Shown piece after piece: positions 1-64,000 of a stretch of DNA of 64,000 nucleotides. The notes beneath the pieces were generated by a model. The model did no database searches, was not told the origin of the DNA, and saw only the letters and a program-made list of their open reading frames with translations. The stretch is from Trissonchulus latispiculum (lineage: Eukaryota; Nematoda; Enoplea; Enoplida; Ironidae). Location of the stretch: the NCBI GenBank assembly GCA_030248195.1, contig JASAND010015627.1:1-64000 (forward strand), written 5' to 3'. The position numbers and the translations under genes are program-made. Within the stretch, counting starts at the first letter, position 1. Each line of letters opens with the position of its first letter.

Positions 1-56
1 AGGCTCTACCTAGGCCTGTTTGGAGGATGGGTTTATAGCCGTCGTAGGTGGTGGGA

Positions 57-640
57 TTACCTCCTTCCTGGGGCTTGGAAGAGGTTATCGGAGGGGAACC
101 GGTCATCAAATAAAAGGGGGGTTTCACGGGTGGAGCTGTGGACAGACGCCCTATAGATGCAGAGGGCCCAGGGGAGGTATTCGTCCCAGTTGGACTGATT
201 ATTGTCAACGTACTTGACAATAAGGGAACGGAGGGTACGGTTAAGGCGTTCAAGCATAACTCATTGGTTTGGGGGTGGTACGCAGCAGTACGTAGGCGGT
301 TCGAACCGCCGCGTTCCACTAGGGTCTGCATAAAGTGTGGACATAAAATTGGGGCCCTGGTCTGTGAGGTAGGAGCGGGCAGTAATCCCAGTGACTTTAC
401 AAACCAGTCAGGTACCAGTAGGCGGTGGTTTCGGCTCGCTCGTTGGGCATGGCAAAAGCTTTGCATGGTCGGGTTAGATAATCGACAATAACTAGGACGC
501 ATGTATTTCCATTCCTGGTTTCTCGGGAACCGAAATGCATGACGTCCATAGCCACGATAACGGGCGGGGCATGGGCTATGAGGTATTTTTTGGAGCAGAG
601 CTTGATGATTCTGGGGCTGTGGTTAAACCACAGTGTACAC
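57..640 (-). pseudogene. gypsy integrase core, broken frames
   Basis: Minus-strand translation in changing frames shows an integrase catalytic core. Around 460-570 is a segment with MDVMHFG (first catalytic Asp) followed by LVIVDYLTR. Around 350-400 is TDQGPNF (second Asp region). At 57-257 is an ORF beginning MLERLNRTL, which contains the third acidic residue, followed by WDEYLPWALCIYRAS, typical of the region after the core in Ty3/gypsy integrases. The three pieces lie in different frames, so no functional integrase can be read. Integrase joins the cDNA ends to host DNA. Here it is a relic, and the C-terminus continues beyond base 1. Confidence 0.8.
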
Positions 641-1268
641 GGTTTACCACTGGGTGCGCACTAGTCGGTGAGGTCTTGGGACATAGTTGGCCAACAGTAG
701 CGGGCTGCTAGGGGGAGGCATGGGCGCTTTTATGACAGCGATGGCCGCCTGACATAAATGGGATGGGCCTTTGACTCGGCTTGTACACTCACGCCGACCT
801 TTAGCATACTGACTACTTTGCAAGGACTCGTCACTGGGCGACGAGCTCCTTTTCGTCAACATTCCACCAGTAAATAGGACGCCTCTGTAGGTGGGGGTTA
901 GGGACGCAGCTTGCGAAGGGTTGCCGCCATGTCGGGGTCAGGGGGGAATTTCTTGTGCTCGATCACATTGGCGTTACGAACAGCGGTAAACTCCGGTTCT
1001 TCCCGAGTTCGCGCTTCCAGGTAAGGCCAGAGGAGCAGGGCAATCAGGTTATGGCACAAACGGTAGGGGATAGAGGACGTCGGTGAGGTGCTGTTCAACC
1101 AGAGGTTGGTGGGAATCCAGCCGGGAAAGACCCGGTCCGGCACTACATTGATTTTTCTCGGGGCGGTATTCGACTTCGTAGTCGAATTCTGTAAGGCCGA
1201 GGGCGTACTTGGCGACATCCCCTTGGCCTTGCTGCTTATAATTATTCAGGATACGGTCGACGGCCTGG

Positions 1269-2413
1269 TTATCCGCATGTATAAGGAACTTTTGGATGGT
1301 GAGGTAATGTCAAACTTGGCGCCCGTCCCTTCCAGCTTATTGATATCGTAATTCTTTTCGGCGGGGGAGTAGAGCGGCGTTGGCCAGTATAAGCCACGGG
1401 CGTTCCTTTAACGTACGGGGGCCGGATGGCTTTTGGCGGACCGGGGACGGAAACTCGTTGTTCTAGTACAGCGCCTAGCCCACCGTAACTAGCGTCAACG
1501 GACACGATGAACCGTTTTCAAAATCTTAGGGAACGCCAGGACGGGGCTTAGTGAGTTGGGTCTTAAGGGTCTCAAAGGCTTCCCGACACTCTTCAGACCA
1601 CACAAAGGGGGCGTTTTTCTTGAGGAAGTCGGTGAGGGGCTTGGCAATGCGGGCAAAAATTCAAAAACAAACCGCATTACGTTAAGAAAGGATTTCACCT
1701 CGGGTGACGTCCTTGGGTGGTTGGAGTTTGGTGACGGCGGACACCTTGTCGGGATCGACGCCAACGCCGCTATGTCCGACATAGTGTCCAAGGAAGGGGG
1801 ACGGGAATGGCGGCAAAACAGCACTTTTTCAGTTTAATACGTAGGCCGTTTTCCCGGGAGCTCGTGGAAGGTGGTCTGAAGGGTGTGGATATGGGACATG
1901 GGGTCAATGGAGGGGATGAGAACGTCGTCAATATAGACGGGGAGGTCGGTGAGGACTTTTTCCATAATCCTCTGGAAGGTAGCCGGGGCGTTACATAATC
2001 CGAAGGGCATTACGTTCATATGGAAGAGGCCCATATGAGAAACAAAGGCGGTTTTTTCACGGTGTTCGGGGTAGACCTCCACCTGCCAGTAACCGGCAGC
2101 TAGGTCAATGGTGGAAAAGATGTTCGCACCCTCAATTGGTCGAGAATTTCGTCGATTTTGGGGAGGGGGTAATTATCTTTCTTCGTGATTTTGTTTAGGC
2201 GGCGGTAATCGATGACAAGACGGGTAGACCCGTCTTTTTTCCCGACCAAAATGCAGAGTGAGGACCAGGGGGAAGTGGAGGGGGAGCACACACCCTCGTC
2301 GAGCATGGCTTTAATGTGTTTCTCACCCTGGGCCTTGTCCTTCCGATTATTTCGGTACGCCTGGCTTTTGATGGGGGCCTCTCGGCGCCGATATCTATGA
2401 TGTGCTGGTCCAC
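1269..2413 (-). pseudogene. gypsy reverse transcriptase and RNase H, broken frames
   Basis: The N-terminal RT part at 2100-2306 (minus) reads LVIDYRRLNKITKKDNYPLP, the conserved RT block of Ty3/gypsy. The next block at 1834-2082 contains MPFGLCNAPATFQ and the catalytic box VYIDDVLI. At 1269-1505 the RNase H start appears as SVDASYGGLGAVL. Each piece sits in a different frame and stop codons separate them, so this is a pseudogene although the individual motifs are well kept. RT and RNase H would convert element RNA to cDNA. The sharp motifs suggest a fairly recent death or a few sequencing indels in homopolymer runs. Confidence 0.85.
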
Positions 2414-3440
2414 GTTGGTCCGGCCGGTAGTAACGGGGCGGGCAATAACATCAAAATACTCGACAAGGAGGCGTTTGGGGCAATGTTTTTGAAGTGTTCA
2501 TCGAGGTCCATAGCGGCGAAATCAACATTTTCCTCGATGAACTTGACGCGTTCTTCCATGGAGGGGAGGGGTTGGGGAAGCATAGTGTCTGCCGAGTAAT
2601 GCAAGTCATTAAACCCGCGCAGACCCTGCTCTGAGGGAGAGGGGCTGGATCCAATTGTTCAGAGGTACTGGGTTGGGGTGGGTTTGCCTCAACCGTTCCT
2701 GGGAAGGTGCATCCGGCAGGCAGCACCCGTCTGCCGGGGGTTCCGAGGCATCCGCAAAGAGGACCTCGGCTTCCGTCATCTCCTCGAGGTGACAAATCAC
2801 GGGCCGGGCATTTCTCCAAAGTGGTGGGGGGGTGGGGACAACTCGGGCTTCCGAAGTTGCCCGGGGGAGTTGGAGGCAATAGATAGTGGGGTCAACCCAC
2901 TTTACCGGGGAATGATCGGGTTCCATCATATCCGTGGGGTCCGGTGTACCTCCGGGCAAAAATCTGTCCTTTTCACTGGGGTAGGGTAGGGGCGAGGGGG
3001 GGCTACACTGGGCTGCCCGGAAGGGCTGATGGTCTGTCCAGGATTGCAGACTGTCCTGGAGTTGAAGTGGTTCACCCACCATTCCGACGCATACTGACGT
3101 CCGTCAGCCTCCTGAATGGGGTGATGGGCTGCTCGGCCTCGCCGAGGGACAGATTTTTAGGGAGGTCAACCAGACAGTCGTGGGGGTTATAGACACGGAT
3201 ATAGGTGACCTTGTCCGACGTTTCGAGGACACCAGGGACAGGGTAGACCTCATACCGCTCCATAAGTTCCGGGTCGGGTTCAAAAAGGACTGCTTGGTAG
3301 CAGTTGGGTTGTTTTTCGCCGTCCACGAGACAGCGCACGGGGACCATAGCTTCAGACCGGAAGCAGTAGGGTTTTCTCCTCATACAGAAGAAAACGCTAA
3401 GGGCAGTCTGAATGCTAAACTTGTTAGCCAGGGCCTGTAG

Positions 3441-4405
3441 TTAATCAGGGGCCAGGAGGGGCGTCTCCCAATAGGGGGTTCGGAGGGAATGGGTTTTTGG
3501 GATGATGGACCAATCGGCTCTTTCCAGGAAGTCATATCCAATTATGACGTCCTGGTGTAACCCTTGGGTTACATGGAAGGTGAAACTGAATTTATGGTTA
3601 TTACAAACAAAAGGGAGTTCGCAAGAGCCGATTATTTGGAGGGTGGAACCCGCTGCGGCAGTGGACACTTTGGCCACCGTCGCAGTGTCCAGGGAAAGGG
3701 AGAAGATACCCGAGGCATTTACGCGGTCGAAAAATGCCTTGGAGATGAGGCAAATATTGGCCCAGGAGTCTACGAGGGCAATGGCTTTGACCCCGGACAC
3801 GCTCACCAGGATGAGGGGACTCTTCCGCAGAGCAATACGGGAGCATTGCGATGCGAAAAAGGATGTGTTGCCCATCAAAACGGCTTGGACCGCTTCTCTG
3901 ATGGGATTAGGGGGCGGGCTTTTGGGTGGTGAGGCGTCCAAGGTCTGCGCCTCCTCCTCCAGACATTGCGTTGGATCCGGAGGAAGCGAGGGGGGCGGTG
4001 TTTTTTCAGGGGATCTGGGTTGGGTAGGGGAAATGGGTTTTTCGGGTTGAGAGGGGGCTTCCCCCTCAGAATGGGACCGGGTTTTCTTCGATTTTGGAGC
4101 GGTCTTATTGGTCGTGGGGTCGGACTGAGGGCGCTGAGGTTGAGGGGGAGGGTCAGCCCAAATGGACATATTGGGAGACGGAGTTGGCCAGATGCTTCCA
4201 GCTCCTCCGTCCGGCGGCGGTCCATGGCCATGAAGTCGAAAAGCAAGTTCTCGAACTCGTCGACTTTCCTTCGGACCTGGGTCATGGTGGTGTGAAAGTC
4301 TTCGTTAGCCTTTCTAGTGGCGTGGCCCACAGAGGTTAACACTTCATGTTGGGCTGCCTCAACCTCGTTCAGCTCCTCGCGGACTTCCTGTAACATGTCA
4401 CCCAA
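3441..4405 (-). pseudogene. gypsy pol: coiled-coil leader and retropepsin-like protease with altered active site
   Basis: An ORF at 3875-4405 starts with a charged, heptad-like stretch (MLQEVREELNEVEAAQHEV onwards) predicted by eye to form a coiled coil. An overlapping frame at 3441-4169 carries a proline-rich region, then a retropepsin-like fold: VSVSGVKAIALVDSW followed by ANICLISKAFF, and further on DVIIGYDFL, the usual second conserved block of Ty3 proteases. The active-site triad should be DSG or DTG; here it reads DSW, which should inactivate the enzyme. The frame changes between the leader and the protease. Confidence 0.72.
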
Positions 4406-4488
4406 TTCAAAGTAAGGTGCTCACTGTTCCGGGGTAAAGGGATTGGCAGAGGTTGCGGTTGGGGGGACAGAGTCGTGACGGGCGCTCT

Positions 4489-5770
4489 TGGAATGGCGGG
4501 GGGCGAGCCGCCACGAATTGTCCCCTTTATTCCGCAGGGGGGGGGGGTTCGGGGCGCGAAGGGAGGGGGGAGCAGGTTATTTTAGGAGGGACAGGGGGGG
4601 GGGGGTTGGGGGCCGGCTTGGGGGGGGGGGGGTTGGGGGGTGGTGGGGGTTGGGGGGTGGGGGGGGGGGGGGGGGGGGGGGAGGGGGTGGGGGGGGGGGG
4701 AATGGGTACGTACGTCATCGGATATCCGTACGTTTTTCCGTTTTTGTCTGGAAAGGGGTAGGGTAGTCAGCAGTGGATCCTTTAGGGGAGGGACGTTGTC
4801 GATGAGATCCACTTGGATCTTCTTCGTCGCTTTCTGGGGTTTATAGGAATGCCGGGCGGGTTTCCACTGCCGACTTTTAACCCGCTTATCACTCAACAGC
4901 ACCAGATTTGCCCCGGTGAGAGGCGGGTGGAAGGTCGAGGAGGGATAGGAATCATGATGAAAATCATGATTCCCTTGCTGAGGGGGGGTTAAAGGAAGTC
5001 TGGCGTGGCCCAAGACTGAGGTCGGCAGGGGAGTTGAGGAAGTTTTGGCGTGGTCCAAAACTGGGATCGGCGGGTCGGTTTGGGTAGGGGCGGACGAAGG
5101 CGGTTTTTTGCGAGACTGGGCTCCCAGTCTCCAAAAGGCTTCACCTGTTTCCGCCACCGGTTCCAAAACTTATAGGGACGGGTATTACCTTCCTTATCCC
5201 TGATAAGGTTCCCGCCGCCGGGGTACCCACCATTGGCCATAACCAAATCGTGGGAGGGAAACCAGGCCTGACGACGCTTCTTCTGATGCTTCCTTCGGAT
5301 GCAGTATTTGCAACTGGGGTTGTTGCAAATCTCCTGATATTGGGCGGACACGGCCTGGAGGCCCATGGTCTGTTTCCATTCAGACCAGAACCAGTTGGGG
5401 CGGAGCAGGCCATTACCGTATCAGACAGAATCCCCGCCGCCGGGAAATCCTCCGTACATGTTGACCAGCTCCGCTGTGGGCCTCCACTGGCAAACCCTGA
5501 CCTGCTTGGGTTCCAGGAAGCAGCGGCTACGTCGGACAGGGTAGGGAGGTTCAGCAATGTGGTCGAACAGACTAGGCAGTCCGTTCTTGGGGGGAGGGGA
5601 CGGGGTATAATCCGTTGAACAAGAGGATCCAGATAGGGAATCTGTTCGGTAAAATTCGGGGGGGGGGGGCTGAGGGGTTAGGTTCGTGGGAGTTTGGGTT
5701 AGATGCGGGGGGGTCATTAGTAAAAGCAAAGACCATATTTACAGCATAGGAGGGTTGCCGGGGGCGCCCC
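4489..5770 (-). other. proline-rich linker between gag and protease, frames broken
   Basis: Between the gag stop and the protease region, minus-strand frames 4582-5166, 4989-5366 and 5421-5729 encode proline-rich low-complexity protein with two copies of a motif like YGGFPGGG / NGGYPGGG, and a cysteine cluster NPSCKYCIRRKHQKK. The repeated motif suggests an internal duplication. No family could be assigned. It is probably a gag-pol linker of this gypsy lineage, now frame-broken. Confidence 0.4.
4594..4702 (+). repeat. near-pure poly-G tract (quadruplex-prone)
   Basis: About 110 bases consist almost only of G runs separated by single T or A bases. This can form several G-quadruplexes on the plus strand. 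It lies in the linker of the gypsy element, where the minus strand encodes polyproline. Copy number and length of such runs are often wrong in assemblies. Confidence 0.85.
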
Positions 5771-5777
5771 CCAGGGT

Positions 5778-8040
5778 TTACTGAGGACGCCCCTGGTTGG
5801 CGTTTCCCTGGTTCTGAAAAAGGCCAGGGGGTCTCTGACTCCTGGGTGGGGGTAGGAGGTCCTTCTGGGCACCTCCTTGTTGGTCAGGGGGTTGGGACGG
5901 GTTTAGCGGCTGATCCGTGACAGCCACCTTAGGGTTACTCAACATACGTAAAAACCCGGGGTGGTTTGGACCCAGGTTCTGGACTGCTCGGATCCGGTCA
6001 GGGCATTGCATCCAACCATGCCCTTCCTTAACACACCAGAAGCACAATCTAGGTCCATATGGCCTCTGGTTGGGGTTGTTGGGACGGGGACCAGAGTTGG
6101 AGGGGTAATTATAGCCAGACCTATAATTAGAGTTGGGCCGAGGGTTCTGAGATCGGGGAAAGCGGGGCTGTTGGTACTGGGCTCGAGCTTGAGGGGGGTA
6201 GGGTGATGCCATACGCATTTCTGCTGCGTAGGCCTCTTGTTCCGGGGAATTTGAGGGGTAATCAAAGTAATCGGGGTCTTCGAAAGGGTCGTCATAAGCT
6301 CGAGCCGCAAAGGCTAGGGGCGGGGTTTCTTCCTCCATGGCCCGCTCGACGGACTGGACAATAAGCAGAGCTCGGTCGATCATGGAACTCTGCTCATTTT
6401 GGGGCCAATAGGACATTTCGGCTAGCTGACCAGCCACCCGGACCCTAAGGGCTTCCCTCAGGCCGGGTTTGAACTGTTCAGCCATTTTCCGGTCGCGTTC
6501 CCGGATACCAGCGGAGGGGAAGGCTTTTGCCGCCAAAAGTCGAAGGGCCATTACGTACTGGTGGGCTTTTTCCGAGGGTTGTTGCCTTCGGCGGTAAAAT
6601 TGGTCGGCATACTGCTCGACCGTCGTGGGGATGGGCTCGTACAATTGCTTCAGAATGTCCACCAGTTTCTCGAAAGAATCGGGTATGTTAGGGCCATGGA
6701 GGGCTTCCTTGACGGAATAGTCAAGAAACTGCCACAGGATTTGGTGGAGGAGGTGGGGAGGGACTTCATGGACACGAGCCGTGTCCTTGAAGTATGAGAT
6801 CAAGGTCGTAAACTTGATCTGGCTCTGGGGGCCTAGGAATGGTTTCGTTCCCTTAAAGGCCTTTAGGTACTCAGCCACGTGTCGCGCCGTGGACAGGTTG
6901 GACTGCTCCACCTGGGCTTCCCTGGTGTGCAGTTGGGGATCAGGGCGTCTCCGGGAAAAGGGAGGGCGGGTAGGTCGGTTAGCCCGAGTATCGCTTTGGG
7001 CCCGGGGGCGGAATGGGAATGTGGGGCCATCGTCACCGGATTCCGAGTCGGACGACGGCGGAGAATCGCCGTGGGGAGGGGTTGGACGGCTAGGGGGCTG
7101 CCCCCTCGTCCTTGGTTCGGGCGGGGGTTTCACATCGGAATCCTCTTCGATGGCCGCCACAAGTTCGAGGAATTCTGTATAAACCCTGGGATGGTTTTGA
7201 TACAGAAAAACCCACATTTCCCGGGTCATATGGCGTACCTGCTGGGCCAGGACCGACTTACCAATCTGGTCGTCGAGGCATTCATAGGGGGTTTTATGCG
7301 TAGGAGGGGCCCAGCCAGGACACGCCGGAACTTTGGGACAAAAACCCAGAGTGGGTTTTTTCTTGGGTTGGGGCTTTCCGGACGGTTGTTCCAGGGGAGT
7401 GGGATTGAGGGGTGGGGCTGAATCTGCTGAATTTCCGGAGGTAGAGGGGTAGGACGCATGTGAGGCCAGGGGGGGGCGTCCCGTCATCATAATTCTGACG
7501 GTTCCGTAGGTCACCCGACTTGTCCCACATCAAGCCGGATGAGGGGGAGGCCAGGCCCCAGTGCTGGCTAGACCGGCGATTTTGGGGTTTTTGAGCTCCC
7601 TCAGAGGTAGCTCTGGGTCGGGTAAGGGGGGGCATGGATTTTCTCACTCGTGATTGGGCGGGACCCGAATCAGTGAGACGATCAAAAATGGGGTTTTTGG
7701 GGTTAGGGGCGTCGCCGATCAGCCGGGCCAGCTGCTCTTGATATTTCCTCCACTGGCCTCGGGTACGCAATTTATCTTCTTCACTGGGGAAGGAACCGTC
7801 CAGATTGACCGTGGAATCATGACGGGAGGGGCTTCCCCTACCTCCGTCCTGGGGGGAGTCCGACGAGGGGTGTAGATCGTCCTCGGGACTCAGTCCTGAC
7901 CCGAGGCGGGTGTGAACGGAAGATCCGTGCTGCCCAGAACTTCCGCCCACGGCCCCAAGGTCAGGAGGAGGAGGGTCAGGGGATCGGGCCACTCTGGGTT
8001 TACTGTCGAAGGGGTCGTCTTCAGGGGGGCGATTATCCAT
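5778..8040 (-). pseudogene. gypsy gag-like capsid/nucleocapsid protein, one apparent frameshift
   Basis: The main frame (5778-7514) encodes about 570 residues: an acidic/proline-rich region, a helical capsid-like domain (around residues 200-400, with the segment EQYADQFYRRRQQPSEKAHQ), and near the C-terminus a CX2CX4HX4C zinc knuckle reading CFWCVKEGHGWMQC. The N-terminal part continues in another frame from an ATG at 8040 (MDNRPPEDDPF). The two frames overlap around a G7 run near 7469-7476, so a one-base slip there explains the break. A single-base assembly error is a real alternative to true decay. The protein would package element RNA. Confidence 0.8.
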
Positions 8041-10300
8041 TATAAACACAACACAAGAAAAAAACACAACTTACCAAATTAGTTATATACGTATATCGAA
8101 ATTTTGGGCAGCACCTGGGGACGATAGGGACGTTTTGGGGCGGTATACGTATATAACTAGGGAAGGTCGGGGATTTCTAGGCCAGGGACACGAAACTCCA
8201 ATTATACGTACGTATTTCAGGCCAAAATTCGGGGGTTGGGTCGATCTCCGGATCGACCTGGATTTACGGGGAATCCGTCCAGGGGGTAAGCAGCAGTCCA
8301 CCAGTTGGGGCTGACGAGGGATAGCAATACCAGGTTAGATTCCTGGGCGAGTCCCGGAATCCAACCAAATTTTACAAAATTTTTGTATTTCCCTCCCAAA
8401 AATTTTTTGGGTGGGGGGGACTAATTGAGGTAAATTTAGGGCGGGTAGGGAGTTGCTGGTATAATGGGGATGGATTATCACTTGGCGTGGTCCCGGTGAT
8501 AATCCAAGGGTAGAGTTGGGCTACCCAACTATAATAAGAAATTCCACAAGGGTAAGGGAAAAATAACACAGCACTAGAAATTCACCAAAATAAACCCACT
8601 GATCAAAATAAACACACCACTCGTCGACAGAAAGGAAACGGGACAAATAAAAGTCAGGGGAAATTGACAGGAAGTCAGGCGTCTGACTGGGACTTTAAGC
8701 GATGCGTGGGCGGCACTTCAAAGAGCCCAAGCAAAGTCAGACGCCTGATAAGGACTTAAGCAATGCGGTGGCGGGCCAAAGAAGTTAACACAAAGGTTTG
8801 CAATTGGAAATGACGTCAATTGCAGACCTTTGTGAATCCACACGGGGGGGAATGGGTATATACGAACGCCGAGGGGATAAAAGACCGGCGAATCCAGTCA
8901 ATATTAAGGAAAGAGGATAGGGGGGGTAAAAACTTTACAGGTATAGGGAAAAATAATTTGGGGCTCTAAAAAAATTTTTGGACTAGGGGGGGCTAGAAAA
9001 ATTAATTTAGGGGGGGGAAATAGGAAATTTTAGGGGAAAAAAATTAGGGAAGAGCCTGAAACTGGCAGCCTAATGTAAAATAGGCTGACAGTAATAAAAA
9101 AAATTGGGGGGAGAGCCTAGGCCGGGCAGCCTAATGTAAAATATGGGGGAGCTAGGGATTTTAACCACTGAGCTCACGCCCCAAATCTTACAAGTGGAAC
9201 TGTGCGCAAGGACGCTGACCTACTACTGCGGGTGGAGATATTTAGTCCAGGCGGCTCTCTACCACCGACTTGCCTCGCCAAGGGGGAAATGGATAATTTT
9301 TGGGGGACGCCAACGGGGCGCCTAACAAAACTGGGGAACACACACACGAAATAGACTCAGAAATAAGTCAGCTCCGGGCTAATCCCAGAGCTCTACCTAG
9401 CTAGGAACAAAGATCAAACTTAGTAAAGCGTAGTAAAAATAATTAAATAAAATGGACGAAAGACAACTGGCGGATTTACTGGTACAACACAGGGCAAAGT
9501 TATGACAGGAAAGTCCGTCCGACGGTATCCAGACAAGACAGGCAAATTAAAGCGGGCTACCCGCACAATAACAAAAGGGAAGCACAAACGAAGGGGAGGG
9601 GACCAGCAACAAATCGGGCAATGGAACAATACAATAAAATTGGGGGAGGGGAGTTAGCTGGTGAAGTTAGACCCAGGGGGAGGGAACAGGGGCAACCCCG
9701 CTAGTTAGGATGGAAAGAAAAAAGGGGAGAGTTAGGAGTAAATTGAAAAGTAAGTAAAAAGGGCGTTTAGAGCAAAAGAAGGGATTAGGAAATAAGTTGA
9801 AAAGGGTTTTAAAGGGAAAAAGCAAAAACTGAATACTTACTCTTTAGGTGTAGGATATAGGATTGTGGGGCCCCAATCTCAGATAACCAACCGCTCCGTG
9901 ACTTGACAAACTCCCAACTGACTAAAAGGTGATGTAATCATTCAAGGAGAATTTAGTCATGCGTTGGGAACGGGAGGGTCTATCTTCGCTAAGCCAACCA
10001 GAAATGGAAATATGTGCAATGTATAGTTCACGCTCAGAAATAGACAATTTTAGATAATTTTTAAAACATGAGCATAAAGTTAGCACTGCACAATGTTTTA
10101 GGGGGGATTTTACATACAAAGTAGTACAAAATTATCGGGCTTCCCAACAATTATAATAGTACAATATTTATGGGGAATTTTGGGGATTTTGGGGGATTCT
10201 TAGGAAAAACATTGAAAGTGAAACTTGGGAAAGGACTTGGAAGGGGGGTGATAGCGGGGACGCTATTACCCACATTACATTAATGTTGCCTTGTTTGGAA
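8041..10300 (-). other. probable gypsy 5' UTR/LTR and flank; no gene seen
   Basis: Upstream of gag on the minus strand no coding signal is visible. The region contains short imperfect direct repeats (for example around 8673-8710 and 8735-8775, both with GTCAG and CTTTAAG/CTTAAG; and around 9052-9082 and 9113-9142, both with CAGCCTAATGTAAAATA), and paired copies of a TATACGTATATAAC-like motif near 8088 and 8140. These resemble LTR/UTR material. The LTR ends could not be fixed without the partner LTR, and no convincing primer-binding site was found. Confidence 0.35.
8791..8834. repeat. inverted repeat with 16-bp arms
   Basis: CAAAGGTTTGCAATTG and CAATTGCAGACCTTTG flank a short spacer containing TGACGTCA-like GACGTCA. 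The stem is near-perfect. It lies in the presumed UTR/LTR of the gypsy element and could be a regulatory hairpin or CRE-like promoter site. Confidence 0.6.
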
Positions 10301-10437
10301 GTGGCCGGACGAAAGTTGAAAGGCGTCTAATGGCTGAGCACTTAGTTTTACTGTTTGGTGTGGGTATTTAATATTACCCTGATTTGTAACTGAAATCTTG
10401 ACCTGTTTTGTACCTTTAATTTGCAAGTTGTTGTTAT

Positions 10438-10466
10438 TTGTTGTTGTTGTTGTTGTTGTTGTTTGT
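10438..10466 (+). repeat. (TTG)n trinucleotide microsatellite
   Basis: About nine TTG units. An open minus frame across it gives a polyglutamine run, but nothing around it looks coding. Confidence 0.9.
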
Positions 10467-10779
10467 TATCTGCGTTAGGTTCATGACGATCGTCACCCGA
10501 AGTTGCAACTGTTATCAAGGAAACTGAAATTGTCTTCACATGGCTAAAAAACACAACCGAATTAACAGGAGTTTCATGACCTGGTCGAGCGGCCGACGTA
10601 ACACCCTTCACTCTTAGTCCTGTAGAAATTACAGGAATTTTTGTGGTTTTCTATAAAAGTACTACCGTGTAGTCAGACACCAGCGAAGCTTCTTGTATTT
10701 TTTACAAATGTAGCTTGTTTGAAAAGTGGCGTTTCAAATAGTAAAAATTAAAACAGTTTCTTTTCAATTGTAGCATGAG

Positions 10780-10870
10780 TAAATAATATAAGAGTGTGCC
10801 TCTAGGCACACTCCGTTTTCAGAGCAAAAACTATGCTCTGATCGCTAACGGCACCCGCAAATTAGATCCT
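10780..10870 (+). repeat. left copy of a long-range inverted repeat with internal hairpin
   Basis: AATATAAGAGTGTGCC precedes a self-complementary AGTGTGCCTCTAGGCACACT and then AGAGCAAAAACTATGCTCTG, a second small palindrome. The same ordered block occurs inverted at 21775-21897. The pair encloses the hAT nest and may be the ends of one older, larger element. Confidence 0.65.
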
Positions 10871-11137
10871 TCACTTCAAAGAATTTTGTGCGCTATATTT
10901 GTGTTCTAAATCTCGAAGCAGGCACAAAATTCGCGTACGCACTGCTTGTGTTTTCGAGCTTAAGGGGGGGTCCATTTTTTTGCTCATTTTTTACTTTCTC
11001 CGATCACTGATTTTTACATATTTTATTGTCTAAACTGTGGTGACGAAGAGAAAGATAAATAAAATTTAAAAATGTTTAAATAGCTTAAATACAGGACCTT
11101 AGAAAAAGAGTTGGTTTATGTTATGATCTGATACAAT

Positions 11138-12386
11138 TAGAGTTGGGACCGGTTCCAATTTTCAAAAGCGGTTCCGGTTCCGGTTCTAGAGTACCGGTTC
11201 CGGTTTAGGTTCTAGCTTCCGGTTCCCGGTTCCAAGTACAAAATTCGTAGTTACATTTTAACATTATTTAATATTGGATGCAGGCCCCCAGCAAGGGTTA
11301 TACAATCAAAATTATAAAGCAATACTGCAAAACAATTGGAATAGGTAATGCGATAATAACCAACTAGGTTAAACTTTTTGTTTACTTAGAATTTTAAAGT
11401 TTTTGCCTTACCTTGAATTTGCTCCATTACAAATGCTGTTACTATATGCACAACCTGCACTAAAACTTGTAAAAAATTAAAACTTTAGTATGGTCGAAAA
11501 ATTGTTTCGCTAATTCACGGTGAGATTCTACTGTGCAGCTAAATGCAGACAGCGCCTTCTGAACAGAATCTTGTAAACTCCATGCCGTTCCATTATTTGA
11601 ACTTTGAATGACTTTCCTCTCCGTTGCCGATAGCTTAAAAATAAGAAAATAAGTACTCAACTTTCGAAGTTTTCTACTCCTCTAAAATTTACTAATTTTT
11701 TAAAAAATGTTGCTTAAATCTTGCGTGCTGACTACACCACCTTCCATTTACCAATTTTTTGAGAAGATATACTCAATTTCCGACTACATCCCACCGAGCT
11801 CTCATCTTTTCTATGAGGTTAATATTCAAATATGTAAGCTGGTTACAGTTTTCATTCGGCGATGTATCGTTCACGTCTGAACGAAAGTGACCTTCTTTCA
11901 TCAATTACAATTGGAATTTTAGAACAGAAAATTTCAAAAATTCGTTAAAATTAATTTAGAGACATTTTCACAACTGCATTTTGTAATACACACAAAATTA
12001 TTTAATAAAATTTGAAAAATCAGAAGCATGAAAACAAAAAATTACGAAATTCTTTCCGGAATAAAGGAAGTAGAAATTTTCCCTTACATGTTCCTAATTT
12101 TTCAAGTAGGTATGTTTAACATTTAATTTTTGTCTTAACACACGGGATAATGTCACTAGTGTTGATTCAAAGAAACATTTGAAATTTCACTTAAGTCTAT
12201 GCCTCGGCTTCAGTGAAACTTGAAACGTGCCTCGATCGCCTGAAAAGGGGAAGCGGTAAGTTTGTGTCACCTTCAGTGGAAGCTGAAGCTGTCGTTTTCA
12301 GTTTAGGGTCTAAATTTATTCTATGGAGTGTCAGCTTCAGTTTCAGTTCCAATAATTGTACCTTCATTTCACGTTTAGTTTGAAAC
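11138..12386 (+). repeat. tandem left-half unit A of the hAT element
   Basis: Left-end array of GGTTCC followed by about 1.1 kb shared almost base for base with units B (12387-13860) and C (13861 onward). Unit A lacks roughly 230-240 bp present in B (about 12830-13070). It ends AGTTTGAAAC directly before the next TAGAGTTGG. Confidence 0.85.
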
Positions 12387-13860
12387 TAGAGTTGGGACCG
12401 GTTCCAATTTTCAAAACCGGTTCCGGTTCCGGTTCTAGAGTACCGGTTCCGGTTCCGGTTGTAGCTTCCGGTTCCCGGTTCCAAGTACAAAGTTCGTAGT
12501 TACATTTTAACATTATTTAATATTGGATGCATGCCCCCAGCAAGGGTTATACAATCAAAATTATAAAGCAATATACTGCAAAACAATTGGAATAGGTAAT
12601 GCGATAATAACCAACTGGGTTAAAGTTTTTTGTTTACTTAGAATTTTAAAGTTTTTGCCTTACCTTGAATTTGCTCCATTACAAATGCTGCTACTATATG
12701 CGCAAAAACTTGTAAAAAATTAAAACTTTAATATGGTCGAGCAAATTGTTTCGATAATTCACGGTGAGATTCTACTGTGCATCTAAATACAGACAGCGCC
12801 TTGTAATCGGACAGAATCTTGTAAACTGCACAACGTTTCAGTAAAACATGCTGAGAATTGAGATATACTGGAGCTTGAATTTTTATTTCTTTAAAAAGAG
12901 TACAGTGTCAGAAGCAAATAGTTTCCAAAACATTTAAATGCATTTAAAATATTTAAAAGCTGAAAGCCAAATTGGAAAGAAGAACATATATATTAAAGTG
13001 ATATTTAACGAGGAAATGTACAGTCGCTACTCGCTTGATTACACAAAATAGCTAACAGATACTTCTACATGCCGTTCCATTATTTGAACTTTGAATGACT
13101 TTCCTCTCCGTTGCCGATAGCTTAAAAATAAGAAAATAAGTACTCAACTTTCGAAGTTTTCAACTCCTCCAAAATTTACTAATTTTTTAAAAAATGTTGC
13201 TTAAATCTTGCGTGCTGACTTTTCCACCTTCCATTTACCAATTTTTTGAGAAGATATACTCAATTTCCGACTACATCCCACCGAGCTCTCATCTTTTCTA
13301 TGAGGTTAATATTCAAATATGTAAGCTGGTTACAGTTTTCATTCGGCGATGTATCGTTCACGTCTGAACGAAAGTGACCTTCTTTCATCAATTACAATTG
13401 GAATTTTAGAACAGAAAATTTCAAAAATTCGTTAAAATTAATTTAAAGACATTTTCACAACTGCATTTTGTAATACACACAAAACTATTTAATAAAATTT
13501 GAAAAATTAGAAGCATGAAAACAAAAAATTACGAAATTCTTTCCGGAATAAAGGAAGTAGAAATTTTCCCTTACATGTTCCTAATTATTCAAGTAGGTAT
13601 GTTTAACATTTAATTTTTGTCTTAACAGACGGGATAATGTCACTAGTGTTGATTCAAAGAAACATTTGAAATTTCACTTAATTCTATGCCTCGGCTTCAG
13701 TGAAACCTGAAACGTGCCTCGATCGCCTTAAAAGGGGAAGCGGTAAGTTTGTGTCACTTTCAGTGGAAGCTGAAGCTGTCGTTTTCAGTTTAGGGTCTAA
13801 ATTTATTCTATGGAGTGTCAGCTTCAGTTTCAGTTCCAATAATTGTATTTAGTTTGAAAC
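12387..13860 (+). repeat. tandem left-half unit B of the hAT element
   Basis: Repeat of unit A including the GGTTCC array, plus a segment with ACGTTTCAGTAAAACATGC that A lacks. There are three left ends but only two right ends (20080, 20420), so at least one unit probably arose by unequal exchange rather than a separate insertion. Confidence 0.85.
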
Positions 13861-15263
13861 TAGAGTTGGGACCGGTTCCAATTTTCAAAACCGGTTCCGG
13901 TTCCGGTTCTAGAGTACCGGTTCCGGTTCCGGTTCCGGTTGTAGCTTCCGGTTCCCGGTTCCAAGTACAAAATTCGTAGTTACATTTTAACATTATTTAA
14001 TATTGGATGCATGCCCCCAGCAAGGGTTATACAATCAAAATTATAAAGCAATATACTGCAAAACAATTGGAATAGGTAATGCGATAATAACCAACTGGGT
14101 TAAACTTTTTGTTTACTTAGAATTTTAAAGTTTTTGCCTTACCTTGAATTTGCTCCATTACAAATGCTGTTACTATATGCACAACATACACTAAAACTTG
14201 TAAAAAATTAAAACTTTAGTATGGTCGAAAAATTGTTTCGCTAATTCACGGTGAGATTCTACTGTGCAGCTAAATGCAGACAGCGCCTTCTGAACAGCAT
14301 CTTGTAAACTCCACGTTTCAGTAAAACATGCTGAGAATTGAGATATACTGGAGCTTAAATTTTTATTTCTTTAAAAAGGGTACCGTGTCAGTAAGCAAAT
14401 AGTTTCCAAAACATTTAAATGCGTTTAAAATATTTAAAAGCTGAAAGCCAGATTGGAAAGAACATTAAAGTTATATTTAGCGAGGAAATGTACAGTCGCT
14501 TGATTACACAAAATAGCTAACAGATACTTCTACATGCTGTTCCATTATTTGAACTTTGATTGACTTTCGTCTCCGTTGCCGATAGCTTAACAAGCAAAAG
14601 TTGTCTGCAAAATCTGCTGTTTTATTTGTGGAGCTGAGACTGCATTCCAGTCAGGGGCCGGCTACGCAGTTGATTTTCTGTTTGAGCTTGTGATTGTCTT
14701 GTACAGAAGATTTCCGGAAACTGTTTTTGCATGTTACCAAAAGAAAAAGTGATTACGGCAGTCGCTATTGAGCAATCCGTGGCAAACTTTGCCACTAGCC
14801 GAAAAAGGCAGTCTGTGGAGACAAAGCAACCTTTATGGCACTCTGTGAAATCGAAAACGTGTTTGCTACATCAGGAGTGATTAGATTTTTGTTCTGCCTG
14901 GAGGCAGAACTATTGCCACGGAAAATAGCTATGTTTAGCACTATGGGCACCCTTCTCTACTGTTATTCACCTTATCTTCAACTGTGCGTGTATGGCGCGT
15001 CCATCTGATCTTACTTTCATTTGAAAAATCAAAACATCTGACATTTGCCCATTTGCACAATGTTTTGTGTTTTCATCTAAATTGAGGTACAAACGGTTAA
15101 CAACTTTGACGCAATGTTATGTTCTGCTACCAAATATCAAAGCAACAAGCATCACTCAAATCTCAAAGATTTGCTTGTTGTTTGTTGATTTGAGTTTGCT
15201 TTAAAAATCAAAACGTTTTACAACAAACGCAAAACGCTATGCACAAAAATCAAGCTTTGTTCC

Positions 15264-15396
15264 TGTTGGCCAATTTCTTAGGCTAAGACAGAATCTGATT
15301 GGCTGTCGCAGACCACGCCTCCTTCTCTGATTGGCTAGTCCGTTAAAATTCTCCGAAGTGCCGTCAGTTTGAATTTGGGCGGGAGTTTGAATTCAA
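15264..15396 (+). promoter_or_regulatory. CCAAT-box cluster plus CHR/GC-box, promoter-like
   Basis: CCAAT at 15270-15274 and two ATTGG boxes at 15298-15302 and 15330-15334 are spaced about 28 and 32 bp apart, the helical phasing typical of NF-Y sites in cell-cycle promoters. Next comes TTTGAATTTGGGCGGG followed by AGTTTGAA: two TTTGAA (CHR-like) motifs flank a GGGCGGG box. The start codon of the first exon lies about 85 bp downstream. The same set occurs inverted in the other arm (about 18077-18207). Function is inferred from motifs only. Confidence 0.5.
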
Positions 15397-15478
15397 CAAT
15401 AGAATTTTATCTGGAATAGCTGGTTTTGCTGTAGCAATTTGAAGTTAGATTCAAGTTTGTTTGCGGAAACTTAGAAGC

Positions 15479-15568
15479 ATGTCTAATATTACTTTGGTTT
15501 TTGGTGAGGTATCAAAAACCATTGAGAAACATCGCCAGTCTGTGGATAACATCTCAAAGCTGTTTCTG
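15479..15568 (+). CDS. first coding exon of an unrecognised gene (plus-strand arm)
   Basis: ATG followed by 29 further sense codons, MSNITLVFGEVSKTIEKHRQ and then SVDNISKLFL, ends in phase 0 at a consensus donor CTG|GTAAGT. The start context and the promoter-like motifs upstream support a real exon. A possible second exon after TTTACATTTCAG begins at 16080, but in phase 0 it stops after 14 codons (AASRSATNGQAATA), whereas the longest open frame there is a different phase. I do not recognise the protein. The identical exon in the opposite arm shows that this 5' end was duplicated with the palindrome. Confidence 0.5.
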
Positions 15569-15879
15569 GTAAGTATTTCTCCATTTGATTAATATTTAAT
15601 TTAATTATGTTTGAGTCGTCGTATTTATGCTCCTGCCCGGTATCTAAGAATGTTCCTGTATGGTAGGCACGGACTTTGAAGATGAATTATTTTTTACGGG
15701 GGCGGGCGGGAGACCCATGAAATTGACCTCGCCCCCCGAAATTAAGTTCGCCTCCGAAATCACCCGTTCCCGGGATTTTTGTCCTCCCCCGGTATCTTTG
15801 GGGAGCCCAAATTTTTGCCAAAATTTTCAGAAATATTCCGACCTTGCTGGTCATTTTAGGCAATAAAAGGAAAAAAAAA

Positions 15880-16015
15880 TATGAAAGAAAAAATAAAAGT
15901 GGGGGGGGGAGAAATGGAGAGGGGAACGCGTGGAGGGAGGGGTCGCGTGGGGGGAACCCAACAAGTGGGGGGCGCCCCCGCCGCCCCCCAGTAAAAAAAC
16001 CCCAGCGTAATATTG
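15880..16015 (+). mobile_element. fragment (right end) of the G-rich 5-bp-TSD element family
   Basis: G-rich blocks end with GGCGCCCCCGCC and CCCCAGTAAAAAAACCCCAG, the conserved right terminus also seen at 45599 and 51340. Confidence 0.6.
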
Positions 16016-16184
16016 AATTGACGGATTCTTAGTTATCGACTGTGACAATTCTTAGTTTGGAATTGACATTTACATTTCAGGCCGCCTCCCGCTCCGCCAC
16101 TAATGGGCAGGCAGCTACAGCCTAGACGTCAGCCCCCACCTGCTCGAGTTCCGCCACCGAAGGCAACAAAGCTGGTGGCGGGTG

Positions 16185-16302
16185 CCAAAACTTATTTTTA
16201 GCCCATTTTATTGCCTCCCACTTTTGGACCTCGTCCCCGCACTAGCGCCCCCAGACTTCCCCCACCCCACTTATTTGTGCCTAGAAAAACCCCAGGTACG
16301 TA
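16185..16302 (-). mobile_element. fragment (left end) of the G-rich element family, inverted
   Basis: On the minus strand it starts CTGGGGTTTTTCTAGGCAC, continues with AAATAAGTGGGGTGGGGG and reaches AATAAAATGGGCTAAAAAT, the standard left half of the family. Confidence 0.65.
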
Positions 16303-16681
16303 TGCAAATTTCGTGGAGGCCGTGGTCGATATTCTGACGCCTTGATCCAGGAAAAACCGGGTTCAGCAAAAACGGGTGGTAAGTTATACAAGCAGGACAC
16401 CTAAAATCAGTTATTTTTAAGCGACTTTTTGCAGTTTTTACAGAAAGAATAAATCGAAAAAATTAGTCGAAAAGATCCCCCCAGTTTGGATGAACCCTCC
16501 CTCGTTGAAGCCCGCCACAACAGCTCATCTAGAAATAAACCAGACATCTTAGTTGATAAAGGTTGATTTCACGCAATTCTAATTACATAAATCGTGGAAA
16601 GCTTAAAATGCTCGGGATAAAAATGTTTTCTACTTAAAAAAGCTAAAAAATCAAATACTGACTCACCCAATTCTTATCTGT

Positions 16682-16840
16682 TGTAGCGTAGAATTATGAG
16701 CGAGCGATCGCTGTTCATTGATTCAGCAATGACCTTAAAGGTTGAACAGTCCGCAGGCAGCTGAAATTTGCCATCTTCTTCAGGAAAAATAGTAAGAGAT
16801 CCGTCTTCCCTTTCCAACAGGACATTGGCAGAGCTGACCT
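16682..16840 (-). CDS. candidate terminal exon, unrecognised
   Basis: Following TTGTTTTATAG on the minus strand an open frame reads VSSANVLLEREDGSLTIFPE, then EDGKFQLPADCSTFKVIAES and MNSDRSLIILRYNR before a stop. The acceptor, the amphipathic protein-like composition and its position in line with the first exon at 17990 suggest the last exon of the gene carried in the palindrome. Function unknown. Confidence 0.4.
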
Positions 16841-17159
16841 ATAAAACAAGCATCAATTTAGTACAATAAATGCTACGATTCAAAAATGTTTCATGAAAAC
16901 CATAGATAACATCACGAAAGAAAGACCGCAGTGAAGATTAAGGTATCAACAACAGCCAGAAAGAGTACCTCCACAGATAGATTTATCAACTATTAAACGT
17001 CAAACTAAGAAAAAGAATTAACATAAACGATCGTATTACCATCAAAATTCCAAAATAAGGGATCATAAGCTAGATGATGGTTCCAAGACAGACTTAACTA
17101 AGTTTGCTGAGCTTTATATTGAGTCTAATTCAGCAAAAATATGCAAATTAGGTTGCATG

Positions 17160-17418
17160 TCACGTCACGTTTATTTGCATATTAAAAAAGCAAAGTAGAC
17201 TGAGACTGAACACCAAGGTTTTGAATTTTGAAATAGCTTCCGATGTCGTATGCAAATTAGCCAACCATGGATTGCAGATTTCATAACTGATGACTGTTGC
17301 CACATCGATATTTTGAATCGGTACAGAAACTGGCTTGATACGTACAATAGGATTGTGTGAATGGGAAGAGTGAAAGCCAGAAGTTTTGCAAAAAACTGAA
17401 GGGGGCAATGTCGAGCTG
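17160..17418 (-). CDS. candidate internal exon, unrecognised
   Basis: After the acceptor-like TTTTTCACAG a frame is open for about 85 codons, beginning STLPPSVFCKTSGFHSSHSH and including NIDVATVISYEICNPWL. Composition looks protein-like, but the phase does not match the 17901-17990 exon directly, so an extra exon or frameshift would be needed. No family recognised. Confidence 0.3.
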
Positions 17419-17610
17419 TGAAAAAAGTAGAAATTTCTTGTAGAAACGATAAAACAGTTAAATCAATTTTATTTAAAAATGTATTTTAGAAATATCTGTG
17501 GGGGGGCATGGGGCACGAGAAAATTTCGGGGGGGGGGGGGGGTGTAAAAAATGAAAAATTAGTATTTAAAAAAATTACTAGATATAGGCAGAAAGTAGAC
17601 ATGTTCACGA

Positions 17611-18488
17611 AAAATGACCAGCAAGGTCGGAATACTTCTGAAAATTTTGGCAAAAATTTGGGCTCCCCAAAGATACCGGGGGAGGACAAAAATCCCGGGA
17701 ACGGGTGATTTCGGAGGCGAACTTAATTTCGGGGGGCGAGGTCAATTTCATGGGTCTCCCGCCCCCCACCCGTAAAAAATAATTCATCTTCAAAGTCCGT
17801 GCCTACCATACAGGAACATTCTTAGATACCGGGCAGGAGCATAAATACGACGACTTAAACATAATTAAATTAAATATTAATCAAATGGAGAAATATTTAC
17901 CAGAAACAGCTTTGAGATGTTATCCACAGACGGGCGATGTTTCTCAATGGTTTTTGATACCTCACCAAAAACCAAAGTAATATTAGACATGCTTCTAAGT
18001 TTCCGCAAACAAACTTGAATCTAACTTCAAATAGCTGCAGCAAAACCAGCTATTCCAAATAAAATTCTATTGTTGAATTCAAACTCCCGCCCAAATTCAG
18101 ACTGACGGCACTTCGGAGAATTTTAACGGACTAGCCAATCAGAGAAGGAGGCGTGGTCTGCGACAGCCAATCAGATTCTGTCTTAGCCTAAGAAATTGGC
18201 CAACAGGATCAAAGCTTGATTTTTGTGTATAGCGTTTTGCGTTTGCTGTAAGACGTTTTGATTTTTACAGCAAACTCAAATCAACAAACAACAAGCAAAT
18301 CTTTGAGATTTGAGTGATGCTTGTTGCTTTGATATTTGGTAGCAGAACATAACATTGCGTCAAAGTTGTTAACCGTTTGTACCCAAATTTAGATGAAGAT
18401 ACAAAACATTTTGCAAATGCGCATACGTTAGATGTTTTGATTTTTCAAATATTTTTAAAATCAGATGGACGCGCCATACACGCACATT
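17611..18488 (-). repeat. right arm of the 878-bp-arm palindrome
   Basis: Inverse of 14982-15860, carrying the same promoter-like sequence and the same first exon on the minus strand. The spacer between the arms (about 1.75 kb) is not symmetrical. Confidence 0.9.
17901..17990 (-). CDS. first coding exon of an unrecognised gene (minus-strand arm)
   Basis: The same 30-codon exon as at 15479-15568, with one visible substitution (HRP instead of HRQ), ATG at 17990 and donor CTG|GTAAAT at 17900. Downstream on this strand lie two further coding-like stretches (17160-17418 and 16682-16840), so this arm may still drive the original gene. Confidence 0.5.
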
Positions 18489-20428
18489 CAACATTGGCCT
18501 AGTATGTTGTTCTGGTCATTTTTTAGCCGGAGGGGGCCTATGCTTTCTAACTCAGATATTTTAACTTGTAATTTTGAGGTTGTGCTTGCAGCACCTGTCC
18601 TGACTTTGGACAGGCTGTAATTTTTCTTCCAGTCCCCCAAGCCTTATTTCCAATTTTGCTTATGCTTGCACCCCCCACAAACTTTTCACTTCACAGAATA
18701 ATTTTGAAGGATGTCATATTTATGCAAATTAGGTTACCAATATCTGGAATCAGTTCCTATTTAGCAACTTGCCTAATAACTTGCAACTTTATGCTCTCAG
18801 CCTGATTTGCTCGCATGGACTTGATGGCCCAACTTCAGACTTGAGCCGTGCGTTTTTATTTTTTGGTATGCTATAGTGCAGGTGTAAGGGGATCTATGTC
18901 TTCGCAGTGATGCAAACTCTAATTCTGTTAAAATGATCGACTCCAGTGTTTGCTATGAAAACGTTCATTCAACCAACCGCTGAGGCGTAGCCGGAAAAAT
19001 AAGAAAATAAGTGCTCAACTTTCGAAGTTGTCTACTCCTCTAAAATTTACTATTTGTTTAAAAAATGTTGCTTAAATCTTGCGTGCTGACAATACCACCT
19101 TCTATTTACCAATTTTTTGAGAAGATATACTCAATTTCCGACTACATCCCATCGAGCTCTCATCTTTTCTATGAGGTTAATATTCAAATATGTAAGTTAG
19201 TTAAAGTTTTCATTCGGCGATGTATCGTTCACGTCTGAACGAAAGTGCCCGTCTTTCGTCAATTACAACTGGAATTTTAGAACAGAAAATTTCAAAAATT
19301 CGTTAAAATTAATTTAGAGACATGTTCACAACTGCATTTTGTAATACACACACAAAATTCCTTAACAAAATTTGAAAAATCAGAAGCATGAAAACAAAAA
19401 ATTACGAAATTCCTTCCGGAATAAAGGAAGTTGAAATTTTCCCTTACAATACATGTTCCTAATTTTTTAAGTATGTTTAACATTTAATTTTTGTCTTAAC
19501 AGACGGGATAATGTCACTAGTGTTGATTCAAAGAAACATTTGAAATTTCTCTTAATTCTATGCCTCGGCTTCAGGGAAACCTGAAACGTGCCTCGATCGC
19601 CTGAAAAGGGGAAGCGGTGAGTTTGTGTCACCTTCAGTGGAAGCTGAAGCTGTCGTTTTCAGTTTAGGGTCTAAATTTATTCTGTCAGCTTCAGCTGTCA
19701 GTGTCAGCTTCAGTTTCAGTTCCAATAATTGTACCTTCATTTCACGTTTAGTTTGAAACCCTTAATTATTATCAGTATCATCCTGCATATTTCGCCTTCA
19801 GGTCTAAATTTGTTTAGTTCCAGTTCAAACTAGATTTTTAGTTTCAATTTCAGTCACTAGCTTGAAAAAGACAATATGAATGGCAACAGTGAATGGCAAC
19901 CACAAAAACAAAATCCAGCTTTTGCAAAATTTAAACTCCTGCAATAAAATTAGTTCAAGTCCATTTTTAAGAGTGGAACCGGCCGGTTCCAAATCCTACC
20001 GGTTCCGGGTTCTAAAATTCCTTCCGGTTCGGTTCCGGTTCCGGTTCCAACCGGTTCTGGTGGAACCGGTCCCAACTCTATTTGAAACTCTTAATTATTA
20101 TCAGTCTCATCCTACATATTTCGCCTTCAGGTCTAAATTTGTTTAGTTTCAGTTCAAACTAGATTTTTATTTTCAATTTCAGTGACTAGCTTGAAAAAGA
20201 CAATATGAATGGCAACAGTGAATGGCAAACACAAAAACACAATCCAGCTTTTGCAAAATTTAAACTCCTGCAAAAAAATTAGTTCAAGTCCATTTTTAAG
20301 AGTGGAACCGGTCGGTTCCAAATCCTACCGGTTCCAGTTCCGGTTCTGGTTCCGGTTCTAAAAACCCTTCCGGTTCGGTTCCGGTTCCAACCGGTTCTAG
20401 TGGAACCGGTCCTAACTCTAGATACAAT

Positions 20429-21774
20429 ACAGATAACGTTAGCTACCACATAAGTTAGCGACGAGGACATATTATGGAAAATTTGCCTGCACCACATGTG
20501 TTTTTGGAAAACCCCGGCAGCCCTATCCTGCAGTGGTTACAGTGAAAACAACGATTTGTAACTTATCTTACCGCTACCGGTGCCAATTTTGTATGCCAAT
20601 ATTATATTATATATAGCCAATTCTCCGAAAATGCTTTAAGACTCGCTGCTTTTATGTGTGCTATTTTTGACTGTTATATGGGATTCATCTAGGTTCACTA
20701 AATGCTGAGTCGAGTACGAATTGCCTAAGCAATTCGAGGTATTCGTTCTGATGTGAATTGGTATAGTTTTGAGCTTGTTTCAACTGGAGGCTTCAGTCGC
20801 AAGTTTTCTCTGGTTGGAATTAGGTGGCTTGGTTGAAATCGCTCTATGGCTTTGTGTTGATATTGGTTGAGACAATATTTGGGAATAGGTTTGGGGCTTG
20901 GTCCTGAGATCAAGTCTCGTTTATGTAGGAGCACCAAGGGTGACTGCCTATTGGCCATGTCTAGTTTTTGCTAAAATGTCCATATTCACTATTAAAGTCA
21001 AGGATGCGTCATCGTATTAATTTTTGGGATTCACATATCATTCGATAACTCCATCAAATAGCAGGGGACGATTTTTTATTTAGTGTGAAATCGCTCTTCG
21101 TTATGGAGGAATAAGCTGAAATGTGTGCGTAACCTGTATTTTGACGTGAGCGTAACTTATTTATTAAATAGCAGCCCTCCAGCTTGCATGGTGAATGCAA
21201 GCATCCACAATCTTTGGAAAAAAATTGGTCGTGTTTTTGCAAAAACTCCATTTTTTATGATAGCAGCCTACGGGATAGCTGTTGGAAGACGGTCATGCTT
21301 CGGTTAATTAGCCCCTATGAGACCTTTAGATCGACGCCTTTAATAGATTTTACGGCTTGCATGGTTCACGAAATGAGGGATTATTTGATTTCTGCAAAAA
21401 TTACAAGTTTTCGACGCCAAAACAAGAAAATCAGCTATATCTCACGGTAGAGAAAAGCTAGAAAGTTGCTTTAAAAAGCAAAAATATGAAGCACAATGAG
21501 ATCTTTCGAATGAATATAGTCAGAACTGTATAGCTGCTGCCAAGCTTTCAGAAATTGGGAAAAACTGCCCTGGCCGGAAATCTCGAATCTTTGAATCGGG
21601 ATTGCGTGGAGAGTGTTAGAACGCTAAAAGAACGTATTTCGGAAAATTTCGTCAAATTTCACCTTGATTTACGCCTCCAACCAACAATATGTGCCCAAAA
21701 GGAATCACCACCTTAAGCACATAAACATAGAGCGAGTGAGCGTACCCCCGTTTCGACTAGGTAAGGTACTTGCG
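20429..21774. other. non-coding stretch, no gene seen
   Basis: Only short uninformative ORFs on both strands. No repeat boundary was recognised apart from the inverted-repeat block that begins at 21775. Confidence 0.5.
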
Positions 21775-21897
21775 GGGGGGGGGTCACTAGAGTCTAATTT
21801 GCTGGGGGGTGGGGGTGGGCTGTTAGCGAGCAGAGCATAGTTTTTGCTCTGATAAGTGATAACATAGTGTGCCTAGTGACACACTCTTATATTATGT
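21775..21897 (-). repeat. right copy of the long-range inverted repeat
   Basis: Read on the minus strand it shows ATAATATAAGAGTGTG, CTAGGCACACT, AGAGCAAAAACTATGCTCTG and GCAAATTAGA in the same order as the 10780-10870 block, with a few substitutions and an insertion of G-rich sequence. Confidence 0.65.
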
Positions 21898-21937
21898 ACT
21901 CTTGATTGTAGTAAATATATACTAAAGAAACCTGTAC

Positions 21938-22808
21938 TAGAGCTGGGGCCGGTTCCACTAGAACCGGGTGGAACCGGAACCGGAACCGGAACCGAACCGG
22001 AAGGATTTTTAGAACCGGAACCGGAACCGGAACCGGTAGAAATTGGGACCGGCCGGTTCCAGGCTCAAAAATTGAGCTTGAAGTAAAATTTTTGCCAAAT
22101 GTAAAATTTGCAATAGTTGGATTTTGGGCCTGGATCTCATAATCTAGTAGCATTTGATTCTGATTCATGATTTTCTTGCTCTACAGTTTGAAGCTTGGAA
22201 CAGCCTTGGCACGAATGTAGAGTCATTAGCGAATAATTCGAAATCGGCGATTACTACATACGAACAGTTGTGTACATTTCAAGAAGACTTAACGAATAGC
22301 TCGATGAACGAATATTCCTAAATATTTGTTTATTCTCACTTAGTTAATTGCTTTAATATTAATACGGAAGATTTTTGTATTTATTGCAAGATGTCGACTC
22401 AAGCTAAACTGAATCTAAAATGACCAAATGTGTTGAAGGTAACGTACGTGCAGCTGAACGCGCAGCAAACTTTGAAAGACTACATATTATTCAATTTTTG
22501 GAGTTCAACGATAATTTTTAAAACATTTTAAAGCTTAGTTAAATTTAATAATTTTAAAGTTACTACAAGTATATTGTCTAGTTGCTTGGTATGTTTAATC
22601 CAATTGATTTATACCATTGCTTCTTCATTTTGATTGTATAAGCCCTATAGGGGCCTACAACAAATATTAAATAACAAAGAAAATAATCACTACAAATTTT
22701 GTACTTGGAACCGGGAACCGGAAGCTAGAACCGGAACCGGAACCGGAACCGGTACCCTAGAACCGGAACCGGAACCGGTTTCGAAAATTGGAACCGGCCC
22801 CAGCTCTG
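21938..22808 (-). mobile_element. hAT-like element of the GGTTCC family, inverted, 871 bp
   Basis: Ends are TAGAGCTGGGGCCGGTTCC and its inverse CCGGCCCCAGCTCTG. The flanking octamers are ACCTGTAC (21930-21937) and TCCTGTAC (22809-22816), matching at seven of eight bases. Arrays of GGAACC lie inside both ends. Internal sequence matches, in reverse, parts of the 11-20 kb elements (for example ATTTTGTACTTGGAACCGGG). Confidence 0.82.
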
Positions 22809-22816
22809 TCCTGTAC

Positions 22817-23503
22817 CAAGAGTGCATAATTGCACTATATATAAGAAGAAGAGTAAGCCACTAGAGGGCTCCTCTTCTTGGCATTGCGTAACGGTGCTCT
22901 GACCACAATACGCGAATGTTCCCCCGTTTGGTGGGGGGGTAGCTCTCTTCGACAAAGCATACCCCCCCTCCGTTTGGTGGGGGGGGTAGCCAACAGCCAA
23001 TCAGATTGCAGAGACCCCCTCCCCGTTTGGTGGGGGGAGGGGGTAGAGCAGAGGATTACGGTAGTTTTTGTTCTATTTGAAAAAGGGTCCCCGTTTGGTG
23101 GGGGGGGGGGTATGCGAAAGGGGTCCACGTTTGGTGGGGGTATGCAAAAGGGGTCCCCGTTTGGTGGGGGGGTAGGCAAAAGAGGTCCCGTTTGGGGGGG
23201 TCGCCAACAGCCAATCAGATTCAGCCAATTTCAGCCTGACTTGGCGACCCCCCCCAAACGGGGACCCCCTTCTGCATACCCCCCCATCAAACGGGGACCC
23301 CTTTTGCATACCCCCCCCACCAAACGGGGACCCCTTTTGCATACCCCCCCACCAAACGGGGAGGGGGGTATGCTTGTCGACCCCCCCACCAAACGGGGGA
23401 ACATTCGCGTATTGTGGTCGGAGCACCGTTACGCAATGCCAAGAAGAGGAGCCCTCTAGTGGCTTACTCTTCTTCTTATATACAGTGCAATTATGCACTC
23501 TTG
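22817..23503. mobile_element. foldback element of G-rich tandem repeats
   Basis: The ends CAAGAGTGCATAATTGCACT and its inverse start arms of about 110 bp that match almost perfectly. The arms continue into repeats of about 36 bp built on CCCCGTTTGGTGGGGGGGTA, pointing right in the left half (22915-23200) and left in the right half (23240-23400). CCTGTAC flanks both sides (22810-22816, 23504-23510). The same heptamer flanks the neighbouring hAT element, so both went into one site. The arrays read through as proline/glycine-rich frames that should not be taken as genes. Confidence 0.8.
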
Positions 23504-23510
23504 CCTGTAC

Positions 23511-23824
23511 CTTTCACAGGAGCTTACTGGGGGGGGGGGTAGGCAGAATGGGGTCCCCGTTTGGGGGGGGGTCGACAAGTCAGGCTAAGATTGGATGAAT
23601 CTGATTGGCTGTTGGCGACCCCCCCCCCACCAAACGGGGACCTCTTTTCTGCTACCCCCCCACCAAACGGAAGGGGGGTATGCTTTGTCGAAGAGAGCTA
23701 CCCCCCCCACCAAGCGGGGGAACATTCGCGTATTGTGGTCGGAGCACCGTTACGCAATGCCAAGAAGAGGAGCCCTCTAGTGGCTTACTCTTCTTCTTAT
23801 ATATAGTGCAATTATGCACTCTTG
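23511..23824. mobile_element. partial tandem duplicate of the foldback element
   Basis: It repeats the centre and right arm of the foldback (CCCCGTTTGG repeats, then the arm ending TTATGCACTCTTG) and is followed by a third CCTGTACCTTTCACAGG at 23825. Confidence 0.75.
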
Positions 23825-24639
23825 CCTGTACCTTTCACAGGAGCTTACTGTGAAAAATACAAAAGAAACCGGAAGTTTATAGCAAGGTAGAGGCCTTGCC
23901 GAAGTCTATAAATGAGAAAGATGCCTTACCGATTTTAGAACTCTAGAAATTCTAAAATTCTAGAAATGGGCAAATAAATTTTGATCAAAATTTTGTTTAG
24001 ACGTTTATATTTAAAAATTTCTGAATTTTAGTATTGAACTGAAACTTTCGTTAGAACAACTGAAAAATGACCTTATTCAGTGAAACATATTCAGTTTGCA
24101 ACGAAAATCAGGAAAAGCATAATATTCGTCGGCCTTCGTTTGGCCACAAACTGAAAATAATTGTGTTCGAACTAAAACGCATCTGATTGGCACTTGGGAT
24201 GAGCTGGATGTTTCACTCATCCTATCAAAAACAATCGATTTTAAAAGCGATTTCATAACAACTAAAAAAGGCTCCCGGTATTTAATAAGGTATTGAACGA
24301 TATAATCAATATATATCGCTCGAAAAAATTTACTTCAGTATGCAAAAAAATCTGAAAAATTGCGATTCTTCAAAAATCCGTTAAAATTTTTTTGGAAATC
24401 CAAATTAGTTTCATTGTATTGATTAAAAAGCGAAAATGTTAAGCTATATTTTGATATAAAGATGGCTTCTTAACTCTAAACAGTGAATTATTGTTTAAAA
24501 AAGATTTATTCTACGTAGTATTACCCCTAATATATATTTGTGCTAGTGTTGCCGGACCTAAATAGTCGGTTCCTTGACCTTGAATTGACCTTCTTTATTG
24601 TTAAGTGAGTCCAACTGAGCTCAGCAGAAAGCCACTTAA

Positions 24640-27030
24640 GGGGGGGTCGCTTTGGGTCAAAATCGATAGTCACGGATTTCGCTCATTTTCACACACAATA
24701 TAGGTACATATGTTCTCAAAAACAAGACAAAACATTAGAGTTCGAAATCAAACTGTGGCAAAGATATTCAGCTATAAAGTTGGAAAACTTGAAAATCACT
24801 GTGATTTGCCCTCCAAGGTCGTGTTGAGACAACTGTTTGGGTTAACTAATATGGCAAATTAATTCTGCGGGTTGGTTAATATTTTAATACTAAAACGACT
24901 CCGGGATATCCAGCCAGTCGTTCACAGGACATTCTTCAATTGTGAACTGAGCTTTTTCAGCTACCTGTGCTCTCAAACTTTAACTTGCTCTAACTTTCAG
25001 ATACTACATTTCAGACACATGGTGATATTAGAGAAGTTGTTCAGCTCATCAGTAGCTATCGAATGATACCCAAATTGTCTATATTTTGAAAATTTCAAAA
25101 ATTGACTTTTGTGACCTATAAAAGATCAAAGGAGCCGACACGACAGAAAAGGTCTACCTTGTAGCATTTACCTTTACCATAATGTCCGGCAGGCATTGAG
25201 AGTTTTATGTGCTAATTCTGGTGACTTTCGAGTGGGTAACGAGTGAGAAATTATTAAAAGAACGTGAAAATTGTGCAAAATGATGATTTTTGGCAAAATT
25301 AGCATATTTTCTGGCAAGTTTTTTGAGAGCACTACAAATGGTAGAAATTTGAAACTATTGGCATAAGAGTTCTGCGTATGCGTAGAGTGCAACTATCTAT
25401 AAGCGATTACTGTAGCTTTTGCAAATCGTGCAGGACAGCAAAAACGTTTCGCTGGTCCTGTTTTTCGTGGTACAAAAAGCACCATTTTTACAAAATTTTG
25501 ACTTTGAAAAATGGCCAAAAATCCGACACTCAACAGAATTGTACCGGAAGGGTTATTTGCACTCTCTGATATGTCCTTAACCTTTACAATAAGGTTGTAG
25601 CGCTGTATCTTGCATACAGCGAACAATTTTTCTGCCACAAACTTTTTAACCTAACTTTTTCATTTTCCTATGTCATGCCAACACAAGTAAAGGTCACCTT
25701 TCATGTGCTCTACTGAACGATTGAAGCAATATTACGCAAAATGCACCTGTCTTGTTTTGAGGACCCATTGGGACTACAAAACAGAGATGAAACCGGGTCA
25801 CTTAGACTTGACCCGGTGACCCGGTGACCCGGTAGACCTCTGACCCGGTGACCCGGTGACCCGGTGACCCGGTATTTTCAGAATTTCTGAGTTACGGCTG
25901 TAAAAAACTAAAAACTAAGTTTTTGGTGGGGGGTGAGCGCCTTTCACTCATTTAACGCATTTTTGGTGCCTTACGCTTGAAATATGTTCTTATTGAAAAA
26001 TATTGTTTGTATCCTAAAAGCAGTTTGTCGGAAAATATTTAGATCTTTCAGCAAAAATTTTGATTCAAAGACCACAAAGAAAGAGGGTCGGCCGTCAAAG
26101 ATACTTACCCAATATGCGGTAACAACATCAGAAATTAAACTGAACACCGCTGGGAAAGCATGAGTCTTACTGCGTCCGGATGATTTAACTTTAGCTTAAT
26201 GGAAAAATGTTTTCTCGTTTTATTAATGTCACTAGCCTTTCTCGTTTTGTTAGTTTCACTAAAAATATCGTTATTATCAATTTTAAATAAAGATTTTGCC
26301 AAAATATTTAGTACAGCAAAATTGCTTATTGCGTCAGAAACGGCAAGACAGGGTCTCTCAAAAAGTCTGTATGATGTCTATCGTTGTTTCAGTTGTCGAC
26401 AATGTGCTATTCAAACTGGTCACTTTTTACAGTTCCACAATCTATAGCAAAAAATAAACGAAGCTAAAATTTTAGAACAAAGTGTGCAACTAAACAGAAA
26501 ATCAACAACTTATCAGTGTTTTAATTGCCGTGACCGCATATTTAGAGGAAAGCACTTGATTTCTTGGTTGAGGATGAGGGTTTCACTCTGAGGAGATTCA
26601 TATGATATTATTTTTAACTTTTGTAACTGAAGCTTAATGCAATAACTGCTCAAGACCCAAATCTGAAAGTTTTATAATAGGGACGAGACGTTCACGCTTC
26701 TTGAGAGCATTCTTGAGAGCTGGCTGAATAAAGTATTTGCTGTTTGTGCTAAATAAAAATTAAAGTGTTGGATATCAAAACTTTGGAGAAAAAACAGGAG
26801 AAAAATCTGAAATAATATGTTTACATGCAGAAAATTTGAAAATTTGTAAAGACCGGGTCCAGACCGGGTCAGAGCCTCTGACCCGGTGACCCGGTGACCC
26901 GGTCCACTTAGTGACCCGAACTGACCCGGTGACCCGGTGACCCGGTGACCCGGTTTCATCTCTGCTACAAAATATGTGAAAATGAGCAAAATCGGAGATG
27001 GTCGAAAAATCGGCCAAAAAGCGAACCCCC
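24640..27030. mobile_element. TTAA-flanked DNA element (Kolobok/piggyBac-like target site), 2.4 kb
   Basis: TTAA stands at 24636-24639 and 27031-27034. Inside it, imperfect inverted repeats of about 55 bp begin GGGGGGGTCGCTTTGGG and GGGGGTTCGCTTTTTGG and both reach GCTCATTTTCACA. TTAA target duplication is typical of Kolobok and piggyBac superfamilies; the G-rich start fits Kolobok better. No transposase seen. A hAT element is nested inside. A third, solo end of the same type (TTAAGGGGGGGTCCATTT) lies near 10962. Confidence 0.62.
25782..26964. mobile_element. hAT-like element with GACCCGGT arrays, TSD CTACAAAA
   Basis: Starts CAGAGATGAAACCGGGTCAC and ends with the inverse. CTACAAAA flanks both sides exactly (25774-25781 and 26965-26972). 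Arrays of the 9-mer GACCCGGTG occupy the first and last 100 bp. Length 1,183 bp, no transposase, so it is a non-autonomous hAT element. The internal region has only short ORFs. Confidence 0.92.
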
Positions 27031-27194
27031 TTAACGATGGAAGAAATGTCATTAAACAGAGGCACATAACCCAGTAAGGCAATCATAGTTAACGTATCTG
27101 TCCTGCCGTCTAGACAAAGACAGTCCAAAATAGGAAGTTCTTTGCCCCGTCTGCTTAGGATTAGGCTTACTTTCTATGCTATCACTCAGTCTGT

Positions 27195-28391
27195 TTATTT
27201 CCAACAACAGACTCTCGTTGTTCCTATCATCCTCACACAGACACACTGAACACGAGAGTAGATAATTTCAGCAGTAAACACGACAGAATATAACACCAGT
27301 ATAATTGAGGTCAGTGTCAAAAGCTCAGCTTTCTCTATCATACCGGCCTGCGCTCCAATTAAGTATCGTTCATACTTCTTCATAAACAGAGAACGCTTCA
27401 ATCTCTGGTCGAAGTAGGACTTTACGTAGCTACCGATTATTCGTGCAAAATTGTTAAACTGGACTAGCTCCGGAAATTTTCGGGAAAACTTGTAGGTAGC
27501 AAAGTTCCTTCCCAGCTCGGGTAACGTTATCACCTCCAAACAGCAACCTTCTGTCGATGCAATAGTTTGCGCATCTCTGATGTAATGAATCACTGCAAAT
27601 GAATTGGATTCATCCTCTCTTAGGGTTTCTATCGCACTAGTCCAATCCTGAATTAAAGGTGGATATAGGGCAAATATTTCGGTCATATTTATCCAACTGT
27701 CAAGGCCGAAATTATTTCCTTCACTGAGGAGTACATGAACCATGTAATCTGGCACCACTAAACGATAGACACCCTGGTGCAGCTTTTCCAGTAAACTCTG
27801 AAAATTATGGAACGGTTGAACTGACGGCTTCGGAAGCATCATTTGTTTGCAGATTCCGGTAGTATAGAGATTTATTGCCAAACATCCCCCGAAACAACCG
27901 AAAAAGTAGGCAAATTTCTCACCAAAAATTTTCACATTTCTACTGGCAAACTTGCCGGGTATACGCTGAATGATCCAAAGGATTAGGGCCGTTAAAGCCA
28001 TCAGTAGCCATACTTCGGTAGAGAACGGCATTAACAGATAACTACTGAACTGCAGCTGTGGATTACAGGTAATCAGAGCAGCGAAACCTTCGTGATTAAT
28101 GGGAAGTAATAAATGATACTTGTAGTCGACTGTCGGGTTTAGTAAATGAAGATCCAGGATTGTATCGATCGTTTTATTGTCTAGCAGCGAATCCAATTCT
28201 TCGTGGTCTTTTGCCACAATAAAATTGAAGTCAAACTTCAAGAAGTCCCGGAGAATTTTAAAGGCAACAATCTGAAACATGCTCATGGCAATGTCATTGC
28301 ATTCTTCGAATTTTACCAGCTGACTTAGACATTCGATAGCATAAGGAGCTCGGGCAGTTTCTGGCGGGATTCCTACGGTTAGGTTAAGCAT
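27195..28391 (-). CDS. ionotropic-glutamate-receptor-like protein A
   Basis: The first ATG (28391) opens about 398 residues; homology with gene B extends to this start, but TTTCTTGTCAG just upstream (acceptor-like, 28400) suggests a missing 5' exon, perhaps a signal peptide. Order seen: ligand-binding lobe S1 beginning VGIPPETA; a DTILDLHLLNP block; first membrane helix VWLLMALTALILWII; second hydrophobic segment FAYFFGCFGGCLAINLY; lobe S2 with FQSLLEKLHQGVYRLVVPDY; last helix LLTLTSIILVLYSVVF. This is the iGluR/IR topology without an amino-terminal domain. Only about 14 residues separate the first two hydrophobic segments, so the re-entrant pore loop is not obvious. Predicted at the plasma membrane as a chemoreceptor or channel subunit. 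Ligand unknown. Tandem neighbour B is a diverged paralogue. Confidence 0.78.
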   Translation of the reverse strand: MLNLTVGIPPETARAPYAIECLSQLVKFEECNDIAMSMFQIVAFKILRDFLKFDFNFIVAKDHEELDSLLDNKTIDTILDLHLLNPTVDYKYHLLLPINHEGFAALITCNPQLQFSSYLLMPFSTEVWLLMALTALILWIIQRIPGKFASRNVKIFGEKFAYFFGCFGGCLAINLYTTGICKQMMLPKPSVQPFHNFQSLLEKLHQGVYRLVVPDYMVHVLLSEGNNFGLDSWINMTEIFALYPPLIQDWTSAIETLREDESNSFAVIHYIRDAQTIASTEGCCLEVITLPELGRNFATYKFSRKFPELVQFNNFARIIGSYVKSYFDQRLKRSLFMKKYERYLIGAQAGMIEKAELLTLTSIILVLYSVVFTAEIIYSRVQCVCVRMIGTTRVCCWK

Positions 28392-28933
28392 GATAACAAC
28401 TGACAAGAAAGATAACGTCCTTCTTATTCTTAGTATCCAGTCAGCGGCATACTGTTAAAACAGATGCTCATTCTCAGCCTTCTCCCAAGTGTAGAAGAAA
28501 TTCAAACAGAAACAAATGATGAATAAACAGAGTATCATCTGAATTCTGAGGTGATCCAGCAAATTAAATGACATGGCACAACCGGGTACGCCTATTAATT
28601 TTTTACCTTACAGGATACAAATAAAACGTTCACAAATGTGTGCTTGATGGACGGTTTGGAGCGGCATGGGCAGGACATGTCTATTGACCCGTTTTCGCAG
28701 GTAATACTCACTTGGCTGGCTCCCAAACCACCAATCATTTTTAAAGATTGAAAATAACTCGGTTTCCTCGCAATGAGTTTTAGTTTTGAATTTTAGATTT
28801 CTTCTTGAGTTGAGCTGAAAATTAGATTCATTTTCAAATCTTATCCAACTTTCAGCCTGTCAACTACACGAAGATCAGAAGTGTTGTACAAACAATCTCT
28901 CACTGCCATTAGATGGCCAAATGCGTTTATCAG

Positions 28934-30106
28934 TCAACACAAAGTAGAGCAGCGTCGAATTACACAACTGGGCAGGAGTTCCATCAGCAGAAAAGAAATT
29001 AAAAAGAAAGCCATAAAGATCTGTAGTTGCACTAATTCCACATAAACTTTCTGGTCATTAACTGGACGATTAATTGCATCACAGGTTCTCAATCCTGACA
29101 GCGAGCTTAGAGTTCGTCTAGAATAGGATTCTAAATAACTCCCCATCAAACTGGAATACTTTCTAAACAGTTCCAGTTCAGGAAATTTCCTACTGTATTT
29201 ATATGTGGCATAGTTTGCTCCCAAACTTGGTAAATTGATTACCGTTAGGTTACATTTACTTCTAGCTGCCAATCTGCGCGCATCTCGGGTATAGTGTAGA
29301 ACAACGAAACGATCTGCAGAAGGTCCGGCCAGCAGATTGTTACATTCAACCCAATTTCGTATCAGTGGTGAATAATGGTCGAAAACATCGGTCATATTCA
29401 GTGTCCAATTCTGTCCAAATCGACCGCTTTCTTCCAAAAGAACTGTTTCAAGATGATTGGGCACGACAAGTTTGAAAGTGCCATCACCTAGCCTGTCAAT
29501 CAATTGCTGAAAATTCTGGAAAGGTGGCTCCAACGGAGCTGGCAGAATGAAACGATGAAGCATACTGTCAATGTACAAATTAAGTAGCAGACAAATGCCA
29601 CCGTATCTCATAGTGGACAGGAACTTTCTCCCATAGGTTAATCGTTTCAAAATTCTATCAACTTCTATTTCGGCAAGAATTTGAAACATTTCAATAATAA
29701 CAGCAATCCCTCCGACTGAAATCCACATTTTAATAGAGAAAGGAGATAACAGTATGTAGGAGCTTGCTGTGGACTTAAAATTAGCCTTTAACAGAGCAGA
29801 AAATCCATCGTAGTTAAACGGTGGCAAAAGACTAAGGTTAACATCCACCTTGGGGTTAAGGAAATGCAAATCCAGAATGGTATCAATAGTGCCATTGATC
29901 ATCATTTCATGTAACTCTCTCTGGCTGCTGGCAAGGATGAGGCTAAAGTTAAACTTAACCAAATCGTGATAAAACTGAAAAACCACAATCTGCAGCATAG
30001 TGTTAGCCATAGATCCGCATTTCCGAAATTTGGCCATATTTCGCAAACACTCTAAAGCGATTGGTTCAGCTGTTTCTGGAGGTACACCAACCTTTAGGTG
30101 AACCAT
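28934..30106 (-). CDS. ionotropic-glutamate-receptor-like protein B
   Basis: A 390-residue ORF from ATG at 30106 (preceded by TAATAAA). It aligns throughout with gene A: VGVPPETAEPIALECL at the start, TIDTILDLHFLNPKVD, a first helix MWISVGGIAVIIEMFQI, a second hydrophobic stretch RYGGICLLLNLYIDSML, S2 with FQQLIDRLGDGTFKLVVPN, and a final helix IFMAFFLISFLLMELL. As in A, the spacer between the first two membrane segments is short (about 20 residues) and no clear pore loop or SYTANLAAF-type motif is present. Both genes lie head-to-tail about 540 bp apart on the minus strand, so they come from tandem duplication. No signal peptide is visible in this ORF. A short upstream exon may be missing. 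Confidence 0.78.
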   Translation of the reverse strand: MVHLKVGVPPETAEPIALECLRNMAKFRKCGSMANTMLQIVVFQFYHDLVKFNFSLILASSQRELHEMMINGTIDTILDLHFLNPKVDVNLSLLPPFNYDGFSALLKANFKSTASSYILLSPFSIKMWISVGGIAVIIEMFQILAEIEVDRILKRLTYGRKFLSTMRYGGICLLLNLYIDSMLHRFILPAPLEPPFQNFQQLIDRLGDGTFKLVVPNHLETVLLEESGRFGQNWTLNMTDVFDHYSPLIRNWVECNNLLAGPSADRFVVLHYTRDARRLAARSKCNLTVINLPSLGANYATYKYSRKFPELELFRKYSSLMGSYLESYSRRTLSSLSGLRTCDAINRPVNDQKVYVELVQLQIFMAFFLISFLLMELLPSCVIRRCSTLC

Positions 30107-32101
30107 TTTATTAGCGTCGCTTCAGACTCAGTTGAACACAACTTTCTTTCAATACTAGGTAAACTTAAACTGTGCCCATTGACAGAATTTTCGCAACATA
30201 AATAATTCACAAGCCCAGAATAGGAGCATTTATAGAAACACTTGTTGCCATACCTCTACATCGGCATCCAATGTCATATAATATTATCAGAAAAGAAAGG
30301 TTCTCACAAAAATCTCTTGTAATCATGAAAACGAAAACTGTTTCAGCAACTGATATTCGGCAACCATTTTTCTTTATCATTTTATGTACACTAGATTTAA
30401 CAATTTCATAAGGCAACCCTACATAGCCCAGCCCCAATCTGCCTGTTCTGCAGATATATTCGTAATACGATTTTATCGTACCATGTTGAAACGAAACATG
30501 CCCATGCTCTTGCTACTTTCAACTGAAGTGGATTCTTCTTGCGACGGCAGCTAAATTGGTCAAAGACGTGATAAAATGTTATCATCTGATTTTAACATTG
30601 GAAATTTTCAAATCTTGAATAACTCCATATTACATATCATTCGAATGCTCCTGACCAGAAATATTCACATATTCAATGGCGTGAATCTAGAGGATTGGAA
30701 AAAATGCCGCAACACGCAACACACACCTGCAACTTTTTAACCATTCAATCCGATTGGAATAATTGACGTCATTGAGCTTTTCGACAAGATAGGAAATACG
30801 ATGGGTTTAATACAAGATGTGAAAATTTCCTATTTTAAATTCTGATGATACCATACTTGTTACTACATATGTTTCAAATAAAGTTAAATAAACAAGGCGA
30901 TCCATATATGCGATCACTGTGCACAATGATGCTGTATGTCACAGTCGTATAGTCGTTCCGGTCAATGGTTACTATCTACATTAAGCTTTGCTCTTTTGTG
31001 TTAATTGACCATGTTAAAAACCATTGCAAGAGAAATCTATTGCAGATAGAAAGCAACAAATAACAATTTGCTCCCTAAATAATAGAAGCAACAATTTATT
31101 ACACAGGCAAATAAGCAAAAAAGTAACTATTTGCTGACAACAACAATATAGACATACTGAATGGTAAACTACATTCAACAACTCCAAACAATGCTACAGT
31201 ACGTGCACATAAAATAATGATATACGTAGTTCATGCCACAAAATTAAAGGAAACCAATATGATTTCCAAATAAAAAATCATAAGAACACCAACAAAACCG
31301 TACAAAGAATTAAAGGAGGGCTCTTGCAACTTCCCAGAGTACAAATATAAAGGCTACAGCCTACTGACTGAGCAAAGTACAAAATTAATAATACGACAAT
31401 CAGTTTAATATGCGGAGGTACATACTCTTATGTACACAAAAAAGATAGACGAATATTGACAACACGACACCAAACCAGGTATATACATGTAAAATGACAA
31501 TGCATTTGCAAAATTCAACAACATTAAAACAAAATAGAAATCAATATATCACTAACTCCATAACAATTAATTAAAATAATAATAGATACGTATCTAAACT
31601 TTGTATCGCATCTTATTACAGTGTATCGATTCGATGTTGATAGTGTTAACAAAATTTGGTATGTACAAGCTGTTAGATAAATACTGTTCGAATAATAGCT
31701 ACCTGCTTTCTTTTAATTAACGCAGCTCAGCTTAATTTTGTCCAGTCCAGTCTAGCAATTTAGTCCAGTAAGAGATAATATATAAGGATATTCATTCACA
31801 TTCACTAAACGGATCACATCTGCATCAAGACCCAAAAATGTGGTCTAAAATGTAAATGAAGTGAATTTTCTTTGACTTCACCTCAATTTAATGTTTGGCT
31901 CTCCTGAGCACATTGTTTGCAAACGGAATGGATGTCTCGAACTCATCCATATCTTCTCTACCAGCTACTGACAATGAAATCCGTCCTAGTGTTTCCTTCA
32001 AATTTGAGAAAGTCGTACGTATAGATACATACACAGATAGATTGTATATACTATTTTTAACAGCTACGTAGATGCAAGTAGGTGCCTATGCAGTCACAAC
32101 A
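30107..32101. other. AT-rich intergenic stretch, no gene seen
   Basis: No coding signal. The part nearest 32101 should be the 3' UTR of the MAP kinase kinase gene. ATTAAA on the minus strand at about 31887-31892, 210 bases after the stop, is a possible polyadenylation signal. Confidence 0.5.
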
Positions 32102-32663
32102 TTACTGAGCTTCTTCCTGAGGGGAATCAAAGCGAGGACGCACCTTTTCACTGTCGCCAGATGAAGACGGGGAGGAACTGCCCACATCACCAAAGGCACC
32201 CACAGTGGAGGAGGAGCCACTCCCCGTCAAAGCGGAACTGACCACTAACGGCGATGGCTCCTTTAGCGGTGGGGGAGCCGGACGGGTACTGAATCGTGGT
32301 GGGGCCCCGGCTCCAATGGACGAAGACGACGAGGAGCCTCGGAGTCGATCTGCGGTGGCAGAGCTCTGCCCAGAGGACCCGGTCAGCGGTGTGAGGTCGT
32401 CCGGATCACCGGTCCCCCCACCCAGGGTAGCCGTGCTCCCGCTACGAGACTTGGACACGGTGCCCAGCTGGAGCGGGCCGCCCGGCTGAATGTCTATGCT
32501 GGCCAGACAGGAGGCTAGCTGTTCCTCGGTGGCTTTGTAGGCGTCCAGAAGATCACAGATGAAGTCAGCCACAGTGATGTCCGGAATTGAGGCGGAGTGC
32601 TGGATCCAGGGCTCCTCCAGGAGGGCTCGGAACTTGGGACGATCCTTGTAATTCTTCATGAGA
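32102..32663 (-). CDS. MAP2K6: MAP2K last exon with long Ser-rich tail
   Basis: Acceptor TTTTTAG. Encodes [20 protein letters not shown] (kinase end and docking helix region), then about 130 residues of Ser/Gly/Pro low complexity with many SSS runs, ending EEAQ and stop TAA at 32102-32104. The tail is GC-rich and unlike the usual short MKK3/6 C-terminus. Confidence 0.9.
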
Positions 32664-35600
32664 CTAAAAACAGAGGAAAACACTACAACGGTGTTTGAGA
32701 CAAGATCAACTGATAGACAAAGTACTAGAGGAAGGGATTAATAGCGGTAACATCAACAGTTTGATGACGGCCTGGGTTTCACCGACCAGCGAGCTGTTGA
32801 AGCAACGGCTGGACTAGCTGGCTAGCGGTCGGTCGAGGTGCGACACTAACAAGCAAATAACACGTTTAGACGTAGTATACGTATTAATGCTGTTACCATT
32901 TTTTGACAAAATCGCAAACATTCGGAGAAAACTGATCCTCTGGAAGTGAGGGGGGCGGCTGCTCAACCACCTGCTTCAGCTGTTCAAATGGAGTCTTCCA
33001 TCGGTCATAGGGATGAACGCCAGAAGCAAGCTCAATCTACAAAAAAACCGGTTCATGACATTGCATGACTGCATGCTGTTAGAACAAGAGGCTCCGATGA
33101 AAAGAGTGAGAAGCTCAGGCTTTCTAAACAGATCAAGCCTGCGTGATGCTCGTAACACCGAAGTAGAAGTTTCGGGGTTATACCAGTCGATGATAACATG
33201 CTTATCTACGGATTTAAAGTATATCCGACTAGGTGAGAACTTTACACAAAATCAAAATTACAGACACTCCCTCCGAGATCTCAGAGGGTCCCTCTCGGCA
33301 ATGGGGACTATGTTATGTATCCGTATGGGAACAAATAAAGTCAGATTGGCTATCTTAACAACGGATGCGTGCATGCAAACTACATAAAACAACACTAAAT
33401 TTATCTAGATACTTAAACTGTACAATACTAACACACATACCAATGTAATGCCTAAGCTCCAAACGTCTGAACGAATGTCAAAGCCAGTTTGCTGCGTTTC
33501 GTTAGTAGGATTAATTCGTTCAGGCTGAAAGTGAAAGCAAGCAGATACAATAATTATAAGCATATCTTGTCACCAAAGGCACATTAAAAATAAATCAATG
33601 CAGTTACGCTCTTATTACCAAATTCTAATACTCACTGCTACTGTCTTTCAAACTGGTTAACATTCCAACAAAGATAGTCATGTTTTGCTGTTATAAAAAA
33701 GTTCTTTTAGAAAACTGTCGAAAAACAACGTACAGCCATGTAGGGTTTGCAGCCAGCAGATATTGTTTTGGCGACGCTATTAGTCAGGTGACCCGAAATA
33801 CCAAAATCACAAATCTTTATTTGGCCACGTCGATTTATGAGGATATTACTGGGCTTTACATCCCTGTGCATCAAATTAAGCTCTTCCTTCATGAAATCCA
33901 GCCCCATCAAAACCTAAAATTAAAACAATACGTAGTGAAGACTAAAAAATTGAAATATGGTGGGGGTCGTGGGTGCTGAAATTAAGAACAACTGAACAAA
34001 TTTCCATGTTTATGTACCCTCAGCATATCCACTTCTTGAATCAGAGCCAAAACCTACCTTAGTCGTGATCATTGGGTGAAGCACTTCTCTATCCGGGCAT
34101 CCCTTTTCTTTGATTTGATCTGACCTATTTCTAAAGTGAAGTTTGTAGCGGTGTACTGAACAGGGAGTTCATTACAGGAAATTCTGAGGTATTCAACTTC
34201 ATAAACCACTCCTCAAAACCGACCCAGATAGCATCTATGATTTCAATCAAGGTTTTGGCTCTGACTCAACAAGTGGCTATGCTAAGGACTCACAATATGA
34301 CAAAATGTGCATCAGTTTATAAACAAAAACAGGCGAACAAAGACGCCCGATGGCTCCAGGCGAAGCATGTTTCCCTTTACGCACCTTCACCTTCGGGTGA
34401 TGATCATCCCTTTGGGAAGTCTAATGTAGCCAACAGCAACAGTGAACTATTACCGAGTAGGCAATTTTTCCTAAAATGTCTTCTGATAAATGCTGATTTC
34501 TATCGGACAGCATATTGACTAATTTGTCAAGAGACGTGTCCATGACTTCCATGCATATCCACACATCTCCCTGAAGCAAATAAACACATTACAAACAGGT
34601 AGTGATTAATAGGGTTGTGCCGATAAGGGGCTCACCCGGGCCTAGTTGCCCTTCCGCTCGACCATAACCCGAGCCGGCACGGGTCCGGCCAAGAGCCCGA
34701 GGCCCGATACAAGGCCCGGACCTCCAGATTTTAGGAAGAATTTTATGTTATTTCATACAGTTGTCTTATTAGTTGATAAGTTATCACTTAATGACAGCGT
34801 CCACAAATGCATATGCTCATTCTTGACGTTTATGTAGCGCTGTGGTCGTCTTTCTTACAATGCTACCTACCCAAAATGTTAATTAATGGGTCACAGTCAG
34901 ATCCAATATGGCCCCATGAAATGATTCATCATTCACGGGAGTTCAATTTCTTTCCTTACAGTTTTTTCAGACTTTTCAAACTAAATTTGCTTCTTACGTA
35001 GCTTTATTACATACGGAAATTTTAATATGATAGGTTTAGTTTTCTGTTGTTTTTATGCCACAAAGAATTTCCTTAAACAGTCCACAAATAAACAGAAACC
35101 ATCGCGAATACAAAACTGGCAAGCCCAATGCTTTTCGGAAGGCCTAGTGTTATCCGCGCCTAACTGGGCCGGGGCGGCCCGCGAGGCCCGGTGGTCATGA
35201 ATCGGGCCGAGCTGGATCGCCCGACCGGTCCCCATCTAGTAAAAAGAGGCCCGGGACCGTTACCCTGGACAGCTTAGCTCATGTTGACATCTCCCTGTGG
35301 ACCGACGGATCCTCAGCTACCGGTACAATGACAGGTGGAATCGGAGTAGTCATCGATGATAGCCGGAACGGGCGACGGACCCACTTGGCATTCCCAGCTA
35401 GGAAGCTCTGCTCCAGCTATTGAGCTGAATATACTCCAAGGGCTCCTATGGCTAAGGCGTAAACATAAGTTAAATGAATGATTGCTCCTCGATCAGGATA
35501 CTCACGGATTCCCTATCCTCGGTTGAACGGTTGCGGGCCGGTCCTTCGGGCCTCATCTCTGACTTGGAATGGCAGATTTGGAACCAGCTGGACCTGCTGT

Positions 35601-36948
35601 CCAGGTGGAATATTAACGTGGAGGCAACATGGATCCCCAGTCCCTGCGGAATCTATGGAAATGAAAGGGCGGACCGACTGGCGAAGAACGGCAGTAAAAT
35701 GGATCAAGACCATGTCAACATTGACATGACTACTGCTACTGCCGTAGTGAAAAGGAAAGCAACCGAATCCTGGCACAACCAAATCAGCCATGCCAGGGCT
35801 AAAGCCATCTTTGGTAGCCTTGTACCGTTCCAACTCGAAATGAAACCGGCCTGTCCAAGGCTGAACGGACTCTCTTGTCCCAGCTACGGACTGGCAAGGG
35901 TCTGCTTTTAGCCCAGTACTGTCACAAGCTCGATCCGGCCGGATGTCCCTCCCCCGCCTGTCCCGACTACGGCGGTTCGGACGAAGAATCTCTGGAGTAC
36001 CTTTTGATAACCTGCCCACAAAAGGAGTCTATCCGACGGAGACTCTTCCCTCCTGACCCAAGCCGGACCGTCCTTTGGAGTGACCCTATCCGGGTGTTAG
36101 GGTTTCTGAGGGGTAGTGGGCGTCCATAGCCTAGCAGTATGGATCACAGCCTGGCCCCAAGAATGATGATGCTGATGATGGTTTTGAGGAGCAATGGAAT
36201 TCGCCTCCGTGAGAAATCCGATAGACACGGACCCCATCAAAATGGAAATCCACAAGTGCTCCTTGGCATCCGTCTGGTCAACGGCGCAAAATGATTCTAC
36301 CTTATCCGGGGGCATGACATCCGTCATGTCGAATTAACATATTCGTCAATCCCCTGTCCTTAGATTATGCTACCGAGCTGGTCAGCCCACCCATTCTATC
36401 CTGTCTTGGATATGGTCTGACGACTGCGAACACGTGTGCTGACTTGTGGACACGGATGTGTCCTCATATGACCGATCGGTCGACGATCCCGGCATCTACA
36501 ACAACAACAACATGAAGGTATTTTGGAATAAGTACCTCTCGAAACATTGCTCCATAAAAAAGAACCATAAAAGGGCATTGTCCACTTTTCATGCTGGCAG
36601 TTACTTCATTCTGCATTCGTTTCCTTTCTTCATGATTCAGGGACACGTGTATCCGCTGAAACAAAATCACAAAAAGGTGCAAGATAATGAATCTTTACTG
36701 TGACAGCTGTATAGTAGTATGCTAGCTTTCGTACAACAGGAGATTATAAGAGAATGATTGAACTTCAGTCTAATCTAAAATAAACTAGCGCTACTGCAAG
36801 AATGTGTTGCCAGCAACACATTCCTTTGGAGTATATATAGATTTTGCTAGATACTTCTGGGTTTATTTTAGACAAAAATAAGGGGAGGAGCGGGGGCGCC
36901 CCCCCTCCCACGGGGGGGGGATAAAATGGGCCAAAAATGCTAAAAATG

Positions 36949-37021
<73 letters not shown>

Positions 37022-39830
37022 TAGCCTTTTTCCACATACACTGCTATAACTTTGCTTAAAAGTCCTCAAAATCAAGTTTCAGCACCAAAAAAGGCGATTT
37101 TTATCAAAAATTAAAAAGATCGATTAAGCCTAAAAACTTTTAAATTAGTCAAAACCGACCATTTTTGAATATTTTTCAAAAATGGCTATTTTGCTTATGA
37201 AACTTTTTTGGCCAAATATACTAAATTTGATGCGCTCTTTCATCTGGAAGCATCAAATCTACTCTAGCGCCAATATTTTGGGGTGATTTTTTTACCACAA
37301 ACCAATTTTTTTACCATTTTGTCGGGTAAAAAAAATCACCGATTTTTTTATTAATCTGAGAATCTGTGGTGCTAGGAAAGATTTTAATACCTGAATCGAT
37401 AGAGGGCAGTGCCAGGCACTTATATGCAAAACCGCTTCCAGATTGGCCAACATTTGCGAAAGTTAGAGGCTTAAGTCGACAACAGGGGCGGATCCAGGGG
37501 GGGCGGGGGGGGGGGGGGGCGGCCGCCCCCCCCCGCCGCGATTCGAAGGTAGGAAAAATTAAGGAGAAAGAGGAAAAAGGGGAAAAACCGAAACATTTCG
37601 CGCCGTCGGCGCGAATTTTCTAATTTTTAATCGCATATTTATTGCATTTGTGAAGAAAAATCTTGAAATGCATCCCATTTTGCGGAGAAAATTACCATTT
37701 TTGCCTAAAAATGTCAAGAAATTTAAAAAATTTGTTCAGTTCTTCAGCATAAAAAGAATTAAAGATCCGAAGACCGATTTTATTGCAAAAACAAAAAATT
37801 TCTTCAACTTATGGGGGGCACCGCCCCCCAGACCCCCAGCTGGAAACTTTTTACCGCCCCCCCGTCACGAAATCCTGGATCCGCCAGTGGTCGAATACCC
37901 TTTTTTTATCCCGGGTCTGACTATAATAAAAATTACTCAGCTCGACGAGTACTTTCCTAGGTTTTTTTGGGCAAAAATAAGTGGGGGGGGGAATAAAACG
38001 GGCCAAAAATGTTAAAAATGCTGTATAAACAGGCTGTTTTCCACACACACTGCTATAACTATGCCTAAAAGTATTCAAAAATAAAGCTTTAGCACCAAAA
38101 AAGGCGATTTTGGATCAAAAATTTGACCAGAAACCCTGAAAATGTGGCAATTTCTGGGCACCTTAGGGTGAATGGGGGAGGGAAGCCCAAAAAAGTGGGG
38201 GTGGGGGCCAAGTGGGGGGGGGGGTGCTCGAGTGGGGGGAACCCAAAAAGTGGGGGGGCGCCCCTCCGCCCCCCCCCAGCGCGTAAAATAAACGCAGCTT
38301 TCATTTGAGTGCAATATTAACCACTTTTGGGAAAATTTTTGAAAATCCGGAATTTTCCGGGTTGAATATCTCGAAATCCGGAAATTTTCCGGAAATTTCA
38401 ATTTTCAGTTTCGAAATCTGCGTGGTCGAGTTACCCTACGACCGACTTTGGAGCCAAATCGGAGACAAAAATTTTTTGACCAAATTTTGGATCTTCGAAA
38501 TTTCGCCTTGGTCCCCCCTTACCATCCGAAAAAATCCGAATTTTCAAAACCCGGAATTTCGAAACCATCTTGCCTGCGGGAGATGTCCTAGTCAAAGGCT
38601 TCAAAATAAGGTATCAACGACCCATGCACCCCTTCCCAATCTCGAGATCTATGGGGGGGCCAGATGGATAACAATAAGCACAGACCAATAACAAGGTGTT
38701 GCCCTGCCTTTATCTCGCTCCACTTGCAGTGTGCAATGCACTTGTGCGTTGAAAAGTTGTACACCTTGGGTTGGGTTCGTATTCGGTCTTCCGCTCTTTC
38801 TACTGAAGCACCTGTGGTTCAGTTGGTTAGAGCGTCTGCGCGTTAAGCAGAAGACGCGGGTTCGAACCCCGCCAGGTGCTCGAATGTTTCGGGAGCCTGG
38901 TGGTGTACAACTTTAATTTCTTTATTTGAAAAAGTGGGCAACACAGTAATTTCAAGATTTAAATTCAAATTCAGAAGTACATGCTTCATATGGAAGTACG
39001 TATTTAGTCAACTATTGCATGTCGAAGACACAAAGCTAAAAAAAAATTTATCTTAGCCCAAAAAATAAAAAAACAGAGAAAATTAACGTGAAACGTGGGC
39101 GCCTTACTTTCACAGCCATGACTAAACCAGAGGGAGGATGCCGCATGGTTTCCACGACTCCGTACGCACCACGACCCAGCTCTTTCAATTTCACCAAATC
39201 TTGGGCTCTGATCTCATACTGAACATTTTCAAAGGTAACAGTCACCTTATCATCCAATTTGACAGGTCTAAAGCACAGTGACAAATACATTTTACCATTA
39301 TATACGTAATTAATAGTATGCTAACGCTTACGTACATTAACTATAATATATATGGAGGATGCTGCGGGATATGGTACTCGCCCGGCTGGAGGCCGTAACC
39401 CCGGTTGGGGCCAAAAATTAGACAAATTTTAAATTGATTTGTTTAAATTGCTTAAAACGGTTAGAACATTATTCAAATTATGTTGTATATAAGTCTCACA
39501 GAATTGAAAGAAAACAAAAACGTGTGTATACGTCCGTGGATTTATTGCAAAATCCGAATGTTTAAAAAAATTGGGCATCCCTATTTTCGCCCACCGGCTC
39601 AGGTGCATGTCTCAACTAAAGCACTGTTTTGTTTGCATCCTTCAGAAAGAAATATATATATACCTTCAGAACCTTAACAATAAGTAATATACGCATACGT
39701 AACGCGAATTTGAAAAGCAAGAAAAGACTGTATTACGGATCAAGTGTTTCTGGTGGTGCGGCGGCAGCGCCAGCATTCGGAAGTTGAAGCTTTGGACCTC
39801 CTGGACGAGGAGGACGCGGACGTCGTTCAC
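32102..39830 (-). CDS. MAP2K6: MAP kinase kinase of the MAP2K3/MAP2K6 type (p38 activator), 5' exon missing
   Basis: Eight exons with GT-AG junctions and consistent phase: 39737-39830, 39108-39267, 36536-36655, 34454-34570, 33734-33913, 33441-33524, 32897-33036, 32102-32663. Together they give about 484 residues. Order: basic docking-type motif GPKLQLP; Gly loop GRGAYGVV; catalytic Lys in [15 protein letters not shown] in ICDFGISG; activation segment SVAKT with the two phospho-acceptors spaced as in MKK3/6; YMAPERI; then the alpha-F/G regions and a Ser/Gly/Pro-rich C-terminal tail of about 130 residues not found in the usual 330-350-residue family members. The enzyme phosphorylates Thr and Tyr of p38 MAP kinases in the cytoplasm. 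The first exon starts with two bases of a split codon, so an upstream coding exon exists but was not found. Introns host several mobile elements and a tRNA-like gene. Confidence 0.93.
32897..33036 (-). CDS. MAP2K6: MAP2K exon, C-lobe
   Basis: Acceptor TTTTGTAG, donor GTAACA. Encodes [20 protein letters not shown] then [17 protein letters not shown]. Ends with two bases of a Cys codon completed by the last exon. Confidence 0.93.
33441..33524 (-). CDS. MAP2K6: MAP2K exon, PERI to alpha-F
   Basis: Twenty-eight codons, phase 0. Acceptor CTTTCAG, donor GTATGT. Encodes [20 protein letters not shown] and VWSLGITL. Confidence 0.95.
33734..33913 (-). CDS. MAP2K6: MAP2K exon, catalytic loop and activation segment
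   Basis: Sixty codons, phase 0. Acceptor ATTTTAG, donor GTACGT. Contains [27 protein letters not shown] and GCKPYMA. Confidence 0.95.
34454..34570 (-). CDS. MAP2K6: MAP2K exon, hinge region
   Basis: Thirty-nine codons, phase 0. Acceptor GCTTCAG, donor GTAATA. Encodes [17 protein letters not shown] and [11 protein letters not shown]. The intron before it holds a hAT remnant and a LINE fragment. Confidence 0.92.
34612..35258. mobile_element. hAT-like remnant with GGCCCG-rich ends, boundaries unsure
   Basis: Left end TAGGGTTGTGCCGATAAGG followed by CCCGGGCCTAG and several GGCCCG motifs. Right side has mirrored GGGCCG/GGCCCG motifs and ends GGGACCGTTACCCTG. The flanking octamers do not match, so one end is probably truncated, perhaps by the LINE fragment beside it. 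Confidence 0.45.
35259..36129 (+). pseudogene. LINE fragment: RNase H domain and C-terminal zinc motif
   Basis: Plus-strand frames encode [20 protein letters not shown] (first catalytic Asp), then [12 protein letters not shown] (another Asp) and [19 protein letters not shown], the RNase H signature normally WxxxHxGxxGNExAD with His here replaced by Cys. A C-terminal C-x-C type motif follows ([11 protein letters not shown] with a later TCPQ). RNase H after RT is typical of I/R1/LOA-type LINEs. At least one stop and one frame change are present, and the RT is missing (5' truncated), as usual for LINE insertions. It lies in a MAP2K intron. Confidence 0.75.
36536..36655 (-). CDS. MAP2K6: MAP2K exon, kinase N-lobe (helix C region)
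   Basis: Forty codons, phase 0. Acceptor TTTCAG, donor GTACTT. Encodes [18 protein letters not shown] and [14 protein letters not shown], aligning with the MKK6 segment that ends in FYGALFRE. Confidence 0.92.
36853..37130 (+). mobile_element. G-rich element family, left half with expanded (TA)n
   Basis: TTTAGACAAAAATAAGGGG, GGGGGGCGCC-type blocks, AAAATGGGCCAAAAATGC, then the microsatellite, then CTGCTATAACTTTGCTT and CAGCACCAAAAAAGGCGAT in the family order. The G-rich right terminus is missing. Confidence 0.65.
36951..37018. repeat. (TA)n microsatellite
   Basis: About 33 TA units inside the G-rich element, at the point where other copies have only TACATATATA. It has expanded from that seed. 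Confidence 0.95.
37483..37889. mobile_element. hAT-like MITE, 407 bp
   Basis: Ends CAGGGGCGGATCCAGG and its inverse CCTGGATCCGCCAGTG, a terminus widely seen in animal hAT MITEs. Flanking octamers GTCGACAA and GTCGAATA agree at six of eight bases. Contains CGCGCCGTCGGCGCG. Lies in a MAP2K intron. Confidence 0.78.
37957..38297 (+). mobile_element. G-rich element family, complete copy, TSD CTTTC
   Basis: Starts CTAGGTTTTTTTGGGC and ends CGTAAAATAAACGCAG. CTTTC flanks both ends (37952-37956, 38298-38302). The usual middle block TAGCACCAAAAAAGG is present. 341 bp, no ORF of meaning. Confidence 0.78.
38808..38880 (+). tRNA. tRNA-like gene, anticodon read as GTT but loop aberrant
   Basis: Seventy-three bases fold as a clover leaf: acceptor GCACCTG/CAGGTGC (7 of 7 pairs), D arm GTTC/GAGC with A-box GGTTCAGTTGG, anticodon stem TCTGC/GCAGA, T arm GCGGG/CCCGC with B-box GGTTCGAACCC. 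The seven-base anticodon loop reads GCGTTAA, giving GTT (Asn) with C at position 33 instead of the near-universal T. The reverse complement of the whole arm is TCTGCTTAACGCGCAGA, a normal Val(AAC)-type arm with T33. The gene may have an inverted anticodon arm or be a pseudogene. The discriminator base is T, and no T-run terminator of four or more follows closely. It lies in a MAP2K intron on the opposite strand. Confidence 0.72.
39108..39267 (-). CDS. MAP2K6: MAP2K exon with glycine loop and catalytic lysine
   Basis: Acceptor TGCTTTAG, donor GTAAGG. Encodes [20 protein letters not shown] then [19 protein letters not shown] and MAVK. The split codon with the previous exon restores Pro. Confidence 0.92.
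39737..39830 (-). CDS. MAP2K6: MAP2K exon with p38-docking motif
   Basis: Acceptor TTGTTTAG, donor GTAATA. Encodes [16 protein letters not shown] and an alanine/proline stretch ending PPETLD. The basic cluster followed by L-x-L matches MAPK docking (D) sites of MKK3/6. Confidence 0.8.
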
Positions 39831-39969
39831 CTAAACAACCAAAATAGCATATTTAGAAAGGAACAAACAAAACACACAAAATGGACACGTCACACAAAAG
39901 GGTTTGCTTCTAATTCAACCCCATCTGCGCTAAAGTCCAGGAAAGCACAAAAAATGCCCCAGATCGCCC

Positions 39970-40155
39970 CCACTAGTAGGGCTTTCTTTTTCCTACATAT
40001 ATATATATATTTCTTTTTCCAATATATATATATATATATATATGTAGAAAACAGGCTTTTTATACTGTATTTTTGGTATTTTTAGCTCATTTTATTCCCC
40101 CAGCTTTTGGACCTCCTCCCCACTAGTGGGGGGAGGAGCCCGCCCCCACTAGTAG
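39970..40155 (-). mobile_element. G-rich element family, left half, inverted
   Basis: On the minus strand: a CTACTAGTGGGGGCGGG block, GGTCCAAAAGCTGGGGG, AATAAAATGAGCTAAAAATA, AAAAAGCCTGTTTTCTACAT, then TA repeats. Right half absent. Confidence 0.6.
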
Positions 40156-40167
40156 GGCTTTCTTTTT

Positions 40168-40370
40168 CCTACAGGGGGGCGGGTGGGTCGGGCCCCCCAG
40201 ACTTGGGTCGAAACTCCAGGATTGGGGCCTTCCCCCCCGAGAACTCGAAAGTACCCGGAAAAATAGGGTTAGACATGTTAGACATTTTTAAGCATTTTTT
40301 AAAAGTTTTTCTTCCCCCTTCAGACTCCCCTCCTCAGAAATTTTTGCATAGGAAAAAGCCAGGTGGGGGG
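40168..40370 (+). mobile_element. second C/G-rich element type ending in GGAAAAAGCC
   Basis: Contains CCCCAGACTTGGGTCG, CCAGGATTGGGGCCTTCC, AAAGTACCCGGAAAAAT and TTTTTGCATAGGAAAAAGCC, in the same order as 51838-52189. The two are copies of one family. It lies beside the hAT element at 40379. Confidence 0.55.
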
Positions 40371-40378
40371 GCGTCCCC

Positions 40379-40666
40379 CTGGGTTGGGCGAGACCGAGAT
40401 TTCACCGAGACCGAGACCGAGACCAGGGTGCCGGGACTGGCCAAGTTTCGGCTTTTGGGCGAGACCGAGAATAGCAATTTTAGGCTTAAACTTAATTTCC
40501 ACCAGTTTTTGAGGCTTAAGGTCAGTATTAGGGACTTTAACACATAAACATACGGTATTAGCACATCGTCAGTTTATTTTCGTTACATTAATTTCAAATT
40601 TTCGCTGAAATTAGGTGTTTTCACAAAAATTCCGGTATCGGTCGAAGACCGAGACTCCCAACCCTG
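40379..40666. mobile_element. hAT-like MITE with GAGACC arrays, TSD GCGTCCCC
   Basis: Ends CTGGGTTGGGCGAGACCGAG and the inverse of CAGGGTTGGGAGTCTCGG. GCGTCCCC flanks both sides exactly (40371-40378, 40667-40674). Repeated GAGACC units fill the subterminal parts. 288 bp. Confidence 0.9.
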
Positions 40667-40827
40667 GCGTCCCCCACTTATTTTTCCCTAAAAAACGCCC
40701 AGTATTATATAATCAATTTCTATATATAATATTTGAAGATGTTAGTTGGGAATCCCGATGGCCCATAAATCGATTTCGCTCAAAGTCTGCCAGGCTCCTG
40801 ACTCTCCTGATAAAACACCCCTGGCTC

Positions 40828-41483
40828 CTGGGTTTACTTTAGGCGAAAAAAAGTGGGGGGGGAGGGGGGGAGGTCGCAAAGTGGGGGGGGGGGGAAATAA
40901 AATGGGCAAAAAATGCCAAAAATACCGTATAAAAAGCCTGTTTTCTACATATATGAATGAATGAATGAATGAATGGTTAGGGAGTATCCGCCCCCCTCAT
41001 AATGTACTTTCTTTCTAAATAGATATGTTAATGTGTATATACGTACGAGTATATAACTGTACATATTCAATGAAAGTATTATGAGGGGCCCACCTCTAGC
41101 ATTTGTGCCAACATTCTATAGACCCTACGTATAAACGAAACAGTAAACACATAAAGCAAGCATTAAACCAAAACAGTTCATTTGAAAATATACAAGATTA
41201 TAACTAAGATTATATACTGCTATAACTAAGCTTAAAAGTGCTCAAAAATTGTGTTCTAGCACCAAAAAAGACGATTTTTGACCAAAAAATTCCGGCGACG
41301 CCGGAAAATTTTTGAAAATTTTGACCAAAAATCCTAAAAATTTGGCATTTTCTGGGCACCCTATAGTGAGTGGGGGGGAAGCCCAAAAAAGTGGGGGGGG
41401 GGGACGAGTGGGGGGGAGGTGCTCGAGGGGGGGGGCCAAAAAGTGGGGGGGGCGCCCCCCCCCCCCCAGTAAAATAAACCCAG
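40828..41483 (+). mobile_element. G-rich element family, TSD GGCTC, with internal expansion
   Basis: Starts CTGGGTTTACTTTAGGCG and ends CCCAGTAAAATAAACCCAG. GGCTC flanks both ends (40823-40827, 41484-41488). About 240 bp of unrelated sequence beginning with (GAAT)n at 40955 interrupts it before CTGCTATAACTAAGCTTA at 41217. Confidence 0.8.
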
Positions 41484-41887
41484 GGCTCTACGGCTGAGAA
41501 TCTGGGGATGAGCACCGGCACCCATGTCCTGTGGCAGGACGGAGGTGTTGTCTCCAGGGGACAAAGGTTTTCCCTGTAAGGGGAAAGCCTATGGTGTGTG
41601 AACGAAATTTTTGATGAAGGCACGCTCGAGATACAACTCTACAGCTCTCCAAAGTTGAGCAACCGACGTCATAATTTAGGTTCATCAGCCTAATGACACA
41701 ATCGGCTACAATCAAAACTAAACTGAACAATGGCCAGCTCAATTTGTCACATTAAGTACCTTTAGTCAATGTGCAAACACTAGTCTATACATGTATCTTT
41801 CCCACAACGGCTGCAACACGCATCCAAATCCAGTCGGTTGCTGATTAAAGGGAGCGTCTCAGTGACAGAAAAATTGCCACATTCCCC

Positions 41888-43060
41888 CAGGGGCATATCC
41901 AGGATTTTGAAAAGGGGGGGTTTTGACTTGACCAAATATTTTTGTTGTCACGAAACGAACTTAGTTGGAGGCGTTGAAGGGGGTACCCGCAGGGTTATTA
42001 GTTTCACGATTTGCGCCAGGAAACATTTTATTTGATTACGGAAATGGCGACTCAAAAAGAAACACTTATGACTCAAGCCGGGGGGTCTGGGGGGCGGAGC
42101 CCCCCCAGAAGTTGGAGAACATTTTCAAATTTAGACCCCCCTAGGAATTAATCTAGAGCACTTCAGCCATTAATTTGTGTAATAATATATATAGAATCCG
42201 AAGAGGTAAGCGGGGGGTCTGAGGGGCGGCAGCCCCCCAGAAGAAGTTAAGACCCCAAACTACGGGGTCCCATAAACTAAAAGGAGGACAAGTAGGAAAA
42301 ATGCTCCTTGCAGTCGCATGAAAAAGTTAATATGAGATAATAATTTTCAACAGCCACACAAGGTTTGAAACATTAGATACGTTTCTAAGCAAAGAGAATT
42401 TAAGCAAAACGCTACTTAAAATGCAAATACGGACGCGTTCAGTGGTGGCGCCAGGGTGGAGGCCAGGGGCCCCGCCCCCCATTGCGATTTGGACCCTTCC
42501 TTTTGGGGTGTCGGGCCCCCACTAGAAAAATTTTTCAGCTGTGTATATGCATAGTTTGAGTGTTTTAAGAAATTTTTTTAAAAAAGCGGCTAATTTTTGC
42601 TAAAAATCGTAAACTTTTTGCTAAAATGTGAGAAATTTTTTGGGAAATGAAGGTAAAATTTGCAAAAATTTGGCGAAAATTTTGGATTTCCCAAAAAAGG
42701 GTCCCTTCAAAAAACCTGGCGCCGCTACTAAACGCGTTTCAAGCTTCGTCTTTTTGATCACAGTAAATAGGCTATTATGAAATAAAAAAATGCGCGCCGC
42801 AGGCGCGACATTTTTTGGTATTGTACCCCTTTTGTATTTTTATCTTACTTTTTCCAACCCGAATCGCAAAATTTCTGAAAAAAGTAAAGAAAACGCGCCG
42901 AAGGTGCACAATTTTGAAAAAGTGCAATGGAGAACGCGCCGAAGGCGCGAAAATTTTAGAAATTTTTACTAATTTCGCACTATTTAGTCAAAACTTTTGG
43001 GGAGCAAAAACCAAAAGGGGGGGTTTCAACCCCCAAACCCCCCCCTTGGATACGCCCAAG
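41888..43060. mobile_element. hAT-like element, TSD CATTCCCC, 1,173 bp
   Basis: Starts CAGGGGCATATCCAGG and ends with the inverse of CTTGGGCGTATCCAAGG. CATTCCCC is repeated exactly outside (41880-41887, 43061-43068). Contains repeated palindromes such as GCGCGCCGCAGGCGCG and CGCGCCGAAGGCGCG and blocks like GGGGGTCTGGGGGGCGG. Another hAT MITE is nested at 42440. Confidence 0.9.
42440..42730. mobile_element. nested hAT-like MITE, 291 bp
   Basis: Ends CAGTGGTGGCGCCAGG and the inverse of TAGTAGCGGCGCCAGG. Flanking GACGCGTT and AACGCGTT match at seven of eight bases. Inserted inside the 41888-43060 element. Confidence 0.82.
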
Positions 43061-43101
43061 CATTCCCCGGAATATGGAACAATTTTATCTGCCGTAGTAG
43101 G

Positions 43102-43189
43102 CAGGGGCGTATCCAGGGGTGGCAGGGGCCCGCCCCTGTGGGGGAATTTTTGGGTTGGAGTGTTGGTTTGAAAAGGCCCCCCCGGGCTG
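43102..43189. mobile_element. 88-bp hAT-like micro-MITE, TSD GTAGTAGG
   Basis: Starts CAGGGGCGTATCCAGG like its 1.17-kb neighbour and ends CCCGGGCTG. GTAGTAGG flanks both ends exactly (43094-43101, 43190-43197). Confidence 0.85.
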
Positions 43190-43974
43190 GTAGTAGGAAC
43201 ATGGTCTACCTCCGTGTAAAATATCAGCTGATTTCATGAGCCACCTGCGTGCGCACTACATATATAATTCGAAATATTGAATCACCCACCGTTTTGAATG
43301 AAACTGCAATGTTAAAGAAAGGCCCTGCAAAGTGCACTGATAAAAACACCGAAACTCAAGTTTTCTCCGGTAACACACACACACATATATATCATGGGGG
43401 AGCTCGGAGAGCCCCCCATAATATGAGCTATAAAGGCACTTTGCGGATTTGGAAAAGTGCTAATTAGGCATAACTAATTAACGAGAAGGAATTAAGAGCT
43501 AATATTTACATTTTTGAAATCTCCAGGCCAAGAGCTTTCGAATGATACCAAACTTGCCCGGAAAAAATGAACTTTGAAAAAATCGACTTTCTCTTACGGG
43601 TTTGAAAGTGGGGTTTTTTTTCTCTGTATTCAGCATGATTTTTTCCATTTTTCTGTTAACTCGATTTTTCAAACGGCCCATAGGAAAAATTTTTCTATAC
43701 TATTTTTTGATTATCTAGGCAATGGCATTTAGCAAGTTTATGTTTTTTTCCCGAATTTCGATCTGGTTCGATTTTTATAGATGGTCAAAAATGGAAAAAA
43801 TAGCGTTTTTGGACACCTTCAAGCTGAAAAATTTCTAAGTCCGAAAATTTGAAAATAGTCTAAAAACGGGCAAAAACATCGTTTTTCGGCCTCGGGGTGG
43901 TACCCATATAGAGTAAATCGGGGTCGCTGAACACGATGGGCATACTGCCGAAACCGACGGATGTGACCTCTGAC

Positions 43975-46010
43975 CCACAGCGCCCACCCACAGTGGCTCC
44001 GGTGTGGCTCAAAAATGAAAGTCTTCAAAAGTGGTCATGTTTGGTATCAAATGAAAGCCCTTGGCGAGGCGATCAACTTTTGTCATTATGCCACACCCGA
44101 AAAGTGGCTCCATCGTCCTGTGGGCGGGTGCCCCACCCACAGTGGGTAAGCTGATGCTCAAAAATGAAAGTCTTCAAAAGTGGTCATGTTTGGTATCAAA
44201 TGAAAGCCCTTGGCGAGGCGATCAACTTTTGTCATTATGCCACACCCGAAAAGTGGCTCCATCGTCCTGTGGGCGGGTGCCCCACCCACAGTGGGTCAGC
44301 TGTGGCTCAAAAATGAAAGTCTTCAAAAGTGGTCATGTTTGGTATCAAATGAAAGCCCTTGGCGAGGCGATCAACTTTTGTCATTATGCCACACCCGAAA
44401 AGTGGCTCCATCGTCCTGTGGGCGGGTGCCCACCCACGGGTGGGTCCGGTGTGGGTTAAAATGAAGTCTTCAAAAGTGGTCATGTTTGGTATCAAATGAA
44501 AGCCCTTGGCGAGGCGATCAACTTTTGTCATTATGCCACCCACAAAAAGTGCCCTCACGGACCTATGGGCAGGTGCCCCACCCACAGTGGGTCCCGTGTG
44601 GGTCAAAATTGAAAGTCTTCAAAAGTGGTCAAGTTTGGTATCAAATGAAAGCCCTTGGGAAGGCTAACAACTTTGTCATTATGCCACCCACAAAAAGTGC
44701 GCTCACGGACCTGTGGGCGGGTGCCCCACCCACAGTGGGTCTGGTGTGGGTCAAAAATGAAAGTCTTCAAAAGTGGTCAAGTTTGGTATCAAATGAAAGC
44801 CCTTGGCGAGGCGGTCAACTTTTGTCATTATACCACCTCCAAAAAGTGGCCCCACCGATCTGTCGGCGGGTGCCCCACCCACAGTGGGTCCGGTGTGGGT
44901 CAAAAATGAAAGTCTTCAAAAGTGGTCAAGTTTGGTATCAAATGAAAGCCCTTGGCAAGGCGATCAACTTTTGTCATTATGCCACCCACTAAAAGTGCCC
45001 TCACGGACCTGTGGGCGGGTGCCCCACCCACAGTGGATCCGGTGTGAGTCAAAAATGAAAGTCTTCAAAAGTGGTCAAGTTTGGTATCAAATGAAAGCCC
45101 TTGGCAAGGCGATCAACTTTTGTCATTATATATACCACCTCCAAAAAGTGGCCCCACCGATCTGTGGGCGGGTGCCCCACCCACCTGGGGTTTTTCTAGG
45201 CAAAAATAAGTGGGGGGGGGGGACGAGTGGGGGGCCCCCCACTAGTGGGGGGGGGGGGAGGTCCAAAAGTGGGTGGAGGGAAATAAAATGGTCTAAAAAT
45301 GCCAAAAATACAGTTAAAAAGTCTGTTTTCTACATATTATATATACTGCTATAACTAAGTGCTCAAAAATTGATAGACGATTTTCGACCAAAAAATTTTG
45401 GCGAAGCCGGAAATTTTTGAAAACTTTGACCAAAAATCCTTAAAATTTGACATTTTCTGGGCACCTTTGGGTGAGGGGGGGGGGGGAAGCCCAAAAAAGT
45501 GGGGGGGGGAACGAGTGGGGGGAAGAGGTCGAGTGGGGGGGGGGAACCTTGTGGGGGGGGGGGGGCCCCCCCCCCCCCCCCCCCAGTAAAAAACCCCAGC
45601 CCACAGTGGGTCCGGTGGGTCAAAAATGAAAGTCTTCAAAAGTGGTCAAGTTTGGTATCAAATGAAAGCCCTTGGCAAGGCGATCAACTTTTGTCATTAT
45701 GCCACCCACAAAAAGTGCCCTCACGGACCTGTGGGCAGGTGCCCCACCCACAGTGGTCCGGTGTGGGTCAAAAATGAAAGTCTTCAAAAGTGGTCAAGTT
45801 TGGTATCAAATGAAAGCCCTTGGCGAGGCGATCAACTTTTGTCATTATGCAACACCCGAAAAGTGGCTCCATCGTCCTGTGGGCGGGTGCCCACCCACGT
45901 TGGGTCCGGTGTGGGTCAAAAATGAAAGTCTTCATAAGTGGTCAAGTTTGGTATCAAATGAAAGCCCTTGGCAAGGCGATCAACTTTTGTCATTATAGCA
46001 CCCACGAAAA
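43975..46010 (+). repeat. 149-bp satellite array, about 11 monomers
   Basis: Monomers start around CCCACCCACAGTGGGTCC and share GTCTTCAAAAGTGGTCAAG and TTTGGTATCAAATGAAAGCC. Period measured between GGCGAGGCGATCAAC copies is 147-149 bp. A G-rich element interrupts the array at 45185-45599. Open frames through the array come from the period lacking stops and are not genes. Confidence 0.92.
45185..45599 (+). mobile_element. G-rich element family, complete copy inside the satellite, TSD CCCAC
   Basis: Starts CTGGGGTTTTTCTAGGC and ends CCCCAGTAAAAAACCCCAG. CCCAC is duplicated at 45180-45184 and 45600-45604. Removal restores a normal satellite monomer (CCCACCCACAGTGGGTCC), which proves the insertion. 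Confidence 0.9.
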
Positions 46011-46277
46011 GTGGTTCCATCGCTCTGCGGAGAGGGTACATTCGTGTGTTGTCAAGCGTGTAAGTTCAAAAACGCGAAAAATTGTCAACCTCTAAAATGA
46101 ATGCGGCCAAGATTGTTTCATTATATCTTTAGCTAAAATGAATGTGGCAAAGATTGTTTCATTATATAGCTGGAGTGGAGGTAACAATACAAAATCCTTC
46201 AGGCTTGCTATATATAAGTTAAAACCCACCCTTATGGATGGTATCACACTCTGATACAATACCAAAAATGAAATAGG

Positions 46278-47021
46278 ACAAGTAGGAAAAATGCTCCTTG
46301 CAGTCGCATGAAAAAGTTAATATGAGCTATGATGCCCAACATTTAAGCGTGTCAAGGACAAGACTTAAAATGTTTAATATGAGCCAGCATCTAAATATGT
46401 AGAGGACAAGATGTAAACGTCTAACATGAGCCGCTACGTTTCTCTTGGGCTCATATTGACGCAAATGAAATGGCTAATATATTTTGTAGATACAAAGGCT
46501 TTCTTCAGATAGTCAAAAGGTTAGGATGGTTTGCATATGCAAGGATGGTAAGGCTGGATGAAATCTCACTAGGTAAGTATATATCGTCTGTGACAGTTCT
46601 AATTTTTATTTCCTTATTCAGGTTTATATTGATTGCTTTTGTTAATAATTTATACATACGTATAGTGAGATCTGAAGCAGCGTCGTAAAACAAACACATT
46701 TTTTGAAGTGAAGTTGAAAAATCTGGCAATTCTGATTTTTGCTAAACGTATACGCCAGTATTAATATTCAGTCTTTGCTGGCTAGGTTTAATAATGTCTG
46801 TTTAGAGGACACGTACCACAGGCGTAACCAAAGTGAGCGTCAATATGAGCCCAAGAGAAACGTAGCGGCTCATGTTAGACGTTTACATCTTGTCCTCTAC
46901 ATATTTAGATGCTGGCTCATATTAAACATTTTAAGTCTTGTCCTTGACACGCTTAAATGTTGGCCATCATAGCTCATATTAACTTTTTCATGCGACTGCA
47001 AGGAGCATTTTTCCTACTTGT
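46278..47021. mobile_element. foldback MITE with 185-bp inverted arms
   Basis: Arms 46278-46462 and 46837-47021 are nearly perfect inverses, starting ACAAGTAGGAAAAATGCTCC and ending at GGGCTCATATTGACGC. The 374-bp middle is not symmetrical and has no convincing gene. A partial copy of the arm lies at 42288-42338. Target duplication not clear. Confidence 0.88.
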
Positions 47022-47415
47022 ATATATATAGCTCACTTTTGGGACAAATATCAGCTGCCATAGAAATGCTACAAACACTGAACACTGAACGTTCAATTCT
47101 TTCAAACAACTCTGTGACAAACTAGAAACCATCTGCCCAGCGACATTAATGTTGAATAACTTACGTTGAGGCATGGCAGGTCATGTAAAAGCAACCGAAA
47201 TGCCCAAAGCAAGACATAGAAAAAGCTAATATCAAATGGTGGATGGGAACAAGTATAAACAACACATATGAAACATCCTTTAACACAACAAACATAACGT
47301 ACCTAGGTGTGTAAGTAAAAGGACAATTAGAAACGCACTCAATTTTAGTTCCCAGTCTACTTTTAATGGGGATGCAGGAGATGCATTAGTAAAAACCACA
47401 GCTACCCAGCAGGGG

Positions 47416-48859
47416 CTAGCATTTTTTAGGGTTTTGAAAGTGGGGGGGGCTTCTGAAAAGTGGGGGGGCGAGTCCAAGGTATAAATTACCAAACTTTTTA
47501 GCCAAACAGGGTTTTTTTTTGGTTGCGGACAAGTGTGCATTTTTTGTGCATTTTTAAAAAATAGTGTGCATTTTGGAAAAAATGTGTGCATTTTTAAAAA
47601 ATTGCTTATTTTGAACTATGACGTACATTTTTGGCCGTAATTTTGTGTTCTACGCATTTTTGACTTCAACTGGAATCCCACGCTTTAGTTGATGTTTTGA
47701 TGACGATTTTAAATCTTAGCTGGTTAGCACACGTATACTGATATTTAGGCAAATGCAGAACTATACAAACTAACGTATATAGGTGTCGGGTTTTGACACC
47801 TGCAATGCTGCGAACCTATTAAGCGCAAAATTGTGAATAACATAAAATCAACACAGGATTGTCAATTTGCTGCCAAATTTACTTATATAATTCAAAAATT
47901 TCTTCAAAGTAACGCTAAAATCCGAGCTGAAATTACGTATTGGTGTAATTCAGCCCTGTTCTGCGGGTAGCCATTTAATATATATATATCTAACGTATAT
48001 ATATATATATATAATGCAGAAATTAGATTGAAAGTCGACGCCGGGGAGGTCTGTGGGCGGAATTCCCCAGAAGTTGGGAATTTTTTGGAATTTTGAACAC
48101 GAAAGAAATTTTTATGAACAATTTCTTACCATTTTAACAGATTAACAAACGGCAATAAGATTGCTAGCATTGCACACGTCGAACCGTTGTAGAAGAAGAA
48201 AATGTAAAGAAATGCTTTAAGAAAAATTGGCTTAATCCAGCCATTTATTTTTGACGATGAAGGAACGCACACTAGTATAAATATATACTTACAATCTAAA
48301 GCAAAAATAATTCAATAATTAGTGGCTTTAGTGAGGAAGAATAAAACAAAGAAAGGTTGTAGCGACGTTGCCATGACCGAAAAATAGTACGTAAGAAAAA
48401 GCGGGGGTCTGGGGGCGGCAGCCCCCAGCTAAAAGCTAGAGCTTTTTTTAAAATTTAAAGCACTTTGGAAATTTTTTAGAGCATTTTGTGGTTAGCGGAA
48501 GCAAAATTTGACTGTGCATTTATGTGTGCATTTTTAAATTCGAGTGTGCATTTTGGAAAAAAAGTGTGCATATGCACAGTAAAATGCACAAAAAAAACCC
48601 TGTAGCCAAATATAAGCATTTTTAGGTAAAAACACAAAAAATCGCTGTTTTAAGCTAAAAAGTATCTTATAAATCCATAAATTAGCTAAAAATTGAGAAA
48701 ATTTTTTAAAACTTGACCTCAAAACCTTAATTTTTCGACACTTTTGGGCGACCCCCCAAAAAGTGGGGGGGGCTTGCCGAAAAGTGGGGGGACTCCGAAA
48801 AGTGGAGGGGGAACCGAAAAGTGGGGGGCCCCCACCCCCCCCCACTAAAAAAATGCCAG
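47416..48859 (+). mobile_element. G-rich element of a related subfamily, TSD AGGGG, interrupted by a hAT element
   Basis: Starts CTAGCATTTTTTAGGG and ends CCCACTAAAAAAATGCCAG. AGGGG at 47411-47415 and 48860-48864. Contains GAAAAGTGGGGGG repeats at the right. Without the nested hAT element it is about 350 bp, the family size. Confidence 0.7.
47507..48602. mobile_element. hAT-like element with TGTGCATTTT arrays, TSD TAGCCAAA
   Basis: Starts CAGGGTTTTTTTTTGGTTGC and ends AAAAAAAACCCTG. TAGCCAAA is duplicated exactly (47499-47506, 48603-48610). Repeats of TGTGCATTTT occupy both subterminal regions (about 47533-47600 and 48512-48590). 1,096 bp, no transposase. Confidence 0.9.
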
Positions 48860-48875
48860 AGGGGGAAGTTCAGGG

Positions 48876-48964
48876 GTATAGCCACGAGGGGAAAACCCAC
48901 ATTTTCGGATTTTGGCTGGAACGTTTTTATTATAAGGGCTAGCTAATCACTTTATATACCATCG
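48876..48964 (+). mobile_element. left part of a TATAGCCA-ended element, split by the next insertion
   Basis: TATAGCCACGAGGGGAAAAC, then ACATTTTCGGATTTTGGCTG and TTTATATACCATCG match 54592-54672, which continues uninterrupted into TACTTGGCGTACTTAGAAC. Here that continuation appears only at 51341. Confidence 0.7.
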
Positions 48965-49759
48965 CTGGGGTTTTTTAGGCAAAAATAAGTGGGGGAAGAG
49001 TGGGGGGGGAAATCAAATGGGCTAAAAATGCCAAAAATACCGTATAAAAAGCCTGTTTTCATAGGGGTCGCGGCAGCGACCCCTATAATATGTGTGAAAA
49101 GTGGCTGGAGACAGTGTAAAATAAGCTGCGCAGAAGCTGCGCAAAATCCTGCGCAGATCCTGCGCAGATTTCATGCGCAAATTGTAGAGCACATCGAGTT
49201 TAGTATGTCTGTGAAGTTTCAGCCCCGTATCACTTACCGTTAAAAAGTTGCGCCCCGGACCGGTTATGGCGGCGATGTTTTTTTTTTTTTCCGGTTTCTC
49301 CTATTTGATGGTTGTATTGTACATAATGTTCGCCGCTTTCACGTGATCTGCAGCGGTGGGCCAACCTAAAGGGCTATGGGGTCTAGTAGTACCCTCTAAA
49401 GAATTTAAGAATCACAACTTTTTTTGCGCCGCAGCTGCGCCACAGCGCCGCAGTGGCGCCGCAAAGTCGGCTCATAGCGAAAAGTGACCATTTTTGTGGT
49501 CGTCGCTCAGGTCGAACGTTACGAGCTGGAGCTGATTTCTTTTTATATTCAGAAATTACATATATTGAACTAACTAACGGTCCAGGTTGCGTTTCTCTAT
49601 CACTTCCCTAGCGACCACAGTGGTCCGTCAAAAATGGCGAAAATTCTAAAAATGAAAAATCGAAATTTCTCGCTATCTATTTAACTTTGAAAGCTGAAAT
49701 CTTCCATACAATGGTTTTCTGGCGCGGAGATCGATTCCGCAGTCAGTTTTACCGTCAGA

Positions 49760-50130
49760 CCCCCATTTGCTGGGCTGGTTCCACTTTGCCGTCGGGAGGG
49801 TCAAGTCGGAAACCGCTTCCTGGAGGTCCTAGTGGCTTCCGGCCTCTCAAAAGTTTGTCTTAGGGGTTTTCTGGTGCGTCCAGCTATTCCCGGTGTCCTT
49901 TTGCCGTGGGACTCATCCTCTTGCTGTATGGTTCCGCTTTGCCGTTGGAGGGTCATGTCGGCAACCGCTTCCTGGAGGTCCATACTAGGCTCTACTTGGC
50001 GTCTCAAAACTTTGTCCATAGGGGTTTTCTGGTGGCCCAGCTCATTCCGGTATCCGTTTTGCCGTCGACGCACCTATTTTGTGGGCTGGTTCCACTTTGC
50101 CGTCGGGAGGGTCAGTCGGGTGGAGGGGGT
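49760..50130 (+). repeat. minisatellite of about 150 bp (GGTTCCACTTTGCCGTCGG type)
   Basis: About 2.5 diverged units containing GGTTCCACTTTGCCGTCGG, ACCGCTTCCTGGAGGTCC and TAGGGGTTTTCTGGTG. The same units occur inverted at 61325-61740. Confidence 0.8.
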
Positions 50131-50139
50131 CAAGTAGTC

Positions 50140-50950
50140 GAAATTAAAATTTTTCAAAAGTGGTCAAATTTGGTATCAAACGAAAGTCGGAGTGAGCAAC
50201 TTTGTCTAGACTGCATGCCCAAAGTGGCTGTAGAGTGCTGTGGTGGGGGGGTGGACCTTAGGCTATATATTTTGGGTCAAAAATAAAAATTTTCAAAAGT
50301 GGTCAAATTTGGTACCAAATGAAAGCCCGCATCGAACTGAGCAACTTTTCTCATAGAAGTGCGTACCTAAAGTGGCTGTAGAGGGCTGTGGTGGGGTGGG
50401 GTGGGGACTTAGACGATTTTGGGTCAAAAATTAAAATTTTCAAAAGTGGTCAAATTTGGTACCAAATGAAGCCCCATCGACTGAGCAACTTTTGTCATAG
50501 AAGTACGTACCTAAAGTGGCTGTAGAGGCCTGTGGTGGGGTGGGGTGGGGTCTTTGGCGATTTTCGGTCAAAAATGAAATATTTCAAAAGTGGTAAAATT
50601 TGGTACCAAATGAAAGCCCTAAGTGAGCTGAGCAACTTTTGTCATAGAATTGCATGCTCAAAGTGGCTGTAGAGTGCTGCGGTGGGGTGGGTGGGGACTT
50701 AGGCGATTTTGGGTCAAAAATTAAAATTTTCAAAGGTGGTCAAATTTGGTATCAAACGAAAGCTCTAAGTGAGCTGAGCAACTTTTGTCATAGAACTGCA
50801 TGCTCAAAGTGGCTGTAGAGTGCTGTGGTGGGGTGGGGTGGGGACTTAGGCTATTTTGGGTCAAAAATTAAAATTTTCAAAAGTGGTCAAATTTCGAGTC
50901 AAATGAAGGCCCGCATCGAACTGAACAACTTTCGCCATAGAACCACCCAC
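50140..50950 (+). repeat. 139-147-bp satellite array, about 6 monomers
   Basis: Core TTTTCAAAAGTGGTCAAATT then TGGTACCAAATGAAAGC, linking it to the 43975-46010 satellite. Each monomer also has GTGGTGGGGTGGGGTGGGGA. Confidence 0.9.
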
Positions 50951-51837
50951 CCAAACTTGCTGTGTTGGATTTATATACTTGCTTTCTCAACCGGAATTTA
51001 AACGACAGACATCGGCCCAACACACATATTATCCCCTTTTGTGCGGAGCATTTTTGTTACTTGTCTACATATACTGCTGTAACTAAGCTTAAAGGTGCTC
51101 AAAAATTAAGTTTTAGCACCAAAATAGACGATTTTTTACCAAAAATTTCCGGCGACGCCGGAAAAATTTTGACCAAAAATCCTAAAAATTTGGCATTTTC
51201 GCACCTTAGGGTGAGTTGGGGGGAAGCCCAAAAAAGTGGGGAGGGGAACGAGTGGGGGGGGGGAAGAGGTCGAGTGGGGGGGGGAACCCCAAAAAGTGGG
51301 GGGGCGCCCTACCGCCCCCACCCCCAGTAAAAAACCCCAGATCGTACTTGGCGTACTTAGAACTTTCTTTTAAGCCTATTTGCGCTTCTCTAGGTTGTAA
51401 TGTTGGACCGCTATATATACTAGGGGGAAAAATGTCCTTGGCGGGCAACCAACAGGTAGAATAGGGAAAGGTGTCAGGAGAGTGAAATTGGTACCTAGTT
51501 TATTTAGAGGTTAAATACACGGTGCGTGATCTATAAATGAATATCGGCTGAAGCGGAAAAATGCCATTTCTCAGCGACTAAAATGATAGAAACCAGCTGT
51601 GTACGGGGAATAGGGGGATCTACTCGGCGACTAAAATAATCGGAAACCAGCTGTGTACGCCGAATACGGGTTCCTTCCGTCCGCCCTATTCGCGCGAACT
51701 TTTCAGTTTTTTTGTGAAATAGACGCCGACTTTTCAGCTTCACGAATCGCATCTGTGTTCACTGACTTGGAGAAAGGAACACTCAGTCTCGCTAATTATG
51801 CTGTCGTGCCATTTTTTTGGTATGCAACCGTCTGGTT

Positions 51838-52189
51838 TTTACCTACCGGGGGGGGGTGGAGGCCCCCCCAGGAATCCGTTCCCCCCCAGACTTGGCTTGC
51901 CCCCCCAGGATTCGGGCCTTCCCCCCCAGAACCCCCCCCCCCACCCGAAAGTGCCCGGAAAAATGGGGTTTTTAGGGCAAATTTTGAATATTTTTTCTGG
52001 CTTCGGCGGATTTGTACCCATTTTTAAGCATTTTTAGCTATTTTAAGCTTAAATTTAAGTTAAAAATAGTGAATTTTTAGCTCAGCAGCAAAAAATAGTT
52101 ATTTTTAGACATTTTTCTAAAAATTTTTCTCCCCCCCCAGAAATCCGGGACCCCCCCCCAGAAATTTTTGCCTAGGAAAAAGCCAAACC
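51838..52189 (+). mobile_element. C/G-rich element ending GGAAAAAGCC, possible TSD AACCGT
   Basis: CTGGTTTTTACCTACCGGGG at left and TTTTTGCCTAGGAAAAAGCC at right with CCCCCCCAG blocks. AACCGT precedes and follows it. Second copy at 40168-40370. Confidence 0.55.
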
Positions 52190-52687
52190 GTGATGGTCGT
52201 TCCAAAATGAATTCAAATTTTTTCATTAGTTAACGTTAAGTTTAAGTACAGATTTGAGTGGTACTGAAATGTCAATTCATATACATATACCATATCATAC
52301 CACATATACCCCCCTAGAAAATTTTTCTTACCCCTCCCCCCAAATCGACTTTTCGCGATCCCCCCTCCCCCTTTTTGGACAAACCCCCCTCCCTACTTCT
52401 TCTGAACCCCCACCCCCACTTTTTTCGCCAGCCACACCTATGATGGGGTACCCTCCCCCCCCCCCAGAATTCGGACCTCAGAAATTTCGAAAAATGGCTA
52501 AAAAATGCAAAATTTTCTGTAATTTATCCCTTTTCTCATAAAAATAAGGCTTCTTCTTAACGTTTTAGGCGTTTTTGCACCGTAAAGTGGTAAAAAGTAG
52601 GGGTAAAATTATCTCCTACATTCCCTCTCAGTCACTCCCCGGCTCGCCGGGTGGTGCATCCCGGGGCACGGATCCGCCAAACCCTCA

Positions 52688-54592
52688 GTGATCATCTCCC
52701 AGAGAAATAGCCCTGATATTCCGGGTAAGTCCCCGGTGAGCATAAGCTGTCTTTACTTTAACACGCAAAGCATTACGAATAAGGTTGATGATCTTAATTT
52801 TTTGGTAACATCATCCTCTGATCCTCCTATGATAATCTTAATTAGCGAAACGTGGCTACGCAGTAGTGTTTCAAATTCCTTTCTAAATTTTCTCAGTTCT
52901 TACAATATATTTCGTGTTGATAGAGATGTTCGCTTGCATGGAGGAGTTCTAGCAGCGGTCAAGAAGTCGCTAAACGCTCAGGTTAAGTTTAGCTCGAAGG
53001 TTGACGGGTTTATTGAATATTTACTGCTGAAAATTGCTGTTAACCCTCAAAATGTTATAGACTTAGGTGTATTATACCGTTCTCCTTTGACGCCACCAGA
53101 AGTCGATGAAGTGTTCTTGCAAAATTGGCGGTCTCAGAATAATAGTTATAATATAATAATAGTAGGCGATTTTAACTTACCAAATTTGTTTTCAAACATT
53201 TCCCGGCAAATAACGCACGCCGAACTGCTTTATGACGACTTTTTTACTGAACTTGGTGTCGTTAATTTGATAAACGAACCAACACGAAATGAAAATATTC
53301 TAGACCTGGTACTTACTAACGATGTTCAAGTAATCTCAAATATCAAAGTAAATGAGCCATTTAGTACTAGTGATCATAACTCAGTGAGTTTTGCAATTAA
53401 CAAAGGCCCCAATCCAATTGATGCTGCAAAAAATTTCTATCGCGACTACAACAAAGCTGATTTTGTTGCTATAAATTGTTTTCTTGAAACCATTGACTGG
53501 GATAATATTTTCGGGATTAATCCTTCTGTAGAGGAAATGTGGGTCACCCTTGGTCACATACTTGACTACGCTAGAGAACTGTTTGTTCCTAAGAGACGTC
53601 CCCGGAAGAACAAAATTTGGTCCCGGAAAACCAGCTTTTTGTTTAGCAAGAAACGAAAACTTTGGCGTAAATTTAAAGTAACTAAATTGGCTAGAGATAG
53701 AGAAGCATATAAAAAGGTCGTTAAAGAGGCGAAAATTTCCGCTACTGCCGATCTGTATAGAGTTGAAAATAATGTTTTACAATCAAATTCGATCAAACGT
53801 TTTTATAATTTTGTCAATTCTAAACTAGTTTCTAAAAATAGTATCCCCACTTTAGAGGCTAACGGAGTAGAAGCAATTACAAATTATGAAAAAGCCGTAA
53901 TATTGAACGACCAGTTTTGCAGTGTCTTCACAGTCGATAATGGAATTCTACCCGATCTTGAAAATAAATCTGACTTCCTTGAAAATGTAATTTTTAACCC
54001 TGTTGTCGTTAAGAAATACTTACAAAATTTGCCGCCAAAAACTTCTTCCGGTCCTGATGATCTCCCTCCTTTATTTTTAAAACAAGTTATTCAACACATA
54101 AGTTATCCGCTCAGTAAAATATTTACTGCTAGTTTTAATTCAGGAGTTCTACCCGAACAATGGAGGAAAGCCAAAGTTATTCCCATATTTAAAAGAAAAG
54201 GAAACAATTCGGAACCGGTTAATTACAGACCAGTTAGTCTTACGGTAGTGTGCTGTAAAGTCGATTATTCGAGATTTGATTCTGGAATATTTTAAAAAGA
54301 ATAATCTTTTCACACACTCTCAGCATGGCTTTTTGAAAAACAAGTCAACGGTTACAAACGTAATGAAGTCCCTGTTAGATTGGGCAGAAGCTATAAACAA
54401 TGGTTATAATATACATTGTTGTTATCTAGATTTCGCTAAGGCTTTTGATACAGTTTCGCACAGTAAGCTTCTGTTTAAATTGTCAAAGTACGGAATTAGA
54501 GGAAAATTACTTCATTGGATCAAATGCTTTCTTAGTGATCGTCTCCAGTATGTACAAGTTGAAGATGCTAGATCTAGCCAAGGTCACGTATA
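52688..54592 (+). pseudogene. LINE (CR1/Jockey-type) endonuclease and reverse transcriptase, truncated
   Basis: The long frame to 54295 encodes an apurinic-type endonuclease: YFNTQSITNKVDDLNFLV, ISETWLR, YRSPLTPPEV, IIVGDFNLP and TSDHNSV in order. RT follows: KVIPIFKRKGN, EPVNYRPVSLT. One frameshift near 54258 moves to the frame at 54276-54593, with QHGFLKNKST, CCYLDFAKAFDTVSH (catalytic Asp) and FLSDRLQYVQV. The sequence stops just before the FADD box, where a TATAGCCA-ended element begins (54592). EN nicks target DNA and RT primes from it. This copy is inactive: frameshifted, and lacking the RT active-site FADD box and thumb. The 5' ORF is not seen directly upstream. Confidence 0.88.
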
Positions 54593-54830
54593 GCCATGGG
54601 GGGGGAAAAACCCACATTTTCGGATTTTGGCTGGAACTTTTTTATTATAAGGGTTATCTGAGAACTTTATATACCATCGTACTTGGCGTACTTAGAACTT
54701 TCTTTTAAGCCTATTTGCACTTCTCTAAGTTGCACCGTTAGAGCGGTATAATGCAAAAAGTAGCGGGGGAAAAAACCCAATGGGGGGAAAACCCAAATGG
54801 GGGGAAAATAAACCCACCCCTCACAGGTCT
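54592..54830 (+). mobile_element. TATAGCCA-ended element with GGGAAAAACCC motifs
   Basis: TATAGCCATGGGGGGGAAAA at left, then GGATTTTGGCTGGAAC. At right three units like GGGGGAAAAAACCCAATGGG (54764-54825). It truncates the LINE. The right end is not exact. Confidence 0.55.
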
Positions 54831-55105
54831 TAAAAATTGTTCTATCGCAATTCCGACACTTCCAGTGTAAAATTCAACCCTTTTTTAGTTAGTATGAACC
54901 AAAAACCCGGTCTAAGTAGCTTTTTTTGAGATCTCATGTGCCGTTGAAAATGCTGCATCAACTGGCCAGGTTTCATAAAGTTTAACACATATCAGAATAA
55001 TAAAGAGTCAAAACAGACACCAGTCCACGGATCCACGGGGGATGCATAGATATCAATGAGAATAGGAAAATATCAAAACGTGGACACCCAGAAATCTAAC
55101 CAACC

Positions 55106-56372
55106 TTAATCACGCGACCGGTTTCGGAACCGACGTGGTCCCTTCATCAGGCGACTCCTGGCTATCACTCGCTGCAAACGTTCCTGAGGGGCTATTGGAT
55201 TCCGTATTCGAATGGGAGGGCAGGCTAAAAGTTCGGGGGACAGGGGGGGGGCACGTTGGACACTTCCGGGAGGAAGGGGGACCTGGGAAGGCCGGGGGGC
55301 GCTCCTGTGTTCAGTAGAATGGATGCTAACAATGTCAGACTCGGAAGGTGGGGACTTGTTGAAACGAAGGATATGTTCCCAATTTAAATTGAGAGGATAG
55401 TCCGTACAAAGTTGGCTAATCCACCGTTTTTCTTTCTTCTTTCTGATGTTTTCATCTGTTGCACCGTCGATCACAGACACCAATAAATCAGTTAAATCGT
55501 GACAATGATCTCTGAAATCACAAGAGAGCGGTTTGTTAGCATCCATTCTACGAATGTCATATCTGTGTCCGTTAAATCGCAAGGACAGGGAGTTTCCTGT
55601 TTCCCCAACGTACTGGGAGCTGCATCCTTTTATTTCCGCCAGATATATAATTCCCGCACTCCTGCAGTCAAAATTGCCCTTGACTCTGTACTCTAGGCCA
55701 GTCACAGAGCTTCTGATACTTGAGCCATGTTTGATGTTAGGGCAGAGGGCGCAATTTCGGCGGCCACACTTAAAAGTGCCATGTCGATCGGACCCGGGCC
55801 GCTCAGTTATTTCCATGGAGCCGGGAGGTGGTAATCTGGCCCTCACAAAGACATCCCTCAGCTTACGCGGAGGTCGCCAAAATAAGTTAATCTTGACATT
55901 GAGACCACTAAGAAAATGTTCATGACGCTTCAATATATCAGTAACACAGTTAAGGTCAGGATGATAGGGCAAAATAAGGAAAAATGACTTCGTTTCGCCG
56001 TCGGGGTCAGGTTGGGTCTTGGGGGCTAGCAAATCGGGTCGGTTGAAGGACAGAGCTTTAGTGATACGTCTGTGTACCTTCCCTCTTGGGTAGCCCCTCT
56101 TGATCAAGTCATCCTTCAGCTGAAGGCACCGTAATTTCGCCACATCAGGTTCAGAACAGATGCGGCAAATTCTGAGAGCCTGGCTATATGCTATCGGCAG
56201 CTTGTGCTGTGCCGGATGACAGGACCCAAAATGCAGGTATTGCCTGGTGTCGGTAGGCTTAATATAGAGATCAGTCACAATTTTCCCATTCTTTAGTTCT
56301 ACGCATACGTCTAGGAAATTGACTTTGGTTCCGCCATAATTAACCTCCAGCTTAATGCTTGGGATTAGATTG
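55106..56372 (-). pseudogene. Penelope-like element: RT C-terminus and GIY-YIG endonuclease, 5' truncated
   Basis: The open frame begins within RT-end sequence (VNFLDVCVELKNGKIVTDLY) and continues TDTRQYLHFGSCHP, a conserved Penelope-like segment. The spacer has a CGRRNCALC cysteine motif. The GIY-YIG nuclease follows with IIYLAEI, QYVGETGNSLSLRFNGHR and KRWISQL. The stop is at 55106. The frame is open for at least 420 codons with no break, so this half could be recent. 5' truncation at about 56372 borders a (GT)n run. GIY-YIG cuts DNA and is the endonuclease of canonical Penelope-like elements. Confidence 0.88.
55121..55150 (-). ncRNA. hammerhead-ribozyme-like core at the Penelope-like ORF end
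   Basis: On the minus strand CTGATGA (55150-55144) is followed by a stem GGGACC/GGTTCC and then GAAAC (55125-55121), the conserved core order of hammerhead ribozymes. It overlaps the last codons. Penelope-like elements are known to carry minimal hammerheads. Helices I and III and the cleavage site could not be assigned with certainty. Confidence 0.4.
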
Positions 56373-56420
56373 TTGTGTGTGTGTGTGATTTATTATTCTG
56401 ATATCTTGTCTTGAATCCTA

Positions 56421-57147
56421 ATGGATCCAGACCCCAGCCCAGCTCAATCTGTCAACTATACTGGCTTTTTACTCCATGCTGCATTCACAAAACTCTGCCT
56501 GGACCTTAACATCATTCCCCCTGGACTTAAAACAAAACGGAAACTCCCCCAGGTCCCGAACTCCTCCCCCCTACGGAAGGCATGGGCCGTGGCTCACGAA
56601 TGTCTAGAGACTCGATTGTTAGCGAGCCTATACCAGCATTATTGGAAACTGTGCCGAAGCTGCCATCCCACATCCCGCCTGATAGACTTTGACGACCGCC
56701 ATAACAACAGCCTCTTGAATAAAAAATCAAGGAAACTGGCAAAGATCAGCTCATTGTCAGAATCCGAGGCAAAAGAGCTTGTGCTCACTAAGGCACAATT
56801 AATCCACGCCGGTTGTACGTCCAAGAGGAACAGACGATTTGTGCGGGCTCGTAAACGGATTAATCAGCCCTCGGAAGACGAACTCAAGAAGACGGTAATA
56901 GACCTAAATTCTGTGGGCATCAGTAGGGAGCAGAAGCTAGTCCTAGCGAAGGGACTGGGTTTCTCTCCCCGCCCTCCTGAGTTCGACCGGTATGATCTGC
57001 TTGTCGGTGTCCGAACTCTTTGCAACCGCCTTCTCCGTTGTAATGCCGGTAATCTGCAGACCAAAGTGTATTGCGACACCCTGAAGCGCGATTTTCAGGC
57101 CATACCTCTGCGCCATCGACACACCAACCGAAGAAAAAAAAGGAGGG
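56421..57147 (+). pseudogene. Penelope-like element: N-terminal part of the ORF, 3' truncated
   Basis: From ATG 56421 the frame encodes about 240 residues, with TGFLLHAAFTKLCLDLNIIP near the start, basic stretches (NKKSRKLAKIS, RRFVRARKRI) and EQKLVLAKGLGFSPRPPEFD, the LSKGLNF-like motif found upstream of the RT in Penelope-like elements. The RT itself is missing: after RRKKRRG a GGGAAAAAAACCC-rich element begins (about 57160), and the last 45 codons of the open frame are element sequence. It lies head-to-head with the GIY-YIG fragment on the other strand. Confidence 0.72.
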
Positions 57148-57159
57148 GGGAAGAGGTTA

Positions 57160-57733
57160 CCGTCGGGAAAAAAACCCAATGCGGGAAAAAAACCCATCGG
57201 CGGGAAAAAAAACCCACCCGGATTTTTTGCTGGAAGCGTGCCAGAACAATTTTGACGGTGCCATTCGAAAGAGCGGGTTGTTTTTAGTAGGTCTACATCG
57301 AAAAATACCAACATTTTTGAAAAATTTCAGAAAAAATTGAATTTTGAAAATTTTGTATGTTTAACACGTAAACATAGGCAAATTTTGGAAATTTTTTAAA
57401 AGTGTTTATTTTTGGCAGTTTAAGCATCCTATCGTGTAGAAAACGTGTTTTTCCTGTATTTAGAGCCAAACTAGACCCATTTTAAGGCAAAAATAAGCAT
57501 TTTTGGCCAAAATTGAAATTTTGGCTTGAAATGGCACCATGTTCGATTTAGACCCCCTGGACCACCCATAACAGAACGAACCCGGGTAAATCCTATACCA
57601 ACTTAATCTATAGGCTCTATTAAACAAATGTGTGTATTAGTTTGACCTTTCCTGCTAACGGTTAGAAAAATATTCAATTTTGAAAAGTGGGTTTTTTCCC
57701 CGCCGATGGGTTTTTTTTTCCCGCCAACTCTAG
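57160..57733. mobile_element. element with GGGAAAAAAACCC subterminal arrays
   Basis: Left: three copies of CGGGAAAAAAACCCA (57164-57215). Right, inverted: two copies ending with the inverse of TAGAGTTGGCGGGAAAAA. The right end resembles hAT termini. Left end and target duplication are unclear. Confidence 0.5.
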
Positions 57734-58039
57734 GTCACCCCCAGGTCGCACCGGAGGGGTTAGAGCAGTGTGGCATATATCATCATGAAGCCCAACAGAT
57801 GCCCTACACATACATACTATCCGCTTTGGTCTAGGTCTTTCCAGTAGTTCAGGGTGGCCAGCCAAAGTTTGTCAAATTTCGGCACTTGGACGGACCAAAA
57901 TTTTCGAAAATTTCAAAGTCCCAAAAAAATTGCAGGGAAGCAGTGGGAACAACAATAATGCAGCCTCTAGGGTTATTTTTGACGCTCTTCAAGATAGGCT
58001 ATTAAAATCCTATATAGCTCATACCGGTAAGCCCACACT

Positions 58040-58094
58040 GGAGGTGGGTTTTTTTTCCCGCATATTAAAATGGGTTTTTTTTCCCGCTTGACTA
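58040..58094 (-). mobile_element. end of a second GGGAAAAAAAACCC element
   Basis: On the minus strand TATAGTCAAGCGGGAAAAAA, CCC, then ATTTTAATATGCGGGAAAA. It replaces the 3' end of the NADAR ORF. Confidence 0.5.
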
Positions 58095-59034
58095 TACATG
58101 CACTGGCAGTTCGCCGTCTCGTACAACCTGAACAACATCCCCAAAGTGCACGACATCGTAACGAACATCGTAAGCGGTTTCCTCCTTCAGCGTTGCTCTA
58201 AGGTCCATCAAAATGCTTCCCAAAGCATTTTTCCCAGGAAGACGTGCCGGGTTCACCGTATTATCGCTTTTGTGAAGGCCAGTAGTCCAAAAAGCAGTCT
58301 TGCTAGGATAGGTAGAGTGGGCTAGGAAAGAGGTACCGGAGAGCCGCAAACTGTCCCTGAAAGACGAACACTGATAGACTTTCGCCTCCTGGATCTTCTG
58401 CATCAGAGGAAGTTCAAACGATTCCATATCTCTCACTTCTAAGCGCCTGATGATTCCACTTCCGATGCGTTTCGCCTCAATCGGGGACTTAGCTCGTAGA
58501 ACAGCAGCAGCTTCCTCTTCAAATCCGTAATGTATGAGCCGGAAATACTGAAAAGCATGCTCGGCTGAGAGGAAGTGCATGTCCTCGATTTCCAGATCAA
58601 AACTATAAAAGCAGGACAATGGGTCTTCAGCGCCATGGAATACCGTAACACTTGGCGGCTGAGGATCGGAGGGAGGATTAATTTGAAGGGACTCTGTCTG
58701 GGTGGACGACGTAAGGAGTTCGTACTGTTGAGTGGCAGGAGGGCAGGTAGAGTGCACCTGGGAAGGAAGTGGAGTCGGAAAACAACGATCACAGCCACAC
58801 AACATTAAGTTTTGAAAGTTTTCCAAAACTGGTGAACAGCTGAGGCAAGATGCCAACACATCGGATGTGGAAAACGGATCGGCACTTGTGGCAGGTGACC
58901 AAATGATCAAATTCGCCAACCGGGTTACCACAGTTATTCCCGCACGATTTGGATTTGACTGCTTTCGAAGAAAGGCGGTTTCGGGAATCGCTTTTCGCAT
59001 TAGTAGAACCAGGGGTACCTGATCGAGAGCTCAT
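58092..59034 (-). pseudogene. PHD-like zinc finger plus NADAR-domain protein, probably retroelement-borne
   Basis: From ATG 59034 the frame encodes a Ser-rich leader and a PHD-like finger: SCGNNCGNPVGEFDHLVTCH, then KCRSVFHIRCVG. The last Cys pair (CGCDRC) lies in the frame of the 58092-59000 ORF, so a frameshift near 58850 splits the finger. The second frame gives a NADAR (YbiA-type) domain: VTVFHGAEDPLSCFYSFDLE, FLSAEHAFQYFRL with the conserved Glu, SPIEAKRIG, FWTTGL and LPGKNALGSILMDLRATL. NADAR proteins cleave N-glycosidic bonds, for example on ADP-ribosylated guanine or riboflavin-pathway intermediates. PHD fingers occur in ORF1 of CR1-like LINEs, so this may be a LINE ORF1 or an adjacent captured gene. 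The 3' end is lost to a mobile element. Confidence 0.78.
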
Positions 59035-59048
59035 GGTTGAGAAAATCC

Positions 59049-59049
59049 G

Positions 59050-59100
<51 letters not shown>

Positions 59101-59101
59101 G
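59049..59101. repeat. (CAAT)n microsatellite
   Basis: About 13 CAAT units immediately upstream of the PHD-NADAR ORF start. LINE 3' ends often terminate in such runs, so it may mark an element junction. Confidence 0.95.
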
Positions 59102-60889
59102 TAAGAAGATTTGAGCCGGGACTGTAGATAATCCAACAGCATAAATCCATCAGGTAGTCAGCGCAACAATCATTATCAATTTCTAGAATACTGAATCAAA
59201 TGGGTTAAAACAAATGGGACTAGACAGTGGTGGACTTTGTAGGTTGTTATGATAAGTTGGAATTTGGAAAAAGCGCTGGAAAATGTTCGAAAATTCCAAA
59301 ATTTTTTGAGAAAAAAATGGTGCAGAATCAAGTAACGGAATGCCTGGCACTTTAAGAGCAACAGTCAAGCTATGTTCTTTTACAGAGCAACACTCAAGCT
59401 ATGTTCTTTTACTATACATAATTTCTAGAGATGCTCCGGGGCCGCCACTATCGAGGCCGGGGCCGGGCCTGGAAACTAAGGGTCTAAATTAAAATTTTTT
59501 AAAAAATCTTAAAAATTCAAATTTTGCAATTCCTAGCACGCAGATGTTACTATTATTAATTAACGACAAAATTAAATAGAACCGGTCCAGGTTAACACGA
59601 ACCTCCTATCAAATTCCGCATTGTTAATACATTTCAATTTTTAAACTGTATAAATAAGCTCGCATTCATAAAGAAACCAATGCTGTCATAGTAAACTATT
59701 TCAGATAATATTTTAAAGCTCAACAATAAAACAAGAAGTCTAGATGATGTTCGAAATTTTCTGCAAAGTCCTGGAAACGACCTACAACCATCAAAACTTA
59801 TATAATCTTAGCGTTGCGTAACAAAAATATATACATGGCTGAAAAGAATAAAATTGTTAAAATTTGCTATTTCGTGCACTCTGGAAACTGCAAAAGCTCA
59901 GCCGTTACTACAGCTTAAAACTTCACTTTTCCAGCGAAATATATAGATCAACATATAAAACGTAAAGTCAACTCAAGTTATTATTAAATACGTTCAAGTT
60001 AAAACCAAGTTTGAAACTAAAATCCATACGATTATATAATATACATCCCGGCGAAGCCGGAAATTTTTGAAAAATATGGGCAAAAATGTAAATAAATTTT
60101 GCTTAAAAAGTTTGTAAATTCCTAGGCATTTTGAAGTCAGCCAGAAAAAAAGGAAATAAAAGGAATTTTGGGCGAATAAAAGGAAATAAAAGGAAGGTCT
60201 CGAAAAAAAAGGAAATAAAAGGAAAAAAGGAACCGCAACAGGCCTGCAAATTAGGCACTGTAGGTGGCGCTTAGCTTCGTCAATGGCAGCTCAACCTACG
60301 GCTACTCTGCTGTTTACAGCTGTAGTGACCTATGTTCGAGGTCATAAATGGTTATGCATTTCCCCCTAAAAATCGCTGATTTTTTTGCATGATGTTAGGG
60401 CTGGTATTAAGGTACAACATATATGCCAATGTCCTTTTGGCTTTTGATATCTGCATATAGTTTTGGCCAAAAATGTGCTAATTTTTGGGCAGAGCCGAAA
60501 GACCACTTTCGCCGTAAGTTCAACTTAACTCAAGCAGGAAAGCAGATAGAAGGCTCAAATTTGTTGTGTAAACTGGGCCATATATCCTTACTATGTGTGC
60601 CAAATTTGAGCTGGTTTGGTTAAGCATTACCCAGTGAAAAGAGCCAAAATCGTGCAAATTGGTCAACTTTGACGGCTCGCTGTGAACGCTACAGGCGGAA
60701 TTGGAAAAAACGGCAAGTGCCAAAGGTCTTAGAATGTCTTCTAGTTTAATATATATCGGAATGAGCGAAATCGATTTTTGAGGTTGAACAACTTATATAT
60801 ATTGACTTTATATTGACTTAATTGACCCGGGTCGAATCACTCAGAATCCGAGTCATATATATATACGTATAGATATCGTTCAACAGTAG
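59102..60889. other. AT-rich stretch, no gene seen
   Basis: Short ORFs only. A hAT-like start TAGAGATGCTCCGGGGCC near 59428 and a run of GGAAATAAAAGG repeats at 60158-60235 (ending near CAACAGGCCTG) hint at further decayed elements whose ends I could not pair. Confidence 0.45.
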
Positions 60890-60904
60890 CAAGCAAGCCA
60901 ACCA

Positions 60905-61320
60905 CAGCACTCCACAACCAGTTTGAGCATGCAGTTCTATTTCAAATGTTGCTCAGCTCGCGCAGGGCTTTCATTTGGTACCAAATTTGACCATTTTTGA
61001 AAAATTTCATTTTTGACCCAAAATCGCCTAAGTCCCCACCCCACCCCACCACAGCACTCCACAGACACTTTGAGCATGCAGTTCTATGACAAAAGTTGCT
61101 CAGCTCGCTGAGGGCTTTCATTTGGTATCAAATTTGACCACTTTTGAAAAATTTCATTTTTGACCCAAAATCGCCTAAGTCCCCACCCCACCCCACCACA
61201 GCACTCCACAGCCACTTTGAGCATGCAGTTCTATGACAAAAGTTGCTCAGCTCGCTGAGGGCTTTCATTTGATACCAAATTTGACCACTTTTGGAAAATT
61301 TCATTTTTGACCCCATGACC
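60905..61320 (-). repeat. 147-bp satellite, about 3 monomers
   Basis: Inverted relative to 50140-50950: AAAAGTGGTCAAATTTG, GATACCAAATGAAAGCCC and GGGGTGGGGTGGGGA on the minus strand, period about 147 bp. Confidence 0.9.
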
Positions 61321-61324
61321 TCCC

Positions 61325-61740
61325 ACCGACCTGACCCTCCAGATGGCAAAGTGGAACCAGCACAGCAAGATGGGTGGGTCAGACGGCAAAACGGATGCCA
61401 GGAATGAGCTGGGCGCACCAGAAAACCCCTATAGACAATGTTTTGAGAGGCTATGTACAGCCCTATATGGTGTTCCCGGAAGTCGGTACCGACCGGACCC
61501 TACAGACGGCAAAGTGGAACCAGCACAGCAACATGGGCGGGTCAGACGGCAAAACGGACACCGGGAATGAGCTGGGCGCACCAGAAAACCCCTATAGACA
61601 AAGTTTGGAGAGGCAAAGTAAAGCCTACTATGGACCTCCAGGAAGCGGTTACCGAACTGACCCCTCAGACGGTCAAGTGGAACCAGCCCAGCAACTTGGG
61701 CTACTCGGGAAGCAAAACTGATAGCGGGAATCGATTCTCC
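61325..61740 (-). repeat. minisatellite matching 49760-50130, inverted
   Basis: Three units with GGCAAAGTGGAACCAGC, GCACCAGAAAACCCCTATAG and ATGAGCTGGGC, period about 150-180 bp. Confidence 0.8.
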
Positions 61741-62464
61741 GTCTCAAAAAACCTTTGTATGCAAAAATTGAGCCACCCATGTAGCAAAATAAGCGAAAAA
61801 ATTAAGTTCAAAGTTCGACCCAAAATTCACCAACTTTGGCCGGCCAGTACCGAAAAATTACGCACAGAGACGGAAAATTATATAGCATTTGAACGACCCC
61901 GATATGTGTACTGTTTAACCATATAGTCAGTATTACCCCATATATAGCCCAATCTGACTTATTAAGGCGCCTTTGAAGCATACTTTTTGGCCATTTTAGC
62001 GTTTTGGCCGACTTTGGCCCCCAGCCAAAAATTTTTTCCGGCTCTGGGAGGCATAAAAACTAGCTTATTTTCTTATTTTTGATTTGTACTACAAGAATAT
62101 ATATGGGTTTCATAGGCAAAAATTTTTCTATCTGTAGTTATTCAAGCTACAAAACCCCCTTATGAGACATCAAAAGCGAGAAACCGGAAAAAAACATCTC
62201 TCGTAAGCGATTTTTGGCATAACTTTTTAACGGAAAGTGGTACGGGGATGAAACTTCAGGAACATACTAAACTCGACACGTACAATTTTTTGCGCACATA
62301 ATCTGCGCAGGATCTGCGCAGCCTTGTTTTACACGGTCATTCGACCATTTTCACTCATATTATAGGGGTCGCTACCGCGACCCCTATGATTAGCTACAAA
62401 AATGAGAAAAATTGAGCGAAAATTGTCCAGAAGCTAAGAAAAAAATTTCGATTTTTGTGGCGTT

Positions 62465-62547
62465 AAAGAGCTGGTTCCGGTTCCGGTTTTTTAAAGCTCG
62501 TTCCGGTTCCGGTTCCGGTTTTTCGGAGTTCCGGTCGATCCCTAGTA
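62465..62547 (-). mobile_element. right end of a GGTTCC-type hAT element, partner not found
   Basis: Arrays of GGTTCC end in the inverse of TAGGGATCGACCGGAAC, a hAT-like terminus. The other end was not recognised in the window. Confidence 0.5.
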
Positions 62548-62550
62548 CGT

Positions 62551-63857
62551 ATATATATATATATATATTTTATAATTTTTGTACCAAACGACTAGTCTCG
62601 TCATTCCGAGTCCAAAAAATCGTTTTTGGTCTTCAAACTGAATTTATTATAAGCAAAAAACGGGTTACTTTGACTTAATTTTTGGCGGTTTTAGACCAGT
62701 CACTTTTTGCGTCTAAAAAGCTAGCCCAGGCATATGCACTTATATACGTATATGGTTACAAGACAAGGTTATATGGTCGAAGGTTTACAGGCAACGACAA
62801 CGGATAAATCTAATACGAAGAAACATTTAATGAATCATCAAAAGCAGTTAAACTTACGACGACGACGATTGTTAATGTAGCGATTATGCCGAGGGGTTGC
62901 TACCTTATACATGAACTGAGAGGTGTTGCAATCCAACGCTATGTAAAATCTGAAAAATTAGATATATACAGTTTATAGAAAATTAAATTAACCAGACACT
63001 AAGAACAGTGACACTTGAAGCGGACAGGTGAACCGATCGCTGAAGCGGGTAGCTGAACCGATCGCTGATCTCACCGTTTCCTCTTATCGCCCTCGAAAAA
63101 GGGGTGCTCCAAAGTGGTTTAAACTGCTAAAAAGTACTCAAACATTGAGTTTGAGTACCAGAATAGACGATTTTTGACCAAAACATTCCGGCGAAGCCAT
63201 TGAAAATTCGACCAAAAACCCTTAAAATTTGGCATTTTTGGAACCTTTAGTGAGGTGAGGCGTGAGGGGGAGGAAGGCAAAAAAGCCCAGCGCCCCACTA
63301 AAAGGCCGGAATGGAGGGCGATAGTCAGGGAGCGGGTCCCCACATTTCGATGACCCACCACTTTTGTACCTCCCTTCACTTTTCGGCAGCCGCCCAGTGT
63401 GGAAAAATGAAGATTTCGAGGTCAAATTATCAAACTTTTTTACATTTTTACCTTGAGGATCGAAAATGCTTGTGTTTCGCTGGCTAGGAGGCTAAAACCC
63501 TAAAAATGCCAGTTCGAAGGCCCACATAAATTTCCACCTTCCCCCCCGGTCGAGAACATGCCACAATTTATATATATATACCATTCGTACGTTGAATTTT
63601 CCGGCTTCGTCCAATGTTTTAACATAGATACGTATATATGTTCGCTATCCTGGCTTAAAAACACCTGAAATTTAGTTATTCAACACAAAAACCTAATAAG
63701 TCGCAAAAAATCAAGTCAAAAATAAAAAAGTCAAGCACATGCCCCACATCGATAGGAGAGGCTTCTTCAAGCCCGCCCCTTCAATTTTGTCCTTAGAAGT
63801 ATAAGCCAGAAGGTGGAGGTAGTTTAAACTTTTTTAATTTGGAGATGCATGATTATT
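62551..63857. other. non-coding stretch with fragments of the G-rich family
   Basis: At 63150-63300 TAGACGATTTTTGACCAAAA, ATTCCGGCGAAGCC and AAAATTTGGCATTTT mark a degraded copy of the G-rich element. No gene seen. Confidence 0.45.
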
Positions 63858-64000
63858 ATAGGGGAGCGCGCGCGCTCCCCTATAATATGGGTGTAAAAGG
63901 CGCTGCGCGGCCCTTAGAGACCCGTTCGAGCACCGTGCCAGCTAAATATAGCAAGGTTAACAAAAAAAATCAAAATTTGGTTTTTTGGCTGGAACTTTCG
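63858..64000 (+). mobile_element. hairpin-ended element (copy 4), cut by the window end
   Basis: A perfect 26-nt palindrome (63858-63883, ATAGGGGAGC outward arms with GCGCGC centre) is followed by AATATGGGTGTAAAAGG, as in the other copies. The stem sequence differs from copies 1-3. Confidence 0.6.

Follow-up and report, generated by a model that had tools for sequence, protein, structure and literature searches.

Elements and subterminal arrays in the window

The window, a 64,000-nucleotide stretch of contig JASAND010015627.1 from the nematode Trissonchulus latispiculum, contains six elements for which a script check found hAT-type tips and 8-bp duplications with 0-1 mismatch. A first-pass annotation had claimed at least eight such elements with exact or near-exact duplications; the count of eight did not stand. 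Arrays were detected with TRF and hexamer counts, and the features are as follows.

11138..20420, + strand: composite GGTTCC-family hAT element, duplication GATACAAT
left tips 12387 or 13861, right tip 20080: nested same-family insertion inside 11138-20420, at an internal TTTGAAAC site
~14590-18990: snapback insertion of ~4.4 kb inside 11138-20420, limits by eye
11169..11233, + strand: left GGTTCC array of the outer element (TRF; 6 GGTTCC copies per 150 bp)
12417..12482, + strand: GGTTCC array at the second left tip (TRF, hexamer counts)
13891..13962, + strand: GGTTCC array at the third left tip (TRF, hexamer counts)
20300..20420, + strand: right end with GGTTCC array, whose + strand orientation equals that of the left array
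21938..22808, - strand: GGTTCC-family element, duplication ACCTGTAC/TCCTGTAC
21970-22036 and 22707-22778: arrays of element 21938-22808
25782..26964, + strand: GACCCGG-family element, duplication CTACAAAA
25809-25873 (7 units) and 26879-26954 (9 units): arrays of element 25782-26964
34610..35230, + strand: possible further element with tip TAGGGTTGTGCCGATA, only one end recognised
40379..40666, + strand: GAGACC (CGAGAC) family element, duplication GCGTCCCC, array only at the left end
47507..48602, + strand: TGTGCATTTT-family element, duplication TAGCCAAA
~47534-47602 and ~48514-48590: loose arrays of element 47507-48602
57157..57728, strand undefined: GGGAAAAAAACCC arrays inverted relative to each other, with limits set by eye; hAT membership unproven

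The short terminal inverted repeats (TIRs) start with Y-A-G-N-G or close to it; the exceptions are the left tip of 40379 (CTGGG) and the L025/L026/L028 family (CTGGGC), a candidate hAT family. Arrays inside both ends had been reported for four families. This held for GGTTCC and GACCCGG, and for TGTGCATTTT with loose arrays of 4 and 6 unit copies, whereas the GAGACC copy at 40379-40666 has lost its right array; arrays were present at both ends in 6/6 GAGACC copies read outside the window. For the GGGAAAAAAACCC arrays, mentioned as a possible fifth group, no pair of ends flanked by an 8-bp duplication was found at 57157-57728. The tip at 34610 resembles that of the duplication-flanked GCCCGA-unit family of L083/L086. 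A tblastn search of the window with 12 transposase pieces gave no match at E<=0.01.

Arrays, genomic copies and coding relatives

Terminal 150-bp stretches contained at least six copies of some hexamer in 31 of 36 cases (18 elements from the window and fetched loci, some families being represented more than once; the left end of 47507 counts through AAAAAT, not its own unit), compared to 13 of 565 control windows taken from internal or flanking sequence. When one fixed unit was used per family, at least six copies were found at 26 of 34 ends (17 elements). Among 30 loci with a hAT domain, sorted partly by eye, 18 had an array at one or both of their own ends, 7 had sparse, short or long-unit arrays and 5 had none. 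About 18 different units were seen across some 18 families or subfamilies of this genome, on many other contigs, and we therefore rejected both the view of the arrays as a feature of one locus and a driver special to it. Repeats inside both ends were general among the elements examined, except for L080, a duplication-flanked copy in which the array is nearly absent, and the right end of 40379-40666; a single end was seen in L014, L017, L018, L019, L020, L076, L077, L082 and L084. The first 400 of the 801 bases of L087, a stretch near L007, contained no array. Units are similar to the inner part of their own family's TIR: the score of own pairs was 89, against a permuted mean of 22 and maximum of 56 (20000 permutations, 16 families), and the own pair was top of its row in 10/16 families.

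Duplications of 8 bp also flank elements beyond the window, namely L009, L010, L011, L012, L015, L016, L076 (insertion), L079, L080 and L081, and likewise L074, L075 and L083/L086, as well as 12 of the 16 GACCCGG copies with both ends read (at most one mismatch). The duplication of L070 was not clean, and for the tips of L070 and L071 the nearest duplication match requires a left tip one base further in. The left tip of L074 is position 31.

The presence of arrays in other genomic copies was largely confirmed. Among the best 40 of 1640-3243 candidates scored per family in DNA searches, 39/39 non-window GGTTCC copies covered the left array, 1/39 reached the right one, and 37/39 TGTGCATTTT copies spanned both ends. 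Of 21 GACCCGG copies fetched, all 20 with a left tip carried the left array and all 19 with a right tip the right array, counting one poor tip with 6 mismatches and two right ends with identical flank. Array length varies: the left GACCCGG array ranges from 2 to 12 units, and L077 has 13 AACCGG in 200 bp compared to 3-4 units in L085. The comparison of array length with age was limited to GACCCGG, in which the longest left arrays occur in the copies closest to the window copy (Spearman 0.75, n=21, identities being hand-picked for copies in pieces). Since slippage in one expanding lineage would produce the same correlation, it does not establish selection for more sites. Separately, higher-order units in L034 look slippage-like. 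C658 was considered as an autonomous GACCCGG element and rejected, being a copy with insertions and without match to the transposase pieces used.

A hAT-domain gene, an 8-bp duplication and arrays at both ends occur together in L009, L010, L011, L012, L015, L016, L079 and L081 (the left array being weak in L079 and L081). Coding relatives outside the window carry the hAT C-terminal dimerisation domain and are similar to Hermes; the L009 protein aligned with Hermes over residues 12-592 of 592 (E 3.6e-76). Among candidate autonomous relatives of the window families, GGTTCC-type transposase genes adjoin GGTTCC arrays in L077, L084 and L085. L084, and also L077, combine coding sequence with the matching tip and unit at one end, and the tip at 22808 is identical in 36/38 bases to the one adjoining the L084 gene. 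For GACCCGG, GAGACC and TGTGCATTTT, no coding element sharing both tip and unit was found among the loci examined. The Pfam zf-BED domain scored above cut-off only in L014 and L016 and below it in L017, L018, L019, L020 and L081, and had no match in L009, L011, L012 (scan at E<=0.001), L015 and L078. L009 aligns to the Hermes finger, and L011, L012 and L017 align to L009; the fingers of L084 and L085 were read by eye, L022 carries another zinc finger type, and a finger looked for in L076 was not found.

Array orientation and BED finger residues

Despite the inverted TIRs, the left and right arrays share one direction along the element in 10/10 families with non-palindromic units, nine of which are duplication-verified, the exception being L022, which rests on 2 and 2 copies. 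Shared ancestry means that these are not ten independent trials. The count omits L016, whose unit is palindromic. The left array of L012 is mixed (7 vs 9), and in the five-letter word test AAAAT was picked for TGTGCA and the left end of L079 was mixed. In the tenth family, flanked on both sides by the duplication ATTACGTG, one of four words tried (TTCGGG) was inverted. In 5/9 families scored, the TIR motif runs against the array at one end, as at the Hermes left end, and in line with it at the other; this pattern is not general, since in L009 and L011 both ends have the motif opposed to the main array and in the GAGACC family both have it in line. Two cases of inverted arrays were excluded: L013 4856-5205 is an insertion flanked by a 3-bp duplication (TTA), hence not hAT, and no duplication was seen at L023 ~3805-3930. 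Searches of the open-licence literature returned no general account of co-oriented hAT arrays in the text accessible there beyond a statement on Hermes.

In 8/8 families an array dinucleotide can be predicted from two DNA-reading residues of the BED finger, 67 and 70 (1 of 560 label arrangements), by a rule formed after the data had been seen. N at 70 goes with A and R or K at 70 with G, while N or S at 67 goes with T and H or T at 67 with C, the S-at-67 part being drawn from the data. The rule omits L015 (D at 70), L016 (T at 67) and L022 (other finger). Of two predictions scripted beforehand, the one for L082 (R70, T67) agreed with a by-eye reading, in which the finger was traced through a presumed intron and carries Y at a position that is L, I or V in the others; the second concerned L076, in which no finger was found. 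No such rule for hAT elements was found in the accessible text of the same literature.

Putative binding-site arrays and comparison with known systems

Judging from sequence, the arrays are probably multiplied, putative sites to which a family's own hAT transposase would bind through its BED zinc finger. An end would combine a short conserved tip, with a presumed role in cutting, an inner TIR motif that may serve as the first binding site, and a tandem array repeating that motif, so that a transposase multimer could engage with several of its fingers at once, like the three at the Hermes left end. We propose that the family specificity of the unit follows from that of the finger, and that a minimum array is kept by selection because sites are needed, while array length changes fast, probably by slippage or gap repair. 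As both arrays point the same way, the two ends differ, and this polarity may help the enzyme to distinguish them and pair one of each. The 5/30 loci without an array tied to their own ends argue against this reading. The first-pass suggestion of multivalent transposase binding is consistent with arrays that resemble the inner TIR, accompany hAT transposase pieces and vary in length while keeping their unit. Its premise of unrelated families fails, since all are hAT, and a special common driver is not needed, given that repeated binding motifs near the ends, long known from Ac, Tol2, Tag1 and Hermes, are an old property of the superfamily (PMC3260210, PMC3143072, PMC10368747).

Neutral slippage is a serious contender, albeit short of probable: one or two motifs per end would be required, and a slightly repeated motif would expand by replication slippage or post-excision gap repair, leaving mobility unaffected by length. 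Differences in array length between close copies and the L034 units favour it, as does the fact that few sites suffice for Ac and Hermes; yet arrays are far commoner at transposon ends than elsewhere, and slippage by itself does not give the two ends a common array orientation. We consider it unlikely that the arrays are regulatory, titrating transposase or damping its activity as a guard against over-activity, as in piggyBat, where removal of subterminal inhibitory DNA raises activity (PMC11707139). Elements with transposase genes do carry arrays, but left arrays are longest in the GACCCGG copies nearest the window copy, where strong inhibition would predict the opposite if those copies are recent.

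A host role, in which arrays would exclude nucleosomes or act through CpG methylation independently of the transposase finger, draws on the CG in many units (AACCGG, CGAGCC, CGGGCC), but the TGTGCATTTT, TGGGTCA and AAATC units lack CG and units resemble their own family's inner TIR, which makes it very improbable. Least credible are chance microsatellites captured in transposons. Their periods would be as short as those seen (5-10 bp), but we rejected them on the hexamer excess at ends over control windows, and the units also recur in genomic copies.

If arrays do report transposase specificity, motifs of uncharacterised hAT transposases and of derived host genes could be read from genome sequence, and the co-orientation rule bears on how two hAT ends are distinguished. 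A two-part end code, with the unit as a readout of BED residues 67/70 and the shared array direction labelling left versus right, is a tentative and rather doubtful extension. If true, many coexisting hAT families could remain orthogonal and pair their ends correctly, and the arrays would amount to a ready-made table from which to read how BED fingers recognise DNA.

The closest parallels come from well-studied hAT elements. Maize Ac/Ds shares 8-bp duplications, 11-bp TIRs and transposase-binding AAACGG hexamers repeated in the terminal 200 bp; Ds needs no more than three AAACGG copies, and some Ds1 elements without AAACGG move (PMC3260210). In contrast, units here are mostly packed head to tail and differ among some 18 families or subfamilies within a single genome. 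They also run in one direction at the two ends. In Hermes of the house fly, a BED finger also reads short subterminal repeats at asymmetric ends: left-end repeats 2-7 are antisense and right-end repeats 1-5 sense, so that our co-oriented arrays seem to resemble the published ends (PMC10368747). Hermes differs in having scattered AAGT/AAGC tetramers, not dense arrays; in its structures three left-end sites and no right-end sites are bound, with strict phasing, and mutation of the inner left-end sites leaves ~70% activity (PMC10368747). Tag1, Tol2 and Herves, like Ac, have repeated subterminal motifs, family-specific and bound by their own transposases, although dense arrays are not described in the part of that source available to us (PMC3143072). 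CGGBP proteins, domesticated hAT BED domains, are comparable in that BED and Hermes DNA-binding domains recognise diverse short motifs, and on microarrays the motifs of four hAT proteins matched their own subterminal regions; these are host genes, and the portion of the report at hand describes neither array architecture nor a residue rule (PMC8097297). Muta1 and other mosquito MULEs belong to the Mutator superfamily, not hAT, but show a similar layout, with subterminal tandem repeats of 9-15 bp in 10/12 long-TIR families and variable repeat number in derivatives (PMC5225508).

hAT-like elements of the window and their genomic copies

A duplication scan of the window revealed six elements with hAT-like tips (outermost conserved ends) and 8-bp target-site duplications carrying 0-1 mismatch, so that the eight elements counted in the first-pass annotation were a slight overestimate:

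11138-20420, composite hAT element
right end at 20080, nested insertion
21938-22808, hAT element
25782-26964, hAT element
40379-40666, hAT element
47507-48602, hAT element

Arrays inside the tips of the window elements were detected by TRF and hexamer counts. In the composite, same-family elements are nested at one internal site (TTTGAAAC), and the three left tips for two right tips point to nested self-insertion with loss or unequal exchange. A snapback element of ~4.4 kb with near-identical arms (15274..18195) is inserted in this GGTTCC composite at ~14590-18990 (limits by eye). Inspection by eye also placed a repeated family whose ends resemble CTGGGGTTTTTTA and which has internal G-rich runs at 40829-41480, 45183-45600 and 48970-51340, one copy being possibly flanked by a 5-bp duplication, GGCTC, and, on the minus strand at 27100-30110 and 32100-39270, what we take to be two ionotropic-receptor-like genes and a kinase-like (MAP2K-like) gene. 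Satellites of 147-149-bp period occupy several blocks (43983-46022, 50141-50943, 60901-61313), and a tRNA-Asn lies at 38808-38881.

Copy searches scored the best 40 of 3243, 2194, 2555 and 1640 first-look candidates. Among the best 40, GGTTCC had 39 non-window copies (85-93% identity), all covering the left array and one reaching the right; GACCCGG had four copies of 96-99% full-length identity; and 37 of 39 non-window TGTGCATTTT copies spanned both ends (94-98% identity). GAGACC likewise had 39 non-window copies among its best 40, 32 of which gave a second same-strand match at the right end to parts of the left-end array. The claim that arrays lie inside both ends held for this family, CGAGAC arrays being present at both ends in all six copies read (two without intact tips), but not for its window copy, which has lost the right-end array.

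Array length was compared at 21 left and 21 right GACCCGG copy ends. The tip was present in 20 of 21 left ends (2-12 units) and 19 of 21 right ends (2-9 units), and duplications had at most one mismatch in 12 of the 16 copies with both sides comparable. Unit number rose with identity to the window copy at the left (Spearman 0.75, p 8e-5, n=21, window included) and the right (Spearman 0.59, p 0.006, n=20, window included). This correlation is not proof of selection, because age is gauged only roughly by identity to a single copy, copies are not independent of one another, and the divergent copies L047, L048 and L049 (72-81% identity) carry 6, 5 and 3 left units.

Arrays in coding relatives

A PF05699 profile search gave at least 113 matches (150 of 176 candidates scored). 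We examined 30 hAT-domain loci, 20 picked largely for their long open frames, 8 further and 2 as L077-protein matches. Nine carry arrays at both of their own ends (L009, L010, L011, L012, L013, L015, L016, L079 and L081, the left array being weak in the last two) and nine at the sole end seen (L014, L017, L018, L019, L020, L076, L077, L082, L084). Arrays are sparse or short in L022, L023, L024 and L085, and an own-end array was not identifiable in five of the 30 (L021, L027, L078, L080, L083); in L080, a copy flanked by a duplication, little is left of the arrays that are present in its relatives L079 and L081. The remaining three, members of a hAT-domain gene family, carry a 22-bp minisatellite with a GGTGCG core towards one end:

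L025 5607-6222, 22-bp minisatellite
L026 8150-9001, 22-bp minisatellite, several frames open
L028 1113-1398, 22-bp minisatellite, several frames open

The arrays are real and family-specific and are a feature of hAT elements with and without coding sequence, some copies excepted. They also occur outside hAT: an insertion at L013 4856-5205, presumably PIF/Harbinger-like, has a 3-bp TTA duplication, an empty site in L015 and GCACAAG arrays in inverted arrangement. The L010 element (408-5306) has an extra TAGAG in its tip (TAGAGTAGAGATGAGG), which lies within an undamaged 8-bp duplication, TTCCACAA. With the L012 protein as query, 7997 candidates were scored and 107 proteins listed, including a transposase of the house fly; the two best had 37-38% identity over 98%.

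Composition and direction of the arrays

At least six copies of one hexamer were found in 31 of 36 terminal 150-bp stretches from 18 elements, including L070, which lacks a clean duplication, and with the left end of 47507-48602 passing on AAAAAT, versus 13 of 565 internal and flanking control windows. With the unit fixed per family, 26 of 34 ends passed (17 elements). Array 5-mers matched their own inner terminal inverted repeat (TIR) with a score of 89, against a mean of 22 and a maximum of 56 in 20000 permutations of the TIRs (16 families); the own-TIR score was the highest of its row for 10 of the 16 families and zero in one (GGCCTAAA). L014 and L018 have a common outer tip, TAGGCATGG-CACG, but differ in inner motif and array (CGGGT versus CGAAT), and the window TGTGCATTTT family has tips similar to those of L022-L024 (CAGGGTTTTTTTTTGG, 0-3 mismatches) and unlike arrays, suggesting that tip and inner motif seem to change separately.

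Strand counts of a non-palindromic core over at most 230 bp of each end, outer 20 bp excluded, showed the majority of units of the two ends pointing the same way along the element in 10/10 families (GGTTCC, GACCCGG, CGAGAC, TGTGCA, GGCTC, GGCCC, TGGGTCA, GGGTCGC, GGCCTAAA and the GCCCGA family of L083/L086, in which three of four words tried agreed, the exception being TTCGGG); because the families are related, 0.5^9, as computed over nine of them, cannot serve as a fair chance estimate. Script-picked cores of 5, 6 and 7 bases were inverted in none of 10 elements (nine families, L016 included), with one tie at length 5 and two at length 7. GGCCC and GGCTC have a minority block reversed at one end. 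The TIR motif opposes the array at one end and is in line at the other in five of nine families (GGTTCC, GACCCGG, TGGGTCA, GGGTCGC, GGCCTAAA), opposes it at both ends in GGCTC and GGCCC, is in line at both in CGAGAC, and is present at one end only in TGTGCA.

Transposases and BED-finger residues

The transposase gene of L084 shares 57% identity with that of L077 over the matched part. Because 36 of 38 bases are identical between the L084 tip beside this gene and the window tip at 22808, and 14 AACCGG lie within 200 bp at the sole end seen, the window GGTTCC elements were probably mobilised by an L084-like enzyme. Coding partners for GACCCGG, GAGACC and TGTGCATTTT were not found among the hAT-domain loci examined.

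The arrays are best explained as binding sites for the transposase BED finger, a function that we infer from sequence. General zinc-finger preferences are N70 for A, R/K70 for G, N67 for T and H67 for C; our rule (Hermes numbering) adds S67 for T, a part taken from the data. By alignment, residues 67/70 are N/R in L081, S/K in L084 and L014, S/N in L018, N/N in L019 and L020, and H/R in L009 and L011; L012 and L017, with the residues and unit class of L011, were not counted apart, and L015 (N/D) and L016 (T/R) fall outside the fixed rule. The predicted dinucleotide was present in the array unit in 8/8 cases, matched by 1 of 560 label arrangements, or in 6/6 with near relatives merged (1 of 60). 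Two predictions were set down in advance, for L082 and L076; the one that could be scored, L082 (T/R, GGGGCC), agrees in a by-eye reading. Pfam matches are weak for several of these fingers, and the rule is offered as a lead.

In Hermes, according to PMC10368747, the key contacts to bases come from N67 and R70, and the repeats are antisense at the left end (repeats 2-7) and sense at the right (repeats 1-5). If these senses are read from the tips, as we assume, Hermes ends would be arranged like the co-oriented arrays described here. Repeated binding motifs at hAT ends are established; the present data extend them to dense arrays across many families, with a common direction and an apparent match to finger residues.
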